Of a DNA stretch of 64,000 bases, positions 1 to 64,000 are shown piece after piece (position 1 is the stretch's first letter; each line of letters starts with the position of its first letter). Position numbers and translations under genes: made by a program. Location: positions 1 through 64,000 of the forward strand of contig NZ_WMBA01000013.1 of the NCBI RefSeq assembly GCF_009707865.1. The letters run 5' to 3'. This stretch comes from Amycolatopsis pithecellobii (GTDB taxonomy: Bacteria > Actinomycetota > Actinomycetes > Mycobacteriales > Pseudonocardiaceae). Below the pieces are notes generated by a model that was not told where the DNA came from, did not search any database, and was given only the letters and a program-made list of their open reading frames with translations.

Positions 1-716
1 GGGTGGCCGCGCATACCGGGGGGCTCGGTGGCTATGCGGCGCGGGTGGTGGTTGCGGCCGACGCGTTGATCCCCGTCCCGGACGAGCTGGCAATGCCCGA
101 CGCGGTGTCGCTGCTCAACGACGGCCCGACGGCGCTGACCCTGTTCGGGACAGCGCAGGTCGAACCGGCCGACCAGGTGCTGGTCCTGGGGGCAGCAGGC
201 GGGATGGGCAGCCTGCTGGTGCAGCTCGTCCACGCGGCGGGAGCCCGGGTGATCGGCGGTGCGCGTGGTGAGCGCAAGCAGGCCCTCGTCCGTGGGCGGG
301 GAGCCGATGTCGTGGTGGACTACTCCGAGCCCGGCTGGCCCGCCTCGGTACAGGACGCCACGGACGGCAAGGGCGCCGATGTCGTCTTCGACGGCGTCGG
401 CGGAGAGGTCGGCCGCGCTGCATTCGCGGTGATCGCACGGGGAGGCCGGTTCTCCGCCCACGGGGCTGCCAGCGGCGGCTTCGCTGAGATCGATCGGGCC
501 GAAGCGGAACGCCGCCGAGTTGTGCTGCGGGGTATCCAGGACGTCCAGCTCACCGCTGAGGACAAGCGGTCGCTGAGCGTAAAAGCGCTCGCCGAGGCGG
601 CGGCAGGACGGCTCCGTCCGCTGGTCGGGCAGACTTTTGCGCTGCGACAGGCTGCCGAGGCGCACGCCGCGATCGAAGCGCGCGAGGTTGTCGGCAAGAC
701 GGTGCTGCTGGTCTGA
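1..716 (+). CDS. Quinone oxidoreductase-like MDR protein, 5' end outside window
   Basis: This is the C-terminal 237 residues of a zinc-independent medium-chain dehydrogenase/reductase of the NADPH:quinone oxidoreductase type. The Rossmann nucleotide loop LGAAGGMGS sits at visible residues 62-70, followed by GADVVVDY and DGVGG segments typical of the family. Family members are about 310-330 residues, so some 80-90 N-terminal residues should lie before base 1. The frame is open to the edge, so the GTG at 3 is not trusted as a start. The gene converges on the angucycline operon and ends 37 bp from it. It is more likely a neighbour than a pathway gene, but a redox role in tailoring cannot be excluded. 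Confidence 0.8.
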   Translation, partial: VAAHTGGLGGYAARVVVAADALIPVPDELAMPDAVSLLNDGPTALTLFGTAQVEPADQVLVLGAAGGMGSLLVQLVHAAGARVIGGARGERKQALVRGRGADVVVDYSEPGWPASVQDATDGKGADVVFDGVGGEVGRAAFAVIARGGRFSAHGAASGGFAEIDRAEAERRRVVLRGIQDVQLTAEDKRSLSVKALAEAAAGRLRPLVGQTFALRQAAEAHAAIEAREVVGKTVLLV

Positions 717-721
717 CCCGA

Positions 722-737
722 GGGCTGGGGACAGCCC
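722..737. terminator. Short hairpin between convergent genes
   Basis: GGGCTG (722-727) and CAGCCC (732-737) form a perfect 6-bp stem with a 4-nt loop in the 37-bp gap between convergent genes. There is no clear U-tract on either side, so terminator function is a weak inference from position. Confidence 0.3.
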
Positions 738-753
738 AGCGGAACGGGGCGAG

Positions 754-1428
754 TCAGGAAGCCCGGGCCGGTATACCGATCCGTGCGGCCACCGAGCACA
801 CGAGGTACTCCGGGGCGGCGGTCTCCAGGCGGGCGATCTCCTGCTGTCCCTCGGAGATCCGCGGATCGGCCATCCAGGCCCGGTACGCGGCCTCGTCTGT
901 CCACATCGGATAGTTCACGAAGGTCCGCCCGTCCTGACTGACGTAGGGCGTTGCCGAGATGAACCCGGGGAAGGCGCGTTTCCAGTCGCCGCTGCGGGCC
1001 AGCAGCTCCAGCACCGCCACGGCCGAGTCGCGACCGCCAAGGTGCCGCGTGGCCACCGCGACGATACCGGGTGGCTCGCCGGCGGCGGGCCCGCTGAGCC
1101 CGGGAGCCGCCAGCCCGCTGCGCGCCGTCGCCGCCAATACCTGCGGCCCCTTCGTGAGTTCGGCCAGCACCTGGCTCGCCGCGCTGCCGAAGTACCACAT
1201 GCGGTAAGCCTCTTCGGTCTCCCACAGCAGGTGGTGCACCACCGTGGTGCCGTCCAGGGAGATGTGCACGTGCCCGGCGGCAAAACCGGGAAGGTGCCGG
1301 ATCCACGTGGTCGTCTCGCCGGCGATCCGGTCGGCCAGTGCCGTGGCGGCGGCAGCGCCGTCCACCCGGAGGATCTCGAAGGTGGCGAACTGCGCGGGCC
1401 CGGTGGCCCACGGGTCAGCGGAAAGCAT
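754..1428 (-). CDS. Di-domain ABM-type (cofactor-independent) oxygenase, last gene of the angucycline operon
   Basis: This 224-residue protein consists of two antibiotic-biosynthesis-monooxygenase (ABM, ferredoxin-like fold) repeats. The first spans about residues 14-85 (hallmark ETEEAYRMWYF), the second about 125-200 (WTDEAAYRAWM). ABM enzymes oxidise anthrones and related aromatic polyketides without a bound metal. Tandem-ABM proteins in angucycline-derived pathways (the AlpJ/JadG/GilOII group) open or contract the B ring, so that role is a candidate here; it is inferred from domain layout and context only. The ATG overlaps the end of the upstream NmrA-like gene by 14 bp, implying coupling and a shared job. 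An anthrone oxygenase without ring cleavage is the main alternative. Confidence 0.75.
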   Translation of the reverse strand: MLSADPWATGPAQFATFEILRVDGAAAATALADRIAGETTTWIRHLPGFAAGHVHISLDGTTVVHHLLWETEEAYRMWYFGSAASQVLAELTKGPQVLAATARSGLAAPGLSGPAAGEPPGIVAVATRHLGGRDSAVAVLELLARSGDWKRAFPGFISATPYVSQDGRTFVNYPMWTDEAAYRAWMADPRISEGQQEIARLETAAPEYLVCSVAARIGIPARAS

Positions 1429-2278
1429 TGATGTGCTCCTCGGCCCACTCCCGGAAGGTGTGCGCCGGCCTGCCGATGATCTTCTCGACGGCCTTCGAAC
1501 CGACCTCCGGCTCCTTGGTCAGCATGGCGAAGTAGTCCAGCGCGCCGTCGGCGTAGGAAGGTGGCCACCCGGTCGCCACCATCTGCGCACGGGCCTGTTC
1601 CGCATGCACGTCCTCCCAGCCCAGCTCACGCCCGAGCACCTCGCCGATGATGTTCACCTGCTCCCGCTGCGTCAAGACCTCAGGACCGGTGATGAGGTAG
1701 GCCTGCCGCGCGTGGCCCTCGCCGGTCAGGGTACGGGCGGCGACGGCGCCGAGGTCCGCCTCGTGCACGGCGGTGCGTGCGGCCTCGCCGTAGGGGAAGT
1801 GGACCACGCCGCCTTTCTTGATCTGGCCGGCGAAACCGAGTGCGTTCGCCATGAAGCCGGTGGTGCGCAAGAAAGTCCACTCGACTCCCGAGTCCCTCAG
1901 TAGCTCCTCGAGGTAGGCGTGGCAGTTGTTGTCCCGCCGTTCGAGTCCGATGTGGACACCGACGGAGGAGACCAGCGCCACCCGGCGCACGTGCTTCTCG
2001 AACTTTTCCAGCACCGCCGGCGCGGTCTCGACGCCGAGCGTGAAGAACGGCCACATCCACAGCACGCCGTCGACCCCGTCGAGCGCGGCCTCCACACCGG
2101 CCGGGTCCTTGAGATCGCCTTCGCAGAGCTGGACGCCTGCGGGGAGCCTGCCGACGTCCGGGTCGCCGGGCAGCACCAGCGCACGCACCTCGGCGCCTTC
2201 CTCGAGTAAACAGGCGGCGGCGTGGATGCCGACGTTGCCCGTGGCGGCGGTGATCAGAACTGTGTTACCGGAACTCAT
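1415..2278 (-). CDS. NmrA-like atypical SDR (NAD(P)H-binding reductase)
   Basis: A 287-residue NmrA/HSCARG-type Rossmann protein. Its N-terminal nucleotide loop TAATGNVG (residues 10-17) replaces the classical TGATGxxG. A short central SSVGVH stretch and an RTTGFMANAL segment match the NAD(P)-dependent NmrA family, which includes quinone and azo reductases and regulatory NADPH sensors; there is no YxxxK catalytic pair of a normal SDR. It lies 34 bp after the carboxylase epsilon gene and overlaps the downstream ABM gene by 14 bp. The tight pairing suggests it supplies a reduced quinone or flavin for the ABM enzyme, or reduces its product. A sugar ketoreductase role is possible but less likely from the fold. 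Confidence 0.75.
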   Translation of the reverse strand: MSSGNTVLITAATGNVGIHAAACLLEEGAEVRALVLPGDPDVGRLPAGVQLCEGDLKDPAGVEAALDGVDGVLWMWPFFTLGVETAPAVLEKFEKHVRRVALVSSVGVHIGLERRDNNCHAYLEELLRDSGVEWTFLRTTGFMANALGFAGQIKKGGVVHFPYGEAARTAVHEADLGAVAARTLTGEGHARQAYLITGPEVLTQREQVNIIGEVLGRELGWEDVHAEQARAQMVATGWPPSYADGALDYFAMLTKEPEVGSKAVEKIIGRPAHTFREWAEEHINAFR

Positions 2279-2312
2279 GAGTGGTTCCTTTCCGTGGCAG
2301 GGAAAATCCGCG

Positions 2313-2540
2313 TCACACCGCGATCCGGGCTACGCCGCGGGACCGGTCTGTGATGCGCCAGCTGCGCGGGCCCCACTGCGCTGTGGCGGGTTCGGGGCGC
2401 CGCCAGGTTGCCGGCGCGCGGTCGAGCGGGGCGGGCCGGCCCGCTCGGCCGGTCAGCACCACGACGAGCGCGGCGAGCTCCACCGGATCGGGACGGCCGC
2501 GAACGACCCGGATGACGGCTTCGGTGTGCGTCGTTGTCAT
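2313..2540 (-). CDS. Acyl-CoA carboxylase epsilon subunit
   Basis: A 75-residue protein with the epsilon-subunit signature: N-terminal IRVVRGRPDPVELAALVVVL (residues 10-29) and a C-terminal tryptophan-rich W..R tail. Actinobacterial acyl-CoA carboxylases use this small subunit to hold the alpha (biotin) and beta (carboxyltransferase) chains together. The ATG at 2540 is preceded by AGGAG at good spacing. It lies 29 bp after the beta subunit gene, so the complex is encoded within the polyketide operon. The coding frame is open further upstream through the beta gene, but only the part from 2540 has family character. Confidence 0.85.
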   Translation of the reverse strand: MTTTHTEAVIRVVRGRPDPVELAALVVVLTGRAGRPAPLDRAPATWRRPEPATAQWGPRSWRITDRSRGVARIAV

Positions 2541-2569
2541 CGTTTCTCCTTTGCCCAGAGGGAAATTCG

Positions 2570-4168
2570 TCACTGCGGCGGATTTCCGTGCTTGCGGGAG
2601 GGCAGGTCGGCGTGCTTGCTGCGCAGCATGGCGAGCGAGTCGACCAGGACGGCCCTGGTGTCGCGCGGGTCGATGATGTCGTCCACGAGGCCGCGTTCGG
2701 CCGCGTAGTAGGGGTGCATGAGCTGCGTGCGGTAATCCTGGATCTTCTGCCTGCGCACGACGGCAGGATCCTCGGCGGCGGCGATCTCGCGGCGGAAGAT
2801 GACGTTGGCGGCCCCCTCCGCGCCCATCACCGCGATCTCGTTTCCCGGCCAGGCGAAAGTCAGGTCGGCCCCGATCGAGCACGAGTCCATGACGATCCAC
2901 GCGCCGCCGTATGCCTTGCGCAGCACCACCGAGATCCGCGGCACCGTGGCGTTGCAGTACGCGTACAGCAGCTTGGCGCCGTGCCGGATGATGCCGTTGT
3001 GTTCCTGGTCCACCCCGGGCAGGAACCCCGGCACATCGACCAGTGTGACCAGCGGGATGTTGAAGGCGTCGCAGAACTGCACGAACCGCGCGGCCTTCTC
3101 GCTGGCCTTGATGTCCAGGACGCCGGCCTGGACGCTGGGCTGGTTGGCGACGATGCCGGCCACCTCGCCGCCCAGCCGCGCAAGGGCGCACACGACGTTG
3201 CCCGCCCAGGCGGGGTGCACCTCGAAGAACTCGCCGTCGTCGACGATCTCCCCGATCACGTGCCGGATGTCGTAGACCCGGCTGGGATCGTCCGGCACGA
3301 TGTCGAGCAGGGCGCCGGTGCGCCGGTCCGCGAGGTCGGCGCTCGGCGCCGCGGGCGGGAGCTCGCGGTTGTTGGATGGCAGCAGCGACAGCAGGTATCG
3401 CACGTCCTGAAGGCACGATTGCTCGTCGTCGTAGGCGAAGTGTGCGACTCCCGACATCGTGGCGTGCACATCCGCGCCGCCGAGACCGTTGTGGCTCATC
3501 TGTTCGCCGGTGACCGCCTGTACGACGTCGGGCCCGGTGATGAACATCTGGGCGGTGTCCCGGACCATGAAGACGAAGTCGGTGAGGGCGGGGGAGTAGG
3601 CCGCGCCGCCCGCGCATGGCCCGAGCATCACGCTGATCTGCGGGATGACGCCCGAAGCGCGGGTGTTGTGCCGGAAGATGGTGCCGTAGCCGGCCAATGC
3701 GGAGACGCCCTCCTGGATCCGTGCCCCGGCGCCGTCGTTCAGCGAGACAAGGGGGACGCCGGCGGAAAGCGCTTTCTCCATGATCTTGTGGATCTTGGCG
3801 GCATGTGCCTCGCCCAGCGCGCCGCCGAAAATGCGGAAGTCGTGTGCGTAGACACAGACCGTCCGGCCGTGCACCGTTCCCCAGCCCGTGACCACCCCGT
3901 CGGTGTAGGGCTTTTTGTCCTCCAGGCCGAACCCCGATGCCCGGTGCCGCCGCAGCGGCTCCACCTCGTGGAACGAACCGGGATCCAGCAGCAGCTCGAT
4001 GCGTTCGTGTGCGGTCAGCTTGCCCCTGGCGTGCTGGCGCTCGGTGGCGGCCGGATCGGTGCCGGCGCGGGCCTCGTCCTTGATCAGGGCGAGCTCCTCC
4101 AGGCGCTCGCGCAGGGTCCAGTCCGCACGCCGCTCGTCGCGCGCGGCCGGGGTCGTTTCAGCAGTCAT
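2570..4168 (-). CDS. Acyl-CoA (acetyl/propionyl-CoA) carboxylase beta subunit
   Basis: A carboxyltransferase of 532 residues, the usual length for AccD/PccB proteins. The N-terminal half carries HARGKLTAHERI and LNDGAGARIQEG; the C-terminal half has the VPGFLPG and YGGAWIVM motifs that line the acyl-CoA/biotin site. With the alpha chain at 14.3-16.0 kb and the epsilon subunit next door, it should make malonyl-CoA (or methylmalonyl-CoA) for the KS/CLF. I chose the ATG at 4168 because GAGG lies 6 nt before it and overlaps the stop of the upstream exporter gene; an in-frame GTG at 4180 is the alternative. A propionyl-CoA preference cannot be judged from sequence alone. Confidence 0.92.
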   Translation of the reverse strand: MTAETTPAARDERRADWTLRERLEELALIKDEARAGTDPAATERQHARGKLTAHERIELLLDPGSFHEVEPLRRHRASGFGLEDKKPYTDGVVTGWGTVHGRTVCVYAHDFRIFGGALGEAHAAKIHKIMEKALSAGVPLVSLNDGAGARIQEGVSALAGYGTIFRHNTRASGVIPQISVMLGPCAGGAAYSPALTDFVFMVRDTAQMFITGPDVVQAVTGEQMSHNGLGGADVHATMSGVAHFAYDDEQSCLQDVRYLLSLLPSNNRELPPAAPSADLADRRTGALLDIVPDDPSRVYDIRHVIGEIVDDGEFFEVHPAWAGNVVCALARLGGEVAGIVANQPSVQAGVLDIKASEKAARFVQFCDAFNIPLVTLVDVPGFLPGVDQEHNGIIRHGAKLLYAYCNATVPRISVVLRKAYGGAWIVMDSCSIGADLTFAWPGNEIAVMGAEGAANVIFRREIAAAEDPAVVRRQKIQDYRTQLMHPYYAAERGLVDDIIDPRDTRAVLVDSLAMLRSKHADLPSRKHGNPPQ

Positions 4169-4176
4169 CTGGTTCC

Positions 4177-5598
4177 TCACGCTCCCGCATCGGATTCAGG
4201 AAGGTTGCTCGCCGCGTGCGGCCGCAGACCGGAAAGGCCGGCGACCATGCCCACGCAGGCGACGGCGGTCACCAGCCACAGCGCCGCGCGGGTCCCGGCG
4301 GTGGCGAGCAGCGCGGCGGTCAGCGCCGGCACCACGGCGGCGGCCACCTGCACCGCGCTCTGGTACAGACCAATCGCCATCCCCTTGTCCGCCGTGGAAA
4401 CCCGGGCGGCGGCCTGGATGTTGAGTGCGGCGAAGGCCAGTACGAAGGCGGCGCCCAGCAGCAGCATCGGGGGAAGGAGGCCGGTGGTGTAGTCCGCGGG
4501 TACGGGCCGCCACAGCATCAGCAGACAGGCGGCCGGCGGGCCCAGCGAGCCCAGCGCCACCAACCGCGAGGTGCCGAACCGCGCGGCGATCCGCGCCGCC
4601 AGCGGCGTTGTCATCACCAGCGGAATGCCGGCGGGCAGGAACGCCAGCGCGGTCTGCAGTGGTGACCAGCCCAGCCGGTTTTGCAACAGCACCGTCGCGG
4701 TCAGCAGCAGACCGATATTGCACCCGTTGAGAGCCGCGGCGCCGAGCATCGAGCGGATCAGCGTGCCGTCGCGTACCACACCAAGGCGGACCAGCGGCCG
4801 GGACGCGACCCGTTCCACCCGCGCGAAGCACGCCATCAGCAGCACCGCCAGCGCCAGCGCGCCGAAGGCTCGCGGATCGGCCCAGCCGTGGTCGGCGACC
4901 GACACGATGCCGTACACCAGTGCGGCCAGTGCGGCGCACCAGGAGGCGGCTCCCGGCAGGTCGAACCGGCGTAGTCCACCCGGCGGCCCGGCCGGCCCCC
5001 CGGGGATGAGCCGCACGCCGAACGCGAAGAGCACCAGCGCGACCGGTGCCGGGAACAGGAACGTCCACTGCCAGCTCACCTCCGTGAGCAGCCCCGACAG
5101 CACCAGACCGGTGGTGAACCCGGCCGCGCCGAAGAGGCTGTAGACCGACACGGCGCGGTTGCGGTCGCGGCCATCCCGGAAGGTGGTCTGGATGATGGCC
5201 ATCCCGGTGGGCGCGGTGAGCGCGGCGCAGAAGCCCTTGACGAAGCGGGTCGCGATCAGCACGCCCGGGTCGCGGGTGACGGCGCTCAGCACCGAGGCCG
5301 CCGCGAACCCGGCCAGCGCGGCGAGGTACACCCTGCGCCGCCCCAGCAGCTCCACGACCCGCGCGCCGAACAGGAGGAGCCCGCCGAATCCCAGCGCGAA
5401 GCCACTCACGAGCCACTGCGCGGTGGTCAGCGTCAGTCCGAGCCGTGCGCTCACCGAAGGCAGCGCCACGAGCATCACCGAGACCTCGAGCGCGTCGATC
5501 AGCATCGTCGCCGCCAGTACGGCCAGCAAGCCCCGTGATGCCGAGGTCGTGGGCATCGCGCCGGCCTCGCCGGTGCGGGCCTGTGCGGAGCGATCCAT
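4177..5598 (-). CDS. MFS drug-efflux transporter (DHA2-like), probable angucycline exporter
   Basis: A 473-residue membrane protein with about 14 hydrophobic segments, the topology of the DHA2 (EmrB/QacA) group of major facilitator proteins. Motif-A-like GARVVELLGRRRVYL follows the second helix and RFVKGFCAALTAP lies in the region of the third to fourth helices. Its place inside the operon, 22 bp after the oxygenase-reductase gene and 8 bp before the carboxylase beta gene, argues that it exports the product and gives self-resistance, like LanJ/UrdJ-type transporters of related clusters. The ATG at 5598 is the first in frame; a second at 5556 is possible because the first residues are hydrophilic and poorly conserved in type. 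Confidence 0.85.
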   Translation of the reverse strand: MDRSAQARTGEAGAMPTTSASRGLLAVLAATMLIDALEVSVMLVALPSVSARLGLTLTTAQWLVSGFALGFGGLLLFGARVVELLGRRRVYLAALAGFAAASVLSAVTRDPGVLIATRFVKGFCAALTAPTGMAIIQTTFRDGRDRNRAVSVYSLFGAAGFTTGLVLSGLLTEVSWQWTFLFPAPVALVLFAFGVRLIPGGPAGPPGGLRRFDLPGAASWCAALAALVYGIVSVADHGWADPRAFGALALAVLLMACFARVERVASRPLVRLGVVRDGTLIRSMLGAAALNGCNIGLLLTATVLLQNRLGWSPLQTALAFLPAGIPLVMTTPLAARIAARFGTSRLVALGSLGPPAACLLMLWRPVPADYTTGLLPPMLLLGAAFVLAFAALNIQAAARVSTADKGMAIGLYQSAVQVAAAVVPALTAALLATAGTRAALWLVTAVACVGMVAGLSGLRPHAASNLPESDAGA

Positions 5599-5620
5599 GT
5601 CCTGTCCCCGATCCCCGGTC

Positions 5621-6382
5621 TCAGCCGAGCAGCGTGCCGCCGCTGGCGTCGACGAAGGATCCGGTTATCCAGCGGGCGTTGTCCGAGGCGAGGAAGGCCA
5701 CCACGTCGGCCACGTCGTCCGGTTCGCCGACCCGGCCGAACGCGGACAACTGTGCCATCTGCTCGACCGCCTCCGGTATGTCGAAGACCGGGCTGCCGTT
5801 GCGCGTGATACCGGGCGCCACGCTGTTGATGGTGATGTTCCGTGGCGCGAGGTACTTGGCGAAATGCAAGGCCAGCTGCTCGACCGCGCCCTTCGTCATC
5901 GCGTAGGCGATCTCCTCGGGATTGGCGAACCGGGTGAGTCCTGACGAGATGTTCACGATCCGTGCGCCGGGCGCCAGGTTTGTCAGCGCTCGCTGGATGA
6001 TGAAGAACGGCGCCTTCGCGTTGACCGTGAACAGCCGGTCGAACTGCTCCGGCGTGAGGTCCTCGGCAGCCACCCCGCCCATCACGCCCGCGTTGTTGAC
6101 CAGGATGTTCAGCTCGGTGGAGCCCGTGCGCTCCTTCAGCCCTCGCTCCAGGCCGAGGAACAGCTCATGGACGTCCCCGGCGCGGCCGAGCTCCGCCTGC
6201 ACCGCGAAGGCGCGCCCGCCGTCCTTCTCGATCGACGCGACGACCTCCTCGGCCGCGTCCTGGCGGCTGGCGTAGTGCACGGCGACCAGCGCGCCGTCCC
6301 TGGCCAGTCGACGGGCGATCGCGCGGCCGATGCCCCGGCTCGCACCGGTGACGAGCGCGGTCTTTCCCTCGAGGTTGCTCAT
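5621..6382 (-). CDS. Internal translation product: stand-alone SDR reductase of the fusion gene
   Basis: The ATG at 6382 (residue 492 of the fusion) begins a complete 253-residue SDR: TGASRGIG at its residues 10-17, NNAG near 90 and the YAMTK catalytic pair. AGGAG stands at 6390-6394, 7 nt before this ATG, which is an ideal ribosome binding site inside an open reading frame. In the gaudimycin system the PgaM reductase part is known to be made separately by internal initiation and to associate with the full-length fusion. The sequence here has what is needed for the same behaviour. That both products are made is inferred, not seen. Confidence 0.6.
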   Translation of the reverse strand: MSNLEGKTALVTGASRGIGRAIARRLARDGALVAVHYASRQDAAEEVVASIEKDGGRAFAVQAELGRAGDVHELFLGLERGLKERTGSTELNILVNNAGVMGGVAAEDLTPEQFDRLFTVNAKAPFFIIQRALTNLAPGARIVNISSGLTRFANPEEIAYAMTKGAVEQLALHFAKYLAPRNITINSVAPGITRNGSPVFDIPEAVEQMAQLSAFGRVGEPDDVADVVAFLASDNARWITGSFVDASGGTLLG

Positions 6383-7855
6383 TTCGTCTCTCCTGTCGGC
6401 GAGTGTCGTGACGGTGTCGGGGATGGGAGGGCCGAACCAGCGGCGCAGCGCGGCGGGCAGCCCGGCGCGCCCGCTGGAGTCCGCCCAGGCCACATAGCCG
6501 TCCGGGCGGATGAGAACGGCGTCGCCGGGTGCGCCGGCCGGCGGCCGGTCGGCGGCCAGGATGTCCACGCGGTCCGCCCACGGGCGGGCCGCGTCGCGCA
6601 GCAGCTCGAGGCGGCTGGGGTCACCCGAGAAGTCCGCCAGCAGTCCCCGGCCGCCGGTCGGCTGCGGCCCGTGTGCCAGCCGCGTCCCCGCCGCCGCGTC
6701 GCCGTCCTGGCCGGTGCCGTAGCGGATCCCGAGTCCCGAGATCATGCCTGCCAGGTGCCGCCGGGCGGGCTCGTAACCGATGAGCTCGGCCAGCACGGTG
6801 CGCGTGGCCTCCACCTCGGGACCGCCGAGCAGCAGCCCGGCCTGGGCCTCGATGTTGCCGAGCACCTGAGCACCCGCCGCGTGCCGCTCCGTGTGGTAGG
6901 TGTCCAGGAGCGTGCCGGGCGCCCGGCCGGTCACCACCAGCGCCAGCTTCCAGCCGAGATTCACCGCGTCCTGCAGACCGAGGTTGAGCGCCTGACCGCC
7001 GATCGGCATCTGCTGATGTGCCGCGTCGCCTGCCAGCAGTACCCGGCCCTCGCGGTACCGCGCCGCCTGGCGGGAGGCGTCGCCGAAGGAGTTGACCCAC
7101 ACCGGCGTGCCGTGGCCGATGTCCTCCCCGGTGACACGGAGCCAGGCCTCCCGGATATCCGCGAAACCCGGCTCGCCGGTACGACCACCGGCGACGGCAC
7201 CGAACTCGTGCACCATCACCCGTGTCACCCCGGCGGGGTTGCGGGCCGCGATGGCCAGGCCGTGGGGCAGGCGCTGGAAGCGCCGGGCGGGAATCTCGAT
7301 GCCGGCCACGTCGGCACGCAGGAGCTCCCGCACCGCGCCGTGCCCGGGGAAGGGGATGCCGGCGAGACGGCGCACCGTGCTGTCCTCCCCATCACAGCCG
7401 ACCAGGTACCGCCCCAGAACGCGGCCCGGCCCATCCGGACCGTCCACCCGCGCTTCGACATGGCCCGGGTGGACCGTCAGCTCTCGCAGCTCATGGCCGC
7501 GGCGCACGTCCGCGCCGAGGGAGACCGCCCATTGCTGCAGGACGGCCTCGGTTCGCACCTGGGGGACCTTCCACTGACCCGGGTACGGGCTCGGCAGGGT
7601 CAGGTCGAGTGGGATGCCGCCGAAGTGGCCCATCACGTCGTTCGGCAGCTCTCCGAAGCGCCGGAGCAGGTCGCGGCTGTGGAAGAGCTCCATCGTCCGG
7701 GCGTGCAGCGTCGAGGCCCGCGATTCGGTGGTCGGCTCCTGCCTGCGCTCGAGGACCACCACGTCGGCGCCGCCGAGTCGCAGCTCGCCCGCGAGCATCA
7801 GGCCGACCGGGCCGGCCCCGGCCACGACGACCTGGGTCCGGATCTCCGCCGCCAT
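5621..7855 (-). CDS. Angucycline oxygenase-reductase fusion (PgaM/UrdM-like)
   Basis: A single open frame of 744 residues joins a class A FAD hydroxylase (1-491) to a short-chain dehydrogenase/reductase (492-744). The hydroxylase has GAGPVG at the N-terminus, GCDG in the middle and the FAD motif LAGDAAH followed by [19 protein letters not shown]. The reductase has TGASRGIG, NNAG and YAMTK. This architecture is that of PgaM, CabV, UrdM and LanV, which act with the PgaE-type oxygenase on the early angucyclinone around C12 and C12b and reduce C6. It starts 2 nt after the aromatase stop (TGAGCATG). No stop codon separates the two halves. A separate reductase can also be made from an internal start (see 5621-6382). 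Confidence 0.9.
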   Translation of the reverse strand: MAAEIRTQVVVAGAGPVGLMLAGELRLGGADVVVLERRQEPTTESRASTLHARTMELFHSRDLLRRFGELPNDVMGHFGGIPLDLTLPSPYPGQWKVPQVRTEAVLQQWAVSLGADVRRGHELRELTVHPGHVEARVDGPDGPGRVLGRYLVGCDGEDSTVRRLAGIPFPGHGAVRELLRADVAGIEIPARRFQRLPHGLAIAARNPAGVTRVMVHEFGAVAGGRTGEPGFADIREAWLRVTGEDIGHGTPVWVNSFGDASRQAARYREGRVLLAGDAAHQQMPIGGQALNLGLQDAVNLGWKLALVVTGRAPGTLLDTYHTERHAAGAQVLGNIEAQAGLLLGGPEVEATRTVLAELIGYEPARRHLAGMISGLGIRYGTGQDGDAAAGTRLAHGPQPTGGRGLLADFSGDPSRLELLRDAARPWADRVDILAADRPPAGAPGDAVLIRPDGYVAWADSSGRAGLPAALRRWFGPPIPDTVTTLADRRDEMSNLEGKTALVTGASRGIGRAIARRLARDGALVAVHYASRQDAAEEVVASIEKDGGRAFAVQAELGRAGDVHELFLGLERGLKERTGSTELNILVNNAGVMGGVAAEDLTPEQFDRLFTVNAKAPFFIIQRALTNLAPGARIVNISSGLTRFANPEEIAYAMTKGAVEQLALHFAKYLAPRNITINSVAPGITRNGSPVFDIPEAVEQMAQLSAFGRVGEPDDVADVVAFLASDNARWITGSFVDASGGTLLG

Positions 7856-7857
7856 GC

Positions 7858-8805
7858 TCAGCGCCTGCTCTCGGCGTATTCCCGCGCGTGGCCCAGCGTG
7901 GCGCGGCTGTTCGCGCCCAGCGCGCCGCGGACGTACTCCCGGGCCTGTGGCACGCCGGCGTCCGGACCCAGGATGGCCGCGATGGCCTCGGGTTTGAGCA
8001 CCACCGTGTGTTGTGAGGAGGCGGTACTCGTGCCGTCCTCCTCGTCGGTGAAGGTCCAGCAGCCGGTGTGCAGTGTCATCAGCGCGGGCAGCGTGATCTG
8101 CTTGTAGACGATCTTCTGGTGCGGGAAGCACACGCGAATCGACTTCGTGGTGTGGGTGGCGCCCTCCTGGGTTCGCGTGTCCATCTCCAGGGTCTGCAGG
8201 CCCGGGGTCTCCTCGGTGAGCCGTACCCGGGCGACATGAGGCAGCCGCTCGGCCCAGCGGTCCGCCTCGTTGACGAAGTCGTAGGCGGCTTTGGCCGGTC
8301 CGGCGATCCGCACGGAGTCCACAAAGGACATGAGCAGGTCGCCGCCCGCGGTGACGGCCTCCACATTGGACTTCAGCGCCGCGAGCTCGGTGCGGGAGTT
8401 GCGGTCCACGGCCCGGTCGATCCACGCCAGATTCTCGGGGTCGTCGTCGACAGCCCGGTAGTCGTGCAGCAGCCGGATCGTGGACTCGGTGGCCGAGCGC
8501 GGTTCGATGACCCAGGCGCCACCCATCGCCGCGACCGGCGGGGTGGACACCTCCTGGCGGAACTCCACTCGCCGGCCGCCGGGGTCGAGCGTGCGGCGCG
8601 AGGTCCAGGTCTTCACCTCGTCGTTGGCGGTGGCCCAGATCTGGATGCGCTCGGAGGTGGTGCCTCGCTCGACGTGTTCGACGTGGACGGTCGGCGGGAA
8701 GATCCGGGGCCAGTTCTCCACCTCGGCGATCAACCGGTAGATGTCGTCGGCGGGGGCGAGCACGGTGATCTCGTGCTGGACCTCGCGCAGGAGCTGCTGG
8801 GGCAT
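7858..8805 (-). CDS. Di-domain polyketide aromatase/cyclase (UrdL/LanL/JadD-like)
   Basis: A 315-residue protein made of two START/Bet-v1-like polyketide cyclase domains, about residues 5-145 and 160-300, with the WP..FPPTVHVE segment near residue 32 and a matching WAERLPHVARV segment in the second half. Such di-domain aromatases fold and aromatise the first ring after C9 reduction of a decaketide. The ATG at 8805 has AGGAG about 10 nt upstream; a longer frame to 8859 lacks family character. It sits between the ketoreductase gene (31 bp) and the oxygenase-reductase fusion (2 bp), as in urdamycin-type clusters. Confidence 0.9.
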   Translation of the reverse strand: MPQQLLREVQHEITVLAPADDIYRLIAEVENWPRIFPPTVHVEHVERGTTSERIQIWATANDEVKTWTSRRTLDPGGRRVEFRQEVSTPPVAAMGGAWVIEPRSATESTIRLLHDYRAVDDDPENLAWIDRAVDRNSRTELAALKSNVEAVTAGGDLLMSFVDSVRIAGPAKAAYDFVNEADRWAERLPHVARVRLTEETPGLQTLEMDTRTQEGATHTTKSIRVCFPHQKIVYKQITLPALMTLHTGCWTFTDEEDGTSTASSQHTVVLKPEAIAAILGPDAGVPQAREYVRGALGANSRATLGHAREYAESRR

Positions 8806-8836
8806 GCTGTCGTCTCTCCTTGTCCGGTGTGGGAGC

Positions 8837-9622
8837 TCAGAAGTTCCCGAGACCGCCACAGACGTTGAGTGCCTGCGCGGTGATCGACGCGGCGGTGTCG
8901 GAGACCAGGTAGCCGACGAGCCCGGCCACCTCCTCCGGGGTGGAGTAACGCCCGAGCGGGATCTTGGCCTCGAACCGCTGCAGGACCGCCTCCTCGGTGG
9001 TGTCCCACGCGGCGGCGTACCCCGCCCGCACCCGTGAGGCCATCGGCGTTTCGACGTAGCCGGGGCACACGGCGTTGACGGTGATGCCGGTCGGTGCCAG
9101 CTCGTTGCCCAGCGCCTTCGTGAAGCCGACGACGCCGTGTTTGGAGGCCGAGTAGGGGGCGCCGAGCACGACGCCCTGCTTACCCGCGGTCGAGGCGATG
9201 TTGACGATCCGGCCGCGGTCCTTGTGCCGCATTCCCCCGGTGTTGAGCACCTCCCGGGTCATCCGGAACACGCTGTTGAGGTTGGTGTCGATGACGTCGT
9301 GCCACAGCTCGTCCGCGATGTCGGCGGTGACCCCGCCGCCCGAGCGGCCCGCGTTGTTCACCAGCACGTCGACCGGGCCGAACCGCTTGACGGCCCGGTC
9401 GACGAAGCTCCGCACGTCCTCGTCGGATCGAACGTCCACAGTGGACCCATCGACCTCGAGGCCGTCGGAGCGCAGTTGCTTGACCGTCGCCGCCACGTTC
9501 TCCGCGGTGCGCGCGCCCAGGTACACCCGGTAGCCCCCGGCGCCCAGCAGCCTGGCCACCGCCAGGCCGATCCCGCTGGTGGCCCCGGTGACCAGGGCGA
9601 ACCCCTTGCCGTTGTCCGTCAT
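8837..9622 (-). CDS. Type II polyketide C9 ketoreductase (actIII-like SDR)
   Basis: A 261-residue classical SDR, exactly the length of actinorhodin ketoreductase. TGATSGIG (residues 10-17 or so) binds NADPH, NNAG follows in the middle, and the catalytic Ser/Tyr/Lys set is visible in NIASTAGKQ and the YSASK motif. The C-terminus ALNVCGGLGNF resembles actIII-type enzymes. It should reduce the C9 carbonyl of the nascent decaketide. I chose the ATG at 9622, which follows GGGAG and an adjacent GTG; upstream codons to 9688 are proline-rich and unlike the family. It follows the ACP gene by 28 bp. Confidence 0.92.
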   Translation of the reverse strand: MTDNGKGFALVTGATSGIGLAVARLLGAGGYRVYLGARTAENVAATVKQLRSDGLEVDGSTVDVRSDEDVRSFVDRAVKRFGPVDVLVNNAGRSGGGVTADIADELWHDVIDTNLNSVFRMTREVLNTGGMRHKDRGRIVNIASTAGKQGVVLGAPYSASKHGVVGFTKALGNELAPTGITVNAVCPGYVETPMASRVRAGYAAAWDTTEEAVLQRFEAKIPLGRYSTPEEVAGLVGYLVSDTAASITAQALNVCGGLGNF

Positions 9623-9650
9623 CACTTCGCTCCCTTTCCCCGGGGGTGTG

Positions 9651-9920
9651 TCAGGCCGTCGCGGAGGCGGCGAGATGGCTGTTGACAAGGTCGATGAGGG
9701 CGCGCGGAGTGCCGGCGTCGGCCAGTGCCGCTTCGTCGAGGCTGATGCCGTATTCCCGCTCGATGCGGCTCCCGGTTTCCAGCAGCGCCAGCGACTCGTA
9801 ACCCAGCACCGCGAATTCGGTGTCGAGGATGTCCCCGTCGAGGTCGACGCCCTCGTCCGCGCCGGCGCCCTCCAGCAGAATGCGCTTGAGCTCGTCGAGG
9901 GTGAACTGCTTGGTACTCAC
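9651..9920 (-). CDS. Type II polyketide acyl carrier protein
   Basis: An 89-residue ACP. Ser43 in LGYESLALLE (residues 39-48) is the expected 4'-phosphopantetheine attachment site, and the flanking helices match polyketide ACPs. The start ATG overlaps the stop of the chain length factor gene (ATGA, 9917-9920), completing the KS-CLF-ACP minimal set in the conserved order. The acidic helix before the serine (DEGVDLDGDILDTEF) is typical. A phosphopantetheinyl transferase is not encoded in the window and must come from elsewhere in the genome. Confidence 0.95.
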   Translation of the reverse strand: MSTKQFTLDELKRILLEGAGADEGVDLDGDILDTEFAVLGYESLALLETGSRIEREYGISLDEAALADAGTPRALIDLVNSHLAASATA

Positions 9921-11155
9921 GTGTTGCCTCCTGTTTCGTGGATATCCGGACCGCGTACGACGACCGCCGAGTTGAACCCGCCCTGGCCGCGCGCCAGCAC
10001 CAGCGCGGTGCGCAGCCGTGCCGGGCGCCCCTGCCCGGTCACCAGGTCGAGCTCGTATTCGGGCGCCGCCGTGGCGTTCGTGGTCGGCGGGATCACGCCG
10101 TCGGCGATGCCCAGCAGCGCGGCCGACAAGTCCAACGGCGCCGCGCCGGAATACAGCCGGCCGGTCATCGTTTTGGGCGCGGTGACCGGCACCCCGTGCG
10201 CGCCGAAGACCGCACCGATCGCGTCCGCCTCGATCCGGTCCAGCTCGGGGACGGCCGCCGCATCGGCGAACACCACGTCGACGTCGCCGGGCGCGACGCC
10301 GGCGTCGGCCATGGCGAGCTCGATCGCCTTGCGCAGCGCGGGTTCCCGCCCGCTGCCGGGCCGCGGGTCGAACGTGGATCCGTATCCGGAGACCTCGCCG
10401 TAGACCCGGGCGCCGCGCTCACGGGCGGACTCGCCGTCCTCCAGCACGAGGATCGCGCCGCCCTCACCGGGGACGTGACCGCAGGCGCCCGCATCGAACG
10501 GCAGATAGGCGCGCGCGGGATCGTCCTCGGTGCTGAGCCTGCCGCTGGCCAGCAGCGCCACCCAGCCCCACGGGCAGATCGAGGCGTCGATGCTGCCCGA
10601 CACGACCAGCCGGGTGCCCTTGCGGATCTGCCGGCGTGCCTGGGCTATCGCGTCCAGGCCGCCGGCCTGGTCGCTGACCACGACGCCGCTGGGGCCCTTC
10701 ATGCCCTGGTTGATCGAGATCTGCCCGCTGTTGACCGCGTAGAACCAGGCGAAGGACTGGTAGGCGCTGACGTACTTGCTGCCTTGGCTCCACAGTTTGC
10801 GCAGCTCGTCCTGGCCGAATTCGAACCCACCCGACGAGCTGGCGGTGACGACGCCCATGTCGAACTCGGGCAGCTCGCCGGGGCGCACCCCGGCGTCGGC
10901 CAATGCCCAGCCGGCCGCCGCGAGTGCCATCCTCGTCATCCGGTCGGTCTGCGGAATGAGCCTGCTCGGCAGGTGCTCCCCGGCCACGAACCCCGGTACC
11001 TCGCCGGCGAGCCGGGCCGGATATTGCGCGGGGTCGAACCGGGTGACGCGCTCGATGCCGCTCCGGCCGGTTTTGGTCGCGGCCCAGTACTCGTCCGTGC
11101 CCAGGCCGTTGGGTGCGGCCACGCCCAGGCCGGTGACCACGACGCCGGCCGTCAT
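9917..11155 (-). CDS. Ketosynthase beta / chain length factor (CLF)
   Basis: A 412-residue KS-like protein in which the nucleophilic cysteine is replaced: the active-site segment reads [10 protein letters not shown], with the Gln characteristic of chain length factors. It pairs with the KS-alpha encoded just upstream to set chain length, here expected to be a decaketide from the angucycline context. The start ATG at 11155 overlaps the KS stop (ATGA) and the stop overlaps the ACP start, so KS, CLF and ACP are translationally coupled. Sequence C-terminal to the active site keeps [10 protein letters not shown] and the overall thiolase fold. Confidence 0.95.
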
Positions 11156-12423
11156 GCGGACCTCTTCCCGGGGACGGTGAGCACCATCGCGCTCTGGAAG
11201 CCACCGAACCCGCTGCCGACCGTCAGCACCGTGTCGGTGCGCCACTCCCGGGCGGTGACCGGCACGTAGTCGAGGTCGCATTCCGGGTCCGCGGTGTGCA
11301 GATTCGCCGTCGGCGGCACCAGGTCGTGTTCCATGGCCAGCGCGGAGGCCGCGATCTCGATGGAGCCGATGGCGCCGAGGGAGTGGCCCACCATGGACTT
11401 GATGGAGCTGACCGGCGTCCGGTAGGCGTGCTCGCCGAGGCTCTTCTTGAACGCGGCTGTCTCGTGCCGGTCGTTCTGCTTGGTGCCCGAGCCGTGCGCG
11501 TTGATGTAGTCGACCTCGTCGGGTGCGACCCGCGCCTCCGCGAGCGCCACCGTGATCGCCTCGGCCATCTCCGCGCCGTCGGGCCGCAAGCCCGTCATGT
11601 GGAAGGCATTGCAGCGCGACGCATAGCCGGCGATCTCCGCGTAGCAGTGGGCCCCGCGGCGCCGGGCGGTCGTCAGCTCCTCGAGGACGAACACCGCCGA
11701 GCCCTCACCGAGCACGAACCCGTTGCGGGTCCCGTCGAACGGCCGCGACGCGTGCTCAGGGTCGTCGTTGCGCGGGGTCGTGGCCTTGATCGCGTCGAAG
11801 CAGGCCAAGGTGATCGGCGAGATCGGCGCGTCGGTGGCGCCGGCGATCATCACGTCGGCGGAGCCTTCGCGGATCAACTCCGCGGCATGCCCGACCGCGT
11901 CGATACCGGAGGTGCACCCGGTGGACACGACCGTGCTCGGCCCCTGCGCGCCCGCCGTCCAGGCGATCTCGGCGGCGAAGGAGCTCGGGACGAAGTAGTT
12001 GTACAGGTGGGGGACCGCATAGTCGTGGTCGACGAGTGCCAGCCTGCCGCTGTCGCTGACCACGCGGTATTCCTGGTCCAGACCGGTGGTGGCGCCCACC
12101 GCGCTGCCGATGGTGACGCCGAGCCGGTATGGGTCCAGACCACCCGTCTCCAGGCCGCTGTCCTCAATGGACTCGCGGGCCGCGACAACGGCGAGCTGTG
12201 CCGCGCGGTCCATCCGCCGGATTTCCTGCGGGCTCAGCCCGCTCGCCTCGGCGTCGAAGTCGATCTCCGCCGCGACCCGGGAACGGAAGGGGGACGGGTC
12301 GAAGAAGGTGATGCCCCTGGTCGCCGTCCGCCCCTCGCTGAGCAGGCTCCAGAGGTTCTTGACCCCGATGCCGCCCGGCGCCACGACGCCGATGCCGGTG
12401 ACGACCACCCGCCTGGCGCTCAC
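11152..12423 (-). CDS. Ketosynthase alpha (KS) of the minimal type II PKS
   Basis: A 423-residue beta-ketoacyl synthase with all catalytic residues: Cys170 in [10 protein letters not shown], a His in the [12 protein letters not shown] motif and a second His in [11 protein letters not shown]. The N-terminal [15 protein letters not shown] and C-terminal [13 protein letters not shown] are textbook KS-alpha. It condenses malonyl units on the ACP together with the CLF. The start overlaps the end of the cyclase gene (ATGA at 12420-12423), and its stop overlaps the CLF start. Length and motifs match UrdA/LanA/JadA-class enzymes. Confidence 0.96.
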
Positions 12424-12755
12424 GCGGAGGCCTCCCAGTCGTAGAAGCGGCTCGCCATCGCGTCGGCGGGGGAGCGCCAGGTCTTCGGGTCGTAGGCTTC
12501 GATGAAGGGTTTGAGGTCCTCGCTGATGGCGATGAACCGGGGGTCGGTCTTGGCCTGCTCGATGAGCTCGCCACCGTTGTCGTCGTCGAAGTCCTGCAAA
12601 TGGAAGTACAGGCCGCGGTAGGAGAACAGCTGCCGGCGCCGGGTGCCCATGCGGTGGGGCATCTCCGTCCCGTCGAACGCGCCGAACAGCCGCGCGACCT
12701 CCGTGCTCGAACCCGGGTCCATCCGGGCCACGATCAACGTGCTGTGCATGGTCAC
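12420..12755 (-). CDS. TcmI-family polyketide cyclase (UrdF/LanF/JadI-like)
   Basis: A 111-residue protein of the TcmI/type II polyketide cyclase family, with the family pattern [10 protein letters not shown] at the N-terminus and [18 protein letters not shown] near residues 39-56. In angucycline pathways the cyclase at this position (between the PgaE-type oxygenase and the KS) closes the fourth ring to give the bent benz[a]anthracene skeleton. Both ends are coupled: its start overlaps the oxygenase stop (12752-12755) and its stop overlaps the KS start. The gene order is a strong marker of an angucycline rather than an anthracycline pathway. Confidence 0.92.
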
Positions 12756-14254
12756 TCCTCGCTCGTGGAAGATCGCCGGGACCGGCGATCGGCGCCGAAC
12801 CAGCGGTGCAGCGCGGTGGGCAGGTCGTCGTGGCAGCCCGGGGCGGCCCAGGCCACGTAGCCGTCGGGACGGATGAGAATCGCGCCGGTATCCGCCAGCG
12901 GGCTGTCGCCGGGCAGGCCGTGCGGTCCGGCGGTCACGATGTCCACCCGGTCCCGCCAGCCATCGGCCCGGCGCCGCAGCTCGGCGTTGCCGGCGAGGTC
13001 GAGCAACACCCCGCGGCCCGCGTGCAGGGCCTGGGTGCTGCTGGTCTTGCCGCCGGCGTCGTCCACCAGCTCCAGGTGTGGCATGCGCCTGCCGAGCAGC
13101 GGATGGGTGCCCGCGGCGATCGCATAGCGGATCTCCAGGCCGCTCACCATCCCGGCGAGGTGGCGGGCGACCGGGTCATACGCGATCAATTCGCGGAAAA
13201 CGTCTCGCAGCGGCTGCATCTCCGAGCCGCTGAGGAACAGCAGTCCCTGCGCGCGGGTGTTCAGCATCAGCCGCTCGCCTACCGGGTGCCGCTCGTCGTG
13301 GTAGCTGTCGAGCAGGGTTTCCGGCGCATGGCCGCGCACGACCGCGCCCAGCTTCCAGCCGAGGTTCACCGCGTCCTGGATGCTGGCGTTCATGCCCTGG
13401 CCGCCCGCCGGCAGGTGGACGTGCGCCGAGTCGCCGGCGAGGAAGATCCGGCCGCGCCGGTATTCGGTCACCTGGCGGGTCGCGTCCCCGAAGGAGCTCA
13501 CCCACACCGGGTCGCCCTGCGAGATGTCAGTCCCGGTGAGCCGTTTCCAGGCGGCGGCCACCTCGTCGTAGGACGGCGCCTCGGTGCGCCGCTGCGGCGG
13601 CGTGCCCCGTTCGCACACGATGAGCCGGGTGACCCCACCGGGTAGTGGCCCGACCATGACCATGCCGCCGGGCAGGGTTTCGCCGATCATCCGTGGCTCG
13701 AGGTCGAGCCCCTTGACGTCGGCGAGGAACATCTCCATGGTCGCCGGGGTGCCGGGGAAGTCGAAGCCCCCGAGCTTGCGTACCGCGCTGCGGCCGCCGT
13801 CGCACCCGACCAGGTAGCGGGCGGTCAGCTCGTACTCGCCGCCGGGTCCGCGGACCCCTGCGGTCACCCGCGTGCCGTCATCGTCGACGGACACGACCTC
13901 GTGCCCCCGCCGCAGGTCGGTGCCCAGGTCGCCGGCCCATGCCTCCAGCACCGCTTCGGTCTGCGACTGGGGGATCGTCTTCGCGGCCTGGTGGGCGCCA
14001 TCAAGCAGGCCGAAGTCGACGGGCAGGCCACCGAAGTGACCCACGTTGCTGATTTCGACGTCCCCGAACCGGGACAGCAGGCCGCGCTGGTCGAAGATTT
14101 CCATGGTGCGCGCGGTGAATCCCAGGCCGCGAGACTCCCCGGTCGGTCGCGAAAGCTTCTCCAGGAGGATGACGTCGGCCCCGGCCAGGCGCAGTTCTCC
14201 GGCGAGCGTCAGGCCGGCCGGCCCAGCGCCGACGACGATCACTTCGGCGTCCAT
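12752..14254 (-). CDS. FAD-dependent angucyclinone oxygenase (PgaE/UrdE/LanE-like)
   Basis: A 500-residue class A flavoprotein hydroxylase. [15 protein letters not shown] binds the FAD ADP moiety at residues 5-19, [11 protein letters not shown] lies mid-protein, and the second FAD motif [17 protein letters not shown] is followed by [14 protein letters not shown]. The whole sequence closely follows PgaE as I remember it, including [14 protein letters not shown] and [18 protein letters not shown]. PgaE-type enzymes hydroxylate C12 (and start C12b chemistry) of prejadomycin-like substrates. The ATG at 14254 has GGGAG 8 nt upstream. An ATG at 14269 overlaps the carboxylase stop (TGATG) and would add five residues. 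Confidence 0.93.
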
Positions 14255-14268
14255 AGCTGTCTCCCTCA

Positions 14269-16032
14269 TCAGTCGGTGATCTCGCAGATGACGGCACCGG
14301 CGGCGACCGGCGTACCGGGCTCGGCCCGGAGTCCGCTGACCGTGCCGGCGCGGTGGGCGGTGAGGGGTTGCTCCATCTTCATCGCCTCGATGACCACGAC
14401 AAGGTCTCCCTCGTGGACCTCGTCGCCGTCCGCGACGGCCACCTTGACGACGGTGCCCTGCATCGGTGAGCTGAGCGCGGCACCGGACGCTGCGGGGCCA
14501 CTGCTCGCGCTGGCCGTGCGGCGGGGCCGGGTGGCGACGGCCGCGCCGACGGTCGCCGGTGCGCCCAGCCAAGCGGGCACCGAGACCTCGAGCCGCTTGC
14601 CGGCGACCTCGACGACAACACCGGCCCGCGGGGGTTCCGCCTCGCCGGTTCCGGGGGCGGCGGCGGGAGCGAACGGCGGGATGGTGTTGTCGAACTCGCT
14701 CTCGATCCACCGCGTATGGACCGTGAACCCGTCGCGGTCCCCGGCGAACGCCGGGTCGGTGACGACCGCCCGGTGGAACGGCAGGGCGGTGGCCATACCC
14801 TCCACCGTGAACTCGGCCAGCGCCCGCCGTGCCCGCGCCAATGCCTGGTCACGGGTGGCGCCGTGCACGATGAGTTTGGCGAGCAGCGAGTCCCACGCCG
14901 GCCCGATCACCGAGCCGGACTCCACGCCCGAGTCCAGCCGCACCCCGGGGCCGCTGGGTGGGACGAACCGGGTGACCGTACCGGGGGCGGGCAGGAAGTC
15001 GCGGCCCGGATCTTCGCCGTTGATCCGGAACTCGATGGCGTGCCCGCGTGGTTGCGGGTCGTCGTAGCCGAGCGGTTCGCCGTCGGCGATCCGGAACATC
15101 TCGCGGACCAGGTCGATGCCGGTGACCTCTTCGGTGACCGGGTGCTCCACCTGGAGGCGGGTGTTCACCTCCAGGAAGGAGATCGTGCCGTCCGCGCCCA
15201 CCAGGAACTCCACGGTGCCCGCCCCGGCGTAGCCCACCTCGGACAGAATCGCCTTCGACGCCGTGCGGAGCCGGTTTTCCTGCTCCACGGACAGGAACGG
15301 CGCGGGCGCCTCCTCGACCAGCTTCTGGTGGCGCCGCTGCAGGGAGCAGTCCCGGGTCGAGACCACGACGACGTGGCCATGTGCGTCGGCGAGGCATTGC
15401 GTCTCCACATGCCGTGGCCGGTCGAGGTAGCGCTCCACGAAGCATTCGCCGCGGCCGAACGCAGCCACGGCCTCGCGGACCGCGGACTCGTAGAGAGCCG
15501 GTATCTCCGCCAGAGTGCGCGCGACCTTCAGGCCCCTTCCGCCCCCGCCGAATACAGCCTTGATGGCGACCGGCAGACCGTGGGTGCGAGCGAACTCCTC
15601 GACCTCACCGGCCCCGGCCACCGGACCGGCTGTGCCCGGTACGAGCGGAGCCCCGGCACGTCGCGCGATGCGACGAGCTGCGACCTTGTCGCCGAGCGCG
15701 CGGATGGCCTCGGCGGGCGGGCCGATCCAGGTCAGCCCGGCTTTCGTGACGGCGTCGGCGAAATCGGCGTTCTCGGAGAGAAAGCCGTACCCGGGGTGCA
15801 CCGCGTCGGCGCCCGATTTCCTCGCTGCCGCAAGGATTTTGCCGACATCCAGGTAACTGCCGGACGGTGTCTGCCCACCCAGCGCGTAGGCCTCGTCGGC
15901 CAGGCGCACGTGCACTGCGTCCCGGTCTGGCTCGGCGTAGACGGCCACCGAGGCCAGTCCTGCGTCGCGGCAGGCACGGGCGACGCGGACCGCGATCTCG
16001 CCACGGTTGGCGATGAGGACTTTGCGCAGCAT
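14269..16032 (-). CDS. Acyl-CoA carboxylase alpha subunit (biotin carboxylase + BCCP)
   Basis: A 587-residue fusion of biotin carboxylase and biotin carboxyl carrier protein, as in actinobacterial AccA/PccA. The N-terminus [20 protein letters not shown], the ATP-grasp [10 protein letters not shown] loop and the [20 protein letters not shown] segment identify the carboxylase; the biotinyl lysine lies in EAMKMEQ near the C-terminus. It works with the beta and epsilon chains encoded later in this operon to supply malonyl-CoA. It is the first gene of the operon, with GGAGG about 13 nt before the ATG and a long divergent control region upstream. Confidence 0.94.
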
Positions 16033-16670
16033 GGACGTTGTACCTCCACCGAGTTCGGCTGGGTTCGAGGCGGGGATCAGCGATGATGCGCGGTATTCGA
16101 AAGCAGTGATCTTCGATCGGAAAGTGCATGTCCGGAGAAGGCCTGGTGGGTGCGACCCCGAACACCGCGTAGAGCAAAGACTGTTGGCTCACCCAAGCCG
16201 CGGTCAAGACGCTTCTGCCACGTCCCGGTGCGGCTTCGTCAAAGAAATGTCAGGCGCCGCGCGTAGTTCGAGGGAGAGGTCAGATCAGCGCAAAATCGGT
16301 TGTCCAGCAGGGGTGCCGGTGCGCGTGACTCCGGGGCGGCGCGGTCCGTGAAACGGCTGTGCGGCAGCAGAATCGCGCCCGTCCATGGAATTGCCCTTTT
16401 GTTTAACGGCCTTGACCCGAAGGGGATTTGAGGCGTGAATTCCAGGACCTACGCAGATCTGCTCGCGGGTGAACACCGCCGAACGGTCGACTCGGCCGAA
16501 TAGTGGCGAGAACCAGCTATTTTCCAATTGCTGGACCGGTGTTTAAGGCAACATTGTCCTGTGTGAAATTGTCGACTAACATATCTGGCGCGATGCGGTG
16601 CGGAGTACACGTGGTCTGGGGTGAGACTGCACGGGATGTCATGTGAAGCTCTTGATGCCGGAGGTCCGTC
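16033..16670. promoter_or_regulatory. Divergent control region between biosynthetic operon and regulator genes
   Basis: This 638-bp stretch holds no convincing gene. It must drive the biosynthetic operon leftwards and the regulator genes rightwards. It is clearly more AT-rich towards the right end (about 16500-16590). An inverted repeat CCAGC (16513-16517) / GCTGG (16530-16534) with a 12-nt AT-rich spacer lies about 20 bp before the proposed -35 box of the regulator promoter and is a possible operator. Short open frames here lack coding character. JadR1/LanI-class regulators are known to bind such intergenic regions; binding here is inferred. Confidence 0.55.
16554..16582 (+). promoter_or_regulatory. 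Putative promoter of the regulator genes
   Basis: TTGTCC (16554-16559) and TAACAT (16577-16582) are separated by exactly 17 bp, resembling an actinobacterial sigma-70-type promoter. It would give an mRNA leader of about 80 nt before the first regulator start at 16671. Confidence 0.4.
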
Positions 16671-17354
16671 TTGCGTGTGTTATCGGTCACGGCTGATGCT
16701 GAGTTCGTCCGTGATCTGGCGAACGAGTTGAGGAAGCACGGCTACGAGGTGGACAACGTGACCACCGGGGACTCGGCGCTACCGCGGCTGCCTGGTGCCA
16801 ATACCGTGTTGCTGGACCTGGACATCGCCGATCGCGATGGTCTGTCGTTGTGCAGCGAGCTGCGGATGGAGACAAGCGTTCCGATCATCTGCTACACGAG
16901 CAACACGGCGGAACTGGACCGTGTGCTGGCACTCCAGGCAGGTTCGGACGACTGCCTCGTGGTGCCCTTCGGGTGGCGCGAGCTCGTCGTCCGCATGCAG
17001 GCGATCGCACGTCGCCGGTCCGGTCTGGGCTCACGCCGGCAGACCGCCTTGATCAACGACGGCCTGACGATCGATCCCCGCAGCCGTGAGGTGCGGATCT
17101 GCGGGCATGCGGTCGACCTGACCCGCAAGGAGTTCGACCTCCTTTTGTTGCTCGCCAGCCGGCCGGACAAGGTGGTTTCCCGCGAGGAAATCGTCCAAAA
17201 AGTGTGGGGGAACGGCCTGTCCCGTCCCGGCCGGACCATCGACACGCACGTCAGCAGTATTCGCGGCAAATTGGGGTCGAAAGCCTGGATCGTCACTGTT
17301 CGCGGCGTCGGGTTTCAATTGGGTTCGGCCGACTCGGTGGCGCTCGGCTCGTGA
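16671..17354 (+). CDS. Atypical OmpR-family response regulator 1 (JadR1/LanI-like), TTA-containing
   Basis: A 227-residue regulator: receiver domain 1-115 and OmpR/PhoB winged helix 125-220 (LTRKEFDLLLLLAS, then TVRGVGFQLG). It resembles angucycline pathway activators such as JadR1 and LanI. The phospho-acceptor Asp49 (LLDLD) remains, but the acidic pair is reduced to one residue (SVTADAEF) and the invariant Lys is Val98 (CLVVPF), so normal phosphorylation signalling is doubtful. GGAGG at 16660-16664 sits 6 nt before the TTG at 16671, which decides this start. Codon 4 is TTA (16680-16682), giving possible bldA-type control. Its stop overlaps a GTG of the next regulator. Confidence 0.88.
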   Translation: MRVLSVTADAEFVRDLANELRKHGYEVDNVTTGDSALPRLPGANTVLLDLDIADRDGLSLCSELRMETSVPIICYTSNTAELDRVLALQAGSDDCLVVPFGWRELVVRMQAIARRRSGLGSRRQTALINDGLTIDPRSREVRICGHAVDLTRKEFDLLLLLASRPDKVVSREEIVQKVWGNGLSRPGRTIDTHVSSIRGKLGSKAWIVTVRGVGFQLGSADSVALGS

Positions 17355-17395
17355 ATTCCTTGTCGTCCTCCCTGCTCGGGGGAACATGTCCGGGA

Positions 17396-18100
17396 ATGTC
17401 AACGGTGGCGCCACCTCGAGTCCGATCGGGAAGCCGGGGCCGTTCCCTGCGTATCATGCTTGTGCAAGGAGATCCTTCGACGGCGCGATCGCTCGCCGCC
17501 GGCCTGCCCCGGCACGGTTACCGCCTTGACGAGGCAGGCACCTGCTCCGATGCGCTGGCCGCGCGGTATGCCCCTGATCTCGTGATCGTGGACCTCGACC
17601 AGTCAGTCCACAATGGACTTGAGGTGTGCCGGCAGATGAGCGTCGGCGAGGTCCCCATCATCGCCCTCAGCGGCCGCCGGACCGAGACCACGCGAGTGCT
17701 CGGCCTGCAGGCCGGTGCGGACGACTGCATGGACAAGCCGTTCGGCATCCGCGAACTGATCGCGCGGATCGAGGCAGTGCTGCGCCGGTGCCACTCGCGA
17801 TCTCCGGATCGGAGAATGACGCTGCCGGGGGCGCTCAGCATGGACCGTCATATGCGCGAGGTCCGGCTGGGCGGCCGGATACTCGATCTCACCGGCAAGG
17901 AATTCGAGCTGCTCTGGCTGCTCGCTTCGCGTTCGGGTGCGGTCGTGTCGCGGGAGGAGATCATGGCCAAGGTGTGGGATGACACCTGGAACAGGCGGGG
18001 TCGCGTCATCGACACCTACGTCAGCAGTGTGCGAGGCAAGCTCGGCCATCGTGCGTGGATCACGACAGTCCGCGGTGTGGGGTTCAGGTTCGGGCTGTGA
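17396..18100 (+). CDS. Atypical OmpR-family response regulator 2
   Basis: A 234-residue receiver plus winged-helix regulator. Of the three tandem regulators it is the most canonical: Asp66 (VIVDLD) and Lys114 (CMDKPFG) are both present, although the N-terminal acidic cluster is only GD (MLVQGDP). The winged helix has LTGKEFELLWLLAS and ends TVRGVGFRFGL. The ATG at 17396 keeps a short basic lead before the receiver; a GTG at 17351 overlaps the stop of regulator 1 (GTGA) and would add 15 residues, so the start is uncertain. Its own stop overlaps the GTG start of regulator 3. Confidence 0.85.
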   Translation: MSTVAPPRVRSGSRGRSLRIMLVQGDPSTARSLAAGLPRHGYRLDEAGTCSDALAARYAPDLVIVDLDQSVHNGLEVCRQMSVGEVPIIALSGRRTETTRVLGLQAGADDCMDKPFGIRELIARIEAVLRRCHSRSPDRRMTLPGALSMDRHMREVRLGGRILDLTGKEFELLWLLASRSGAVVSREEIMAKVWDDTWNRRGRVIDTYVSSVRGKLGHRAWITTVRGVGFRFGL

Positions 18101-18810
18101 CCCAGCGCGTGCCGAACAGGCCGCCAGGACCGGGTCATCTCCTGGAGCGAGTCCTGGTTGTCGACCACGACGCCGCCCGGGGCGAGTGCCTCACGAGCGG
18201 CCTGCGGCGCTGCCGATACGAGGCGGAATGCGTCCGGACCGGACACGAGGCGCTGGCCAGGCACGCGAACGCGGACTTGATCGTCCTCGAGGTGGAGCTG
18301 CCCGACATGGACGGCGTCGAGGTATGCGAGGAGATCCGCGAGGTGTCCGACGTGCCCATCATCGCCTTCACCGCAAGGAAAGCAGAGCTGGACCGCGTGC
18401 TGGTGCTGCTGGCCGGCGCGGATGACTGCATGACCACCCCATGCGGATTCCGGGAGTTGCTGGCCCGGATCGAGGCCGTCGCGCGGCGTTCGGGACCGCC
18501 GGCTCGCGGTGCGCCCCCCATCTCCCTGGAGGCACTGCGTATCGACACCGATGCCCGTGAGGTCTTCAAGGACGGCGTCCCGGTTCGCCTGACCCGCAAG
18601 GAATTCGACCTCTTCTGCCTCTTCGCGTCGCAGCCGGACGCGGTTTTTTCGAGGAGGCAGCTGATGATGGAGGTGTGGGGACGGCCCAGTACCGAGAGCG
18701 GTCGCACTCGCACGCTCGACACCCATATCAACAGCCTGCGCCAGAAACTCGGCTCCAGCACCTGGATCGTGACCGTCCGAGGGGTGGGATTCCGGCTCGG
18801 CCGCGGCTGA
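18097..18810 (+). CDS. Atypical OmpR-family response regulator 3 with Asp-to-Glu receiver
   Basis: A 237-residue regulator starting at a GTG that overlaps the previous stop (GTGA, 18097-18100). The receiver keeps the acidic pair (VVDHD) but the phospho-acceptor is Glu65 (IVLEVELPDMDG) and the invariant Lys is Thr114 (CMTTPCG). Glu at the Asp position often mimics the phosphorylated state, so this protein may be constitutively active or respond to a ligand, as shown for JadR1, which binds pathway products. The C-terminal domain LTRKEFDLFCLFAS to TVRGVGFRLGRG is intact. The gene is followed directly by a strong hairpin. No histidine kinase is encoded nearby. Confidence 0.87.
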   Translation: MTQRVPNRPPGPGHLLERVLVVDHDAARGECLTSGLRRCRYEAECVRTGHEALARHANADLIVLEVELPDMDGVEVCEEIREVSDVPIIAFTARKAELDRVLVLLAGADDCMTTPCGFRELLARIEAVARRSGPPARGAPPISLEALRIDTDAREVFKDGVPVRLTRKEFDLFCLFASQPDAVFSRRQLMMEVWGRPSTESGRTRTLDTHINSLRQKLGSSTWIVTVRGVGFRLGRG

Positions 18811-18826
18811 ATGCCTTGCCTCACAA

Positions 18827-18870
18827 CGAAAACGGCGCTGGACGGCACTCGCGGTCCAGCGCCGTTTTCG
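18827..18870 (+). terminator. Strong hairpin after the three regulators
   Basis: A perfect 17-bp stem (18827-18843 with 18854-18870) encloses a 10-nt loop. The arms start with CGAAAACGGCGC and end with GCGCCGTTTTCG, so the transcript has a T-rich end on both strands. It lies 16 nt after the last regulator stop and probably ends the regulator transcript. Confidence 0.8.
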
Positions 18871-19052
18871 TGCGCAGGGCGCCGGGCTTCACCGTCCGAT
18901 GACCTCCCCCTGACGTTCGCGCGGCTATTTGGCATTCCCCTGAAAAAGCTTCGCACAGACCGAACCCGGTGATCTTGACGGTCATTCGCCGGATCGAACA
19001 CGCTTTTCTCCGGAGTACGACGTTCTCCTCCCCCCGACGGACGGCGGTTGCG

Positions 19053-19859
19053 ATGACGGACAATGTGACGGAAGCCGGTTCGTACAGCACCGGTTCGCTG
19101 ACCCGGGACCAGCTCTCGCCGCTGGACCAGTTGAGGTTGTTCGAGCGCAAGTACGATCCGCAGACCCGGGACATCATCGAGCGGTTACCGCTCACACCCG
19201 CCGCGCGGTGTCTGGAGCTCGGGGCCGGCGCGGGGTCGATGGCACGCTGGCTCGCCGCGCGCACGCCCGAGGGCGGCGTGCTGGCAGTCGACGTCGACAC
19301 GCGCCACCTCGAAGATTCGGCCGCACCGAATTTGACGGTCCAGCAGGCCGACATCACGCAGACGCAGTTCCCACCGGACACCTACGATCTCGTGCTGGCC
19401 CGCGCGGTTCTGGAGCATCTGGCCGAGCCCGACGACCTGCTCGCCAAGGCGAAGCGGTGGCTGGCTCCCGGCGGCTGGCTGATCGTCGAGGACTTCTACT
19501 ACCTGCCTGCCTCCGACGCGCCCACCGCGGTCGGACGCGTGCTCGTCGAGGCGTACGTGCGGCGCATGCTGGCGCAGGGAGCGGACCTGCGGTGGGCGCG
19601 CCGGATGCCGGCCGCGCTCGCCAGAGCCGGCCTGGAATCGGTGGAAATGCGGATCATGCCCGCGGGACCGGGCCAGAGCGCCGCGGACACCGAGCTGATC
19701 GGCACCCGCATGCGGCAGGAGGGCCACACCCTCGTCGACAGTGGGCTGGTCACCGCCGATCAGCTCGCGGAGTTCCTCGACCTGCTCGGCCGGCCCGAAG
19801 GGCGGGACATGACGACGCTGGCCGTCTCCGCCTGGGGCCGCCGTCCCGAGCAGCCCTGA
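19053..19859 (+). CDS. SAM-dependent methyltransferase
   Basis: A 268-residue class I methyltransferase. Motif I is ELGAGAGSMA, followed by AVDVDTRHLE, the post-motif DLVLARAVLEHL and WLAPGGWLIVED, all typical of the Methyltransf_11/25 fold. It is probably an O- or C-methyltransferase tailoring the aglycone or the sugar. It is the first gene rightwards after the regulator hairpin and lies 15 bp before the glycosyltransferase. I chose the ATG at 19053 because codons from 18969 are Arg-rich and lack coding character; no strong ribosome binding site is visible, so a start between 18969 and 19053 remains possible. Confidence 0.75.
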   Translation: MTDNVTEAGSYSTGSLTRDQLSPLDQLRLFERKYDPQTRDIIERLPLTPAARCLELGAGAGSMARWLAARTPEGGVLAVDVDTRHLEDSAAPNLTVQQADITQTQFPPDTYDLVLARAVLEHLAEPDDLLAKAKRWLAPGGWLIVEDFYYLPASDAPTAVGRVLVEAYVRRMLAQGADLRWARRMPAALARAGLESVEMRIMPAGPGQSAADTELIGTRMRQEGHTLVDSGLVTADQLAEFLDLLGRPEGRDMTTLAVSAWGRRPEQP

Positions 19860-19874
19860 CTTCCAAGGAGAATC

Positions 19875-21008
19875 GTGAGAGTTCTGTTCCTGGCCGGACC
19901 GAGTCCGGCCACGATCTTCGCCCTGTCCCCCCTGGCGACGGCGATCCGCAACGCCGGGCACGAGGTCTTCATGGCCACGACCGAGGAGATGGCATCCGGC
20001 GTCGCGGACGCCGGCTTCCCCGCCGTCGCGGTCACCGCGGTCACGTTGCACAGGCTCATCACCACCGACCGCGCCGGTGAAACCGTGCCCATGCCCGAGG
20101 GATTGGCTCAGGAATGGCGGCATTCCGGGGGATGGTGGGGGAGGCTGGCGGCCGCCGGTCTCGGCGGGCTGCTCGAACTCGCCGCCGACTGGCGTCCCGA
20201 TCTCGTGGTCGGTGGCACGCTTTGCTACGCCGCTCCTTTGCTTGCGGCACACCTCGGCGTGCCGTATGTGCGGCACGCGTGGGACGGGGTCGATCCGCGC
20301 CCCGTGGATGCGCATGCCGAGCACGAACTGCGCCCGGAGCTGGCGCAGTTCGGGCTCGACCAGCTACCGGAACCCGACCTGTTCGTCGAGACGTGGCCGG
20401 CGAGTGTGCGCGGGCCGGTCTCGGCACACACGCAGCCGATGCGCTGGGTTCCCGGGAACCGGCAGCGGCGGCTGGAACGTTGGATGTACACCCGCGGCGA
20501 CTCGCGCCGGGTCTGCGTGACGGCGGGCAACAGGGTTTCGCTTACCCAGAGCCAAAACTTCCTCCGGACTCTGGTGCGGGACATCGCTGAACTCGGCGTC
20601 GAGGTCGTGGTGGCGGCGCCGGAGGACGCAGCCGCCGAGATCGGCGGCGACCTGCCCGGTGTGCACGTCGGCTGGCTGCCTCTCGATGTGGTGGCACCCA
20701 CCTGCGACGTCGTCGTCCACCACGGCGGCGGGGTCACCAGCATGACGGCGTTCAACGCCGGTGTCCCGCAGCTGTGTCTGCCCCAGTGGGCCATCACCTT
20801 CGACTCGGTGCGGGAGGTCGCCGGGTCCGGGGCCGGGCTCACCCTCCTGCCCCACGAAGCCACGCACGATGCCGTCACGAAGGCGTGCGGAGAACTGCTG
20901 ACCGACCCCGCTTACGGCGAGCGGGCGCGCGACGTGGCGCGGGAGATCGCCCGGATGCCGGCACCCGCCGACGTGGTCGGCGTGCTGGAACGGCTGGTGG
21001 CCGCGTGA
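19875..21008 (+). CDS. UrdGT2-like C-glycosyltransferase
   Basis: A 377-residue GT-B (family GT1) glycosyltransferase that closely resembles UrdGT2 of urdamycin along its length: SPATIFALSPLATAIRNAGH near the N-terminus, a LVVGGTLCY segment near residue 110, WMYTRG in the middle, and the C-terminal nucleotide-sugar site GWLPLDVVAPTCDVVVHHGG. UrdGT2-type enzymes make the C9 C-glycosidic bond of D-olivose to an angucyclinone, so a C-glycoside product is the best guess. AAGGAG stands 4 nt before the GTG start. Its stop overlaps the start of the 4,6-dehydratase gene. Confidence 0.88.
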   Translation: MRVLFLAGPSPATIFALSPLATAIRNAGHEVFMATTEEMASGVADAGFPAVAVTAVTLHRLITTDRAGETVPMPEGLAQEWRHSGGWWGRLAAAGLGGLLELAADWRPDLVVGGTLCYAAPLLAAHLGVPYVRHAWDGVDPRPVDAHAEHELRPELAQFGLDQLPEPDLFVETWPASVRGPVSAHTQPMRWVPGNRQRRLERWMYTRGDSRRVCVTAGNRVSLTQSQNFLRTLVRDIAELGVEVVVAAPEDAAAEIGGDLPGVHVGWLPLDVVAPTCDVVVHHGGGVTSMTAFNAGVPQLCLPQWAITFDSVREVAGSGAGLTLLPHEATHDAVTKACGELLTDPAYGERARDVAREIARMPAPADVVGVLERLVAA

Positions 21009-21985
21009 AGGTCCTCGTCACCGGAGGCGCGGGCTTCATCGGCTCCGCCTACGTCCGCGCCCTGCTCGCCGGTGTCTACCCGGGTACCGAGGGCATCCAG
21101 GTCACGGTGCTGGACAAGCTGACGTATGCGGGAAACCGCGCCAACCTCCCCGAACACGCGCCAGGAATGGAGTTCGTGCACGGGAACGTCCTCGACCAGA
21201 CATTGCTGCGCGAGCTGCTGCCGGGGCATGACGCGGTGGTCCACTTTGCCGCGGAGTCGCATGTGGACCGTTCGCTCGACGGTCCCGCGGAGTTCTTCCG
21301 CACCAACGTGAGCGGCACCCAGAGTCTCCTCGAGGCGTGCCTGCGCGCGGACGTGGGACGCGTCGTGCACGTCTCGACCGACGAGGTGTACGGCTCGATC
21401 GACGAGGGCTCGTGGACGGAGGAGTCGCCGTTGCTGCCCAACTCCCCGTACGCCGCGTCCAAGGCAGGGGCCGACCTGGCGGCGCGCGCCTACTGGCGCA
21501 CCTTCGGCCTCGACGTGTCGATCACCCGCTGTTCGAACAACTACGGTCCCTACCAGCACCCCGAGAAGCTGATTCCGCTGTTCGTCACCAACCTGCTCGA
21601 AGGCAGGCAGGTCCCGCTGTACGGGGCCGGGCGCAACATCCGCGAATGGCTGCACGTGGATGACCACTGCCGGGCCGTGCACCTCGTGCTGACCCGGGGA
21701 AGGGCCGGCGAGGTCTACAACGTCGGAGGCGGTGACGAGCGGACCAACCTGGCCATCACCGAGCGGCTGCTCGAGTTGTGCGGTGCCGGCCGCGGCATGA
21801 TCCGGCGCGTCGCCGACAGGCAGGGGCACGACCTGCGCTACGCGCTGGACGACACCAAGATCCGCACCGAGCTGGGGTACGCCCCGCGCGTCGGCTTCGA
21901 TGACGGGCTCGGCCGCACGGTGTCGTGGTACCGGGACAACCCTGACTGGTGGAAAGCGGCCAAATACCCGGGGGAGCACTCATGA
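21005..21985 (+). CDS. dTDP-glucose 4,6-dehydratase
   Basis: A 326-residue extended SDR of the RmlB class. TGGAGFIGS (residues 6-14) binds NAD, DE of STDEVYG is the dehydration pair, YAASK carries the catalytic Tyr and Lys, and SNNYGPYQHPEKLIP is the substrate-binding hallmark. It makes NDP-4-keto-6-deoxyglucose, the common precursor of deoxysugars. The GTG start overlaps the glycosyltransferase stop (GTGA, 21005-21008) and the stop overlaps the next gene (ATGA). No glucose-1-phosphate thymidylyltransferase is in the window, so NDP-glucose must come from elsewhere. Confidence 0.94.
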   Translation: MKVLVTGGAGFIGSAYVRALLAGVYPGTEGIQVTVLDKLTYAGNRANLPEHAPGMEFVHGNVLDQTLLRELLPGHDAVVHFAAESHVDRSLDGPAEFFRTNVSGTQSLLEACLRADVGRVVHVSTDEVYGSIDEGSWTEESPLLPNSPYAASKAGADLAARAYWRTFGLDVSITRCSNNYGPYQHPEKLIPLFVTNLLEGRQVPLYGAGRNIREWLHVDDHCRAVHLVLTRGRAGEVYNVGGGDERTNLAITERLLELCGAGRGMIRRVADRQGHDLRYALDDTKIRTELGYAPRVGFDDGLGRTVSWYRDNPDWWKAAKYPGEHS

Positions 21986-23373
21986 CCTCCGCTGCCCCGA
22001 CCGCGCTCCGCCCGCGCTCGGACGCCGACGTGGCCGAACGGTTCGCCCGCTCGGCAGCCGCCACCGAAGGAGCGTGGCTGCGCACGGAGGACTTCGGCCC
22101 ATGGCTGGCCGAGCGCGGCCGGGCCACGTTCTTCCAGGTCGACCGGATCCCCTTGGCGGAGCTGGACGGCTGGTCGTTCGACGAGCGCACCGGGAACCTC
22201 GCGCACCGCACCGGCCGGTTCTTCTCCGTGGAGGGCCTGCACATCGACATCGACGGCGGCGCCGGCAGGGACTGGTGGCAGCCGATCATCAACCAGCCGG
22301 AGATCGGCATCCTCGGCATCGTGGTCAAGGAATTCGGCGGCGTACTGCACTTTCTGATGCAGGCCAAGATGGAACCCGGCAACCCCGGCCTCCTGCAGCT
22401 TTCGCCGACCGTGCAGGCCACCCGCAGCAACTACACCAGGATGCACGGCGGCTCCGCCGTGCGGTACCTGGAGTACTTCCGAGACCCCGGCCGCGGGAAG
22501 CCTCTCGTCGACGTCCTCCAGTCCGAGCACGGCGCGTGGTTCCACCACAAGCGCAACCGCAACATGGTCATCGAGGTGACGGAGGAGGTGCCGCCACACG
22601 AGGACTTCTGCTGGCTGACCCTGGGCCAGCTCGCGGAGCTGCTGCACCAGGACAACGTCGTCAACATGGACTCCCGCACGGTGCTGGCATGCCTGCCTGC
22701 TCCCGCGCAGCAGACGTCCGCGCTGGCGTCGGACGCGCAGCTACGCTCGTGGATCACCTGTGAGCGGTCCCGGCACGACGTCCGCGCCGAGCTGGTGCCG
22801 CTGGCCGGGCTCCCCGGCTGGGTACGCCGCGACAGGGCCATCACCCACGCCGAAGAGCGGTACTTCCGCGTCGCCGCGGTGGCGGTGCGGGCGGGCAACC
22901 GTGAGGTCCACGGCTGGACTCAGCCGATGTTCGAGCCGGCCGGCACCGGGGTGAACGCGTTCCTGCGCCGCACCATCGGCGGCGTACCCCACGTGCTGGC
23001 GCAGGCCAGGGTCGAAGCCGGTCTTGTGGACGTGGTGGAGCTGGCGCCCACAGTCCAGTGCACCCCGGCCAACTATGCGCACCTGCCGGCTTCGCAGCAC
23101 CCGCGATTCCTCGACGTGGTGCTGGGCGCCGATCCGGCGGCCATCCGGTACGAGGCCCTGCACTCCGAGGAGGGGGGCCGTTTCCTCGACGCGGTCTGCC
23201 GGTATCTCGTGATCGACTGCGACGAGAGTCAGGCGCCGTTGCGCCCGCCCGCCGGTTACCACTGGGTGACCCCGGCTCAGCTCTCCTCGCTGGTACGGCA
23301 CGGGCACTACCTGAATGTGCAGGCCCGCACTCTGCTGGCGTGCCTCAACGCGATGGCCGCACGACCTCGATGA
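21982..23373 (+). CDS. NDP-hexose 2,3-dehydratase (UrdS/TylX3-like)
   Basis: A 463-residue protein made of two homologous halves, about 20-225 and 245-455, each with an R..NY pattern (TRSNYTRMHGG in the first, TPANYAHLPAS in the second). This duplication is typical of NDP-hexose 2,3-dehydratases, which remove the C2 hydroxyl in 2,6-dideoxysugar synthesis. The ATG at 21982 follows GGGGAG and overlaps the previous stop; an upstream GTG at 21949 is unlikely. The stop overlaps the 3-ketoreductase start, so 2-deoxygenation is handed directly to 3-keto reduction. Confidence 0.92.
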   Translation: MTSAAPTALRPRSDADVAERFARSAAATEGAWLRTEDFGPWLAERGRATFFQVDRIPLAELDGWSFDERTGNLAHRTGRFFSVEGLHIDIDGGAGRDWWQPIINQPEIGILGIVVKEFGGVLHFLMQAKMEPGNPGLLQLSPTVQATRSNYTRMHGGSAVRYLEYFRDPGRGKPLVDVLQSEHGAWFHHKRNRNMVIEVTEEVPPHEDFCWLTLGQLAELLHQDNVVNMDSRTVLACLPAPAQQTSALASDAQLRSWITCERSRHDVRAELVPLAGLPGWVRRDRAITHAEERYFRVAAVAVRAGNREVHGWTQPMFEPAGTGVNAFLRRTIGGVPHVLAQARVEAGLVDVVELAPTVQCTPANYAHLPASQHPRFLDVVLGADPAAIRYEALHSEEGGRFLDAVCRYLVIDCDESQAPLRPPAGYHWVTPAQLSSLVRHGHYLNVQARTLLACLNAMAARPR

Positions 23374-24329
23374 AGCCCGTGCGGATGGGAGTACTCGGCT
23401 GCGCGGACATCGCCCTGCGCAGAATGTTGCCTGCGATGGCGGCGTCACCCCATACCGAAGTGACCGCGGTCGCCAGCCGCGACGGCGTCACGGCGACCGC
23501 GGTGGCCCGGGAGTACGGCTGCCGCGCGGTCCGCGGGTATGCCGGAATTCTTGAGCGGGAGGACGTCGATGCGGTGTATGTGCCGCTGCCTGCCGCGTTG
23601 CACGCGGACTGGGTCGAGGCCGCGTTGCGCGCCGGTAAGCACGTGCTCGCGGAGAAGCCGCTGACGACGGACGCCGCGCGCACCGCCGAGCTGGTCGAAC
23701 TTGCCCGCGGCCAAGGCCTGGCACTGATGGAGAACCTCCTGTTCCTTCACCACCACCAGCACGCCCGGGTCGACCGGCTGCTTGCCGAGGGCGCCGTCGG
23801 CCGGCTGACGTCGCTGCACGCTGCGTTCTGCGTGCCGGGGTTCCGCGCGAACGACATCCGGTACCGTCCGGACCTCGGCGGCGGGGCGTTGTGGGACGTC
23901 GGGGTGTACCCGCTGCGTGTCGCGGTGCGGTTTCTCGGCCCCGACCTCGAAGTGGCCGGCGCGATCCTCACTCGCGGTCCGGACCGCGAGGTGGACACGG
24001 CGGGCGCGGTCCTGCTGCGTGCCGCGGACGGAGTGGCGGTTCAGCTGACGTTCGGGGTGGAGCACACCTACCGGTCGGCCTACGAGCTGCGCGGCGGGAA
24101 TGGTGAGCTCGCCCTCGACCGGGCCTTCACCCCGCCCGCGGACCACCGGCCGGTCCTGCGGCTGCGCCCGCAGGGCGGCGCGGGCCAGGACATCCTGCTG
24201 GAGCCGGACGACCAGGTGGCCAATACCGTCACTGCCTTCGTCGAGGCCGTCCGAACCAGGGCGGCACCGGCGAAGGAGATCCTGGTGCTCGCCCGGTTAC
24301 TCGAAGAAGTGCGTCATGCCGCCGGATGA
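23370..24329 (+). CDS. NDP-hexose 3-ketoreductase (UrdT-like, Gfo/Idh/MocA family)
   Basis: A 319-residue Gfo/Idh/MocA oxidoreductase. The N-terminus VRMGVLGCADIA is the NAD(P) loop and AEKPLTTD carries the family EKP motif with the catalytic Lys. It should reduce the 3-keto group left by the 2,3-dehydratase, giving an equatorial or axial 3-OH depending on type. The ATG overlaps the 2,3-dehydratase stop (23370-23373). This closes the four-gene sugar/glycosyltransfer set. A separate 4-ketoreductase, needed for olivose- or rhodinose-type sugars, is not visible in the window. The gene is convergent with the TetR gene 16 bp away. Confidence 0.9.
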   Translation: MKPVRMGVLGCADIALRRMLPAMAASPHTEVTAVASRDGVTATAVAREYGCRAVRGYAGILEREDVDAVYVPLPAALHADWVEAALRAGKHVLAEKPLTTDAARTAELVELARGQGLALMENLLFLHHHQHARVDRLLAEGAVGRLTSLHAAFCVPGFRANDIRYRPDLGGGALWDVGVYPLRVAVRFLGPDLEVAGAILTRGPDREVDTAGAVLLRAADGVAVQLTFGVEHTYRSAYELRGGNGELALDRAFTPPADHRPVLRLRPQGGAGQDILLEPDDQVANTVTAFVEAVRTRAAPAKEILVLARLLEEVRHAAG

Positions 24330-24345
24330 CGGTGGGGCCGCGGCG

Positions 24346-25011
24346 TCACAGCGTGGCGGCGAGCTCCTCGCCGGTCAGCGCCGGTTCGGGCAGCGGCTTG
24401 TCCTGGCCCGGGCACCGGCGCAGGCCGTCGAGGAAAACGGCAAGGTAGCGGCGCCACAGCTCGGGCCGCACGGGCTGGGAGAAGTCCACCAGAGCGCCGA
24501 GCATGACCGTGAAGGCCTGGACATCGGAGCCGCTGACGCCTGGACGCAGCAGCCCTTCGGCCTCGCCTCGTTCGATCAGTTTGCCCACGTGGCGGCACAT
24601 CTCCTCGCGTGCGGCGGCGACGCGATCGTGACCGTGAGTGGCGCTGACCGAGACCTGGTAGAGACCCCTGTCCCTGGCCAGCATTCCGGCCATCTCCTCC
24701 ATGAACCGCACCAGCGCGCTCCACGTGGCGGGCTCGGCGAGCGCCTCCTCGGCGAGCCCGCGGATGCGGTCGAGCTTCGCTACGAACATGATCTCCACGA
24801 GGCAGTCCTTGTTCGGGAAGCGCCGGTACACCGTGCCCACGCCGAGGCCGGCGTGATGGGCGATGTCGTTGAGCGTGGCCTCCAGGCCCCGTGCGGCGAA
24901 GACCTCGTGGGCGGCGTCGAGCACTCGCTCGCGGTTGCGCTCGGCGTCGCGGCGCAAGGGGCGTTCGGCGGCGGAGCCCCGGCCGCGTTCGCGCGTGGTG
25001 CTGCGTGACAT
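24346..25011 (-). CDS. TetR-family transcriptional regulator
   Basis: A 221-residue TetR regulator. The N-terminal helix-turn-helix is clear (RERVLDAAHEVFAARG, then IAHHAGLGVGTVYRRFPNKD, residues 28-70), followed by a ligand-binding domain of ordinary length. It is divergent from the MFS exporter gene at 25123 across a 111-bp gap, the usual arrangement for a repressor that controls an efflux pump and is released by the exported compound. The angucycline or an intermediate is a natural candidate ligand. The ATG at 25011 is the first in frame. Confidence 0.9.
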   Translation of the reverse strand: MSRSTTRERGRGSAAERPLRRDAERNRERVLDAAHEVFAARGLEATLNDIAHHAGLGVGTVYRRFPNKDCLVEIMFVAKLDRIRGLAEEALAEPATWSALVRFMEEMAGMLARDRGLYQVSVSATHGHDRVAAAREEMCRHVGKLIERGEAEGLLRPGVSGSDVQAFTVMLGALVDFSQPVRPELWRRYLAVFLDGLRRCPGQDKPLPEPALTGEELAATL

Positions 25012-25122
25012 GCACTCATCTTAGGCCGGAGCCCAGCTAAGTGGATATCCGACGTCCGGTTTCGTGCTACGCTTTCGCGCGAAGTTGATACGCCATATCC
25101 GGTTACAAAATTGATGGGCATC
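25012..25122. promoter_or_regulatory. TetR/MFS divergent operator region
   Basis: The 111-bp gap contains the 8-bp palindrome GGATATCC (25043-25050) and the 10-bp palindrome TTCGCGCGAA (25074-25083). A CATATCCGG stretch near 25094 repeats part of the first. Either palindrome could be the TetR operator. No confident -35/-10 pair was found. Confidence 0.45.
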
Positions 25123-26619
25123 ATGACTACTCCTGACACGACCGACACCCCGGCGGGTGCGGCACCCCCCGAGGGGACGCGAGCCCACCGGCTCCGTTGG
25201 TGGACGCTGGCGGTGATCGCGATCGCCCAGCTCATGGTCATCCTGGACACCTCGATCGTGAACATCGCGCTGCCTTCGGCGCAGCAGGGGCTCGGCTTCT
25301 CCGACGCCAGCAGGCAATGGATCGTCACCGCATACGCGCTGGCGTTCGGCAGCCTGCTGCTGCTCGGCGGCAGGCTCGCCGACCTCTTCGGCCGGAAGGT
25401 CACGTTCCTGGTGGGCCTCGCCGGGTTCGCACTCGCGTCCGCGGTGGGCGGGGCGGCCGTGAACTTCGCCATGCTGGTTACCGCCCGCACCGTTCAGGGG
25501 TTGTTCGCCGCCTTGCTCGCGCCGACCGCGCTGGCCCTGGTGGCGACCACGTTCCGGGACCCGGCGGAGCGCGGCAAGGCGTTCGGTATCTTCGGCGCGC
25601 TCGGCGCGGCCGGCGGGGCCATCGGCCTGCTGCTGGGCGGGCTGCTCACCCAGTCGCTGGATTGGCGCTGGTGCTTATACGTCAACCTGGTTTTCGTGGT
25701 GGTCGCCTTCGTGGGCGGGCTGGTGCTGCTCGAGCGGAACGAGACCGGCGAGCGGCCGAAACTCGACCTGACCGGTACGGTGCTGGTCTCGCTCGGCCTG
25801 TTCGCTGTGGTGCTGGGTTTCGCCGACGCCGAGAGCGAAGGCTGGGGCTCACCGGCCACCTGGGGTGTCCTGGTCGCCGGCGCGGTCCTGCTGGTGGCTT
25901 TCGTGCTGTGGCAGCGCAGGGCCCCGAGTCCCCTGCTGCCGTTGCGGGTGCTGCTCGACCGCAACCGCGGGGCCTCCTTCCTCGCGCTGCTCATCGCCGG
26001 CGTGGGAATGTTCGGCGCCACCCTTTTCCTGACCTACTACCTGCAGCTGAACCTCGGCTATTCGCCGATCATGACGGGCGTGGCGTTCTTGCCGATGGTC
26101 GTGGCCATCGTGATCGCCTCGACGCTGGCCGCCGGGATACTGGCGCCCCGGTTCGGGCCGAAGCCGGTCGTCCCGGTGGGCATGGCGCTGGCCGCGCTTG
26201 CCTTCGGATGGCTGACAACCCTGGACCTCGACAGCGGCTATCTCGCGCTGCTGCCGGGCCTGGTGGTGCTCGGACTGGGGCTCGGTGCGGTCATGTCGAC
26301 CGCGATCAGTATGGCGACCGGCGGCGTCGCCGAAACGGACGCGGGGGCGGCTTCGGCCGCGGTCAACACCGTGCAGCAGATCGGAGGTTCGATCGGCACC
26401 GCGCTGCTCAACACCATCGCCCTGAGCGCGGCGGCGAGTTACCTGGCCACGCACGACGGTGCGGGCGAGGGCCCGCGGGCGGCCGTCCACAGCTACGCCG
26501 CCGCCTACAGCTGGTCCGCGGGCCTGTTCGTGATCGGTGTCGTGGTCACCGCGTTGTTGTACCGGCGCGAGCGGCGCACTGTTTCCGCGCCCGACGCCGC
26601 TGACTCGGTCGCCGCATGA
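25123..26619 (+). CDS. MFS multidrug exporter (DHA2, 14-TM)
   Basis: A 498-residue 14-helix major facilitator of the EmrB/QacA group. The first helix carries IAQLMVILDTSIVNIALPS, a DHA2 signature; motif A is GGRLADLFGRK, and motif C-like GALGAAGGAIGLLLGG follows. It is under likely control of the divergent TetR and overlaps the following MarR-like gene by ATGA. The ATG at 25123 is taken as start; TTG 25111 and ATG 25114 are in frame. A TTA codon lies at 25675-25677, rare in this GC range and a possible sign of late, tRNA-limited expression. Its substrate may be the angucycline. Confidence 0.88.
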   Translation: MTTPDTTDTPAGAAPPEGTRAHRLRWWTLAVIAIAQLMVILDTSIVNIALPSAQQGLGFSDASRQWIVTAYALAFGSLLLLGGRLADLFGRKVTFLVGLAGFALASAVGGAAVNFAMLVTARTVQGLFAALLAPTALALVATTFRDPAERGKAFGIFGALGAAGGAIGLLLGGLLTQSLDWRWCLYVNLVFVVVAFVGGLVLLERNETGERPKLDLTGTVLVSLGLFAVVLGFADAESEGWGSPATWGVLVAGAVLLVAFVLWQRRAPSPLLPLRVLLDRNRGASFLALLIAGVGMFGATLFLTYYLQLNLGYSPIMTGVAFLPMVVAIVIASTLAAGILAPRFGPKPVVPVGMALAALAFGWLTTLDLDSGYLALLPGLVVLGLGLGAVMSTAISMATGGVAETDAGAASAAVNTVQQIGGSIGTALLNTIALSAAASYLATHDGAGEGPRAAVHSYAAAYSWSAGLFVIGVVVTALLYRRERRTVSAPDAADSVAA

Positions 26620-27110
26620 CCGGGGCGGACGAGGGCCCCTTCAACCGGCTCACCCCGATCGGGCTGCTGCTCAACGGGCTCAGCGCGGCGCTGACCGACT
26701 ACGTCGACCGCACGCTGCGGCTGCGCAACGGGATCGGCCGGCTTCATTGGCAGATCCTCAGCACCGTGCACGACACGCCGGGCATCGAGGCCAGGAGCAT
26801 CAGCGAGCGCGGCCGGGCCATGTTCGACGAGGAGACCTTCGACGCGATCGTCGCGGACCTGACTTCGGCGGGCTGGGTCCATGCGGACGACTCGGCCGGC
26901 CGGGTCCGGCTCACGCTCACCGGCGACGGCCTGGAGACGTACCGGAAAGCCCGCCGGACCCAGGCGGAAACCCGGGAACTCGTGACCGAGGGACTGTCCG
27001 AAGAGGACTACGAGTTCATCATCCACGGTCTGGAAACCATGCTCGCCAACACCGAGCGCGCCATCGCGGGGCTCGAACCCCCCACCCCGTCCCCGGAGGA
27101 CAACCGATGA
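26616..27110 (+). CDS. MarR-like winged-helix regulator
   Basis: A 164-residue protein with a central winged-helix region (GRLHWQILSTVHDTPGIEARSI, residues 41-62, and a VRLTLTGDGLETY wing) and C-terminal helices, as in MarR-type regulators. The start ATG overlaps the exporter stop. It is co-transcribed with the exporter and the SnoaL-like gene that follows (again ATGA overlap at 27107-27110). It could sense the same ligand as the TetR protein. The helix-turn-helix is less canonical than in the MarR protein at 43.06 kb, so the family call is moderate. Confidence 0.7.
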   Translation: MTGADEGPFNRLTPIGLLLNGLSAALTDYVDRTLRLRNGIGRLHWQILSTVHDTPGIEARSISERGRAMFDEETFDAIVADLTSAGWVHADDSAGRVRLTLTGDGLETYRKARRTQAETRELVTEGLSEEDYEFIIHGLETMLANTERAIAGLEPPTPSPEDNR

Positions 27111-27601
27111 CTTCCGCTTCCCCTGTCGACCACGGCAAGCTCGCCTACGACCGGCAGGAGGTCGCCGACGCCCTGTACCGCTGGGCGCTCGGCCTGGACA
27201 CCGGCGACGCCGAGATGTTCGCCTCCGCACTCACCGAAGACGTCGTCGTCGATTTCACCCGGGCCGGCGCCAAGCTCGGCCTGACTTATCCGGCGATCCA
27301 CGGGCGTGAGATCGCCGTGCACGCGCTGATCTCCTCCATCGGTCCGCTCGACACCACCCACTCGGCGACCAATGTGCGGGTGGCCATGGACGGCGACCGC
27401 GCCACGCTCCAAGCACATGTGCTGGCGCAGCACTTCCCACCGGGCGAGGGCTCGGCTCCGGACCGTACGCGGCACGGACTGGCCATGAACCGCTACTCCG
27501 GTGAGCTGGTGCGCTCGGGGGAGACCTGGCGGTTCACTCGTCTGTCGGCGGACAACCTCTGGTTCGAAGGCGACCCCAAGATCACATCCGGCGAGCTCTG
27601 A
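27107..27601 (+). CDS. SnoaL-like (NTF2-fold) protein
   Basis: A 164-residue NTF2-fold protein of the SnoaL_4 kind. It has an ALYRWALGLDTGDAEMFAS helix near the N-terminus, a DFTRAG strand and a C-terminal TWRFTRLSADNLWFEGDP strand pair. Family members include polyketide cyclases, hydroxylases and dehydratases acting on aromatic rings, as well as scytalone-dehydratase-like enzymes; the exact reaction cannot be read from sequence. It overlaps the MarR-like gene and is followed 13 bp later by a VOC protein, hinting at a small enzyme set for a common aromatic substrate. Confidence 0.75.
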   Translation: MTSASPVDHGKLAYDRQEVADALYRWALGLDTGDAEMFASALTEDVVVDFTRAGAKLGLTYPAIHGREIAVHALISSIGPLDTTHSATNVRVAMDGDRATLQAHVLAQHFPPGEGSAPDRTRHGLAMNRYSGELVRSGETWRFTRLSADNLWFEGDPKITSGEL

Positions 27602-27614
27602 ACGCGGAGGAAGC

Positions 27615-28061
27615 ATGCTGAGTCCGATCGACGGAACCACTTTTTTCCACATCGGGATCGGGGTTATCGACCTGGAGGCCGCGACGGAGGAGCTGGGGGC
27701 CGGGCTCAACCTCACCTGGACGCCGCCGGTGCGCGCCGTCGTGAACGGGTGGCCGCTGCGGATCGCGCTGTCGTACGAGGGCCGGCCCTACTACGAGGTG
27801 ATCGAAGCCCCGGTGGGCAGCCCATGGTGCCCGCGCGACGGCGAGCAGGCCGTTCACTTCGGATTCTGGTCCGACGACCTCACTGCGCACCGAAACCTGT
27901 TGGAGCAGAAGGGTTTCAAGGTCGAGGTCGACGGCCTCGCCCAGGGCAGGGAGTTTGTCTATCTGCGGGCTCCGCACGTCGGCGTGGTAGTCGAGCTCGC
28001 CGGAACGGGTGAGGATTCGCTCTGGGAGCGGCACGAGCGCAACCTCGAGAACCGGCGATGA
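27615..28061 (+). CDS. VOC/glyoxalase-like protein
   Basis: A 148-residue vicinal-oxygen-chelate fold protein. It opens with TTFFHIGIGVIDLEAAT (the first beta-alpha strand with its possible metal His12-type residue), continues with an HFGFWSDDLTAH second module near residues 76-87, and ends with VGVVVELAG, whose Glu would be the last metal ligand. VOC proteins serve as isomerases, dioxygenases or drug-binding resistance proteins, so resistance or tailoring are both possible. GGAGG at 27606-27610 lies 4 nt before the ATG. It belongs to the MFS-MarR-SnoaL run. Confidence 0.75.
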   Translation: MLSPIDGTTFFHIGIGVIDLEAATEELGAGLNLTWTPPVRAVVNGWPLRIALSYEGRPYYEVIEAPVGSPWCPRDGEQAVHFGFWSDDLTAHRNLLEQKGFKVEVDGLAQGREFVYLRAPHVGVVVELAGTGEDSLWERHERNLENRR

Positions 28062-28157
28062 CGCCCGTTCATTGACTGCGTTGCCGAGGTGGAGGGATGG
28101 TGAGTATCGACCGGTGGCACCACCGGGGCGCCACCGCGACGATCGAGGAGGTCGACC

Positions 28158-28781
28158 GTGCACGCGCGATCTACAACCATCCAAGCCACATCGTCGGCTA
28201 TCGAGGCCGGACTCCGGTACATGCGCGACGACGCGTTGCGGACGCTTACCGACATTGACGGATTCACGGGAATTTCCGCGTTGGTCGACCGCGAGTCGGG
28301 CCGGTGCATCGTGACCACCGCCTGGCGGTCCGAGGAAGCGATGCGCGCCAGTGCGAACGAGGTCGGGCCGATCCGGGACCGGGCGGTGCGGGAATTCGGC
28401 GCGGGCGCTCCCGAGGTTGAGGAGTGGGAAATCGCGGTGCTGCACCGTGATCACGCTGCCGGCGACGGCGCTTGGTGCCGGGTGGCCTGGGTGCGGGCCG
28501 ATCCGGCGAATGCTGATCGGGCGGTGGATTCGTTCAGGATGATTGCCTTGCCGGAAATCGAGCAGAGCGAGGGATTCTGTAGCGCCAGCATGATGATCAA
28601 CCGCGGCTCGGGGCTGGCTGTGTCGTCGGTGGCCTTCGAGAGCCTGGAGGCGATGCGCGCGGCCCGGGAGCGGGCCGACGAGGTGCGGGCGAGAGTTACT
28701 TCGCAAGCCGGGGCGGAAGTGCTTGAGGTGCGCGAGTTCGAGTTGGCGCTGGCCCACCTGCGAGTGCCTGAGTTGGCTTGA
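28158..28781 (+). CDS. Tandem ABM-domain protein (second in window)
   Basis: A 207-residue protein of two ABM-like repeats. The first (residues 1-95) has DIDGFTGISALVDRESGRCIV and WRSEEAMRAS; the second (100-205) has SEGFCSASMMINRGSG and FESLEAMRAARE. It resembles a common actinobacterial antibiotic-biosynthesis-monooxygenase family that starts MYARSTTIQ. The match MHARSTTIQ fixes the GTG at 28158, preceded by GAGGAGG. Function in that family is not established; quinone-handling or stress roles are proposed by fold. It stands 96 bp after the VOC gene and converges on an MFS gene. Confidence 0.78.
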   Translation: MHARSTTIQATSSAIEAGLRYMRDDALRTLTDIDGFTGISALVDRESGRCIVTTAWRSEEAMRASANEVGPIRDRAVREFGAGAPEVEEWEIAVLHRDHAAGDGAWCRVAWVRADPANADRAVDSFRMIALPEIEQSEGFCSASMMINRGSGLAVSSVAFESLEAMRAARERADEVRARVTSQAGAEVLEVREFELALAHLRVPELA

Positions 28782-28852
28782 GGACCACTTGTCGGCGGCG
28801 GCGCCTGAGACTTCTCGGGGCGTCGCCGTGGGACAGCGAACGCTGCGGTCTC

Positions 28853-30370
28853 TCAGGTCCCGCGCAGCGCCGCGTCCGGGGTAGGGGCGCGCGTCGCGTG
28901 CCGGGGGAGCAGGAGCGCAGGGATGATCAACGCCGCGGTCATGCCGAACGCGATCCAGAACGCGAAACCGAACGCCTCGGCGAGGATCGGGCCTACAGTG
29001 CCTCTGGCTTCCGGCGGCAAGGACACTATCTGGCTGGCGCCGGTGCCGGTGGCCGGAATTCCGCGGCCGGCGAGCAGGTGGGTGAGTTGCTGGGTCAGGG
29101 CCGTCACGAGCAACGCGCTGCCGAGTGACGCGCCGATCTGCTGGATGGCCGTGAGCGTGGGGGCCGCGCGGGACACGGCGCGCTTTTCGAGGCCGGCATA
29201 TGCGGCGGCGAAGGTCGGCATCATCACGGCACCGAGACCCATACCGCGCACGAACAGCGCTCCGCCCAGCCACGCGTAGGACGTGGCGGGACCGACGTGT
29301 GTCAGCGGCGCGGTGCCCAGCAGTGCGAGCACGAGGCCTACCGGCACGACGTAGCCTGCGCCCACCCGGTCGGTAAGCCTGCCGGCGAGCGGCATCGCGA
29401 CAACGGCGCCGAGGCCTTGCGGGGCGAGCAACAGGCCGGCGTAAAGGGCTCCTTGACCGCGCACCGCCTGGTAATAGAGCGGCAGTAGCAACAGGCTCCC
29501 GAACAGCGCGATGGCCACCAGGAAGATCATCACCGAGCCGCTGGCGAAGTAGCGGTTGGTGAACAGCCGCACGTCGATGAGGGAGGAAGGGCCTCGGCCC
29601 AGGCTGTGCCACGTGTACAACGCGAGGCCTGCCACGCCGGCCACGAGCCAGGCGAGCACACTCCACGAGCCGAATCCGCCGTGCGAGCTGGCCTGCGAGA
29701 GGCCGTAGAGCAGCACGACAAGGCTGCCCGAAAGGAGGATGAGACCGCGCGCATCGATGCGGCCCGGGTTGGTGAGGGCGGCTCCGCTGGGCAGCTTCCA
29801 CACCGCAAGCCCGATGGCGACGGCGGCGACGGGCACGTTGACAAGGAAGATCCAGTGCCAGCTGGTGTACTCGACGAGCAGTCCGCCGAGCACCGGGCCG
29901 AAGACCGGGCCGAGGAGCATCGGCACGCCGAGGATGGCCATCGCGCGCCCCAGCCGTTGTGGCCCGGCGGCCCTGGTGATGATCGTCTGCCCACCCGGCA
30001 GCAGCATTCCGCCACCGAGCCCTTGGACGATGCGGAAGGCGATCAGGCTGTCCATCGACCAAGCGGTCGCGCACAGGGCCGACCCCGCGGCGAACAGCGC
30101 CACAGACACGATCCAGACCGGTTTGGTGCCGAAGCGATCCATGGCCCACCCGGTGACCGGGACGACCAGGCCCACCGCCAGCAGGTATCCGGTCACCACC
30201 CACTGTGCCGTGGACAGCGGCGCGCCGAGCTGCCGGGCCACCGTTTCGAGGGCGACGTTCACGATGGTGGTGTCGAGCACCACCATGATGAGGCCGCACA
30301 CGACGACGAGCCCGGTGATGATGACGTCGCGGTCGAGCTTGTCGACCCGCGCAGTGCTGGATGTATCCAT
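28853..30370 (-). CDS. MFS exporter (DHA2 family)
   Basis: A 505-residue 14-helix transporter: GLIMVVLDTTIVNVALETVA in the first helix, GWAMDRFGTKPVW as motif A, and GVPMLLGPVFGPVLGG as motif C of drug/H+ antiporters. It is separate from the exporters at 4.2 and 25.1 kb. Divergent from a LysR gene 166 bp away, it may be under that regulator. The ATG at 30370 has GGGAG just upstream and gives a conventional short hydrophilic N-terminus (STARVDKLDRDV); an extension to 30412 is less likely. Substrate unknown. Confidence 0.87.
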   Translation of the reverse strand: MDTSSTARVDKLDRDVIITGLVVVCGLIMVVLDTTIVNVALETVARQLGAPLSTAQWVVTGYLLAVGLVVPVTGWAMDRFGTKPVWIVSVALFAAGSALCATAWSMDSLIAFRIVQGLGGGMLLPGGQTIITRAAGPQRLGRAMAILGVPMLLGPVFGPVLGGLLVEYTSWHWIFLVNVPVAAVAIGLAVWKLPSGAALTNPGRIDARGLILLSGSLVVLLYGLSQASSHGGFGSWSVLAWLVAGVAGLALYTWHSLGRGPSSLIDVRLFTNRYFASGSVMIFLVAIALFGSLLLLPLYYQAVRGQGALYAGLLLAPQGLGAVVAMPLAGRLTDRVGAGYVVPVGLVLALLGTAPLTHVGPATSYAWLGGALFVRGMGLGAVMMPTFAAAYAGLEKRAVSRAAPTLTAIQQIGASLGSALLVTALTQQLTHLLAGRGIPATGTGASQIVSLPPEARGTVGPILAEAFGFAFWIAFGMTAALIIPALLLPRHATRAPTPDAALRGT

Positions 30371-30445
30371 CCCTGCTCCCGCAATGGCGTTCCCGACAGT
30401 GCGTGTCTCCAAGCTACGCCGGCTGAGCGCCTCGGCGACCTGGCG

Positions 30446-30474
30446 TTGATTCAGGCGGCTCTTGATGGTCTAAA
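30446..30474 (+). promoter_or_regulatory. Putative promoter of the LysR gene
   Basis: TTGATT (30446-30451) and TCTAAA (30469-30474) are spaced by exactly 17 bp, in the 166-bp gap between the divergent exporter and LysR genes. Transcription would start about 55 nt before the LysR ATG. Confidence 0.4.
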
Positions 30475-30536
30475 GTGGCCGTCGTGACGATCGGGCTGGT
30501 CGCCGCTGTCACCGGCCGCTACGAGGGTACGCAGAC

Positions 30537-31427
30537 ATGAAGTTGGGCCAGCTCCGCTCGTTTCTCAGCGTGGCGGAACACGGGAGCATCCGTGGCGCCG
30601 CGCGTGCCCTCGGTGTCACTCAACCCGCGGTGACCCAGGCGATGCGCGAGCTGGAAACCTCGCTGGGCGTACCCCTCCTGCACCGCGGGCCCGCCGGCGT
30701 GGAGCTGACTGTCTACGGCAAAGCCCTCGCGCGCAGGGCCGGCCTGATCCACCGCGAGATCGAGCAGGCGGTCTCGGAGATCGACCAGATCCGCGACGGG
30801 AGCACCGGCCATGTCTCCGTCGCGCTGTCGACGGCGGTGGCCCTGCAACTGCTGCCAGGCGCGTTCGGGTCGTTCCGGGCGCAGTTCCCCTCCGTGGAAC
30901 TGCGACTGAACGAGGCTTCCGTCCCCAACACCCTGCCCCGGCTCCTGGACGGGTCGGTCGACTTCGCGGTGTCGCACCTCCTGCCGGGTTCCTTGTCCGG
31001 GTGGAAGGTCGAGCGCCTGTTCACCATGTCGATGGTTGTGGCGGCCAGGACGGGTCACCCGGTCCTCGCCGCCACCGACACCCGCCAGTTCACCGACTGG
31101 GAGTGGCTGCTTCCCTACGATGACGACAGCGCTCCCGATCTGGTGCAGCAGCTGTTCGCGCAGATGCGTATCCCACTCCCGCGCCAGGTCGTGCGCTGCA
31201 CCTCGTCCGCGATGGGGCTGAAGCTGGTCGGTACGTCCGACTTGATCGGGGTCTTCGCGGACACGATGGTCGACGTGGAGTTCCCGCACTACGGCATCAT
31301 CCAGGTGCCACTCAACGGTCCACTTGCCGCGCTCGACGTCAGCATCATCACGCGGCCCGGCGCCATCCTGAGCCCGGCGGCGCAGAACTTCCTCGACTTC
31401 CTGCGCGCCCAGGTGCAGCGGGCCTGA
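30537..31427 (+). CDS. LysR-family transcriptional regulator
   Basis: A 296-residue LysR regulator. The N-terminal winged helix is canonical (LRSFLSVAEHGSIRGAARALGVTQPAVTQAMRELE, residues 6-40, quoted in part), and the substrate-binding domain starts near GHVSVALST at residue 90. It lies upstream of an MHS-family symporter and a creatininase-family hydrolase on the same strand and divergent from a DHA2 exporter. It could control either side; the catabolic-looking genes downstream are the better candidates. Length and domain order are standard. Confidence 0.92.
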   Translation: MKLGQLRSFLSVAEHGSIRGAARALGVTQPAVTQAMRELETSLGVPLLHRGPAGVELTVYGKALARRAGLIHREIEQAVSEIDQIRDGSTGHVSVALSTAVALQLLPGAFGSFRAQFPSVELRLNEASVPNTLPRLLDGSVDFAVSHLLPGSLSGWKVERLFTMSMVVAARTGHPVLAATDTRQFTDWEWLLPYDDDSAPDLVQQLFAQMRIPLPRQVVRCTSSAMGLKLVGTSDLIGVFADTMVDVEFPHYGIIQVPLNGPLAALDVSIITRPGAILSPAAQNFLDFLRAQVQRA

Positions 31428-31515
31428 ACAGCATCGCTTGTCGCCGCCCAGGAAATCTTGTCTGCCGCACCGGGCCGCGCGCCTCTTATCGTTGCCGTCC
31501 AGCAGACGAGGCCGG

Positions 31516-32862
31516 ATGCCCCGGGAGGCAGCGTTGGACAGCAGTGCGAGCAGGACCTCACCGCCACCGATGTCGAAGCGCAAGGCGGTGACTGCGATAA
31601 CCGTGGGCAACGCCCTCGAGTTCTACGACTTCACGGTGTACGGCTTCATGACGAGCGTCATCGGACGCATCTTCTTCCCGGCCCTGACGTCCTACGCGCA
31701 GCTCCTGCTGGCCATCGCGAGCTTCGGCGTGGGTTTCCTGGCGCGGCCGCTCGGCGGCCTTGTCATCGGCGCCTATGCCGACCGCCACGGCCGCAAGAAG
31801 GCCATGAACCTGACCATCGGGCTGATGATGCTGGGCTGCGCGATGATCGCGTTCGCCCCGACCCCGTCGCTGATCGGCTTCGCCGCGCCCGCCCTCATCG
31901 TGCTGGGCCGGCTCGTGCAGGGCTTCTCGGCCGGCGGTGAACTGGGCGCGTCGACGACCATGCTCGTCGAATACGCCGACCGCGGGGACCGGGTCTACAT
32001 GTCAAGCTGGCAGGTCGCGAGCCAGGGGCTGGGCGTGATGTTCGGCGCGATTGTCTCCAACGTCGTCGTCTCCCTGCTGCCCGCGTCCGACCTCGACAGC
32101 TGGGGGTGGCGCCTGCCCTTCGTACTCGGAATGTTGATTGCGCCGATCGGTCTCTACATCCGCTCGCAGCTGCACGAAACGCTCGGTGATGTGCCCGCGG
32201 CCGAGGGTGCCGCACATGCCACGCTCGGCACCCTCCTGCGCGACCACTGGGCCGATCTGCTCAAGGCGAGCCTGCTGTTCCTCTCCTGCACCGTCGGCAT
32301 CTACGTGGTGGCGTTCTACCTTCCGACCTTCGCCGCCAAGGAACTAGGGCTGCCGGTACAGGTGGGCATTTGGGTGGGCGTCGTATTCGGCGTCATCAAC
32401 TTCATCCTTGCCCCGCTCTCCGGCCGGCTGGCCGACCGGTGGCGGCGCAAGCCCGTCATCTTCTGGTCGCGCGTGGCGCTGCTGGTGCTGGTTCCTCCGT
32501 GCTTCCTGTGGCTCGTTGACGCACCGTCTGCGGCCAGGCTGTACCTCGTCGTGGCCATCTTGAGCGTCTTCTTGACGTCGCAGTTCCCGGCCCTGCTGGT
32601 GATGCTGACCGAACTTTTCCCGCGCCACCTGAGGGCCAGCGGCCTCAGCATCGTCTACAGCGTCGTGGTCGCCGTGTTCAGCGGGTTTTCCCCGTTCGTG
32701 CTGACCTGGCTCGTCCACGCCTCCGGCGACAAGCTGGCGCCCGCGTGGTACCTCCTGGTGGTCACGGCGGTGTCGACCGTGGCGTTGCTGTGGTTGACCG
32801 ACCGCACCGGAGAGGAACTGGACGGGCCGGCGCCGGACGGGAGTCTCAAGGCTGCACCGTGA
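31516..32862 (+). CDS. MHS-family metabolite:H+ symporter
   Basis: A 448-residue 12-helix major facilitator of the metabolite:H+ symporter (ShiA/ProP/KgtP) group. NALEFYDFTVYGFMTSVIG in the first helix and PLGGLVIGAYADRHGRKKAM as motif A are hallmark MHS sequences, and QGFSAGGELGAS follows in the fourth helix. It probably imports a small organic acid or zwitterion. The ATG at 31516 has GAGG 5 nt upstream; the ATG at 31570 lies closer to the first helix but lacks a ribosome binding site. The creatininase-family gene downstream suggests import of a cyclic amide or similar compound. Confidence 0.87.
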   Translation: MPREAALDSSASRTSPPPMSKRKAVTAITVGNALEFYDFTVYGFMTSVIGRIFFPALTSYAQLLLAIASFGVGFLARPLGGLVIGAYADRHGRKKAMNLTIGLMMLGCAMIAFAPTPSLIGFAAPALIVLGRLVQGFSAGGELGASTTMLVEYADRGDRVYMSSWQVASQGLGVMFGAIVSNVVVSLLPASDLDSWGWRLPFVLGMLIAPIGLYIRSQLHETLGDVPAAEGAAHATLGTLLRDHWADLLKASLLFLSCTVGIYVVAFYLPTFAAKELGLPVQVGIWVGVVFGVINFILAPLSGRLADRWRRKPVIFWSRVALLVLVPPCFLWLVDAPSAARLYLVVAILSVFLTSQFPALLVMLTELFPRHLRASGLSIVYSVVVAVFSGFSPFVLTWLVHASGDKLAPAWYLLVVTAVSTVALLWLTDRTGEELDGPAPDGSLKAAP

Positions 32863-32913
32863 CGCGGATCGGTGAGCACCGCCGGACGTACCCGACGCCA
32901 GAGAAAGGCCGCA

Positions 32914-33669
32914 GTGACTGTCCAGTTCCTTCACGCGATGACCTCCCCGGAAGTGGAGACAGCGCTGGCTGCGGGGAAGCGCTCCGCGTTGATCGCCGTC
33001 GGCGCGATCGAGCAGCACGGCCCGCACCTTCCCCTCGCCACGGACACGCTCATCGCAACCGAGACTGCCCGGCGTGTCGCGGAGCGGATGCCGGATCTGT
33101 TGCTCGGCCCGACGCTGCCGGTCGGCGTATCCACGCACCACCTCACATTTCCCGGAACCCTTTCCGTTTCGGAACGTTGCTTCCAAGAGCAGGTGGCGGC
33201 GTGCGTGGCAAGTCTCGGCGCGCACGGGGTGGAGCGGGTCTTTGCACTGTCCGGGCATGGCGGCAACCTTGGCCCCCTCGCCCGGCTCGCGCTGGAGGTC
33301 GACGGCAGGATAGGCGCGACGGAGTTCGTCCCCTTCTCCGATCTCGCCGCTTTTCTGGAGGTATTTCACTCCGTCTCCGCACAGGACGGGATCTCGCCAC
33401 AGCTAAGCGGAGTACACGCCGGCGAATGGGAGACCTCCATCATGCTCGCCATCCATCCCGAACTCGTGCGAATGCACACGGCCGACGCCGGCTTCGTCGG
33501 CGCCTTCGACTCCGCCACCGCCGAACGGCTCTTCAGGGAAGGCACCGCAAGCCTTGCCGCGAACGGCGTCCTCGGCGACCCGAGACCGGCCAGTTTCGAA
33601 CGTGGCGAACGACATCTGACTGCCTGGGTCGACACCCTGGTCGACTACTTCACGGACAGAGATTCATAA
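32914..33669 (+). CDS. Creatininase-family amidohydrolase
   Basis: A 251-residue creatininase-fold protein. The metal-binding set is visible: GAIEQHGPHLP (Glu and His near residue 30), TDT just after, SGHGGN near 125, and HAGEWETS near 170. Family members hydrolyse creatinine, formamidopyrimidines (FAPy) or mycofactocin precursor peptide (MftE). No mycofactocin genes are nearby, so a small-molecule amidohydrolase is more likely. The GTG at 32914 is chosen over one at 32872 because AGAAAGG precedes it and the extra codons are Arg-rich. It follows the symporter gene by 51 bp. Confidence 0.85.
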   Translation: MTVQFLHAMTSPEVETALAAGKRSALIAVGAIEQHGPHLPLATDTLIATETARRVAERMPDLLLGPTLPVGVSTHHLTFPGTLSVSERCFQEQVAACVASLGAHGVERVFALSGHGGNLGPLARLALEVDGRIGATEFVPFSDLAAFLEVFHSVSAQDGISPQLSGVHAGEWETSIMLAIHPELVRMHTADAGFVGAFDSATAERLFREGTASLAANGVLGDPRPASFERGERHLTAWVDTLVDYFTDRDS

Positions 33670-33739
33670 CCGCGCCGGCGCGTGCCTTTGATGGCGGTGG
33701 CCCAAATGTATCCATGTATGTCTCGTCGGCCAGTGCCCG

Positions 33740-33981
33740 GTCGTGCTCCGGGTCGTGGTGCACCCGGATCCGGCCGAGCAGGTTCCAGAGGACCTGACCC
33801 GCGCCGGGTGCGGGTCACGACTGCGGATGGACGGCGAACCGAGCTCGAGCTGGCCGGGCCGAAGGGCGGCGTGAAGGACCCATTGAGCAACGACGACATC
33901 GTCGCGAAGGCCCGTGCCCTCGCCGCCGATCTGCCGGTCGCGGAAACACCCGACCTCGCGCGGGAGAGCTCCCGCGCGTAG
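33740..33981 (+). pseudogene. Frameshifted MmgE/PrpD C-terminal remnant
   Basis: Two consecutive frames together spell the tail of an MmgE/PrpD-family protein. Bases 33740-33800 read VVVHPDPAEQVPEDLTR in one frame. From about 33805 the +1-shifted frame reads RVRVTTADGRRTELELAGPK and then KDPLSNDDIVAKARALA, the usual C-terminal pattern of the family. About 350 N-terminal residues are absent. The remnant follows the creatininase gene and may once have been part of the same catabolic operon. Recognition is from memory of the family tail, so moderate. Confidence 0.55.
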
Positions 33982-34032
33982 GCGGACCAGGCACCGTCGT
34001 CGTCCACCCTGAACAGAAGGAGTAAAGCCATC

Positions 34033-34490
34033 ATGCGCATCACCCACTACGGGCACGCCTGCGTCCTCGTGGAGACCGCCGCCGGGAGCCGGGTTCTGAT
34101 CGACCCTGGTACCGACTCTCCCGGGACCACCTCGATCCGGACCGGCTGCGGCTCGTGCTGGAGCACAGTCCGAACGCGACGGTCGTGCCGAGCGCCGGTG
34201 CCGCATCGGCCTTAGCCCGCGCTTCGGTGACTGTGGCGCGTCCTGGGGACAAGCTTGCGATCGGCGGCGTGGAGATCGTGGTCACCGGCGGCGTGCACGC
34301 GTGCCTGCATCCGGATCTGCCCGAGTCGGACAACAACCCGCGCATCGCCATTCCGATTCACCAAGCCGGGCTTGTGCCGGCGCACCAGGGATTCCACCAC
34401 CAGCTGTTGACGGCGCTGGCCCCGGCCGGTGCGAGGAGGCTCGCGCCTGTCGCCGCTCAATGCTTGAGCGTGCCGGTGTGTGGCGGATAA
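34033..34490 (+). pseudogene. Deleted metallo-beta-lactamase-fold (UlaG-like) hydrolase
   Basis: The first frame (34033-34113) encodes RITHYGHACVLVETAAGSR and VLIDPGT, the standard N-terminus of UlaG-like MBL-fold hydrolases. From about 34125 a different frame carries DHLDPDRLRLVLEHSP, the sequence that normally follows the lost HxHxDH metal site, then VARPGDKLAIGGVEI and GGVHACLHPDLP. A second internal segment seems missing before IAIPIHQAGLVP. So the gene has lost its metal-binding core and has a frameshift. It cannot encode a working hydrolase. A ribosome-binding AGAAGGAG precedes the old start. Confidence 0.75.
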
Positions 34491-34491
34491 T
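34464..34491 (+). promoter_or_regulatory. Putative promoter for a leaderless transcript
   Basis: TTGAGC (34464-34469), a 16-bp spacer and GATAAT (34486-34491) stand only 6 nt before the ATG at 34498. Transcription would begin at or next to the start codon, giving a leaderless mRNA, which is common in actinobacteria. No ribosome binding site is seen. Confidence 0.45.
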
Positions 34492-34497
34492 CGAGCG

Positions 34498-34866
34498 ATG
34501 GCCTTCGACCGCGATCTCGCCGAGCGCATCCGCGAACTCCTCGCCGGTGCGCCGGACGTCACCGAGCAGCGAATGTTCGGCGGCCTGGCCTTTCTGATCA
34601 ACGGGAACATGGCCGTGGCTGCCAGTGGCCAGGGTGGCCTGCTGGTCCGGGTAGCCCCCGAGGACACCGACACCTACGTCGACGACGAGCGGGTGCGGCC
34701 GATGGTGATGCGTGGGCGCGAGATGCGCGGCTGGCTACACATTGACCCGGCGGCCACGCGCACCACGAACGAAGTCGACCAGTGGGTGACTCGCGGCGCC
34801 GCCTACGTCCGTTCGTTGCCCGCCAAAAGCCCGGGCCGGCGCCGCCGATCCCGTTCCACAGGCTGA
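34498..34866 (+). CDS. TfoX N-terminal domain protein
   Basis: A 122-residue protein of the TfoX/Sxy N-terminal domain family. The signature VTEQRMFGGLAFLINGNMAV (about residues 20-39) and the MRGREMRGWLHID strand are clear. The C-terminal domain of true TfoX is absent, as in most actinobacterial members, whose function is not known. The C-terminus is Arg/Lys-rich (SPGRRRRSRSTG). It begins right after a -10-like box, suggesting a leaderless message, and ends 4 bp before the HD-GYP gene. Confidence 0.85.
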   Translation: MAFDRDLAERIRELLAGAPDVTEQRMFGGLAFLINGNMAVAASGQGGLLVRVAPEDTDTYVDDERVRPMVMRGREMRGWLHIDPAATRTTNEVDQWVTRGAAYVRSLPAKSPGRRRRSRSTG

Positions 34867-34870
34867 ACCG

Positions 34871-36418
34871 ATGCCGGGGAGCAAGGTAAAGCTGCGTCTG
34901 GTCGAGTTGCTGGGTGCGGTCTCTTTGGCCACCGATCTGGGCACCGGTCAGGCGCATTTGCATGGTGTGCGGACGTCGGTGCTGGCGGTGGCTCTCGGCC
35001 GGCAATTGGGCCTCGACGATGCGTCCGTGGCCGCTGCTCAGCAGGTCGCATTGCTGCGGTTCTTGGGGTGCACGGCGGATGCGGGGGAGACGGCGCGGAT
35101 GACCGGTGGGGATGATCGGGCGTTTCTGGCCGGGATGGCGCCGGTGGCGATGGGCGGCAAGGGGGAGATGGGCCGGCAGCTGGTGCGCACGGTCGGCGTG
35201 GGGCTTCTGCCGCTGCGGCGGGCGGCGCTGGTGGCGGGTGCGCTCGCCGACCCCGCAGGGGCCAAGCGATCGCTGTCGGCGCATTGCGAGGTGGCGGCGA
35301 TGCTCGCCGAACGCCTCGGCACGGCCCCGATGGTGCGCGAGGCGCTTGGCCACGGCTATGAGCGCTGGGACGGTGCCGGGTTCCCCGACGGCCTGGCCGG
35401 CGATGCCGTCCCGCTGGCGGTGCGGGTGGCGGTGGTCGCCGGGGACGCCGCTCTGTGGTGGGGGATCAGCCCGGCGCAGCTGGGCGAGGTGCTGAATGCT
35501 CGCCGGGGCCGGGCCTACGATCCCGCGGTGGTCGACGCGTGTGTGGCGGTGGGGTCCGCCGTGCTCGGCTCGCTGGACGAGTCGGATGTGTGGGAGGCAA
35601 TGCTGGCCGCCGACGCCGGCGGTGACGAGATCGACGGGCCGGGCCTGGATGCGGCTCTGGAGGCGGTGGCCGACTTCACCGACTTGAAATCGCCGTCGAT
35701 GCGCGGGCACTCGCCGCGGGTGGCCGGGCTGGCCGGCGCCGCCGCCCGCCACCTGGGGATGACGCCCGAGGCCATCACCATCGTGCGGCGTGCGGCGCTG
35801 GTGCACGACCTCGGCCGGGTGGGGGTGCCCAACGGGATCTGGGACCGGCCGGGACCGCTCGGGGTGGCGGACTGGGAGCGGGTCCGGCAGCACCCGTACT
35901 TGACCGAGTCGATCCTGGCCTGCTGTCCCGCGTTGGCGGACCTGGGGCGGCTCGCCGGTGCCCACCATGAGCGGCTCGACGGCTCCGGCTACTACCGCGG
36001 CACCCGGGAGCTGGGCCCATGCGAGCGGGTGCTGGCGGCGGCGGACGTGGTCGCGGCCCTGGGCGCGGATCGTCCCCACCGCCCGGCTCTCGCCGCCCGG
36101 GGGATCGCCGATGCGGTCATGGCCGAGGTAGCGGCCGGCCGGCTCGACCGTGCGGCGGCGGAGGCCGTGCTGGCGGCCACCGGCCGGCCCGCGGCGTGGG
36201 CACGACGGCCCGGGTGGCCGGCGGGCCTGACCGACCGGGAGGTCGAGGTGCTGCGGCTGATCGCGCGGGGGCGCACCAATAAGGAGGTCGCGTCGGGACT
36301 TCAGCTGTCGGTCAAGACCGTCGGCCGGCATATCGAGAACCTCTACGCCAAGACTGGCGTCAACTCCCGGGCCGCCGTGGCGGTGTTCGCGATGCGGCAT
36401 CGCCTCCTCGACACCTGA
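34871..36418 (+). CDS. HD-GYP-like / LuxR-type regulator
   Basis: A 515-residue protein with two HD-related halves and a C-terminal LuxR helix-turn-helix. The first half has a HGYERWDGAGFPDGLAG segment (161-177). The second has HD at 312-313 (VHDLGRVGVPNGIWDRPG) and HHERLDGSGYY (365-375), the HD-GYP pattern with Tyr instead of Pro. The C-terminus LTDREVEVLRLIARGRTNKEVA (453-474) is a LuxR DNA-binding domain. HD-GYP domains cleave cyclic di-GMP, so a regulator that binds or breaks a nucleotide signal is likely. It lies 4 bp after the TfoX-N gene. Whether phosphodiesterase activity remains is unclear. Confidence 0.85.
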   Translation: MPGSKVKLRLVELLGAVSLATDLGTGQAHLHGVRTSVLAVALGRQLGLDDASVAAAQQVALLRFLGCTADAGETARMTGGDDRAFLAGMAPVAMGGKGEMGRQLVRTVGVGLLPLRRAALVAGALADPAGAKRSLSAHCEVAAMLAERLGTAPMVREALGHGYERWDGAGFPDGLAGDAVPLAVRVAVVAGDAALWWGISPAQLGEVLNARRGRAYDPAVVDACVAVGSAVLGSLDESDVWEAMLAADAGGDEIDGPGLDAALEAVADFTDLKSPSMRGHSPRVAGLAGAAARHLGMTPEAITIVRRAALVHDLGRVGVPNGIWDRPGPLGVADWERVRQHPYLTESILACCPALADLGRLAGAHHERLDGSGYYRGTRELGPCERVLAAADVVAALGADRPHRPALAARGIADAVMAEVAAGRLDRAAAEAVLAATGRPAAWARRPGWPAGLTDREVEVLRLIARGRTNKEVASGLQLSVKTVGRHIENLYAKTGVNSRAAVAVFAMRHRLLDT

Positions 36419-36505
36419 TTCCCGGGAATGGGGTGTTCGCCCGATGCGGCCGGCACGCCCGCGCGCGCATCGTTTCCTTGACCAGTCCTGAGCGAGGAGG
36501 AACCG

Positions 36506-37318
36506 ATGCCCACCATCGCGGTGCGCGACACCACCATCTACTACGAGCAGGCCGGCAGCGGTCCCGCGCTGCTGTTCATCCACGGCATGTGCGGAGACGC
36601 CGACGTGTGGGCGAGCCAGGTCGAGCGGCTGTCCACCCGGTACACGTGCATCACCTATGACCGTCGCGGCCACACCCGCAGCGGCCGGGGCAGCGAGCCC
36701 GAGTCCGTGCCGGCCCACGCCACCGACGCCGCGGTGTTGATCGAAACTCTCGGTCTGCGCCGGCCGGTCGTGGTCGGCTCCTCCGGGGGTGCCCGGATCG
36801 CCGTGGAGCTCGCCCGCACCCGCCCCGGCCTGTTGACCGGTGCGGTGTTTTCCGAACCGCCGATCTTGAGCCTCGAACCCGAGGCCGGACAGGCCTTCAT
36901 GGCCGAGATCGCCGCGGCGGTGCGTCCGGCCGCGGACGCCGGTGGGCCGGCCGCGGCGGTCGATGCGTTCTTCCCGCTCGTCTGCCCCGGCCTGTGGTCT
37001 CAGCTCGACGAGACGGCCAAGGACCGCTACCGCACCAACGGGCCGATGATGCTGGCCGAGTTCGCGGGTCAGCCATACCAGTTCGGCCGCGACGACGCGG
37101 CGACCATCCCGCTGCCTTGCCTGGTGCTCGCCGGCACGGACAGCCACCCCGCTCTGCGAGCCATCGCCGGCACGCTGGCCCGTGCTCTGCCCGACACTCG
37201 CTTCGTCGAACTGGACGGCTCCGGGCACGTTACCTACGCCGAAAGGCCCGACGAATTCGCCGGCGTGGTCGCCGCCTTCGCCGCCGAGGTCACGACCGGC
37301 ACCATTGCCACCGCCTGA
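36506..37318 (+). CDS. Alpha/beta hydrolase
   Basis: A 270-residue alpha/beta-hydrolase-fold protein. HGMCGDADVW gives the oxyanion turn, GSSGGA (residues 90-95 or so) holds the nucleophilic Ser, LAGTDSHPAL the acid and GSGHVTYAERPDEF the catalytic His. The overall pattern is of the epoxide-hydrolase/peroxidase-like subgroup. GAGGAGG stands about 5 nt before the ATG. It follows the HD-GYP/LuxR gene by 87 bp and could be its target. Substrate unknown. Confidence 0.87.
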   Translation: MPTIAVRDTTIYYEQAGSGPALLFIHGMCGDADVWASQVERLSTRYTCITYDRRGHTRSGRGSEPESVPAHATDAAVLIETLGLRRPVVVGSSGGARIAVELARTRPGLLTGAVFSEPPILSLEPEAGQAFMAEIAAAVRPAADAGGPAAAVDAFFPLVCPGLWSQLDETAKDRYRTNGPMMLAEFAGQPYQFGRDDAATIPLPCLVLAGTDSHPALRAIAGTLARALPDTRFVELDGSGHVTYAERPDEFAGVVAAFAAEVTTGTIATA

Positions 37319-37419
37319 CGGGGTTCCCGGTGGCGCCTCCCGCGCAGGGCCCGCATGCTGGACATGGATACCGACGACTCGCCGCGCACCCGGGCGGCCG
37401 AGGACTCTGGGAGGATCGC

Positions 37420-38151
37420 GTGAGCTCGCCCGCCACCGATGCACCGCCGGCCCGGTATGACGATCTGCGCGCCATGGTGTTCAACTGCACCCTCAAACGG
37501 TCGCCGGCGACGAGCAACACGCAAGGGCTGATCGATCGCAGCACCGCCATCATGGGCGCGCAAGGAGTCCACCTCGATGTCGTCCGTGCGGTGGACCACG
37601 ACATCGCCACCGGCGTGTGGCCCGACATGACCGAGCACGGCTGGGAAACCGACGCATGGCCGAACCTGTACCAGCAGGTCCTGGCGGCCGACATTCTCGT
37701 GCTGGCCGGCCCCATCTGGCTGGGCGACAACAGCTCCGTGATGAAGCAGGTGATCGAACGTCTCTACGCCTGCTCCAGCCTGCTCAACGAGAACGGCCAG
37801 TACGCCTACTACGGCCGCGTCGGCGGCTGCCTGATCACCGGCAACGAGGACGGCATCAAGCACTGCGCCATGAACGTCCTCTACAGCTTGCAACACCTCG
37901 GCTACACCATCCCACCCCAGGCGGATGCCGGCTGGATCGGCGAGGCCGGTCCCGGCCCCTCCTACCTCGACCCCGGATCAGGCGGCCCGGAAAACGACTT
38001 CACCAACCGCAACACCACCTTCATGACCTGGAACCTGCTGCACCTGGCCCGGACGTTGAAGGACCTCGGCGGCATCCCCGCGTACGGCAACCAGCGCACC
38101 GCATGGGACGCCGGCTGCCGCCGCGACTACGAAAACCCTGAACATCGGTGA
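37420..38151 (+). CDS. Flavodoxin-fold NADPH-dependent FMN reductase-like protein
   Basis: A 243-residue flavodoxin-fold protein. NCTLKRSPATSNTQGL (phosphate loop of FMN binding) near residue 25, AADILVLAGPIWLGDNSSVMK near 90 and GGCLITGNEDGIKHCAMNVL near 130 match the NAD(P)H-dependent FMN reductase/flavodoxin family. It probably reduces quinones, nitroaromatics or flavin. The GTG at 37420 has GGAGG 6 nt upstream and overlaps the stop of a 22-codon ORF (37355-37423). The gene ends 28 bp from a convergent methyltransferase. Confidence 0.82.
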   Translation: MSSPATDAPPARYDDLRAMVFNCTLKRSPATSNTQGLIDRSTAIMGAQGVHLDVVRAVDHDIATGVWPDMTEHGWETDAWPNLYQQVLAADILVLAGPIWLGDNSSVMKQVIERLYACSSLLNENGQYAYYGRVGGCLITGNEDGIKHCAMNVLYSLQHLGYTIPPQADAGWIGEAGPGPSYLDPGSGGPENDFTNRNTTFMTWNLLHLARTLKDLGGIPAYGNQRTAWDAGCRRDYENPEHR

Positions 38152-38179
38152 AGACATCAACGGCATGGCTTGTCGGCGG

Positions 38180-39235
38180 CTATCGGCGTAGTTCGTAGAG
38201 CGCGTTGAACGGGTTGTCCATGAGGACGCGTTCGACGGTGGTGAAGCCGGCGCGAGTAGCGAGTTCGCGGAGTTTCGGTTCGGGCAGGCCGAGGGTGCCG
38301 AGCCCTTCGCCGTCCTCGGCCAGTGAGGTGGTCATGCAGTACAGCAGGCTGAACCCGTAGAGCAGTGTGGCGATCGGACCGACGTTGTCGCTGGGATCGG
38401 CGGAGCAGTTGATGTCCAGGCACAGGTAGCGGCCGCCTGCACGGAGGCCTTCCCGGATCGAGCGGAGCATGCCGAGCGGGTCGACCGCGTCGTGTACCAC
38501 GTCGAATGTGGTGATCACGTCGAAGTGTTCGGGCAGGCCGTCCGCCGCGTCGCGCACCTCGAAGCGGACACGGTCGCCGACGCCGGCTTCTTCGGCATTG
38601 GTGCGGGCCGTCTCGATGGCGGCGGGGGAGACGTCGTAGCCCGCGCACGAAGCCGTGGGGAAGGCGCCCGCGAGCGTGATCAGCGCGAGCCCGGCCCCGC
38701 AGCCGATGTCGGCTATCCGTGCGCCGTCGCGGAGCTTCGCCAGCGTGCCGGGCACGCGTGGCAGCCAGTCCTGCACGAGCAGGTTCCGGTGCCATTGGGC
38801 AGTGAACCGTCCGGTGCCGGCGGCGACGTCGGGGTGCAGGTGCTCCGCGTGCACGCCGCCTCCGGTGTGGAACGAGCCGAGCACGTCGTCGTAGCGCTGG
38901 AGCGCGCCGAGCAGTTCCTGGTGCACGCCGCCGAAGAAGGCGGGACCGGGTTCGGTCGCCAGTGCGGGGGCGTGTTCGGCCGGCAGGGGGTAGCGCTGGT
39001 CGGCGTCGGCGTACGTGAGGTATCCCGCGGCGTACATGCCGCTCAGCCACTCACGCACATACCGTTCATTGAGGCCGGTGCGCCGCGCGAGCTGGGCGCT
39101 GGTGGCCGGGCCTTGTGCGGCGAGATCCTTGAACAGGCCGAGGCGATCGCCGAACGCGGCCAGCACGGTGGTCGCGGCGGCGGCGGTGTCGGTCAGTACC
39201 CGGCCGGTGAATTCGGTGGCGCGCTGCTCGTCCAT
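38180..39235 (-). CDS. SAM-dependent methyltransferase with N-terminal winged helix (Rv2258c-like)
   Basis: A 351-residue methyltransferase. An N-terminal winged-helix dimerisation region (SAQLARRTGLNERYVREWLSGM) precedes the class I Rossmann domain with motif I ADIGCGAGLALI, GYDVSPAAIE and FDVVHDAVDPLGML. This layout matches Rv2258c-type proteins. It may methylate a small molecule, but no tailoring partner is adjacent. The ATG at 39235 has GAGGAGG 7 nt upstream. It is divergent from the large AAA gene with a gap of only 50 bp. Confidence 0.85.
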   Translation of the reverse strand: MDEQRATEFTGRVLTDTAAAATTVLAAFGDRLGLFKDLAAQGPATSAQLARRTGLNERYVREWLSGMYAAGYLTYADADQRYPLPAEHAPALATEPGPAFFGGVHQELLGALQRYDDVLGSFHTGGGVHAEHLHPDVAAGTGRFTAQWHRNLLVQDWLPRVPGTLAKLRDGARIADIGCGAGLALITLAGAFPTASCAGYDVSPAAIETARTNAEEAGVGDRVRFEVRDAADGLPEHFDVITTFDVVHDAVDPLGMLRSIREGLRAGGRYLCLDINCSADPSDNVGPIATLLYGFSLLYCMTTSLAEDGEGLGTLGLPEPKLRELATRAGFTTVERVLMDNPFNALYELRR

Positions 39236-39285
39236 GGTGGTGCCTCCTCTGCTTGTCACGCTGATTTCAAAGGCGTTCCGTTACG

Positions 39286-42200
39286 ATGAACGCGCTGTTC
39301 AGCCGCGATGTACACCGGAACGGCGGGTTCGCTGTGAGCAGGGTTGTGGTCGGCCGCGGGCGGGAGCTCTCGGCGTTGCGCTCCGCGCTTGATCGAGTCC
39401 GGCGTGGGGCCGGTGAGCTGGTGCTGGTGCGAGGCGAGGCCGGCATCGGGAAGAGCACGCTGGTCGAGGCGTTCTGCGGCGAGGCGCGTGAGGAGGGCGC
39501 CGCGGTTCTGGTGGGCGCGGGCTGGGACGAGGGCGGCGCACCGACGTACTGGCCGTGGGTGCAGGTCCTGCGTCGTGCGACGGCTGCGGGTGCGGGCCCG
39601 GTGATCGACGCATTCGGTGACGCGCTGTCGGCGCTGCGGCCGGGTGCAGCGGGCGGGGAGACCTCGGATCGGTTCGCGTTGTACGAGGCGGTGACCGTGG
39701 TTCTGGAGTCGGTCGCGGACACCCGGCCGGTGGTCGTGGTCCTCGAGGACTTGCACGCGGCGGGGTGCGCGAGTGCGCTGATGCTGGAGTTCGTCGCCCG
39801 GCACAGCCGGCACATCCCGCTGCTGCTGGTCGCGACGTGCCGGGACGCGGAGGTGCGGCTCGACGCCGAGCTGTCCGCGGCGGTGGACCGGCTGGCCGCG
39901 TTCGCCGTCACGGTTGCGCCGCAGCCGTTCGGCCACGCCGAGATCGAGACCCTGATGTCCGGCGCGGACGCCGATCTGGTCCGTCGCGTGCTGGAGCGGA
40001 CGCTGGGAAACCCCCTGTTCGTCGCCCACGTGCTGCAACAGCTCGACCGGAGCTCCCCGGCCGACGCGGACATCCCGGCCGGGTTACGGCAGGCGATCCG
40101 TCGCCGCGCGCAGCGTGTCACGGACTCCAGTGGTGTGCCGAAGGCCCTTGCACTCGCCGCTGTGCTCGGCGGGGAGATCCGGGTCGCGCAGGTGGCCGAC
40201 GTGCTCGACGCGCCGGCCGGCACTGTGCGCCGGACGTTCGACGAAGCCTGCCGAGCCGACCTGCTCACGCAGGACCCGGTCGAGCCTGGCCGGTACGCGT
40301 TCACGCATTCCCTGGTGCGCGAGGCACTCTACGACGACTTGCGCACCACCGACCGCGCGTCCCTGCACCTCGCGGCAGGGCGGGCGCTGGCCGGTGATCC
40401 CGCAGTGGCCGCACCCACGCTGGCTCGGCACTTTCTCGCGGCCTGGCCGGTCGCGGGCGGCGCGGAAGCCGTCCGCTACGCCACTGAGGCGGGTGACGAG
40501 GCCGTCGCGGCGATGGCCTACGAGGACGCGGTCGTGTTTTACCGGCAGGCGACTGTCGCGTTAGGACGGTCTACTGAGGACACTTCTGAGCGGCGGATCG
40601 ACCTGCTGCTGGCGCTGGTGTCGGCGTTACAGCGGTCTGGCCGGCTGGCCCAGGCGCGGCACCAGCTTGATCTCGCCGCGAAGATGGCCGCGCGCCTGGA
40701 CGATCCCGAGCGGCGCAGCGCGGTGGCGTTGCTGCGCGCCGAGCATCTGGATTTCAACACCATCGACGACACGACCATCGGCCTGCTCCGCCGAGCCGAC
40801 GAGGCGTGGGCCGGCGCCGCGACACCGACCAGGAGCCGGGTGCTGGCGCGGCTCGCGGTCGCGTCCGTGCACGGCGACCGGCCCGCTGCCCGCGAGTACG
40901 CCCGGAAAGCGGTGTCGGTGGCCGGCCTGTGCGCCGACCCGGGGGTGCTGGGACTGGCCTTGTCCGCGCAGCTGTATGTCAGCTGGGGTGAGCATGATCC
41001 ACGCCCTGCCCTGGTGGTGGCGGCCCGGATCGCTGAGCTGGGCAGGGTGTGCGGCGACGGCGCGCTGATGCTGGACGGCGTCATGTGGCGGCTGGTGTTC
41101 GCCCTCGAGTGCGGCGACCTCGAGCAGGCCGGCATCGTATCGGCGGACCTGGACCGGCTCGCCGCCGATCTGCACCAGCCCACGGTGCTGCACCTCGCGG
41201 TGTCGCGGCGCTCCACACTCGCCGCGCTTCGCGGGCGTCTCGCCGACGCCCGCGACCTCGCCAGGCAGGCCTGGGAGCTGGGGCAACGCTGCGAGCTGCC
41301 GGACACCGACGCCGTCTACTGGGGGCAACTGTTCTCGGTGTGGCTGTTCGGTGGCCTCGACGAGCGCGACGCCGAGGACATGGAGCGCATCCTGCGCGAG
41401 CTGGTCGAGCACTCCCGGCTGCGCGCCGCGCACGAGGCGGCGCTCGTGCTGATCCTGAGTGGGCGTGGCGAGCACGACGACGCTCGCGCGCGTTTCGCGC
41501 GGATGATGACCGAGGTCGCCGATCTGCCGCACGACATGCTCTACGTGTGGACGCTGTGTCTGCTCGCGGCCGGCAGTGTCGTGCTTGACGATCGGGACGC
41601 CGCGGCCGTGCTGTATGCGGCCATCGCGCCGTTCCGTGCCCGGTTCGTCGTGCCCGCCGGCGCGGTCAGCTGCCTGGGGTCGGTCGAGCTGTACCTGGCG
41701 CGCCTGGCGAGGCTGACCGGTCACGACGATGCCGCGCGCGAGCATTTCGAGGCTGCGGTTGCCGCCCATCGGCGCGCCGCGGCGCCCGCTTGGCTCGCCT
41801 TGTGCTGCCTGGAGTACGCCCGGTTTCTCGGCGGTGACGCACGGGCCCGGTCGCTGCGCGATGAAGGGGAGCGGCTGGCCCGCGTGCACCGGTTGAGCGC
41901 ACTGCTGCCCCGATCCGGCACGGCCGCCGCGATCACCGTGGAGCACGACGGCGACGTCTGCACGGTGCGGCAGGACAAGACGGTCGTGCGGCTGCCGCGC
42001 AGCCGCGGGCTGACCTACCTCGCCGAGCTGGTCCGCAGCCCCGGCCGGGACATCTCCGCCGCGCAGCTGGCGGCCCTGCTCTCCGCTTCGGGCGGAGCCG
42101 AACCTGCCCCCGAGGACGGCCTGCACCTCGGGGGAACTTCGGACGTCGTGCTCGACGCGACCGCACGGGCCGCCTATCGGCGTCGGCTGCGCGAGCTCGA

Positions 42201-42474
42201 TGAGGACATCGACGAGGCGGCGTCGTGGCACGACCCCGAGCGCAGGGCCGGCCTCGAGGTCGAACGCGACTTCCTGATCCGCGAGCTGGCGGCGGCGACG
42301 GGGCTCGGCGGCCGCCCGCGCCGGCTGGGGTCGGACGCCGAACGAGCCCGGGTCAACGTCACCCGGGCGATCCGCACCGCGATCCGGCGCATCGCCGACC
42401 GGGCGCCCGAGCTCGGCGCCAACCTCGACGCCACCGTGCGAACCGGCGCGCACTGCCGCTACGACCCGAGTTGA
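39286..42474 (+). CDS. Large AAA-16 ATPase/TPR protein (regulator-like)
   Basis: A 1062-residue protein. A STAND/AAA_16-type ATPase occupies the N-terminal 350 residues with Walker A GEAGIGKST (50-58), and Walker B-like VVVVLEDLHAA near 145; NPLFVAHVLQQL is the sensor-type motif. A long alpha-helical TPR-like region follows. The C-terminus carries RLPRSRGLTYLAELVRSPGR and ends in NLDATVRTGAHCRYDP, a tail shared by many actinobacterial relatives. No LuxR helix-turn-helix is present, so DNA binding is not shown. A GTG at 39334 is a plausible alternative start because the ATG overlaps a possible -10 box (TACGAT, 39282-39287). Confidence 0.82.
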   Translation: MNALFSRDVHRNGGFAVSRVVVGRGRELSALRSALDRVRRGAGELVLVRGEAGIGKSTLVEAFCGEAREEGAAVLVGAGWDEGGAPTYWPWVQVLRRATAAGAGPVIDAFGDALSALRPGAAGGETSDRFALYEAVTVVLESVADTRPVVVVLEDLHAAGCASALMLEFVARHSRHIPLLLVATCRDAEVRLDAELSAAVDRLAAFAVTVAPQPFGHAEIETLMSGADADLVRRVLERTLGNPLFVAHVLQQLDRSSPADADIPAGLRQAIRRRAQRVTDSSGVPKALALAAVLGGEIRVAQVADVLDAPAGTVRRTFDEACRADLLTQDPVEPGRYAFTHSLVREALYDDLRTTDRASLHLAAGRALAGDPAVAAPTLARHFLAAWPVAGGAEAVRYATEAGDEAVAAMAYEDAVVFYRQATVALGRSTEDTSERRIDLLLALVSALQRSGRLAQARHQLDLAAKMAARLDDPERRSAVALLRAEHLDFNTIDDTTIGLLRRADEAWAGAATPTRSRVLARLAVASVHGDRPAAREYARKAVSVAGLCADPGVLGLALSAQLYVSWGEHDPRPALVVAARIAELGRVCGDGALMLDGVMWRLVFALECGDLEQAGIVSADLDRLAADLHQPTVLHLAVSRRSTLAALRGRLADARDLARQAWELGQRCELPDTDAVYWGQLFSVWLFGGLDERDAEDMERILRELVEHSRLRAAHEAALVLILSGRGEHDDARARFARMMTEVADLPHDMLYVWTLCLLAAGSVVLDDRDAAAVLYAAIAPFRARFVVPAGAVSCLGSVELYLARLARLTGHDDAAREHFEAAVAAHRRAAAPAWLALCCLEYARFLGGDARARSLRDEGERLARVHRLSALLPRSGTAAAITVEHDGDVCTVRQDKTVVRLPRSRGLTYLAELVRSPGRDISAAQLAALLSASGGAEPAPEDGLHLGGTSDVVLDATARAAYRRRLRELDEDIDEAASWHDPERRAGLEVERDFLIRELAAATGLGGRPRRLGSDAERARVNVTRAIRTAIRRIADRAPELGANLDATVRTGAHCRYDPS

Positions 42475-42549
42475 CGCGGGCCGGGCCGCCACCCCATGCG
42501 GTCGACGTGTGACGCGTGTCCGGGCTACCGGTCGATGATCATCTGGTCG

Positions 42550-42972
42550 TCAGCCGATCGCGTTGATCGCCGCTTCGGCGACCTTGGTGTCGTCGGTCCA
42601 GTGGCCGCCGGAGACGCCGATGCCGCCGACGGCGTGACCGTCGATGATGATCGGTAGCCCTCCGCCGAAGGGGATCAGGCGAGCGATGCCGCCGGGGGCG
42701 CCCATGGCGAGCGGGCTGTCGTTCGTCATGAAGTCGTGCCATTGGCCGGTGGGCATACCGAACCCGGCGGCGGTGTAGGCCTTGTCCTGGGCAATCTGGA
42801 TGGCTTGCGGGGGAGCACCGTCCATGCGGGTGAAAGCGCTCAGCTGCCCGGCGGCATCGACGACCGCGATCGCGGACCGCTGGCCGGCAGCTGCGGCGGC
42901 GGTGACGGCGGCGTCGACGATCTGGCGGGCGGCGGCGTTGGTGATGGTGGGGACCTGGCGGATGGGTGCCAT
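42550..42972 (-). CDS. GlcG/HbpS-like heme-binding family protein
   Basis: A 140-residue protein of the GlcG/HbpS (DUF336) family: AIAVVDAAGQLSAFTRMDGA, IAQDKAYTAAGF and a C-terminal IGVSGGHWTDDTKVAEAA. HbpS binds heme and senses redox stress; GlcG is associated with glycolate and related metabolism. No signal peptide is seen, so it is cytoplasmic. GGAGG stands about 7 nt before the ATG at 42972. It is divergent from a MarR gene 90 bp away, a common pair in actinobacteria, and likely its target. Confidence 0.88.
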   Translation of the reverse strand: MAPIRQVPTITNAAARQIVDAAVTAAAAAGQRSAIAVVDAAGQLSAFTRMDGAPPQAIQIAQDKAYTAAGFGMPTGQWHDFMTNDSPLAMGAPGGIARLIPFGGGLPIIIDGHAVGGIGVSGGHWTDDTKVAEAAINAIG

Positions 42973-43062
42973 TGATGCTGCCTCCTTATTCGATGGCTGA
43001 TAGTCAACAGTATGCAGGCTGATTGTGCAACGTGTGCTACGTGGAGCCAGTAGGCTTGTCGC

Positions 43063-43509
43063 ATGGGTCACTACTCGGAGCGGCTGCTGACCTTCGTCAA
43101 GCGTGCGGAACAGGCCACTCAACAGGCCAAGGAGCAGGTGCTGCGGGAGTTCGGTCTCACGCCCGCTCAGCAGGCCGCACTGACCATCTTGAGTTACCAC
43201 GACGGCATCACCTCCGCCGAACTAGCCCGGCAATGTCAGGTCACGCCGCAGACCATGAACAGCACGGTGGGGCGCTTGCTGAGCCGTGGCCTGGTCCAGC
43301 GCGCCGCCCATCCCGTGCATCGCACCCTGCTCGAGATCCGGCTCACCGACCAGGGGCGTGAGGTGTTCGACCGCGCCGACGCGCGCGTCACAGCACTGGA
43401 CAACGACCTCGCCGCGAACCTCACGTCCGGCGAACTCAAGACGCTCAAAGCACTGCTGGCCCAGGTGACCGAAGCCGCACAACGCGCCGGCCACGCGCTG
43501 CCGTTCTGA
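43063..43509 (+). CDS. MarR-family transcriptional regulator
   Basis: A 148-residue MarR regulator with a full winged helix: QQAALTILSYHDGITSAELA (about 37-56), then VTPQTMNSTVGRLLSRGLV as recognition helix and RTLLEIRLTDQGREVF as wing. It probably represses itself and the divergent HbpS-like gene. The 90-bp gap between them is AT-richer than its surroundings and would hold the operator, although I found no convincing long palindrome in it. Confidence 0.92.
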   Translation: MGHYSERLLTFVKRAEQATQQAKEQVLREFGLTPAQQAALTILSYHDGITSAELARQCQVTPQTMNSTVGRLLSRGLVQRAAHPVHRTLLEIRLTDQGREVFDRADARVTALDNDLAANLTSGELKTLKALLAQVTEAAQRAGHALPF

Positions 43510-43607
43510 CGGTCATTTGTCCCAGCCGAAGGGGATAGCGGGCCTGGTTGCCGCCGAGTAGAAAAAACACCGGCTCGCTGAATTCAAGCTCTCGGTTGGA
43601 GATGGCA

Positions 43608-44243
43608 ATGGCTCGACCAGGTACGGCAACTCTGCGCGATAACGCGATCGGCTCGCCCGAAAATGGGAAACTGACGCCGGTCATGCTCAATCACGCGGCA
43701 TGGGTCACGCATGACGTGGAGAGCACGGCCGCTTTCTACACCAAAATCATGGGTATGGAGCTCGCAAGCACCATTTATGACGACAAGGTTCCGTCGACGG
43801 GTGACAGTTTTCCGTACTTTCACATCTTCTTCCGGATGCAGGACGGGTCGACGATCGCCTTTTTCGAGGCGCCCGGCCTGCCGGATCGTCCCGAGAGCAC
43901 CCATCCCGCCTACGAGGTCTTCGACCATCTTGCCCTGCAGGCGGCCGATCGCGGCGACGTCGACCGGTGGCTCGCGTGGCTCCGCGAAAACGACATCGAG
44001 GTGATCGGACCGATCGATCACAAGGGTTTTGTCTACAGCATCTACTTCCATGACCCCAACGGCATCCGCCTCGAGATCACGACACCACTGGATCCCGAAT
44101 GGAACCGGCACACCGAGCAGGGCGAAATCGACCTCGCCAAGTGGTGTGGGACGAAGAAGAAGGCACAGGCGGAAGGACGCGACGTTGCGGAGGCACTGCT
44201 CGAACTCATCCGCGAAGAGCGCAAGCGCTACGGGCATTCCTGA
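43608..44243 (+). CDS. VOC-family dioxygenase-like protein
   Basis: A 211-residue vicinal-oxygen-chelate protein resembling single-module extradiol dioxygenases. Metal-ligand candidates are the His in NHAAWVTHD (about residue 27), the His in FDHLALQ (about 105) and the Glu in DPNGIRLEI (about 155), a 2-His-1-carboxylate set. The C-terminal 40 residues are charged (REERKRYGHS end). GGAG stands 7 nt before the ATG at 43608. It is followed 19 bp later by an alpha/beta hydrolase, a pair expected for ring cleavage and C-C hydrolysis. Isomerase or glyoxalase activity is an alternative. Confidence 0.72.
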   Translation: MARPGTATLRDNAIGSPENGKLTPVMLNHAAWVTHDVESTAAFYTKIMGMELASTIYDDKVPSTGDSFPYFHIFFRMQDGSTIAFFEAPGLPDRPESTHPAYEVFDHLALQAADRGDVDRWLAWLRENDIEVIGPIDHKGFVYSIYFHDPNGIRLEITTPLDPEWNRHTEQGEIDLAKWCGTKKKAQAEGRDVAEALLELIREERKRYGHS

Positions 44244-44262
44244 GTCGGAAGGGCATCAGCGG

Positions 44263-45456
44263 ATGTCGTCGGACAACTCGCTCGATTTCGACTGGGTGCA
44301 CCTGGCCTACGATGAATCGGCAGCGTTCACCGAAACCTACGGCTTCGCGGGAAACCAGGGCGCGGTCAACCTCGAGGGGATACTGATACGTCCGCACGGC
44401 GTGCCGTCCCGCACGCTCTACGTGATGATGCACCCCGCGTCGACTCTCCAGCTGCTGCCTGTTCCACGGGCGATGGCGGCTGCCGGCGCACACGTTCTGT
44501 GCGCCGGCAGCCGCTACGCCCGCAACGACACCGCGTGTGTGCTGGAGAAGGTTCTGCTCGATCTCGGAGCCTATATCTCGCATGCGAAAAACGTGTGGGA
44601 ATACGAGCAAATCGTGCTCCTTGGCTGGAGTGGTGGTGGCTCGCTCGCGCTCTTCTACCAGTCACAGGCCGAACATCCCAGCATCACGCACACTCCGGCA
44701 GGCGACCCGGTGGACATCACGAGTGCCGGCCTGATGCCCGCGGACGCCGTCGTTTTCCAGGCCGCACATATCTCACGTGCGCGGATGCTTTCCGAGATGA
44801 TCGACCCCTCGGTCCGCAACGAGCTCGATCCCGATGACCGGGACCCTGAGCTCGACATCTATGCCCCCGGCAATCCGAACCGCCCGCCATACCCGGCCGA
44901 GTTCGTGTCCCGATATCGGGCCGCCCAGCTGGACCGGGTGCGGCGGATCACGGCGGGGGTGAAGCAGCAGCTCAACCAGCTGAGGCAGCTCGGTACCGGG
45001 GAAGTGGAACGCGGCTTCGTCACACACCGGACGCTGGCCGACCCACGGTTCCTCGATGCGACACTCGATCCGAATGGCAGGCGGCCTGACTGGTGTTACC
45101 TCGGCAAGCCGGAAACGGTGAACAACGGGCCTGTGGGGCTGGCACGTTTTTCGACACTGCGCGCCTGGCTGTCGCAATGGTCGATCGACGACACCAACGC
45201 TGATGGTCTGCGTAGCGCTTCCCGGATCAGTGTCCCATTCCTTGCCATCGAGAACAGCGCTGACGACGCGGTTCCCGAGCCGCATATCCGGTCCGTGTTC
45301 GAGGCGGCGGCATCGCGGGACAAACAGTTCGTGACCATCGAGGGGGCCACGCACTATTACGCCGGTCAGGCCGGCAAGCTCGAGGAGGTGACCCGAATCT
45401 CGATGGATTGGGCCCGCGAGCAGGCAAATCGCGGCAGGCAAGGTCCTCGAGGGTGA
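44263..45456 (+). CDS. Alpha/beta hydrolase of the aromatic catabolic island
   Basis: A 397-residue hydrolase. The nucleophile lies in LLGWSGGGSLALF (about 117-129), an oxyanion region in VMMHPASTLQLLPVP, and the late His in EGATHYYAGQAGKL. The acid is probably Asp in ENSADDAVPEPH. The insertion between nucleophile and acid is long (about 180 residues), larger than in meta-cleavage hydrolases, so an esterase or amidase is also possible. It is co-directional with the VOC gene and ends 1 bp before the end of the convergent LuxR gene. Confidence 0.78.
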   Translation: MSSDNSLDFDWVHLAYDESAAFTETYGFAGNQGAVNLEGILIRPHGVPSRTLYVMMHPASTLQLLPVPRAMAAAGAHVLCAGSRYARNDTACVLEKVLLDLGAYISHAKNVWEYEQIVLLGWSGGGSLALFYQSQAEHPSITHTPAGDPVDITSAGLMPADAVVFQAAHISRARMLSEMIDPSVRNELDPDDRDPELDIYAPGNPNRPPYPAEFVSRYRAAQLDRVRRITAGVKQQLNQLRQLGTGEVERGFVTHRTLADPRFLDATLDPNGRRPDWCYLGKPETVNNGPVGLARFSTLRAWLSQWSIDDTNADGLRSASRISVPFLAIENSADDAVPEPHIRSVFEAAASRDKQFVTIEGATHYYAGQAGKLEEVTRISMDWAREQANRGRQGPRG

Positions 45457-45457
45457 A

Positions 45458-46315
45458 CTACGACGTGGCGCGGCTGCCGCCGAGTCCGGCATGTCCGCGG
45501 AGGTAGCGCTCCTCCCAGAGGTCGAGATACCACAGGAGCAGTTCGCGTTGCGTCGTGATCTCCAGCCGCTGGTAGGCGCGCTTGCGGTAGGTGGTCGCCG
45601 TCTCGTCACCGATATGGAGATCGATCGCGATGTCGTTCGACGACATACCGTAGAGAATGCGTGCGCAGACCTGCTTCTCGCGGGGGCTCAGGGGAATCCG
45701 GCTGTTCGTAAGGCAGTTCTCGATCTGATCCAGGGAAGTCAGTGCCCGGCGAAGGTTCAGGTCCTGGCGAAGTACGCCGACATGTTTGTCGATGATCGCC
45801 AGCAGCACCGACGAGACCTCGTGTACCTGCCGGAGATCCTCGCCGCCGAATATGCCGGCCTTCGAGGTGCGTAACACGCTCAGGCCGATGACCCCCGTCG
45901 CCGAGCGGCCGCACAACAGAACCCGGTCGCAGACGCCGGCCCTCGTGTACAACCGGTCACGGTAGGCCACATCGGGAAGCTCCCGGACCGCCATGTGTAC
46001 CACACTGGACGTGTGCCGCCCGGTGAGTTGCTTGCGGGACTGGAGGATCATCGGGTCACTCTTCCACCGCTGGCCCTCGAGATAGAGCCGAGCCTGCCGC
46101 TGCGCGACATCGATGCTGTTCAGGCCGGCCGTGGTGACCATCTGCCCACCGAGGGAGTTCAGGTGGAATACCGTGCAATAGTCGGCGCCGCACACGTCGT
46201 GCAGCAGCGCGAGAAGCCGGTTACCGAAGTCCCGCTCACCGATGCCGTCGACAAGGCCGGCCAAGCCGGCCGGCGAGGAACTGATGGGCGGCTCGGCAGA
46301 AACCACGAATGTCAT
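45458..46315 (-). CDS. LuxR-family regulator
   Basis: A 285-residue regulator. The N-terminal 190 residues form a GAF/PAS-like sensor (DYCTVFHLNSLGGQ near 45-60); the C-terminal LuxR helix-turn-helix is LSPREKQVCARILYGMSSNDIAIDLHI, ending TATTYRKRAYQRLEI (about 215-265). It sits between the VOC/hydrolase genes and the ferredoxin/reductase genes and likely regulates the aromatic island. A perfect 15-bp hairpin separates it from the ferredoxin gene, so it has its own promoter or depends on read-through. The ATG at 46315 is the first with family-like sequence after it. Confidence 0.85.
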   Translation of the reverse strand: MTFVVSAEPPISSSPAGLAGLVDGIGERDFGNRLLALLHDVCGADYCTVFHLNSLGGQMVTTAGLNSIDVAQRQARLYLEGQRWKSDPMILQSRKQLTGRHTSSVVHMAVRELPDVAYRDRLYTRAGVCDRVLLCGRSATGVIGLSVLRTSKAGIFGGEDLRQVHEVSSVLLAIIDKHVGVLRQDLNLRRALTSLDQIENCLTNSRIPLSPREKQVCARILYGMSSNDIAIDLHIGDETATTYRKRAYQRLEITTQRELLLWYLDLWEERYLRGHAGLGGSRATS

Positions 46316-46384
46316 GGGCCACCAGCCTTCCTGATCTCCGTTGACCTGCTGGGACGGGCATCCGACGTTAACAAGGAGGGCGTG

Positions 46385-46420
46385 CCTGGTGCTGTCCCCT
46401 GCCAGGGGGACAGCACCAGG
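46385..46420 (-). terminator. Perfect 15-bp hairpin after the ferredoxin gene
   Basis: CCTGGTGCTGTCCCC (46385-46399) pairs perfectly with GGGGACAGCACCAGG (46406-46420) around a 6-nt loop. It starts 2 nt after the ferredoxin stop and precedes the LuxR gene on the same strand. No U-tract follows, so it may be a U-less terminator or an mRNA-stabilising element. Confidence 0.65.
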
Positions 46421-46422
46421 CT

Positions 46423-46740
46423 TCAGTCTTCCGGAGCGATGGTGACGTTGAGGCCATCGAGGTCCTCGGAGAACGGGATCTGGCAGGCGAGGCGGGAGGT
46501 GGGGCGACGGTGATCGCTGCTTTCGAGCAGGTCGGATTCGTCCTCGCTCTGCGGCGGAAGGAGGTTCGAGCATTCCGGGTCCACATAGACGTGGCACGTG
46601 GCGCAGGAGAGGCAACCACCGCAGAGCGCGAGAAGCTCGTCGATCCCGTTGTCGCGAATCAACTCCATGACCGAAAGGCCGTCCACCCCCACCACGGTGT
46701 GCTCGTGGCCGTCGCGATCGGTCACCACAATCTTGCTCAT
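46423..46740 (-). CDS. 2Fe-2S ferredoxin (putidaredoxin type)
   Basis: A 105-residue adrenodoxin/putidaredoxin-type ferredoxin. The cluster ligands are Cys40, Cys46, Cys49 and Cys86 (C-x5-C-x2-C then LACQIP); an additional Cys43 lies between the first two. It carries electrons from the neighbouring FAD reductase to an oxygenase. The divergent Rieske oxygenase is the obvious partner, though Rieske demethylases more often use a fused reductase; here a separate three-component system is implied. The start follows the reductase stop by 3 bp. Confidence 0.93.
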
Positions 46741-46743
46741 GTG

Positions 46744-47994
46744 TCATCCATTCCCACGTGTTTCGAGCATCTGCTTGAGCGGTTCGCCGACGTCGGCAAG
46801 CCGCTCCGGTGCCACTTCGGCCCCGTGGAGCACGAGGGCGCGTCCCTGGACGTAGTCCTTGACGGCATTGACGCAGTCGAGTGCGATCACCCGGCCTCGT
46901 CTCAGATATACAACCGAGAAACTCCGGGTTTCCGGGTCGCCGCGGAGCACCTCCTGGTCGTATCCGGCCGACAGCCCTACCGTCTGGAGCTTGAGATCGA
47001 ACTGGTTCGACCAGAACCAGGGCACCGCGCGGTATGCGACCTCTTCACCCATGGCGGCTTTCGCGGAGACGAGGGCCATCTCATGGGCGTTCTGCACCGA
47101 TTCCAGCCGGATCTCCCGCCCGTCGGCGAACGGGTTGACGTGCAGTGCGCAGTCCCCGATCGCGAAGATCGAGGGAAGTGACGTGCGGCAGAACTCGTCG
47201 ACCGCGACACCGTCGCCGCCTCGGGCGCCCGCCGCGAGCAAAGGCTCGACCGCGGGCACGATTCCGATCCCGACGATGACCACGTCGGCCGGGAGCACCT
47301 CGCCCGAGGTCAGCCGGACACCACACACACGGCCCGCGGTGCCGTCGATCCGGTCGACGCTGGAGTGGAGCCGGACGTCGACGCCGTGCGCCCGATGCTG
47401 CTCTTCGTAGAAACGCGACAGTTCGCACCCCGCGACACGGGCGAGCACCCGCTCCTGCGTTTCGACCACGGTCACCTGTTTTCCGGTTTTCGCCAGCACC
47501 GCCGCGGCTTCCAGGCCGATGTAGCCGCCACCGATCACCACGACACGGCCGGCCCGCCCCAGGTCGCTCAACAGCCGGTCGACGTCCTTGTAGGACCGCA
47601 CATAGTGCACGCCGGCGAGATCATGCCCAGGACACCTGACCCTTCGCGGGCGGCCCCCGGCGCACCAGATCAACTGCCCATAGCCGATTGTCCGGTCGTC
47701 GTCCATGCGGACGGTCCTGCGGACCGGATCCACCGCGCCCACCCGATGCCCCAGGTAGATCTCGACGTGGCGATTGTGCCAGTACGAAGGTGCGCGGATC
47801 AGAAGCCGGGTGACGTCCTTCTGCCCGGCTAGGTACTCCTTCGACAGTGGTGGCCGCTCATAGGGGAGCACGTCCTCGTCACCGACGATCGCCAGGGTGC
47901 CGTTGAATCCTCGCTGCCGAAGCGTGGTGGCCGCATGCGCTCCGCCATGCCCGCCGCCGACGATCAGGATGTCGAAGCAAGCGTTCGAGGTCAC
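46744..47994 (-). CDS. FAD-dependent ferredoxin reductase
   Basis: A 416-residue reductase of the BphA4/putidaredoxin reductase class. The FAD loop is ILIVGGGHGGAHAA at the N-terminus, the NADH loop VVVIGGGYIGLEAAAVL near residue 145, and IFAIGDCA near 270 completes FAD binding. It reduces the adjacent 2Fe-2S ferredoxin from NAD(P)H. The GTG at 47994 is preferred to the adjacent TTG at 47997; the ribosome binding site is weak. It is the first gene of a two-gene minus-strand operon, divergent from the Rieske oxygenase, with a shared 236-bp control region. Confidence 0.93.
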   Translation of the reverse strand: MTSNACFDILIVGGGHGGAHAATTLRQRGFNGTLAIVGDEDVLPYERPPLSKEYLAGQKDVTRLLIRAPSYWHNRHVEIYLGHRVGAVDPVRRTVRMDDDRTIGYGQLIWCAGGRPRRVRCPGHDLAGVHYVRSYKDVDRLLSDLGRAGRVVVIGGGYIGLEAAAVLAKTGKQVTVVETQERVLARVAGCELSRFYEEQHRAHGVDVRLHSSVDRIDGTAGRVCGVRLTSGEVLPADVVIVGIGIVPAVEPLLAAGARGGDGVAVDEFCRTSLPSIFAIGDCALHVNPFADGREIRLESVQNAHEMALVSAKAAMGEEVAYRAVPWFWSNQFDLKLQTVGLSAGYDQEVLRGDPETRSFSVVYLRRGRVIALDCVNAVKDYVQGRALVLHGAEVAPERLADVGEPLKQMLETRGNG

Positions 47995-48016
47995 CAAAAC
48001 CGTTGCCCGCCTTATC

Positions 48017-48042
48017 GAACTGAATACTGTGCCGTTCGGTTC
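48017..48042. promoter_or_regulatory. Inverted repeat in the reductase/Rieske divergent promoter region
   Basis: GAACTGAA (48017-48024) and TTCGGTTC (48035-48042) are inverted copies with one mismatch and a 10-nt spacer, close to the reductase start in the 236-bp gap. The arms are about two helical turns apart, as for a dimeric regulator such as the LuxR protein encoded next door. Binding is inferred. Confidence 0.45.
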
Positions 48043-48230
48043 AGGCGGGAAGTCTAAAGCGGCCTCGCGGCGGGTGAAGACCCCTGCGACGGGGACGGGA
48101 CAGCGCGGCCGACCTGCGCCGTCCCGACGCGGGGGGACTCCCGCCGGCGCCTTTTGTGGTTAGCCTCCCGTATCGGTTCTGGTCATCGAATCCCAGGCCT
48201 TGATTCCCAGCCTCATCGAGGAGGATGACG

Positions 48231-49283
48231 ATGCTGAAGAACACCTGGTATGCCGCGGCGTGGTCGGACGAACTGGTCCACGGCCGGCCTTTGGGGCGGC
48301 GATTTCTGAACGAGCCAGTGGTCATGTTCCGGCAAGCGGACGGCACACCTGTGGCGTTGAGCGACCTTTGCCCACACCGGTTCGCACCGCTGCATCGGGG
48401 CAAGCAGGTGGGCGATGTCATCCAGTGCGGTTACCACGGCCTGGAGTTCGGCGCTGACGGCCGGTGCGTACGCAATCCTCATGGCAAGGGCGTGCCTTCG
48501 GGTGCCCGCGTGCGCCGTTATCCCATGGTCGAGCGGTACAACCTGCTGTGGATCTGGCCGGGTGCGGGAGAACCAGACGACACCCTGATTCCCGGCGAAT
48601 TCGCGTTCCTCACCGAAAGCGGGCGCGCGCACAATCGTGGATACATCAATGCGAATGCCAACTATCTGCTCATGCTCGACAATTTGATGGACGTCTCGCA
48701 CGCGCTGTATCTGCATTCGGGCAGCCTCACCACCGAGGACATGCGGCAGAACTACGAACCCAAGGTCGGCATCGAGGACGGTGTGACGAAGCTGGTCATC
48801 AACCAGTACGAGGTCGTTCCGCCGCCGTTCTGGGCGGCCGCGCTTCCGCCCGGGACCGAGCGCGTCGACGTGCGTGAGACCTCGCACGGGCACATGCCGT
48901 CCTTGGTGATGCACGAGATGGTGTACAGCCAGGTTGGCCGGCCCCCGTACAGCGAAGGCGGGGTTTCCTCCCGATCGGCGCATTTGTACACGCCCGAGAC
49001 CGACGGCACGACGCACTATTTCTACTGCCTTTCCCGGGACTTCCACCGCGACGATGCCGAAGTCCACGAAAAGATCAGTGCGGAGCTCCACCGGATCTTC
49101 ACGACCGAGGACGTGCCGATGATCGAGGCACAACAACGTCTCATCGGCGACCGGGACCTGATGTCGATGAAACCGGCGCTGATCCACACCGACAAGGCAT
49201 CGGTGTTGATGCGCAGGCACCTCGCCGGGCTCATCGAAAAGGAGAAGGCCGCTGCCGGCGAGCTGGCCGGTGCGAACCATTGA
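48231..49283 (+). CDS. Rieske non-heme iron oxygenase (VanA/dicamba demethylase-like)
   Basis: A 350-residue oxygenase alpha subunit. The Rieske centre is C47-P-H49 and C66-G-Y-H69; the mononuclear iron site has D154, H157 and H162 in DVSHALYLH. Length and N-terminus (LKNTWYAAAW) resemble vanillate and dicamba O-demethylases, which use a single alpha subunit. It therefore probably O- or N-demethylates, or hydroxylates, an aromatic acid. GAGGAGG at 48218-48224 with 6-nt spacing selects the ATG at 48231 over that at 48225. It heads the long plus-strand catabolic operon. Confidence 0.9.
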   Translation: MLKNTWYAAAWSDELVHGRPLGRRFLNEPVVMFRQADGTPVALSDLCPHRFAPLHRGKQVGDVIQCGYHGLEFGADGRCVRNPHGKGVPSGARVRRYPMVERYNLLWIWPGAGEPDDTLIPGEFAFLTESGRAHNRGYINANANYLLMLDNLMDVSHALYLHSGSLTTEDMRQNYEPKVGIEDGVTKLVINQYEVVPPPFWAAALPPGTERVDVRETSHGHMPSLVMHEMVYSQVGRPPYSEGGVSSRSAHLYTPETDGTTHYFYCLSRDFHRDDAEVHEKISAELHRIFTTEDVPMIEAQQRLIGDRDLMSMKPALIHTDKASVLMRRHLAGLIEKEKAAAGELAGANH

Positions 49284-49318
49284 GGTCAGCGGAGGGAACG
49301 CGAAGCGAGACATGCACC

Positions 49319-51037
49319 ATGGACGATCGCACGCACACGCCGGTTCTGATCGCCGGAGGCGGGCCGGTCGGCCTCGCACTGGCGCTCGACCTCGGCCGGC
49401 GGGGAATTGCTTCCACGCTCGTCGAGCGCGATCCTGGCACCGGGACCGAGCTGCTGGCCAAGGCGGACCTGCTCAACGAGCGCAGCATGGAATTCTGCCG
49501 GCTTCTCGGAATCGCCGACGAGGTCGCCAATTCCGGCTTTCCCGATGATGTGCCACGCGACACCGTGTACTGCACTTCGCTGAACGGCTATCTCATCGGC
49601 CGCGAACCGCTCCCGTCCACAAAGGAGAGGCCACTGCCGCCGCAGACGCCCGAGATGCACCGGCGATGCCCGCAGTTCCTGTTCGATCCGTTGCTGGCGC
49701 GTGCCGTCGCTCGGCGAGGCATGACCGATCTGCGGTACAGCACCGAACTCGAGTCGTTCGTCCAGGACGATGACGGCGTGACCTGCGTGGTGCGGAGGAC
49801 GGATGACCGGTCGCGCCAGGAAGTTCGGGCGCGGTATCTGGTGGGATGTGACGGCTTGACCTCCGGGGTGCGCAAGGCACTGGGAATCTCGTTCGGCGGT
49901 GTCCAGCTGGACTATTCGGTCAGTGTGGTGGTGCGGGCTGAGCAACTGACGCGCTTCCACCCCTTCGGTATGGCGGAACGGTACATGTTCATCGGTCCGG
50001 AGGGCACCTGGGCGAACCTGACCTCCGTCGACGGGCGGTCGCTGTTCAGGTTCACGATGGTCGGATCCGAGGAGAAGCTGGACCCCGACCACCTCGACAT
50101 GCACGCACTGCTGCGGCGCGCCTTCGGCCGGCCCGATATCCCCTACGAGCTCATGCGGGTCATGCCGTTCCGGCGTAGCCAGTTCACCGCGGAGCGATTC
50201 CACTGTGGACGGGTGTTCCTCGCTGGCGACGCGGCCCACACCATGTCGCCGACCGGTGGGCACGGCCTGAACACCGGGCTGGGGGATGTGACGGATCTGG
50301 GCTGGATCCTTGAGGCATCGGTGCGTGGCTGGGGCGGCCCGGCGCTGGCCGGTGCCTACACCGCGGAGCGCAGGCCGGTCGCCTTACGCAACGGCTCCAG
50401 TTCGACCCGGAACTACGCCGCGTGGGTCGATCGCGAAGGACGGGAACTGGTACTGGAGCCCGGGCCGGAGGCCGATGCCCAGCGCGAGGCACTGGGCCGG
50501 ACACTCACCGAGAAACTGAAGCAGGAATGGCATTCATTCGGTATCGCCATGGGCTACGACTACGCCGGCTCACCGGTCATAGTCCCGGACGGCTCGTCCG
50601 CGCCGCCGGACGAACCCAGCAGCTATGTCCAGACTGCACGCCCCGGCCACCGCGCGCCCCACGCCTGGCTACCGGACGGCAGGTCGATCATCGACCTCTT
50701 CGGCGGGGGGTTCGTCCTTCTGCGCTTCGGCACGGATGCCGCGGCGACCGGCGCGATCGAGAGCGCGGCGCGGAGCGCGGGGATGCCGCTCGAGTGCCTG
50801 ACGATGACCGACCCTCATCTCGCGGCTCTCTACGAACGCAGGCTGGTGCTGGTTCGCCCGGACGGAATGGTCGCCTGGCGCGGAGACACGGCACCGGAAG
50901 ATGCACAAGCCCTTGTGGACCACGTCCGCGGCGCGGCGAAGACACCCGCTGGGGCTGATCGAGAAGGAGAAACGCATGGCACAGCGCACTTTCGCGGTGG
51001 CACCGGGAATCCCGTCGGCTCGGCACAGCGTCACTGA
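49319..51037 (+). CDS. FAD-dependent aromatic hydroxylase (MhpA/PheA-like)
   Basis: A 572-residue class A flavoprotein monooxygenase. GGGPVG at residues 13-18, GCDG near 180 and LAGDAAHTMSPTGGHGLNTGLGDV near 300 are the three FAD motifs; a C-terminal thioredoxin-like domain (IDLFGGGFVLLRFG, about 460-560) is present, as in phenol-hydroxylase relatives. It is likely to hydroxylate the ring of the demethylated substrate. It contains a TTA codon (50384-50386). The 3' 62 bp overlap the next small gene. The ATG at 49319 is in the position expected for the family. Confidence 0.9.
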   Translation: MDDRTHTPVLIAGGGPVGLALALDLGRRGIASTLVERDPGTGTELLAKADLLNERSMEFCRLLGIADEVANSGFPDDVPRDTVYCTSLNGYLIGREPLPSTKERPLPPQTPEMHRRCPQFLFDPLLARAVARRGMTDLRYSTELESFVQDDDGVTCVVRRTDDRSRQEVRARYLVGCDGLTSGVRKALGISFGGVQLDYSVSVVVRAEQLTRFHPFGMAERYMFIGPEGTWANLTSVDGRSLFRFTMVGSEEKLDPDHLDMHALLRRAFGRPDIPYELMRVMPFRRSQFTAERFHCGRVFLAGDAAHTMSPTGGHGLNTGLGDVTDLGWILEASVRGWGGPALAGAYTAERRPVALRNGSSSTRNYAAWVDREGRELVLEPGPEADAQREALGRTLTEKLKQEWHSFGIAMGYDYAGSPVIVPDGSSAPPDEPSSYVQTARPGHRAPHAWLPDGRSIIDLFGGGFVLLRFGTDAAATGAIESAARSAGMPLECLTMTDPHLAALYERRLVLVRPDGMVAWRGDTAPEDAQALVDHVRGAAKTPAGADREGETHGTAHFRGGTGNPVGSAQRH

Positions 51038-51239
51038 AGCCGAACTCCGTGCGGCCGGAGTCGATCTGCTCCGCGACTTTCCCGGATCATCGCCGTCGGA
51101 CTTCCGGAAATACCCGGTCCTTTCCGAAGGGGGCTGGTTTCTGACCATCAAACACCAGCCAACCCTCCGTGTTGTCGACCGTGTGTGCTGGCGCCTGCTC
51201 GGGCCGCTCGAACTGACATCCGAGGGACTCGACATATGA
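50976..51239 (+). CDS. Small conserved-looking protein of unknown function
   Basis: An 87-residue protein that I do not recognise. It starts inside the 3' end of the hydroxylase gene (62-bp overlap, different frame) with an excellent AAGGAG 7 nt before the ATG, and its stop overlaps the HyuA start (ATGA, 51236-51239). That double coupling and its hydrophobic-aromatic pattern (FPGSSPSDFRKYPVL, GGWFLTIKHQPTLRVVDRVCW) argue that it is a real gene. There is one Cys, no signal peptide and no evident motif. It may be an accessory subunit of the hydroxylase or the HyuAB enzyme. Confidence 0.7.
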   Translation: MAQRTFAVAPGIPSARHSVTEAELRAAGVDLLRDFPGSSPSDFRKYPVLSEGGWFLTIKHQPTLRVVDRVCWRLLGPLELTSEGLDI

Positions 51240-53305
51240 AACCGGTCGAGGATGGAGACGAGGCGGACATGACCAAGATGATCGGTGTGGACGTCGGTGG
51301 CACGTTCACCGATGTCGTCGCGATCTCCGGCGGCGAGATCGTCACGGTGAAGGTGCCCACGGTCGTCGGCCGCACCGAGGAGGGAGTGCTGGCCGGCGCG
51401 CGGGAAGCGGGCGTGGGGGACGCCGGCATCTTCAATCACGCCAGTACCCAAGGACTGAACGCGATCATTACCCGGCGATTGCCGAAGATCGGGTTTCTGA
51501 CCACTCTGGGCCATCGGGACATGCTCGACGGCGGTCGTGTGTACCGTCCGGCCGCCGGGCTCACCGATCCGCACTGGCGCAGGTCTTTCGGCGACGCCGG
51601 CCGGCCACTCGTGCCACGCTATCTGCGCCGCGGCATCCGTGAACGCGTTTCCGCTGACGGCACCGTCGTCATACCGCTCGACGAGGACCATGCCCGGACG
51701 CAGCTGCGTGTGCTGAAGCGATGCGGTGTGCAGGGAATCGCGGTCTGCCTGGTGAACTCTTATGTCGACGGCAAGCACGAAAGCCGGCTTCGTGAACTCG
51801 TCGCGGAAGAGCTCGGTACCGTCCCCTGCTCGATCTCGAGCGACGTATCACCGCTTGCGAAGGAATACGCGCGAGCATCGACGACGGTGATCGACGCGTG
51901 CATGCGCATCATTTACGGCCACTACACGGAGCGTCTTCAGGACGGACTTCATGAAAGCGGTTTCCGCGGATCGATCAATTACGCCAATTGCGCGGCGCAA
52001 CTCGCGCCGGTCGAAGCGGCCATGGAACGACCGTTCGAGATCGTGTTCGCCGGGCCGGCCGCCGGCACCATGGCGAGCAGGCATTTCGGCGGCGGCATCG
52101 GAGTCGCACAAATCATCTGCGCCGACGTCGGGGGCACATCCTGCGATTTCAGCGTTATCACGGACGGGCGTTCGACGACCAACACCACGTTCGAACTGGA
52201 GCACGACCTGTCCGTCAACGCGTTGTCGACCGAGATCAGGAGTATCGGGGCCGGCGGCGGAAGTGTCGTGGGTGTGGACGCGGGCGGTGCGATCACGGTC
52301 GGCCCGGCGAGCGCCGGTTCCGATCCGGGCCCGGCGAGCTACGGCCGCGGCGGCACGGTCCCGACCACCACCGACACCTTCCTGCTGATGGGCGTTCTCG
52401 ATCCCGGCGACTTCGCGGCCGGACGGCTGAAACTGGACCGTGCCCTCGCCAGAGAGGCGTTCGATCGCCTCGACACAGCGCTGCCTTTCGAGCAGCGCGT
52501 TCGGTTCGCCTTCCGGATGGCTGTCAACAACATTGCCGAAGGAGTGGTCAATACCGGCGTCCGTCATGGAATCGACACGCGCGATTTCGCCCTGATGGCC
52601 TTCGGCGCGGCCGGCCCGATGCTGCTGCCCGCGGTCCTCGACATCGTCAACTGTGCCGAGTGCATCGTGCCGCCGCATCCCGGGCTGTTCTCCGCGCTCG
52701 GGCTGGTGAGCTCCGACCAGGTTTTCTCCGCCAGCCGTACCGCCTACATCGAGCTGGCCCCGGCGGCCACCGAGACGATCGGTGATCTGTTCGCGGAAAT
52801 GGAGACCAAACTCCGTGAGCGGCTCGGATTCGCACAGCACGAGGTGAGGATCACCCGCAGCTTCGACGGCTATCTCGCCGGGCAGTCGTGGGAAACGCCG
52901 TTCGTCCCGGCGCCTCCGGGGCCGATCGACACCGCGGCAGTCGAGGAGATGGTGTGGAACTTCCACGACACCTACCAGGCTCGCACCGGAAACCGGTTCG
53001 AGGCGCTGGGCGTCGAGGCGGTGACCTTCCGGGTTCAGGCGATCGTCCCGGTCTCGAAGGTGAGCTACCCCATGGCGCCGGCGGCCAGGACACGACCACC
53101 GGTCCCGCGCCGGCGCCGCGAGGTGCGGTACCTCGCCGAGCGACCGATCGAAGCACCGGAATACGAGCGCTCCGATCTGCACCAGGACGACGAGATCCGC
53201 GGCCCGGCGATTGTCCGGGAGTCGCTGTCGACGACGTTCATCGTTCCCGGCCAGGTGATGAAGGTCGGACGGTACGGAGAACTGCGCATCCGCAACACCG
53301 CATGA
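51236..53305 (+). CDS. hyuA: Hydantoinase/oxoprolinase A-family ATP-dependent subunit
   Basis: A 689-residue member of the HyuA family, which includes N-methylhydantoinase A, 5-oxoprolinase, acetone carboxylase beta and acetophenone carboxylase subunits. The actin-like ATP site is GVDVGGTFTDVV near the N-terminus; ADVGGTSCDFSVI and GAGGGSVVGVD follow at about 300 and 345. It forms a complex with the HyuB protein encoded next. It could open a cyclic amide or carboxylate a ketone using ATP. The ATG at 51236 overlaps the previous stop; ATG 51269, with GAGG upstream, is the alternative. Confidence 0.9.
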   Translation: MKPVEDGDEADMTKMIGVDVGGTFTDVVAISGGEIVTVKVPTVVGRTEEGVLAGAREAGVGDAGIFNHASTQGLNAIITRRLPKIGFLTTLGHRDMLDGGRVYRPAAGLTDPHWRRSFGDAGRPLVPRYLRRGIRERVSADGTVVIPLDEDHARTQLRVLKRCGVQGIAVCLVNSYVDGKHESRLRELVAEELGTVPCSISSDVSPLAKEYARASTTVIDACMRIIYGHYTERLQDGLHESGFRGSINYANCAAQLAPVEAAMERPFEIVFAGPAAGTMASRHFGGGIGVAQIICADVGGTSCDFSVITDGRSTTNTTFELEHDLSVNALSTEIRSIGAGGGSVVGVDAGGAITVGPASAGSDPGPASYGRGGTVPTTTDTFLLMGVLDPGDFAAGRLKLDRALAREAFDRLDTALPFEQRVRFAFRMAVNNIAEGVVNTGVRHGIDTRDFALMAFGAAGPMLLPAVLDIVNCAECIVPPHPGLFSALGLVSSDQVFSASRTAYIELAPAATETIGDLFAEMETKLRERLGFAQHEVRITRSFDGYLAGQSWETPFVPAPPGPIDTAAVEEMVWNFHDTYQARTGNRFEALGVEAVTFRVQAIVPVSKVSYPMAPAARTRPPVPRRRREVRYLAERPIEAPEYERSDLHQDDEIRGPAIVRESLSTTFIVPGQVMKVGRYGELRIRNTA

Positions 53306-53323
53306 GAGCAAGGAAACCTGGCA

Positions 53324-55297
53324 ATGGACATCAACAACACGGCTCCGGTCGCGGTTCGCGATCTCGACGAGCCGGCATTCGCCGGCCGTTACCAGGCGGA
53401 CCGCTTCACCATCTCGGTCATCGCCAACCGTATGCGCTACGTCATGCAGCACGTCTGTACCGGGCTCCTACGCGAGTCGTTCTCACCGATCATGCGTGAA
53501 TGGTTCGATTTCGGTGCCGCGCTGAACGGGCCGCCGGAGCTGAACTACGCGTTGAGCGCGTTCGGTGACAGTCTGATCATTTTCGCCGGCGCCATGGAAC
53601 CAGCGGTCCGCAATACCGTGGAGGAGTACCGGCCCCGGCACCTCCGGCCTGGCGATCTGCTGATCTGCAACGACCCGTACCGGTGCGGCACACACGTCAA
53701 CGACATCGCGTTCATCCGGCCGATTTACCACGGCGAACGGCTCATGGGGTTCGCGACGATCCGGGCGCACCAGCTGGATATCGGTGGCACGGTCCCGGCC
53801 GGATTCAGTGCGGGCAAGCGCAATGTCTACGAAAACGGTCTTGTCATCCCGCCGATGCTGTTGTATCGCGACGACGAGCCGATCGCTTCGGTGTTCACAT
53901 TGATCTTCGACAATTCGCGCTTTCCTCAGGTACTGCTGCCCGATATCAAATCGATCTTCCAGTCGCTGCGGCTGGCGGAACGGCTGCTGGGCGAGACGAT
54001 CGACCGGTACGGAGAGGACGCGTTTTTCGGCGCGATGCGCTACAACACCGACGTTTCGGCCGACGCGATGCGGGAAGCGATCCGGACCAAGATTCCCGAC
54101 GGCGTCTACGAAGGTGAGGAGATCATCGACGCCGACGCGGTCGATGACAGCCTGGAGTACCGGATCAAGATCACCATCTCCAAGTACGGCGACGCCGTGG
54201 AAGTCGATCTCGGCGGCACTTCCGGGCAGGCACGAAGCAGTATCAACTGCTCGGCGTTCGACACCATGACCGCGGTGTCGGTCGCGCTGAAACTGCTGAT
54301 CGAACCGCACGTGCCGTTCTCCTCCGGCTACGCCCGCAATATCGATGTCGTGGTGCCACCCGGCACGATTCTGAGTGCCACCCCACCCGACGGTGCGATC
54401 ATGATGTACTTCGAGTGCTCCCACCTCGTGGTGGCGGCGGTCTGCAAGGCACTGAACAAGGTCCTGGGTGCGGATGCCATCGGCGGTGCGCACGGGTCGG
54501 GCATGGTCCACGTGGCCACCGGCCGCCGTGCCGATGGAACCCCGTGGGTGTCGGCCGCGGAGTGTGGCGGCGAAAAGGGGCCGTGGGGCGCGTCCAAAGC
54601 CGGCGACGGTGACAGCTATACGGTCGAGCGCCTGATCAATGCGATGGATGTGCCGGTGGAGTCGACCGAGCAAGGCTCACCGGTCCTGATGATGCGCCGT
54701 GAGTACGTGACCGACTCCGGAGGGCCCGGTTTGTATCGCGGTGGCGCGTCGGTCCGCCGGGACACCTGCTGGCTCACGCCCGCTGATCATGTCAGCACGC
54801 CCTTGCATTCCAAGGCGACGGCCGGGTTCGGGGCGAATGACGGTGGTGCCGGTGCGGTGGCGGCAACGTGGATTTTCCCGCGCGAGGTGTTCGACGTCGA
54901 GGCGGAGGCGGACCTGTTGCCGACAGATCCCGGGATCTACCGCGAATCGATACCGGTGAGCGGGATGCTTCACCCGGACACGAAAGTGCCCGATCCCGGC
55001 GGCGAGTATTTCTATTTCGGACGTGTGCCGTTGTGGCATACCGCACCCGGCGCGCATTTCCGCTATCAGACCGGCGGCGGTGGCGGATGGGGACACCCGT
55101 GGAAACGTGACCCGGAACGGGTCCGTGCGGACGTACGTGACGAATACGTCTCGATATCGGGCGCCCTGCGCGACTACGGAGTCGTGATCACAGGAGACCC
55201 GGCGCTCGACCCGGAGGGGCTCCGGATCGATGTGGAGGCCACCCGGCGCGCCCGCGAGCAAATGTGCGATCAGGCAGGCCAGGAGGGAAAAGAATGA
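53324..55297 (+). CDS. hyuB: Hydantoinase/oxoprolinase B-family subunit
   Basis: A 657-residue HyuB-family protein. NDPYRCGTHVNDIAFIRPIYH near residue 115 holds probable metal ligands of the family, and the Gly-rich HGSGMVHVATG and GGGGGWGHP (close to the C-terminus) are typical. It is the catalytic partner of HyuA. No hydantoin racemase or carbamoylase is adjacent, so classic hydantoin breakdown is unlikely. Within an aromatic island, acetophenone-carboxylase-like or lactam-opening chemistry is the better guess. Its stop overlaps the amidohydrolase start (ATGA). Confidence 0.92.
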   Translation: MDINNTAPVAVRDLDEPAFAGRYQADRFTISVIANRMRYVMQHVCTGLLRESFSPIMREWFDFGAALNGPPELNYALSAFGDSLIIFAGAMEPAVRNTVEEYRPRHLRPGDLLICNDPYRCGTHVNDIAFIRPIYHGERLMGFATIRAHQLDIGGTVPAGFSAGKRNVYENGLVIPPMLLYRDDEPIASVFTLIFDNSRFPQVLLPDIKSIFQSLRLAERLLGETIDRYGEDAFFGAMRYNTDVSADAMREAIRTKIPDGVYEGEEIIDADAVDDSLEYRIKITISKYGDAVEVDLGGTSGQARSSINCSAFDTMTAVSVALKLLIEPHVPFSSGYARNIDVVVPPGTILSATPPDGAIMMYFECSHLVVAAVCKALNKVLGADAIGGAHGSGMVHVATGRRADGTPWVSAAECGGEKGPWGASKAGDGDSYTVERLINAMDVPVESTEQGSPVLMMRREYVTDSGGPGLYRGGASVRRDTCWLTPADHVSTPLHSKATAGFGANDGGAGAVAATWIFPREVFDVEAEADLLPTDPGIYRESIPVSGMLHPDTKVPDPGGEYFYFGRVPLWHTAPGAHFRYQTGGGGGWGHPWKRDPERVRADVRDEYVSISGALRDYGVVITGDPALDPEGLRIDVEATRRAREQMCDQAGQEGKE

Positions 55298-56280
55298 CAC
55301 CGACGATCCATGACGCCATCGATGTCCACGCGCATTCGATGCTGCCGAGCTGGTACCAGATGCTGGCGAAGAAATTCGGCACGCCCGATCCGCGGATAGA
55401 GGGGGTCGCCATTCCTGAGTGGAGCCCCGAATTGGCCATCGAGGTGATGGACCGGTACGGCATCCAGGCGATGGTCCTGTCCAACCCCATCGGGACGAAG
55501 GACCTGTCGGGCGACGAGGCGGTGTCGTTGGCGCGCCGCATGAACGACGAATCGGCCGAGATTCTGGCCCGGTATCCGACCCGCTTCGGCGCCTTTGCGG
55601 CCCTGCCCCTGCAGGATATCGACGCGACGCTCGCGGAGCTGGACTACGCCTTGGACACGCTCGGCTTCGACGGCGTCTGCCTGCAGACGAGCTTCGAGGG
55701 TGCCTACCCGGGACATCCGCGGTTCGAGCCCATGTTCGCCGAGCTGAACCGCAGGCAGGCCACCGCCTTCGTGCATCCGGTGAGTCCGGTCTATTCGGCT
55801 CAGGTCGACGTTCCGGTGATCACGGGGATGCTCGAATTCGTTTTCGACAGCACGCGCGCGGTGGTGAGCCTGGTCTGCTCGGGGCTGCGGCAGAAGTACC
55901 CCGATTTCCATTACATCGCCACACATGGCGGTGGGACGCTACCGTACCTGGCCGACCGGATTTCCTTCGTCACCGAGGAACGGGGCACCGGCTACGAAAA
56001 GCAGCTCAGCTACGACGAGGTGGTGGCGGGCCTGCGGACCATCCATTTCGACCTGGCGATGACAACCTCCCGGGAAGCGCTGGTGTCGTTGCGCGAGCTG
56101 GTGCCGGCGAGTCAGCTGCTGATCGGATTCGATTATCCGATGGTGCCGGAAAAGTACATCCGGCCGGCGATGGACAAGCTGCTTTCCTCCGGTGTCTTCA
56201 GTGAAGCCGAACTGGCTGCCATCGCGAACGAGAACAGCCTGCGGTTGATGCCGAGCCTGGCGAAGCGGCTGGGCAAGTAG
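55294..56280 (+). CDS. Amidohydrolase-2 family (ACMSD/resorcylate decarboxylase-like)
   Basis: A 328-residue TIM-barrel metalloenzyme. Metal and catalytic residues expected in ACMSD-like enzymes are visible: His12 and His14 (DVHAH), His161 (FVHP), His211 (ATHGGG) and Asp280 (GFDYP). Many relatives decarboxylate aromatic or muconate acids without redox; some hydrolyse lactones or amides. In this operon it could remove a carboxyl from a ring or ring-cleavage product. The ATG overlaps the HyuB stop at 55294-55297. Decarboxylation versus hydrolysis cannot be settled from sequence. Confidence 0.87.
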   Translation: MTPTIHDAIDVHAHSMLPSWYQMLAKKFGTPDPRIEGVAIPEWSPELAIEVMDRYGIQAMVLSNPIGTKDLSGDEAVSLARRMNDESAEILARYPTRFGAFAALPLQDIDATLAELDYALDTLGFDGVCLQTSFEGAYPGHPRFEPMFAELNRRQATAFVHPVSPVYSAQVDVPVITGMLEFVFDSTRAVVSLVCSGLRQKYPDFHYIATHGGGTLPYLADRISFVTEERGTGYEKQLSYDEVVAGLRTIHFDLAMTTSREALVSLRELVPASQLLIGFDYPMVPEKYIRPAMDKLLSSGVFSEAELAAIANENSLRLMPSLAKRLGK

Positions 56281-56315
56281 ATAACCGAACTGGGGCCTCA
56301 ACGGTGAGGAGAACG

Positions 56316-57692
56316 ATGATGTCCGCTACGACGCCTCGTGATGCCGATTCGATTCGAGACGTGATCGACAGCTCGCCCATCAGCCGGTTCCAAGCACTGG
56401 TGGTGGGAATCAGTGTCGGGCTCAGCTTGGTCGACGGGTTCGACCTGTTCGTGATGTCATTCGCGGCGTCTCCGATCGCGAAGGAGTGGTCGCTCAACGG
56501 ATCCCAGGTCGGTTTGCTGCTCAGCAGCGGCCTGCTGGGAATGGCGCTCGGCTCGGCCTTCGTCGCGCCCCTGGCGGACCGGGTCGGCCGGCGGCCGTTG
56601 AGCATCGCATGCCTTTCGCTGTCGGTCGCCGGCATGGGTCTCGCGATTCTCACCACCGGGTTCGCCGGGCTCGCGCTGTGTCGCATCTTGACCGGTTTGG
56701 GCATCGGCGGGCTCGTCGCGAGCCTGCCCGTGATCATCGCCGAATACTCGCCACGGCGCCGGCGCGGTGCGCTGATCGCGCTGTACGCGGCGGGACTGCC
56801 GTTCGGGGGGATCATAGGCGGGTTCGTGGCGACCTTCGTCACGACGGAACTGGGCTGGAGGGCGAGTTTCGCCGTCGGTGCCGGGCTGACGTTGCTGCTC
56901 CTGCTGGTCGCGGTGGCGGCGCTGCCGGAATCGCTCGATTTTCTCCTCGTCCGGCGGCCGAAGCGGGCGCTCGAGCGAGTGAACGCGCTGCTCGCACGGA
57001 TGGGCCGGAACCTCGTCGAGGAGTTGCCGGTGGCGGTCCGGGTCCGTGAGGACCGGGTCGGGGCGGCGGTGCTGAGCGGGCGGAACGGGATTCGCTCCGT
57101 GCTGCTCTGGATCAGCTATTTCGTGGCGTACGGGTGTTACTTGTTCGCGGCGAGCTGGATGCCGCTGCTGCTGCAGCGGAGTGGATTCAGCTCGCACCAG
57201 AGCATCAACGGCGGCACGCTGATGAGCGCCGGGGGAGTGGCCGGCATCCTGTTGTTCGGCGGGCTCGCGCTGGTTTGGTCGGCCCGGATGCTGACGGTCG
57301 CGTGTTTCGTCGGTCTGGGATTGACGTTCGTGGCCATCTCGATATCGGCCGGCAGCCCGGTGCTGATTCTCCTCGTCGCGGCGGCGATGGGCATTTTCGG
57401 CAACGCGGTCGCCGCCGGGTTGTTCGCGATCGCGCCCGATCTCTATCCGGCGGCCGTCCGGAGTACCGCGGTCGGATGGGCCGTCGCGATCGGCAGGATC
57501 GGGGCGATCGTTTCGCCGGTGCTCGCGGGCTTGCTCGTCGACCAGAAGTGGTCGACCCAGCAGATTTTCGGTGTGTTCGCACCCCCGATGGCCGTGGCGG
57601 CACTGGCGACCCTCGGTCTTGGCGGGAGGCGGCTCGCACGTTCCCGCAAACCGGCGCTCGACCCGGACAAGGCGACCGATGTTGTGTCGTAG
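56316..57692 (+). CDS. AAHS-family aromatic acid:H+ symporter (PcaK-like)
   Basis: A 458-residue 12-helix transporter. The first helix carries LVDGFDLFVMSF, the DGFDL signature of aromatic acid:H+ symporters, and LADRVGRRPLSI is motif A between helices 2 and 3. It likely imports the aromatic acid consumed by the surrounding enzymes. AGGAG stands just upstream; the ATG at 56316 and the one at 56319 are both possible. It is 35 bp after the amidohydrolase and in the same orientation, so it is part of the operon. Confidence 0.92.
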   Translation: MMSATTPRDADSIRDVIDSSPISRFQALVVGISVGLSLVDGFDLFVMSFAASPIAKEWSLNGSQVGLLLSSGLLGMALGSAFVAPLADRVGRRPLSIACLSLSVAGMGLAILTTGFAGLALCRILTGLGIGGLVASLPVIIAEYSPRRRRGALIALYAAGLPFGGIIGGFVATFVTTELGWRASFAVGAGLTLLLLLVAVAALPESLDFLLVRRPKRALERVNALLARMGRNLVEELPVAVRVREDRVGAAVLSGRNGIRSVLLWISYFVAYGCYLFAASWMPLLLQRSGFSSHQSINGGTLMSAGGVAGILLFGGLALVWSARMLTVACFVGLGLTFVAISISAGSPVLILLVAAAMGIFGNAVAAGLFAIAPDLYPAAVRSTAVGWAVAIGRIGAIVSPVLAGLLVDQKWSTQQIFGVFAPPMAVAALATLGLGGRRLARSRKPALDPDKATDVVS

Positions 57693-57739
57693 GTCCGGAT
57701 TGTCCCCTGTTCGTGAATACCAAGGTGTTGTGAGGTTTT

Positions 57740-58648
57740 ATGACCGGGAGCATTGAAATCGTGGAGGTCGCGCCGCGCGACGGCCTGCAGAACGAAGAGG
57801 TCGTGCTGTCCACATCGGACAAACTGAAGCTGATCGAGCGCGCGATCGAAGCAGGCGCGAAGCGCATCGAAGCGACCAGCTTCGTCAATCCGGCACGAAT
57901 TCCCCAGATGGCCGATGCGGAGGCCGTGGCGGCAGCACTGCCTCGCGAACGAGGCGTCACGTTCGTCGGTCTGGTCCTCAACAAGCGCGGCGCGATCCGC
58001 GCGGTGGATGCGGGAATGGACGAGCTGGGTGCCGTCGCCGTGGCATCCGACGGGCTGGGCCGCCGTAACCAAGGCCAGAGCAGCGCCGAGTCGGTTGCCG
58101 TGGCCGGTGAAATCGTCGAATTCGCCCACGCCCAGGGCCGTGCAGCGCAAATCACCATCGCGGCGGCTTTCGGTTGTCCCTTCGAGGGAAACGTCGCGCC
58201 CGGTCGCGTTATCGCTATCGCGCGACAGGTTGCGGAGAGCAAGCCGCGTGAAGTGGCGCTCGCCGATACGATCGGCGTCGCGGCACCGGGCCAGGTCGGG
58301 AAACTCGTTCGCGCGGTGCGCGAGGCTATCGCGCCGATCCCGCTGCGCGTGCATTTCCACAACACGCGTAACACCGGCCTGGCGAATGTCTGGGCCGCCG
58401 TCATGGCCGGTGCGCAGACCGTCGACGCCGCCGTCGGTGGCATCGGCGGCTGCCCGTTCTCTCCCGGCGCGGCCGGCAACGTCGCGACGGAGGACGTTGT
58501 CTATCTGCTCGAGAGGTCCGGTATCGGAACGTCGATGTCGCTCGATCAGCTCATCGAGACGGCGCACTGGCTGGGTGACGTCGTCGGGCATCGAACCCCG
58601 GGAATGGTGGCCCGTGCCGCGTCGTTTCCCCCGGTGGACTCCGTATGA
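57740..58648 (+). CDS. HMG-CoA lyase-like enzyme
   Basis: A 302-residue DRE-TIM metallolyase. EVAPRDGLQNE (Arg13 and Asp14) and VHFHNTRNTG hold the metal/acid residues, and the flexible G-loop GGIGGCPFSPGAAGNVATED has its catalytic Cys. It should cleave a 3-hydroxy-3-methylglutaryl-CoA-type thioester to acetyl-CoA and a beta-keto acid, or a related branched hydroxyacyl-CoA. Paired with the CoA-transferase that follows (ATGA overlap, 58645-58648), it forms a two-step module: activate a hydroxydicarboxylate, then cleave it into central metabolites. The true substrate may differ from HMG. Confidence 0.9.
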   Translation: MTGSIEIVEVAPRDGLQNEEVVLSTSDKLKLIERAIEAGAKRIEATSFVNPARIPQMADAEAVAAALPRERGVTFVGLVLNKRGAIRAVDAGMDELGAVAVASDGLGRRNQGQSSAESVAVAGEIVEFAHAQGRAAQITIAAAFGCPFEGNVAPGRVIAIARQVAESKPREVALADTIGVAAPGQVGKLVRAVREAIAPIPLRVHFHNTRNTGLANVWAAVMAGAQTVDAAVGGIGGCPFSPGAAGNVATEDVVYLLERSGIGTSMSLDQLIETAHWLGDVVGHRTPGMVARAASFPPVDSV

Positions 58649-59850
58649 CTGTGCACAGCGTGTCGTCGGCAGGCCCGCTCCACGGATTGCGTGTTGTCGA
58701 GATGGGGCAGTTGATCGCCGGCCCCTTTTGCGGGCAGTTACTGGGTGACCTTGGCGCGGACGTCATCAAGATCGAGCCGCCTGGCGCCGGTGATCCGATG
58801 CGACGGTGGGGCCGCGGCGATCCTCCGGTGTGGTGGGAGGTCATCGCCCGCAACAAGCGCTCGGTGTCGATCGACTTGCGGAGGCCAGAGGGACAGGAGC
58901 TCGCCCGCCGGCTCATCATGACCGCTGATGTTCTGATCGAGAACTTCAGGCCGGGCACCTTGGAGAAATGGGATTTGGCGCCGGAGAAGCTCAGGACCGG
59001 CAACCCCCGGCTGATCGTGGCTCGCCTGTCCGGCTACGGCCAGGACGGACCCTACGCGCAGCGCACGGGATTCGGTCTGGTCGGCGAGGCCATGGGCGGG
59101 CTCCGCCACATCGTGGGTTCTCCTGACCGGCCGCCGTCGCGGGTCGGCATCTCGATCGGTGATTCGCTGTGCGGCACATACACGGCACTCGGCATACTCG
59201 CGGCGGTTACCGAAAGGCAGTGCTCCGGCCGGGGGCAAGTGATCGACAGCTCCCTCTACGAGTCGGTTCTCCAAGTCATGGAAAGCCTCGTCGCCGACTA
59301 TTCCGTGCACGGGATCGTGCGGGAGAGAAGCGGAGCCATACTTCCTGGCATCGCCCCGTCCAATGGCTATCCGTGCCGCGACGGTCAGTACCTGATCGGC
59401 GCCAACCAGGACGCCGTCTTCGCGCGGCTTTGCGCGGCGATGGACCAGCCCGAACTGGCCCGCGATCCCCGTTTCGGTGACCACGTGGCCAGGGGCCGGC
59501 ATCAGGCGGAACTGGACGAACTCATCTCGGCGTGGACGCGCGGGCACACGGTCGGCGAAATCGATGAACTGATGGTGTCGCACCGCGTGCCCGGCGGGCG
59601 TTCCTACACCGCGCGCGAGATGGTCAGCGACCCGCATTTCGCCGCACGCCAGTCGATCGTCACCCTCGATCACCCCAAACTGGGCCCGATCATGATGCAG
59701 AATGTGGCGCCGCGTTTCTCCCGCACCCCAGCCGTGGTGCGGCGCCTCGCGCCTGCTCATCCGGGGGAGCACAACCAGGAAATCCTGGGTGAGTTGCTCC
59801 GGTTGCCCGACGACCGGATCGCCGCTCTCCAGGAAACAGGGGTGATCTGA
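58645..59850 (+). CDS. Class III (CaiB/BaiF) CoA-transferase
   Basis: A 401-residue family III CoA-transferase. The N-terminus GLRVVEMGQLIAGPFCGQLLGDLGADVIKIE is the family hallmark (quoted in part positions 14-44), and Asp173 (ISIGDSLCG) corresponds to the catalytic aspartate. It transfers CoA from succinyl-CoA or another donor to an organic acid. It is coupled to the lyase gene by an ATGA overlap and is the last gene of the catabolic operon. It contains a TTA codon at 58738-58740. The overlap with the lyase suggests substrate channelling. Confidence 0.93.
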   Translation: MTVHSVSSAGPLHGLRVVEMGQLIAGPFCGQLLGDLGADVIKIEPPGAGDPMRRWGRGDPPVWWEVIARNKRSVSIDLRRPEGQELARRLIMTADVLIENFRPGTLEKWDLAPEKLRTGNPRLIVARLSGYGQDGPYAQRTGFGLVGEAMGGLRHIVGSPDRPPSRVGISIGDSLCGTYTALGILAAVTERQCSGRGQVIDSSLYESVLQVMESLVADYSVHGIVRERSGAILPGIAPSNGYPCRDGQYLIGANQDAVFARLCAAMDQPELARDPRFGDHVARGRHQAELDELISAWTRGHTVGEIDELMVSHRVPGGRSYTAREMVSDPHFAARQSIVTLDHPKLGPIMMQNVAPRFSRTPAVVRRLAPAHPGEHNQEILGELLRLPDDRIAALQETGVI

Positions 59851-59868
59851 ACGCGTGCCGGGTAGAGA

Positions 59869-59889
59869 TGCCGCGGCGGCGTAGCGGCA
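59869..59889 (+). terminator. Weak hairpin after the catabolic operon
   Basis: TGCCGC (59869-59874) and GCGGCA (59884-59889) form a 6-bp stem with a 9-nt loop, 18 nt after the CoA-transferase stop. No U-tract follows. It is a weak candidate for the operon end. Confidence 0.25.
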
Positions 59890-59985
59890 CTCACAATCCG
59901 GAGCAAGCGAGCGTGAGACGGTTGTCAGGCGAAATCGCACCTCTCGGTGGCACGCGTCCCTCGGTTAATGATCTGATGATGCGCT

Positions 59986-62187
59986 GTGACCGAAACGTGG
60001 CAGGTGCCGGGGTTTGCCGAGGTGGACGTACTCGGTGCGGGTGGGTTCGGCCGGGTCGTGCTCGCGAAGCACGAGGCTTCGGGGCAGTTTGTCGCGATCA
60101 AGTACCTGCGCGGTGAGCTCGGGAGCGAACCGGGGGTCGCCGACGGGTTCCGGCGGGAGGCGTGGCTGCTGCGCGGTGTCCACAGCCCGCACGTGGTACG
60201 CCTGTTCGAGTTCGTCGAGTCGCCGCGGGGCGCGGCACTGGTGATGGAGGCCGTCCCTGGGGTGTCGCTGCGGGCTCTGCTGGCCGCCGAGAAGACGCTC
60301 GCGCCGGAGTCGGCGCTGGCCATCCTGAAGGGTTCGCTCCTCGGGCTCGCCGCGGCGCACGCGGCCGGTGTCGTGCACCGCGACTACAAACCGGGCAACG
60401 TGCTGGTCTCCCGCGAGGGCAAGTCGAAGCTGGTGGACTTCGGGCTGGCCACATTGGACGGACACAGTGGACTGGTGGCGGGATCACCGTCCTACATGGC
60501 CCCGGAGCAGTGGGCAGGCAGGCCGGGTATTCCCGCAACCGATGTGTATGCGGCGACGGCCGTGTTCTTCCGGTGTATCACCGGCCACCGCCCCTTCGAA
60601 GCCGACACCACCGAGCAGCTCCGGTCCCTGCACGAGCGTGCTTCCGTGCCGCTCGACGCTGTGCCCGGGAAACTGCGCGCGCTGATCGCACGGGGCATGG
60701 CCAAGGATCCGGCGTGGCGGCCGGCGAGCGCCGAGGCGTTCGTGGCCGAACTCGAGGTGGTCGCCCGCGCGGCCTACGGCAAGAACTGGGAGCGGCGCGG
60801 CTGGAAACGGCTCGCCACCTCCGTCGCCGCGCTGACCGCCCTGACCCCGCTCGCGTTGCTGGCAACAGGGGGCGTCGCCGCCGCACCGGTCACCGCGGCG
60901 GGCGGCGCGGGAACGGGCGTGGTTGCGGCGACGGTGGGCAAGATCGTCGTCGCAGTCCTCGCGGTCGGAGCGCTCGTCGCCGGCGGGGTGTGGATCTACT
61001 CCCGCCTCGGCGACGCGCCGCGGCAGGCGGCGCTGTCCGTGACGGTGCAAACCGCGACCGGGCAGGATTCCGCGCTGCCCATCATGTATTCGCTGCAGTA
61101 TCCCCAGGTGTCCGGGCACGCGGATGCCGCCATGCAGCAGCGCATCAACGACGCACTGCGCGCGCCCATCGACGAGCGGCTGCGGAGCCTGCGTCAGGAA
61201 CTGGCGGACCCGGACATCCTGAACATGGTGCGGGCACGCGGTGACGTGCTCAAGGCGCACACGACGGCGAAGGTGCTGCTCCAGACCGCGGGCCTGTTGT
61301 CCGTCCGCTATGACCACACGCTCGACTCGGACGTGCTCGCCCATTCGAGCTGGCAGTTCCCCGAGACAGTCAACCTCGACCTGACCACCGGCCAGGTGAC
61401 CGGGCCGCGGGACATGTTCCGGTCCGAGATCCTCACCGCGGCCGGGATGGACACGCTGACCGCCCGGCTGAGCCCACACACCAGGAACGGCTTCTGCCGC
61501 ACTCCGGAAATCGGCGACTACGGGGGCGAGCAGGTGTCCATCGACGCGGCAGACAGGCCGGGCGGCGGTGACCATGTGCCGGCCGCGGACATCGGGTTCA
61601 CCGCGACCGGGGTCGATTTCCTGCTCAAGTGGTACGACCTGGGATGCGACATGGCCACCGGGCAGGAAACGCTCACGTTGCCCTACGCCGAAGCCGAGGA
61701 CCTCCTGCGACCGCAACTGCTGACGATGCTCGGCCGGCAGCCGCCGCCCTCGGCCCGGCCGAGCGGGAAGATGTATACCAATGCCCGATTCGGTTTCAGC
61801 ACGATCGTGCCCGAGGACTACGCCGCGAGCCCGTACGAACCGGCGAACGGCGACGGAATGCAGTACACCAACGCTTCCTTGGGTGCGACGCTCACCGTGT
61901 GGGGCGCCAACGACGCCCGGGCCGCTCAGGAAATCCTGAGCGAGCGGGCCAAGGAGACGGTGGCCGAGGGCGGCCAGGTGACACATCAGCAGGCCGACGG
62001 CACCGCGTACACCATCTCCGGCTACGACGCCGACGGTCAGATCTTCTACGAACGCGGTTACACCGGGCCGGCTTCACTCGCCGCCATCCGCTGGGGCTAT
62101 CCACGAGCGCACAAGGCCGACCTCGACACGCCGGTCGAAACCACCGTCAACGCCTTCCACCCGGGAGACCTCACCCGGCCCCATTGA
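59986..62187 (+). CDS. Membrane Ser/Thr protein kinase with extracytoplasmic domain
   Basis: A 733-residue Hanks-type kinase. The N-terminal domain has the glycine loop GAGGFGRV (17-24), Lys39, HRDYKPGN with catalytic Asp133, and DFGLA with Asp151. Hydrophobic stretches at about 285-345 include at least one membrane span. The outer part resembles the DUF3298/RsiV-type domain (QYPQVSGHADAAMQQRIND near 375) and has a second domain near 600-730. It probably senses an envelope signal. The GTG start lies 135 bp after the catabolic operon. Its 3' end overlaps the convergent lipoprotein gene by 17 bp. Confidence 0.88.
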   Translation: MTETWQVPGFAEVDVLGAGGFGRVVLAKHEASGQFVAIKYLRGELGSEPGVADGFRREAWLLRGVHSPHVVRLFEFVESPRGAALVMEAVPGVSLRALLAAEKTLAPESALAILKGSLLGLAAAHAAGVVHRDYKPGNVLVSREGKSKLVDFGLATLDGHSGLVAGSPSYMAPEQWAGRPGIPATDVYAATAVFFRCITGHRPFEADTTEQLRSLHERASVPLDAVPGKLRALIARGMAKDPAWRPASAEAFVAELEVVARAAYGKNWERRGWKRLATSVAALTALTPLALLATGGVAAAPVTAAGGAGTGVVAATVGKIVVAVLAVGALVAGGVWIYSRLGDAPRQAALSVTVQTATGQDSALPIMYSLQYPQVSGHADAAMQQRINDALRAPIDERLRSLRQELADPDILNMVRARGDVLKAHTTAKVLLQTAGLLSVRYDHTLDSDVLAHSSWQFPETVNLDLTTGQVTGPRDMFRSEILTAAGMDTLTARLSPHTRNGFCRTPEIGDYGGEQVSIDAADRPGGGDHVPAADIGFTATGVDFLLKWYDLGCDMATGQETLTLPYAEAEDLLRPQLLTMLGRQPPPSARPSGKMYTNARFGFSTIVPEDYAASPYEPANGDGMQYTNASLGATLTVWGANDARAAQEILSERAKETVAEGGQVTHQQADGTAYTISGYDADGQIFYERGYTGPASLAAIRWGYPRAHKADLDTPVETTVNAFHPGDLTRPH

Positions 62188-62722
62188 CCGGTATCCGGGC
62201 CGCGACGACCGTGGCCGCCCGCACGGCGAGGTCGCACGCCCTGGACGGATCGTCGTGCGGCGTGACCCCGACCCGCACATACTCGTCGGCGGTCACGTCC
62301 ATGGACACCAAACAGCTCGTCTCGCTGGAGACCTGCATGCGCGCGGCCGCCGCATGGTGCCCGGCGATATCGGGCACCGGCTGCGCCTGCGAGCCCTCGA
62401 AGTCCATCTCGTGGCCGAGCTGGTCGTTGTCGATGATCGTGACGGCGAAGCCGTAGCCCGCGCACGACGGGTGTTCGCTCGAGCCCCTCTCCGGGTAGAC
62501 GTCGTAGCGCTGCTCGAGTTCCGGCACGTCGGCGGGTTCGAGCAGGGTGCACGGGTCGGTGGCGGCGAGCGGCGTCCCGGTCTTGCCCGACCCACCCTTG
62601 GGTGCCGCCGTGTCGCCGCTGCCCCCGGTCTTCGGGTTGCCGGAGCCCGGCGGGTCGTCGTTGCAGGCCGACAGCCCCAGTACGCAGGCCAAGATCGCGG
62701 CGGTCAGCATCGCGCGTCGCAT
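62171..62722 (-). CDS. DUF3558-like secreted lipoprotein
   Basis: A 183-residue lipoprotein. The signal peptide ends in the lipobox LSAC (Cys20), followed by a flexible Gly/Ser/Thr/Lys linker and a domain with DPCTLLEPADV and a later SCLVSMDVTADEYV, the pattern of DUF3558 proteins common in mycobacteria and Pseudonocardiaceae. Its Cys pair (DPC and PSC or SC) may form a disulfide outside the membrane. Function is unknown in the family. It shares 17 bp of 3' end with the convergent kinase gene and lies 20 bp after the next gene on its own strand. Confidence 0.85.
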   Translation of the reverse strand: MRRAMLTAAILACVLGLSACNDDPPGSGNPKTGGSGDTAAPKGGSGKTGTPLAATDPCTLLEPADVPELEQRYDVYPERGSSEHPSCAGYGFAVTIIDNDQLGHEMDFEGSQAQPVPDIAGHHAAAARMQVSSETSCLVSMDVTADEYVRVGVTPHDDPSRACDLAVRAATVVAARIPVNGAG

Positions 62723-62742
62723 TGAGTTTCCCTCGATTCCAG

Positions 62743-64000
62743 TTACTTCTTGACCGGGTATGCCATGGGGGTGCGGCCGTCCTCGCCGACGCCGATGGCC
62801 GCGTACTTGCTCACCCAGTACGGTTCGACGCCGACCTCGGTGGAGAGGTCCTTGCCGGTCTTGGCGTCGAGCGCTATCGGCTTGCCGCCCTGGGTGTCGC
62901 CGTAGAGGACGCCATGCCAGGCGACGAGGACGCCGGGCGCGACACGGTTGGCGGTCTTGTCGGGCAGGCTCCAGAGCTTCTGTGCGGTCGCTGCGTCGTA
63001 GCCGGTCAGCACGCCGTCCGAGCTGCAGATCAGCACGGACTGCTGGTCGTAATAGCAGTCACCGTAGTCAGGGGCGGAACCGAAGACGCTCTCCGGGCCG
63101 ACGAGTTTGGCTTTCTCAGTGCCGGTGGCGGGGTCGAGGAACAGCAGGAACGCGTCGCCATGGTTGTTGTCGTTCTGGTCGAGCACGACCAGGGCGGGGT
63201 TGGAGGCGACGAAGGCGAGCGAGCGGGAGGACTCGGCGACCCATTTCTGCTGCCCAGTCGCGATGTCGAGGGCGCCGGCCTGGACCTTGTAACTGCTGAT
63301 CGTGGTGTAGTCGATGCCGACCAGGGTGTCTCCGTGAACGCTGCCGCCGCTGTACTCCTGGTGTGTCCAGAGTGTCTTGCCGGTGGCCGGGTCCAGCGCG
63401 ACGGTGATGTGCTCCCCGCTGGCCCCGGGGTACCCGCCGTTCTTGTCGTAGCTGGCGATGACGGCCTTGTCGGTGACGCCGACGACCTTGGTGATGGCGT
63501 CACTGGCATCGGCGTACTCGTCAGAAGAGACGATCTTGGTGTCGGTCTGCCACGCCTTCTTGCCGGTGGTGACGTCGGCGGCGAGCACCGTGAGCGCGAT
63601 GTAGCCGGGTGTGGTGCCCTGTTCGGGCACCTTGACCGGGACGGCCGCGACGGCGAGCTTGTCGGTGACGACCGGTGGCCGCGGCCCGGTGGTGTTGACG
63701 AACGGGCCGCTCTGGTTGTTCGGGTCGCCGGGTTTGCCCTCGATCGGCGCCACCCACTGCTGCTTCCCGGTGAGCACGTCCACCGCGGTCATCCCGGTGG
63801 GCGCGACGATGTACGCAGTGCGATCGCGCAGGGTGAGGAACTTCGTGGTAATGCTGCCGCCGACATTGGTGCTGAACGCCCCGGTGGGCAGCGGAACGCC
63901 CGCTTCGGCGTCGAACGCGGTGGGCGGGTCGGCTGTCTTGGCCGCCGGGGTCGTGGCGGTCGTGGTGCTCTGTGTCCCGGCACCGGTGTCCACACCGGAC
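62743..64000 (-). CDS. PQQ-like beta-propeller protein, 5' end outside window
   Basis: At least 416 residues of a PQQ-repeat (WD-like) beta-propeller. Repeats with the A..TGK..W signature are clear: DVLTGKQQWVAP, DVTTGKKAWQTD, DPATGKTLWTHQ, DIATGQQKWVAE and DAATAQKLWSLP. The first 30 visible residues are a Thr/Ala/Pro-rich linker, as found after a membrane or lipid anchor. The frame is open to the window edge, so the GTG at 63993 is not a reliable start. It is co-directional with the lipoprotein (20 bp). Related proteins act in the envelope, often beside kinases. Confidence 0.85.
   Translation of the reverse strand, partial: SGVDTGAGTQSTTTATTPAAKTADPPTAFDAEAGVPLPTGAFSTNVGGSITTKFLTLRDRTAYIVAPTGMTAVDVLTGKQQWVAPIEGKPGDPNNQSGPFVNTTGPRPPVVTDKLAVAAVPVKVPEQGTTPGYIALTVLAADVTTGKKAWQTDTKIVSSDEYADASDAITKVVGVTDKAVIASYDKNGGYPGASGEHITVALDPATGKTLWTHQEYSGGSVHGDTLVGIDYTTISSYKVQAGALDIATGQQKWVAESSRSLAFVASNPALVVLDQNDNNHGDAFLLFLDPATGTEKAKLVGPESVFGSAPDYGDCYYDQQSVLICSSDGVLTGYDAATAQKLWSLPDKTANRVAPGVLVAWHGVLYGDTQGGKPIALDAKTGKDLSTEVGVEPYWVSKYAAIGVGEDGRTPMAYPVKK

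Follow-up and report, generated by a model that had tools for sequence, protein, structure and literature searches.

Here we describe a block of about 14 genes, seemingly acquired, at positions 43608–59850 of the window (the whole 64,000-nucleotide stretch analysed). At a probability of about 0.53, we propose that these genes convert an aromatic compound to a hydroquinone by Rieske- and FAD-dependent modification, open the ring with a VOC dioxygenase and an alpha/beta hydrolase, and complete the breakdown at the CoA level. All genes were confirmed at their positions (Table 1). In brief, the carrier, judged by its family, would import an aromatic acid, and the reductase, ferredoxin and Rieske oxygenase, judged by their relatives, would probably demethylate the compound with release of formaldehyde, or else hydroxylate the ring. 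The amidohydrolase may decarboxylate either the ring acid or a ring-fission product. The FAD hydroxylase would add a hydroxyl group to yield a substituted hydroquinone, and the VOC enzyme would cleave it in the manner of homogentisate dioxygenase, which is the best-supported step of the scheme. The alpha/beta hydrolase, judged by its partner genes, would then split the resulting diketo acid, the role of fumarylacetoacetase in tyrosine breakdown. More tentatively, the CoA-transferase could activate a branched hydroxy-dicarboxylate or similar acid, from which the HMG-CoA-lyase-type enzyme would probably release acetyl-CoA and a keto acid. HyuAB, of an ATP-dependent hydrolase or carboxylase family, would act between or beside the other steps.

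Table 1 Genes of the island and the gene at its left side (bit scores with model cut-offs where given)
Feature	Position	Strand	Domain or model match
MarR-family protein (just outside the island)	43063..43509	+	PF12802, 46.0 bits, cut-off 27
VOC dioxygenase, homogentisate-1,2-dioxygenase-like	43608..44243	+	PF00903
Alpha/beta hydrolase	44263..45456	+	weak PF12146 match, 31.7 bits, cut-off 27
LuxR-type regulator	45458..46315	-	PF00196
[2Fe-2S] ferredoxin, 105 aa	46423..46740	-	PF00111, 31.9 bits, cut-off 21; Cys 40/46/49/86
Ferredoxin reductase, AndAa/HcaD type	46744..47997	-	PF07992 Pyr_redox_2 and PF14759 Reductase_C
Rieske oxygenase, dicamba O-demethylase (VanA_C) type	48225..49283	+	PF00355, PF19112
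FAD aromatic hydroxylase, PRK06126 subfamily	49319..51037	+	PF01494; alternative start 49280
HyuA, hydantoinase/oxoprolinase/carboxylase family	51269..53305	+	PF01968, PF05378
HyuB	53324..55297	+	PF02538, 408.3 bits
Amidohydrolase-2, ACMSD/gamma-resorcylate-decarboxylase-like	55294..56280	+	PF04909
MFS carrier, aromatic acid/H+ symport type	56304..57692	+	TIGR00895, 319.2 bits, below cut-off 418.55
HMG-CoA-lyase-type enzyme (HMGL)	57740..58648	+	PF00682; NF004283, 287.3 bits, cut-off 246
CoA-transferase III (CaiB/BaiF)	58645..59850	+	PF02515, 413.7 bits

A first-pass annotation of this DNA had placed together a symporter-type carrier, a Rieske oxygenase, an FAD hydroxylase, a VOC protein, a hydrolase, HyuAB, an ACMSD-like decarboxylase, a CoA-transferase and an HMG-CoA-lyase-like enzyme, and each of these classes was found by domain match. 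Its wider claim of a catabolic island reaching from uptake to the CoA level gains from the carrier, the DdmC-type Rieske system, the hydroxylase, the ring-cleaving enzyme, the hydrolase and the CoA-level enzymes, and its ring substrate can be sharpened to a probable hydroquinone. For the suggested substrate, a methoxylated or N-heterocyclic aromatic acid, no finding singles out the N-heterocyclic option. The LuxR-type and MarR-family genes were absent from that annotation.

The GC content of the island stretch is 0.652 compared with 0.700 outside, and among 49 overlapping sixteen-kb stretches of the window the minimum was the 16 kb from 43000. The VOC protein and the hydrolase are 62–71% identical to proteobacterial plasmid genes, and VOC matches in 296 other genomes of the family reach 43% identity at most; together with the low GC content, this suggests that the island was acquired. 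The MarR-family gene, with an intermediate GC3 of 0.826 between island and flanks, is possibly the left edge. The direct repeats found were short and present in two or three copies; a 20-nt pair (90%) at 42413 and 59396, for which no chance estimate is given, lies inside genes near both edges. The right-hand kinase gene is 83–86% identical in two relatives, in which about 15 kb upstream of it held no match to an island ORF (at least 140 residues, E ≤ 1e-15). Two further relatives carry CaiB (45%) and HMGL (38%) upstream of the kinase gene, in reversed order relative to the window. A tRNA-Val call at 61311, inside the kinase gene on the opposite strand, is probably false.

The genes form three transcription blocks in two directions: VOC–hydrolase (spaced by 19 bp), LuxR–ferredoxin–reductase (3 bp between the last two) and the Rieske-to-CaiB run, in which the sole gap above 50 bp separates the FAD hydroxylase from HyuA (231 bp). 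Such tight packing, with the GC minimum, speaks for a grouping beyond chance. A scan of the stretch found no promoter-like sites and six terminator-like sites, compared with 8.3 in shuffles, none of them between the Rieske-to-CaiB genes. This layout would also suit three unrelated neighbouring operons, a reading that gains from parts found apart elsewhere (HyuAB in family loci and VOC in Variovorax, below); we hold it to be unlikely, as the low GC content is common to the whole stretch, the VOC, LuxR, hydrolase, CaiB and HMGL classes recur jointly elsewhere, and the Rieske enzyme probably depends on the ferredoxin and reductase encoded on the opposite strand.

The proposal of a hydroquinone as ring substrate centres on the VOC protein. 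By sequence, its closest solved relative is PDB 9u42 (193.9 bits, 2.1e-56, with a profile built from seven VOC relatives), followed by a runner-up at 71.0 bits. The title of 9u42 names a homogentisate 1,2-dioxygenase from Acinetobacter, of VOC fold; no paper on this enzyme was found in a literature search. H29, H107 and E156 are invariant in 7/7 alignment rows, the Acinetobacter plasmid homologue included, and are putative metal ligands by analogy with the superfamily. On the Acinetobacter plasmid, the VOC relative (31% identical) lies in the order fahA-maiA-VOC-IclR beside hppD, a tyrosine-pathway locus, and no second homogentisate dioxygenase is annotated in 10.5 kb of it. The two systems have the same candidate ligands and differ in hppD, maiA and fahA, which are absent among the island proteins scanned. 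The kinship of the VOC protein with a homogentisate 1,2-dioxygenase of VOC type makes a hydroquinone the probable ring substrate.

Structural comparison was less clear-cut. Foldseek ranked 9u42 first (E 1.9e-13), yet it superposed poorly on the model (TM 0.33, rmsd 16.7). In VIA-align, methylmalonyl-CoA epimerases led and 9u42 was absent among the 50 matches listed, while the model aligned to BphC and catechol 2,3-dioxygenase at Z 10.6–10.9. VOC folds include extradiol dioxygenases, and IfcB and FdeC are described as acting on hydroxylated flavonoid A rings (PMC11069340, available portion). A catechol-type (meta) cleavage, in which a catechol produced by the Rieske and FAD enzymes is cleaved by the VOC protein and the hydrolase takes the semialdehyde, is nevertheless rather unlikely: BphC and catechol 2,3-dioxygenase matches to the VOC profile are weak (36–40 bits) with 9u42 far in front, the hydrolase has HgmA-type partners, the island proteins scanned include no meta-pathway hydratase, and the HMGL-like protein reaches only 45–47 bits against 4-hydroxy-2-oxovalerate aldolase models with cut-offs of 229 and 286.

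The hydrolase carries GxSxG at 121 and invariant D334 and H364. In Rhodococcus, Nocardia and Mycobacterium, its relatives (40, 57 and 53% identical, respectively) adjoin HgmA-domain proteins, and its partner genes make it a probable C–C hydrolase in place of fumarylacetoacetase. Taken with the kinship of the VOC protein to 9u42, these HgmA-type partners indicate that the VOC protein and the hydrolase most likely open a hydroquinone. Within 5 kb of 80 hydrolase relatives, a VOC gene occurred in 38 and an FAD hydroxylase in 22, in favour of the main reading. Against it, 40/80 loci showed no VOC, HgmA or tested cupin in that distance, several of them on short contigs. In Variovorax, likewise, the hydrolase was absent from all seven short loci of close VOC relatives, and for three of these also across the surrounding 16–18 kb; at loci of a more distant VOC type the VOC–hydrolase pair was labelled in 21/22. 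Many of the plasmid records matched give no more than ‘VOC family protein’, a common annotation for single-domain VOC proteins.

The FAD hydroxylase matches NF004780 with 623.5 bits (cut-off 445). Cupin or FAH genes occur in the regions of three homologues, in line with the main reading. Against it, other homologues adjoin an intradiol dioxygenase and a maleylacetate reductase or have no recognisable ring-cleaving gene at their loci, and a Frankiales MAG encodes the closest FAD hydroxylase with a hydrolase and no VOC match at 1e-15. The closest solved structure is RebC, which we take to be a biosynthetic enzyme. This, and an FAD–SDR fusion (5621–8425) and an EryCIII-like glycosyltransferase (19875–21008), would fit a role of the island genes in tailoring or self-handling within a secondary-metabolite cluster that may occupy the window's left half. 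Because the island differs in GC content from the remainder of the window and contains a CoA-transferase, an HMGL and an aromatic-acid-type carrier, which are ill-suited to tailoring, we regard this as extremely unlikely.

The Rieske oxygenase scores 210.8 bits with DdmC and 234 bits with 7qwt, and has the CxH/CxxH motif at 49 and a mononuclear iron motif at 156. An oxygenase with both iron motifs, a ferredoxin and a reductase are encoded together, which bears out the three-component system proposed at first pass once the ferredoxin is located. The ferredoxin gene is masked by an open frame in another register; from its cysteine spacing we assume an adrenodoxin/putidaredoxin type. The reductase scores 316.8 bits against NF041682, under the cut-off of 650. 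A PF00848 search of the genome returned two other oxygenases, the VanA_C-type enzyme of the island not among them.

HyuA is closest among solved structures to N-methylhydantoinase (317.2 bits), also matches the acetophenone carboxylase gamma subunit (237.0 bits), and hits the caprolactamase alpha model at 341.9 bits, below the cut-off of 1000. Every HyuAB match to a curated model lies under its cut-off, with no assignment to a hydrolase or a carboxylase model. At E ≤ 1e-150, HyuA was found in 21 of 200 family genomes, our own included, at 24 places. Of the 23 that lie in other genomes, we examined the neighbourhoods of 15 (13 genomes). An acyl-CoA ligase was present at all 15, an SDR at 12 and a CaiB match within 5 kb at 4, and relatives of the VOC protein, hydrolase, Rieske oxygenase, FAD hydroxylase, amidohydrolase and HMGL at none; these loci, from other genomes and of other make-up, are a weak control for linkage. 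An N-heterocycle or lactam opened by HyuAB with ATP, to which the N-methylhydantoinase and caprolactamase matches would point, seems very unlikely as the substrate, because acetophenone carboxylase also matches well and the ligase and SDR neighbours suit ketone carboxylation equally. The amidohydrolase, closest to 2f6k (named just metal-dependent hydrolase), 2dvt and 4ign, has HxH and GxDYP motifs and no NCBIfam match.

At the CoA level, the HMGL-like protein contains RDG, HFH and GIGGCP (GxGGCP), presumably the catalytic motifs of the HMG-CoA lyase family. CaiB scores 268.5 bits against the succinate–glutarate CoA-transferase model (cut-off 750). The genome has seven HMGL-type matches, that of the island included, and in two of the four relatives examined a CaiB–HMGL pair is likewise close to this kinase gene of the right flank, so the pair may not be specific to this pathway.

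Searches of the family and phylum, which scored just a few top candidates per genome, found no other genome with the whole gene set. The Rieske oxygenase occurred in 1/297 family genomes (E ≤ 1e-80; our own), the FAD hydroxylase in 2/396 genomes of the phylum (E ≤ 1e-110; our own and one at 55%) and the amidohydrolase in 6/396 (E ≤ 1e-60; our own and others at 39–43%). By sequence comparison the island is a mosaic of modules, since the relatives of VOC, hydrolase, LuxR, CaiB and HMGL are repeatedly clustered in Sphingomonadales and those of HyuAB sit in other loci. Two Sphingobium plasmids have CaiB, HMGL, LeuCD, VOC, LuxR and hydrolase genes side by side, and so do Croceicoccus, Novosphingobium and Sphingomonas tagetis; we found no description of the plasmid module among the papers listed in searches of the open-access PMC literature. 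Plasmid pJE1 has relatives of the VOC, hydrolase, Rieske and FAD-hydroxylase genes within about 33 kb, and among the papers listed in a literature search none on strain JE1 was seen, the name pJE1 occurring mostly under titles on unrelated subjects. According to the first-pass annotation, conserved neighbourhoods with the parts apart, for unrelated substrates, would speak against one pathway. In part this applies: in family genomes HyuAB is accompanied by acyl-CoA ligase and SDR genes, and the Variovorax VOC gene is found away from the hydrolase. We read this as a mosaic and not as proof against a single pathway here.

We tentatively advance a broader possibility, that VOC, hydrolase, LuxR, CaiB and HMGL might constitute a mobile, undescribed route that turns substituted (for example, methylated) hydroquinones into acetyl-CoA and a keto acid, with the VOC enzyme in place of HgmA and the alpha/beta hydrolase in place of fumarylacetoacetase. 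Its carriers would be Sphingomonadales, further proteobacteria and, in the present case, a probable actinobacterium. In the window it would be coupled to a Rieske demethylase, the ATP-dependent HyuAB and a decarboxylase, with a methoxylated aromatic acid as the compound broken down. If this VOC family cleaves hydroquinones with a hydrolase partner, many plasmid and rhizosphere clusters become interpretable, and the Variovorax VOC–hydrolase pairs and the unproven later steps of acetosyringone breakdown (below) would be covered. The island also illustrates how modules found in different phyla appear to be combined into pathways of this sort.

Among known systems, dicamba O-demethylase DdmABC has the same type of oxygenase, DdmC; DdmB is a ferredoxin and DdmA a reductase, like those of the island by class alone, and relatives of the Rieske O-demethylase also hydroxylate. 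The module of Sphingobium plasmids pMI1 and pTK2 has VOC (66–69% identical), hydrolase (71%), LuxR (39–40%), HMGL (37–38%) and CaiB (42–43%) in common with the island. LeuCD, P450s and acyl-CoA enzymes are theirs alone, with no LeuCD-type hydratase among the island proteins scanned, a point against our main reading, whereas the Rieske system, FAD hydroxylase, HyuAB and amidohydrolase are present only in the window.

The first-pass statement that no described pathway has exactly this set agrees with the papers listed in our searches of the open-access PMC literature, but its core of FAD hydroxylase, VOC protein and hydrolase is described in the ifc (PMC11069340) and asd (PMC12911418) clusters, as far as the available portions of these reports go. 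In the asd cluster of Pseudomonas rhizophila AS1, for acetosyringone breakdown, an FAD monooxygenase, VOC, alpha/beta hydrolases and a transporter are adjacent and hydroxylation of a methoxylated ring comes first; the steps after AsdA are described as unproven, and a Rieske system, HyuAB, amidohydrolase, HMGL and CoA-transferase are not among the asd genes named in that portion (PMC12911418). AsdA was identified through its resemblance to a PnpA (PMC12911418); PnpA scores only 87 bits with the island FAD hydroxylase.

The ifc cluster of Variovorax (isoflavone; PMC11069340) has, compared by description only, the same three enzyme classes, namely an FAD hydroxylase, a dioxygenase of glyoxalase type and an alpha/beta hydrolase; for each, a similar gene is reported in the fde cluster of Herbaspirillum (naringenin; PMC11303751, PMC11069340). 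Disruption of the ifc hydrolase gene is reported to have left daidzein degradation unaffected (PMC11069340, available portion), which counts against our main reading. We recognised no ifc cluster with certainty in 61 Variovorax genomes, the neighbourhoods of weaker VOC matches or two legume-associated plasmid FAD-hydroxylase loci. The common trio and its fde counterparts would also suit a flavonoid or isoflavone A-ring pathway, which we consider improbable in the window: IfcD1 and IfcD2 are described as cupins (PMC11069340) and the scan of the island proteins found none, the carrier belongs to the aromatic-acid type, and the likeness to FdeC and IfcB lies at the level of described class. As a proposed route for a hydroquinone, the island goes beyond what the available portions describe for ifc and fde in its Rieske system, HyuAB and CoA-level enzymes.

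Our preferred reading, held at a probability of about 0.53, is that the island was acquired and opens a hydroquinone with the VOC protein (ring-cleaving-dioxygenase type) and the alpha/beta hydrolase, followed by a CoA-level finish. Domain and profile scans located every protein class that the first-pass annotation had claimed for the island at its place, and the claimed three-component Rieske system has its ferredoxin gene beside that of the reductase. The genes form three blocks: MarR, VOC and hydrolase on the forward strand; LuxR, ferredoxin and reductase on the reverse strand; and, forward again, eight genes for Rieske oxygenase, FAD hydroxylase, HyuA, HyuB, amidohydrolase, an MFS protein, an HMG-CoA-lyase-type enzyme (HMGL) and a family III CoA-transferase (CaiB). 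The run from Rieske oxygenase to CaiB contains a single gap of more than 50 bp (231 bp, ahead of HyuA).

Features of the window, with positions and strands
Feature	Position	Strand	Remarks
FAD-hydroxylase/SDR fusion	5621-8425	-	
EryCIII-like glycosyltransferase	19875-21008	+	
Gfo/Idh oxidoreductase	23058-24329	+	
AAA_16 protein	39286-42474	+	1062 residues; weak TOMM kinase/cyclase model match (88.4 bits, cut-off 705.75)
HbpS/GlcG-like protein	42550-42972	-	divergent from MarR gene
VOC	43608-44243	+	
Hydrolase	44263-45456	+	
Ferredoxin	46423-46740	-	105 residues; 3 bp from reductase; adrenodoxin-type cysteine pattern; Pfam Fer2 match
Rieske oxygenase	48225-49283	+	
FAD hydroxylase	49319-51037	+	
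HyuA	51269-53305	+	
HyuB	53324-55297	+	
Amidohydrolase	55294-56280	+	
HMGL	57740-58648	+	
CaiB	58645-59850	+	

HyuAB was probably recruited separately, because HyuA relatives in the family (Pseudonocardiaceae; 50–64% identity, namely 51–64% for the places listed and 50% in a local comparison; 20 of 199 other genomes searched) accompany acyl-CoA ligase and SDR genes, present within the same 17–20 kb in 15/15 and 12/15 of the loci fetched. Such loci (L125–L133), recurrently placing HyuAB, acyl-CoA ligase and SDR opposite TetR-, ADH-, ACAD- or ECH-like genes, are possibly ketone- or lactam-degrading. Family models did not separate hydrolase from carboxylase for HyuAB; the amidohydrolase has metal-ligand motifs, presumably those of the ACMSD group, and its relatives in the sampled genomes of the phylum are at most 43% identical. 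The roles proposed for these proteins are guesses. We regard separate, unrelated operons brought together by chance as improbable. As for the single aromatic route claimed earlier, the gene set was confirmed and the ring-opening step sharpened, while the route itself is likely but unproven. Elsewhere in the window, genes between 5621 and 24329 may, judging from their sequences, belong to a glycosylated aromatic natural-product cluster.

Composition and relatives suggest acquisition. GC content over 16 kb from 43000 was 0.652, the lowest among 49 overlapping stretches of the window; 1-kb bins averaged 0.652 inside the island (n = 16) and 0.700 outside (n = 47), the bin at 59000 being excluded from both sets (Mann–Whitney p = 9e-8, to be read with caution as adjacent bins are not independent). 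The VOC protein had matches at E <= 1e-15 in 10/297 family genomes, its own included, the other nine at 33–43% identity, and the Rieske oxygenase had none at E <= 1e-80 among the 296 other family genomes. On named plasmids, VOC proteins of Variovorax and Sphingobium are 65.6–69.3% identical and the four closest hydrolases 61.9–71.4%. In a quick tree of 123 hydrolases, which carries a long-branch warning, the window row joins Sphingomonadales and Rhodospirillales rows in a group of seven (SH-aLRT 89, not starred); no starred set that contains it has fewer than 46 rows, and within those 46 the named phyla are all Pseudomonadota except for a Frankiales metagenome-assembled genome (MAG) and Mycobacterium rows. 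More distant VOC–hydrolase pairs do occur within the family (for example L164; also L004, L005, L008 and L013). The right-flank kinase gene has matches in six plasmid records, all from Streptomyces, Nonomuraea or Kitasatospora, which points to a probable actinobacterial host. An HbpS/GlcG-like homologue (33%), detected only with the low-complexity filter off, lies in the catabolic region of Sphingobium pMI1.

Ring opening can now be defined more closely than in the first-pass annotation. A profile of seven VOC relatives matched PDB 9u42, titled homogentisate 1,2-dioxygenase from Acinetobacter in the fold search, with 193.9 bits (next entry, 71.0). Gene neighbours also suggest a homogentisate-like role: three relatives of the hydrolase, from Rhodococcus oxybenzonivorans, Nocardia alba and Mycobacterium sp. 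Root135, are encoded next to HgmA-domain proteins, in the place that VOC takes elsewhere. In Acinetobacter, a VOC gene lies within fahA-maiA-VOC-IclR, with hppD on the opposite strand; the window VOC is 31% identical to its product and keeps His29, His107 and Glu156. Against this likeness, the AlphaFold model of the window VOC (mean pLDDT 89) superposed poorly on 9u42 (TM 0.33, rmsd 16.7), which a domain-swapped chain could explain; the 50 VIA entries listed for the model do not include 9u42 and have methylmalonyl-CoA epimerases at the top. We think it unlikely that VOC performs classical catechol-type extradiol cleavage, with the hydrolase acting on the product.

Around the best 80 of 569 confirmed hydrolase-family loci, counts within 5 kb, which are lower bounds since some contigs are short, gave VOC in 38/80, an HgmA-type gene in 2/80, a gentisate-type cupin in 2/80, any of these three in 40/80 and none in 40/80; FAD hydroxylase was found in 22/80, LuxR in 19/80, CaiB in 11/80, HMGL in 6/80 and both of the latter in 6/80. 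Fifteen HyuA-anchored neighbourhoods, a weak control as the genomes differ, had VOC in 0/15 and CaiB in 4/15. VOC matches at 1e-12 occurred in 54/61 Variovorax genomes; short loci of the more distant VOC type (22 fetched) carried hydrolase in 22/22, a VOC label in 21/22 and an FAD gene in 12/22, and those of the close type hydrolase in 0/7 and ferredoxin in 7/7. The pair is common in Variovorax (L172–L193), often with LysR and FAD hydroxylase. In Paraburkholderia sp. SG-MS1 (L043/L161), partial second VOC and hydrolase copies lie next to full-length ones, as if from a decaying duplication.

The closest solved structures to the Rieske oxygenase are DdmC and 7qwt, which we take to be guaiacol demethylase; the FAD hydroxylase belongs to PRK06126. 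Plasmid neighbourhoods of its homologues fit a hydroquinone-forming enzyme: Sagittula (44.5%; cupin and FAH genes about 4–5 kb off), Bradyrhizobium (37.8%; roughly 4 kb to the nearest FAH gene and 10 kb to a cupin gene) and Acidovorax (47.7%; three-component Rieske system and fahA in the region). Against such a role, a Variovorax homologue (37.1%) has intradiol dioxygenase and maleylacetate reductase genes as neighbours, and no ring-cleaving gene was recognised near the homologues of RHA1 (50.5%) and one phylum genome (55%). The Frankiales MAG has a 64% identical FAD hydroxylase near a 59% identical hydrolase, and no VOC match at 1e-15 in the available part of the genome; Rieske and FAD enzymes of plasmid pJE1 are 52% identical to the window's. 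A 30-kb stretch of Bradyrhizobium guangxiense plasmid p53363 (L208) encodes FAD hydroxylase, a carotenoid-oxygenase-like protein, VOC, several FAH proteins, cupin and LeuCD, and matches with identical percentages occur on plasmids of other peanut-associated Bradyrhizobium.

Sphingobium plasmids pMI1 and pTK2 carry, in order, CoA-transferase, HMG-CoA-lyase-like, LeuC, LeuD, VOC, LuxR (opposite), hydrolase and thiolase genes, and akin blocks occur in Croceicoccus, Novosphingobium B1 and Sphingomonas tagetis. Citramalate from methylgentisate-type pathways is cleaved as citramalyl-CoA, chemistry that would suit transferase, lyase and LeuCD. The CoA-level end of the window's pathway is less certain, because LeuCD is absent from the scanned island proteins, HMGL and CaiB are only 37–43% identical to those of the Sphingobium module, the genome has seven HMGL-type matches, and CaiB–HMGL pairs lie near the counterpart of the right-flank kinase gene in 2/4 relatives fetched. 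More tentatively, VOC, hydrolase, LuxR, CaiB and HMGL may constitute a mobile, undescribed hydroquinone route, here joined to Rieske, HyuAB and decarboxylase-like genes for a methoxylated aromatic acid.

Among the matches listed, the open-licence literature held no description of the Sphingobium-type module or of the window's gene set. FAD-hydroxylase/VOC/hydrolase clusters are described for ifc (PMC11069340) and asd (PMC12911418), and fde is covered in PMC11069340 and PMC11303751. In ifc, disruption of the hydrolase-like gene reportedly left daidzein degradation unaffected (PMC11069340), so early steps do not in every case require the hydrolase; this mutant and the contrary FAD-hydroxylase neighbourhoods slightly lower our confidence in both the preferred and the mobile-route readings, and the extradiol and separate-operon readings gain marginally. 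The asd system, whose later steps are unproven, is the nearest in chemistry to the window if the window's substrate is methoxylated (PMC12911418).
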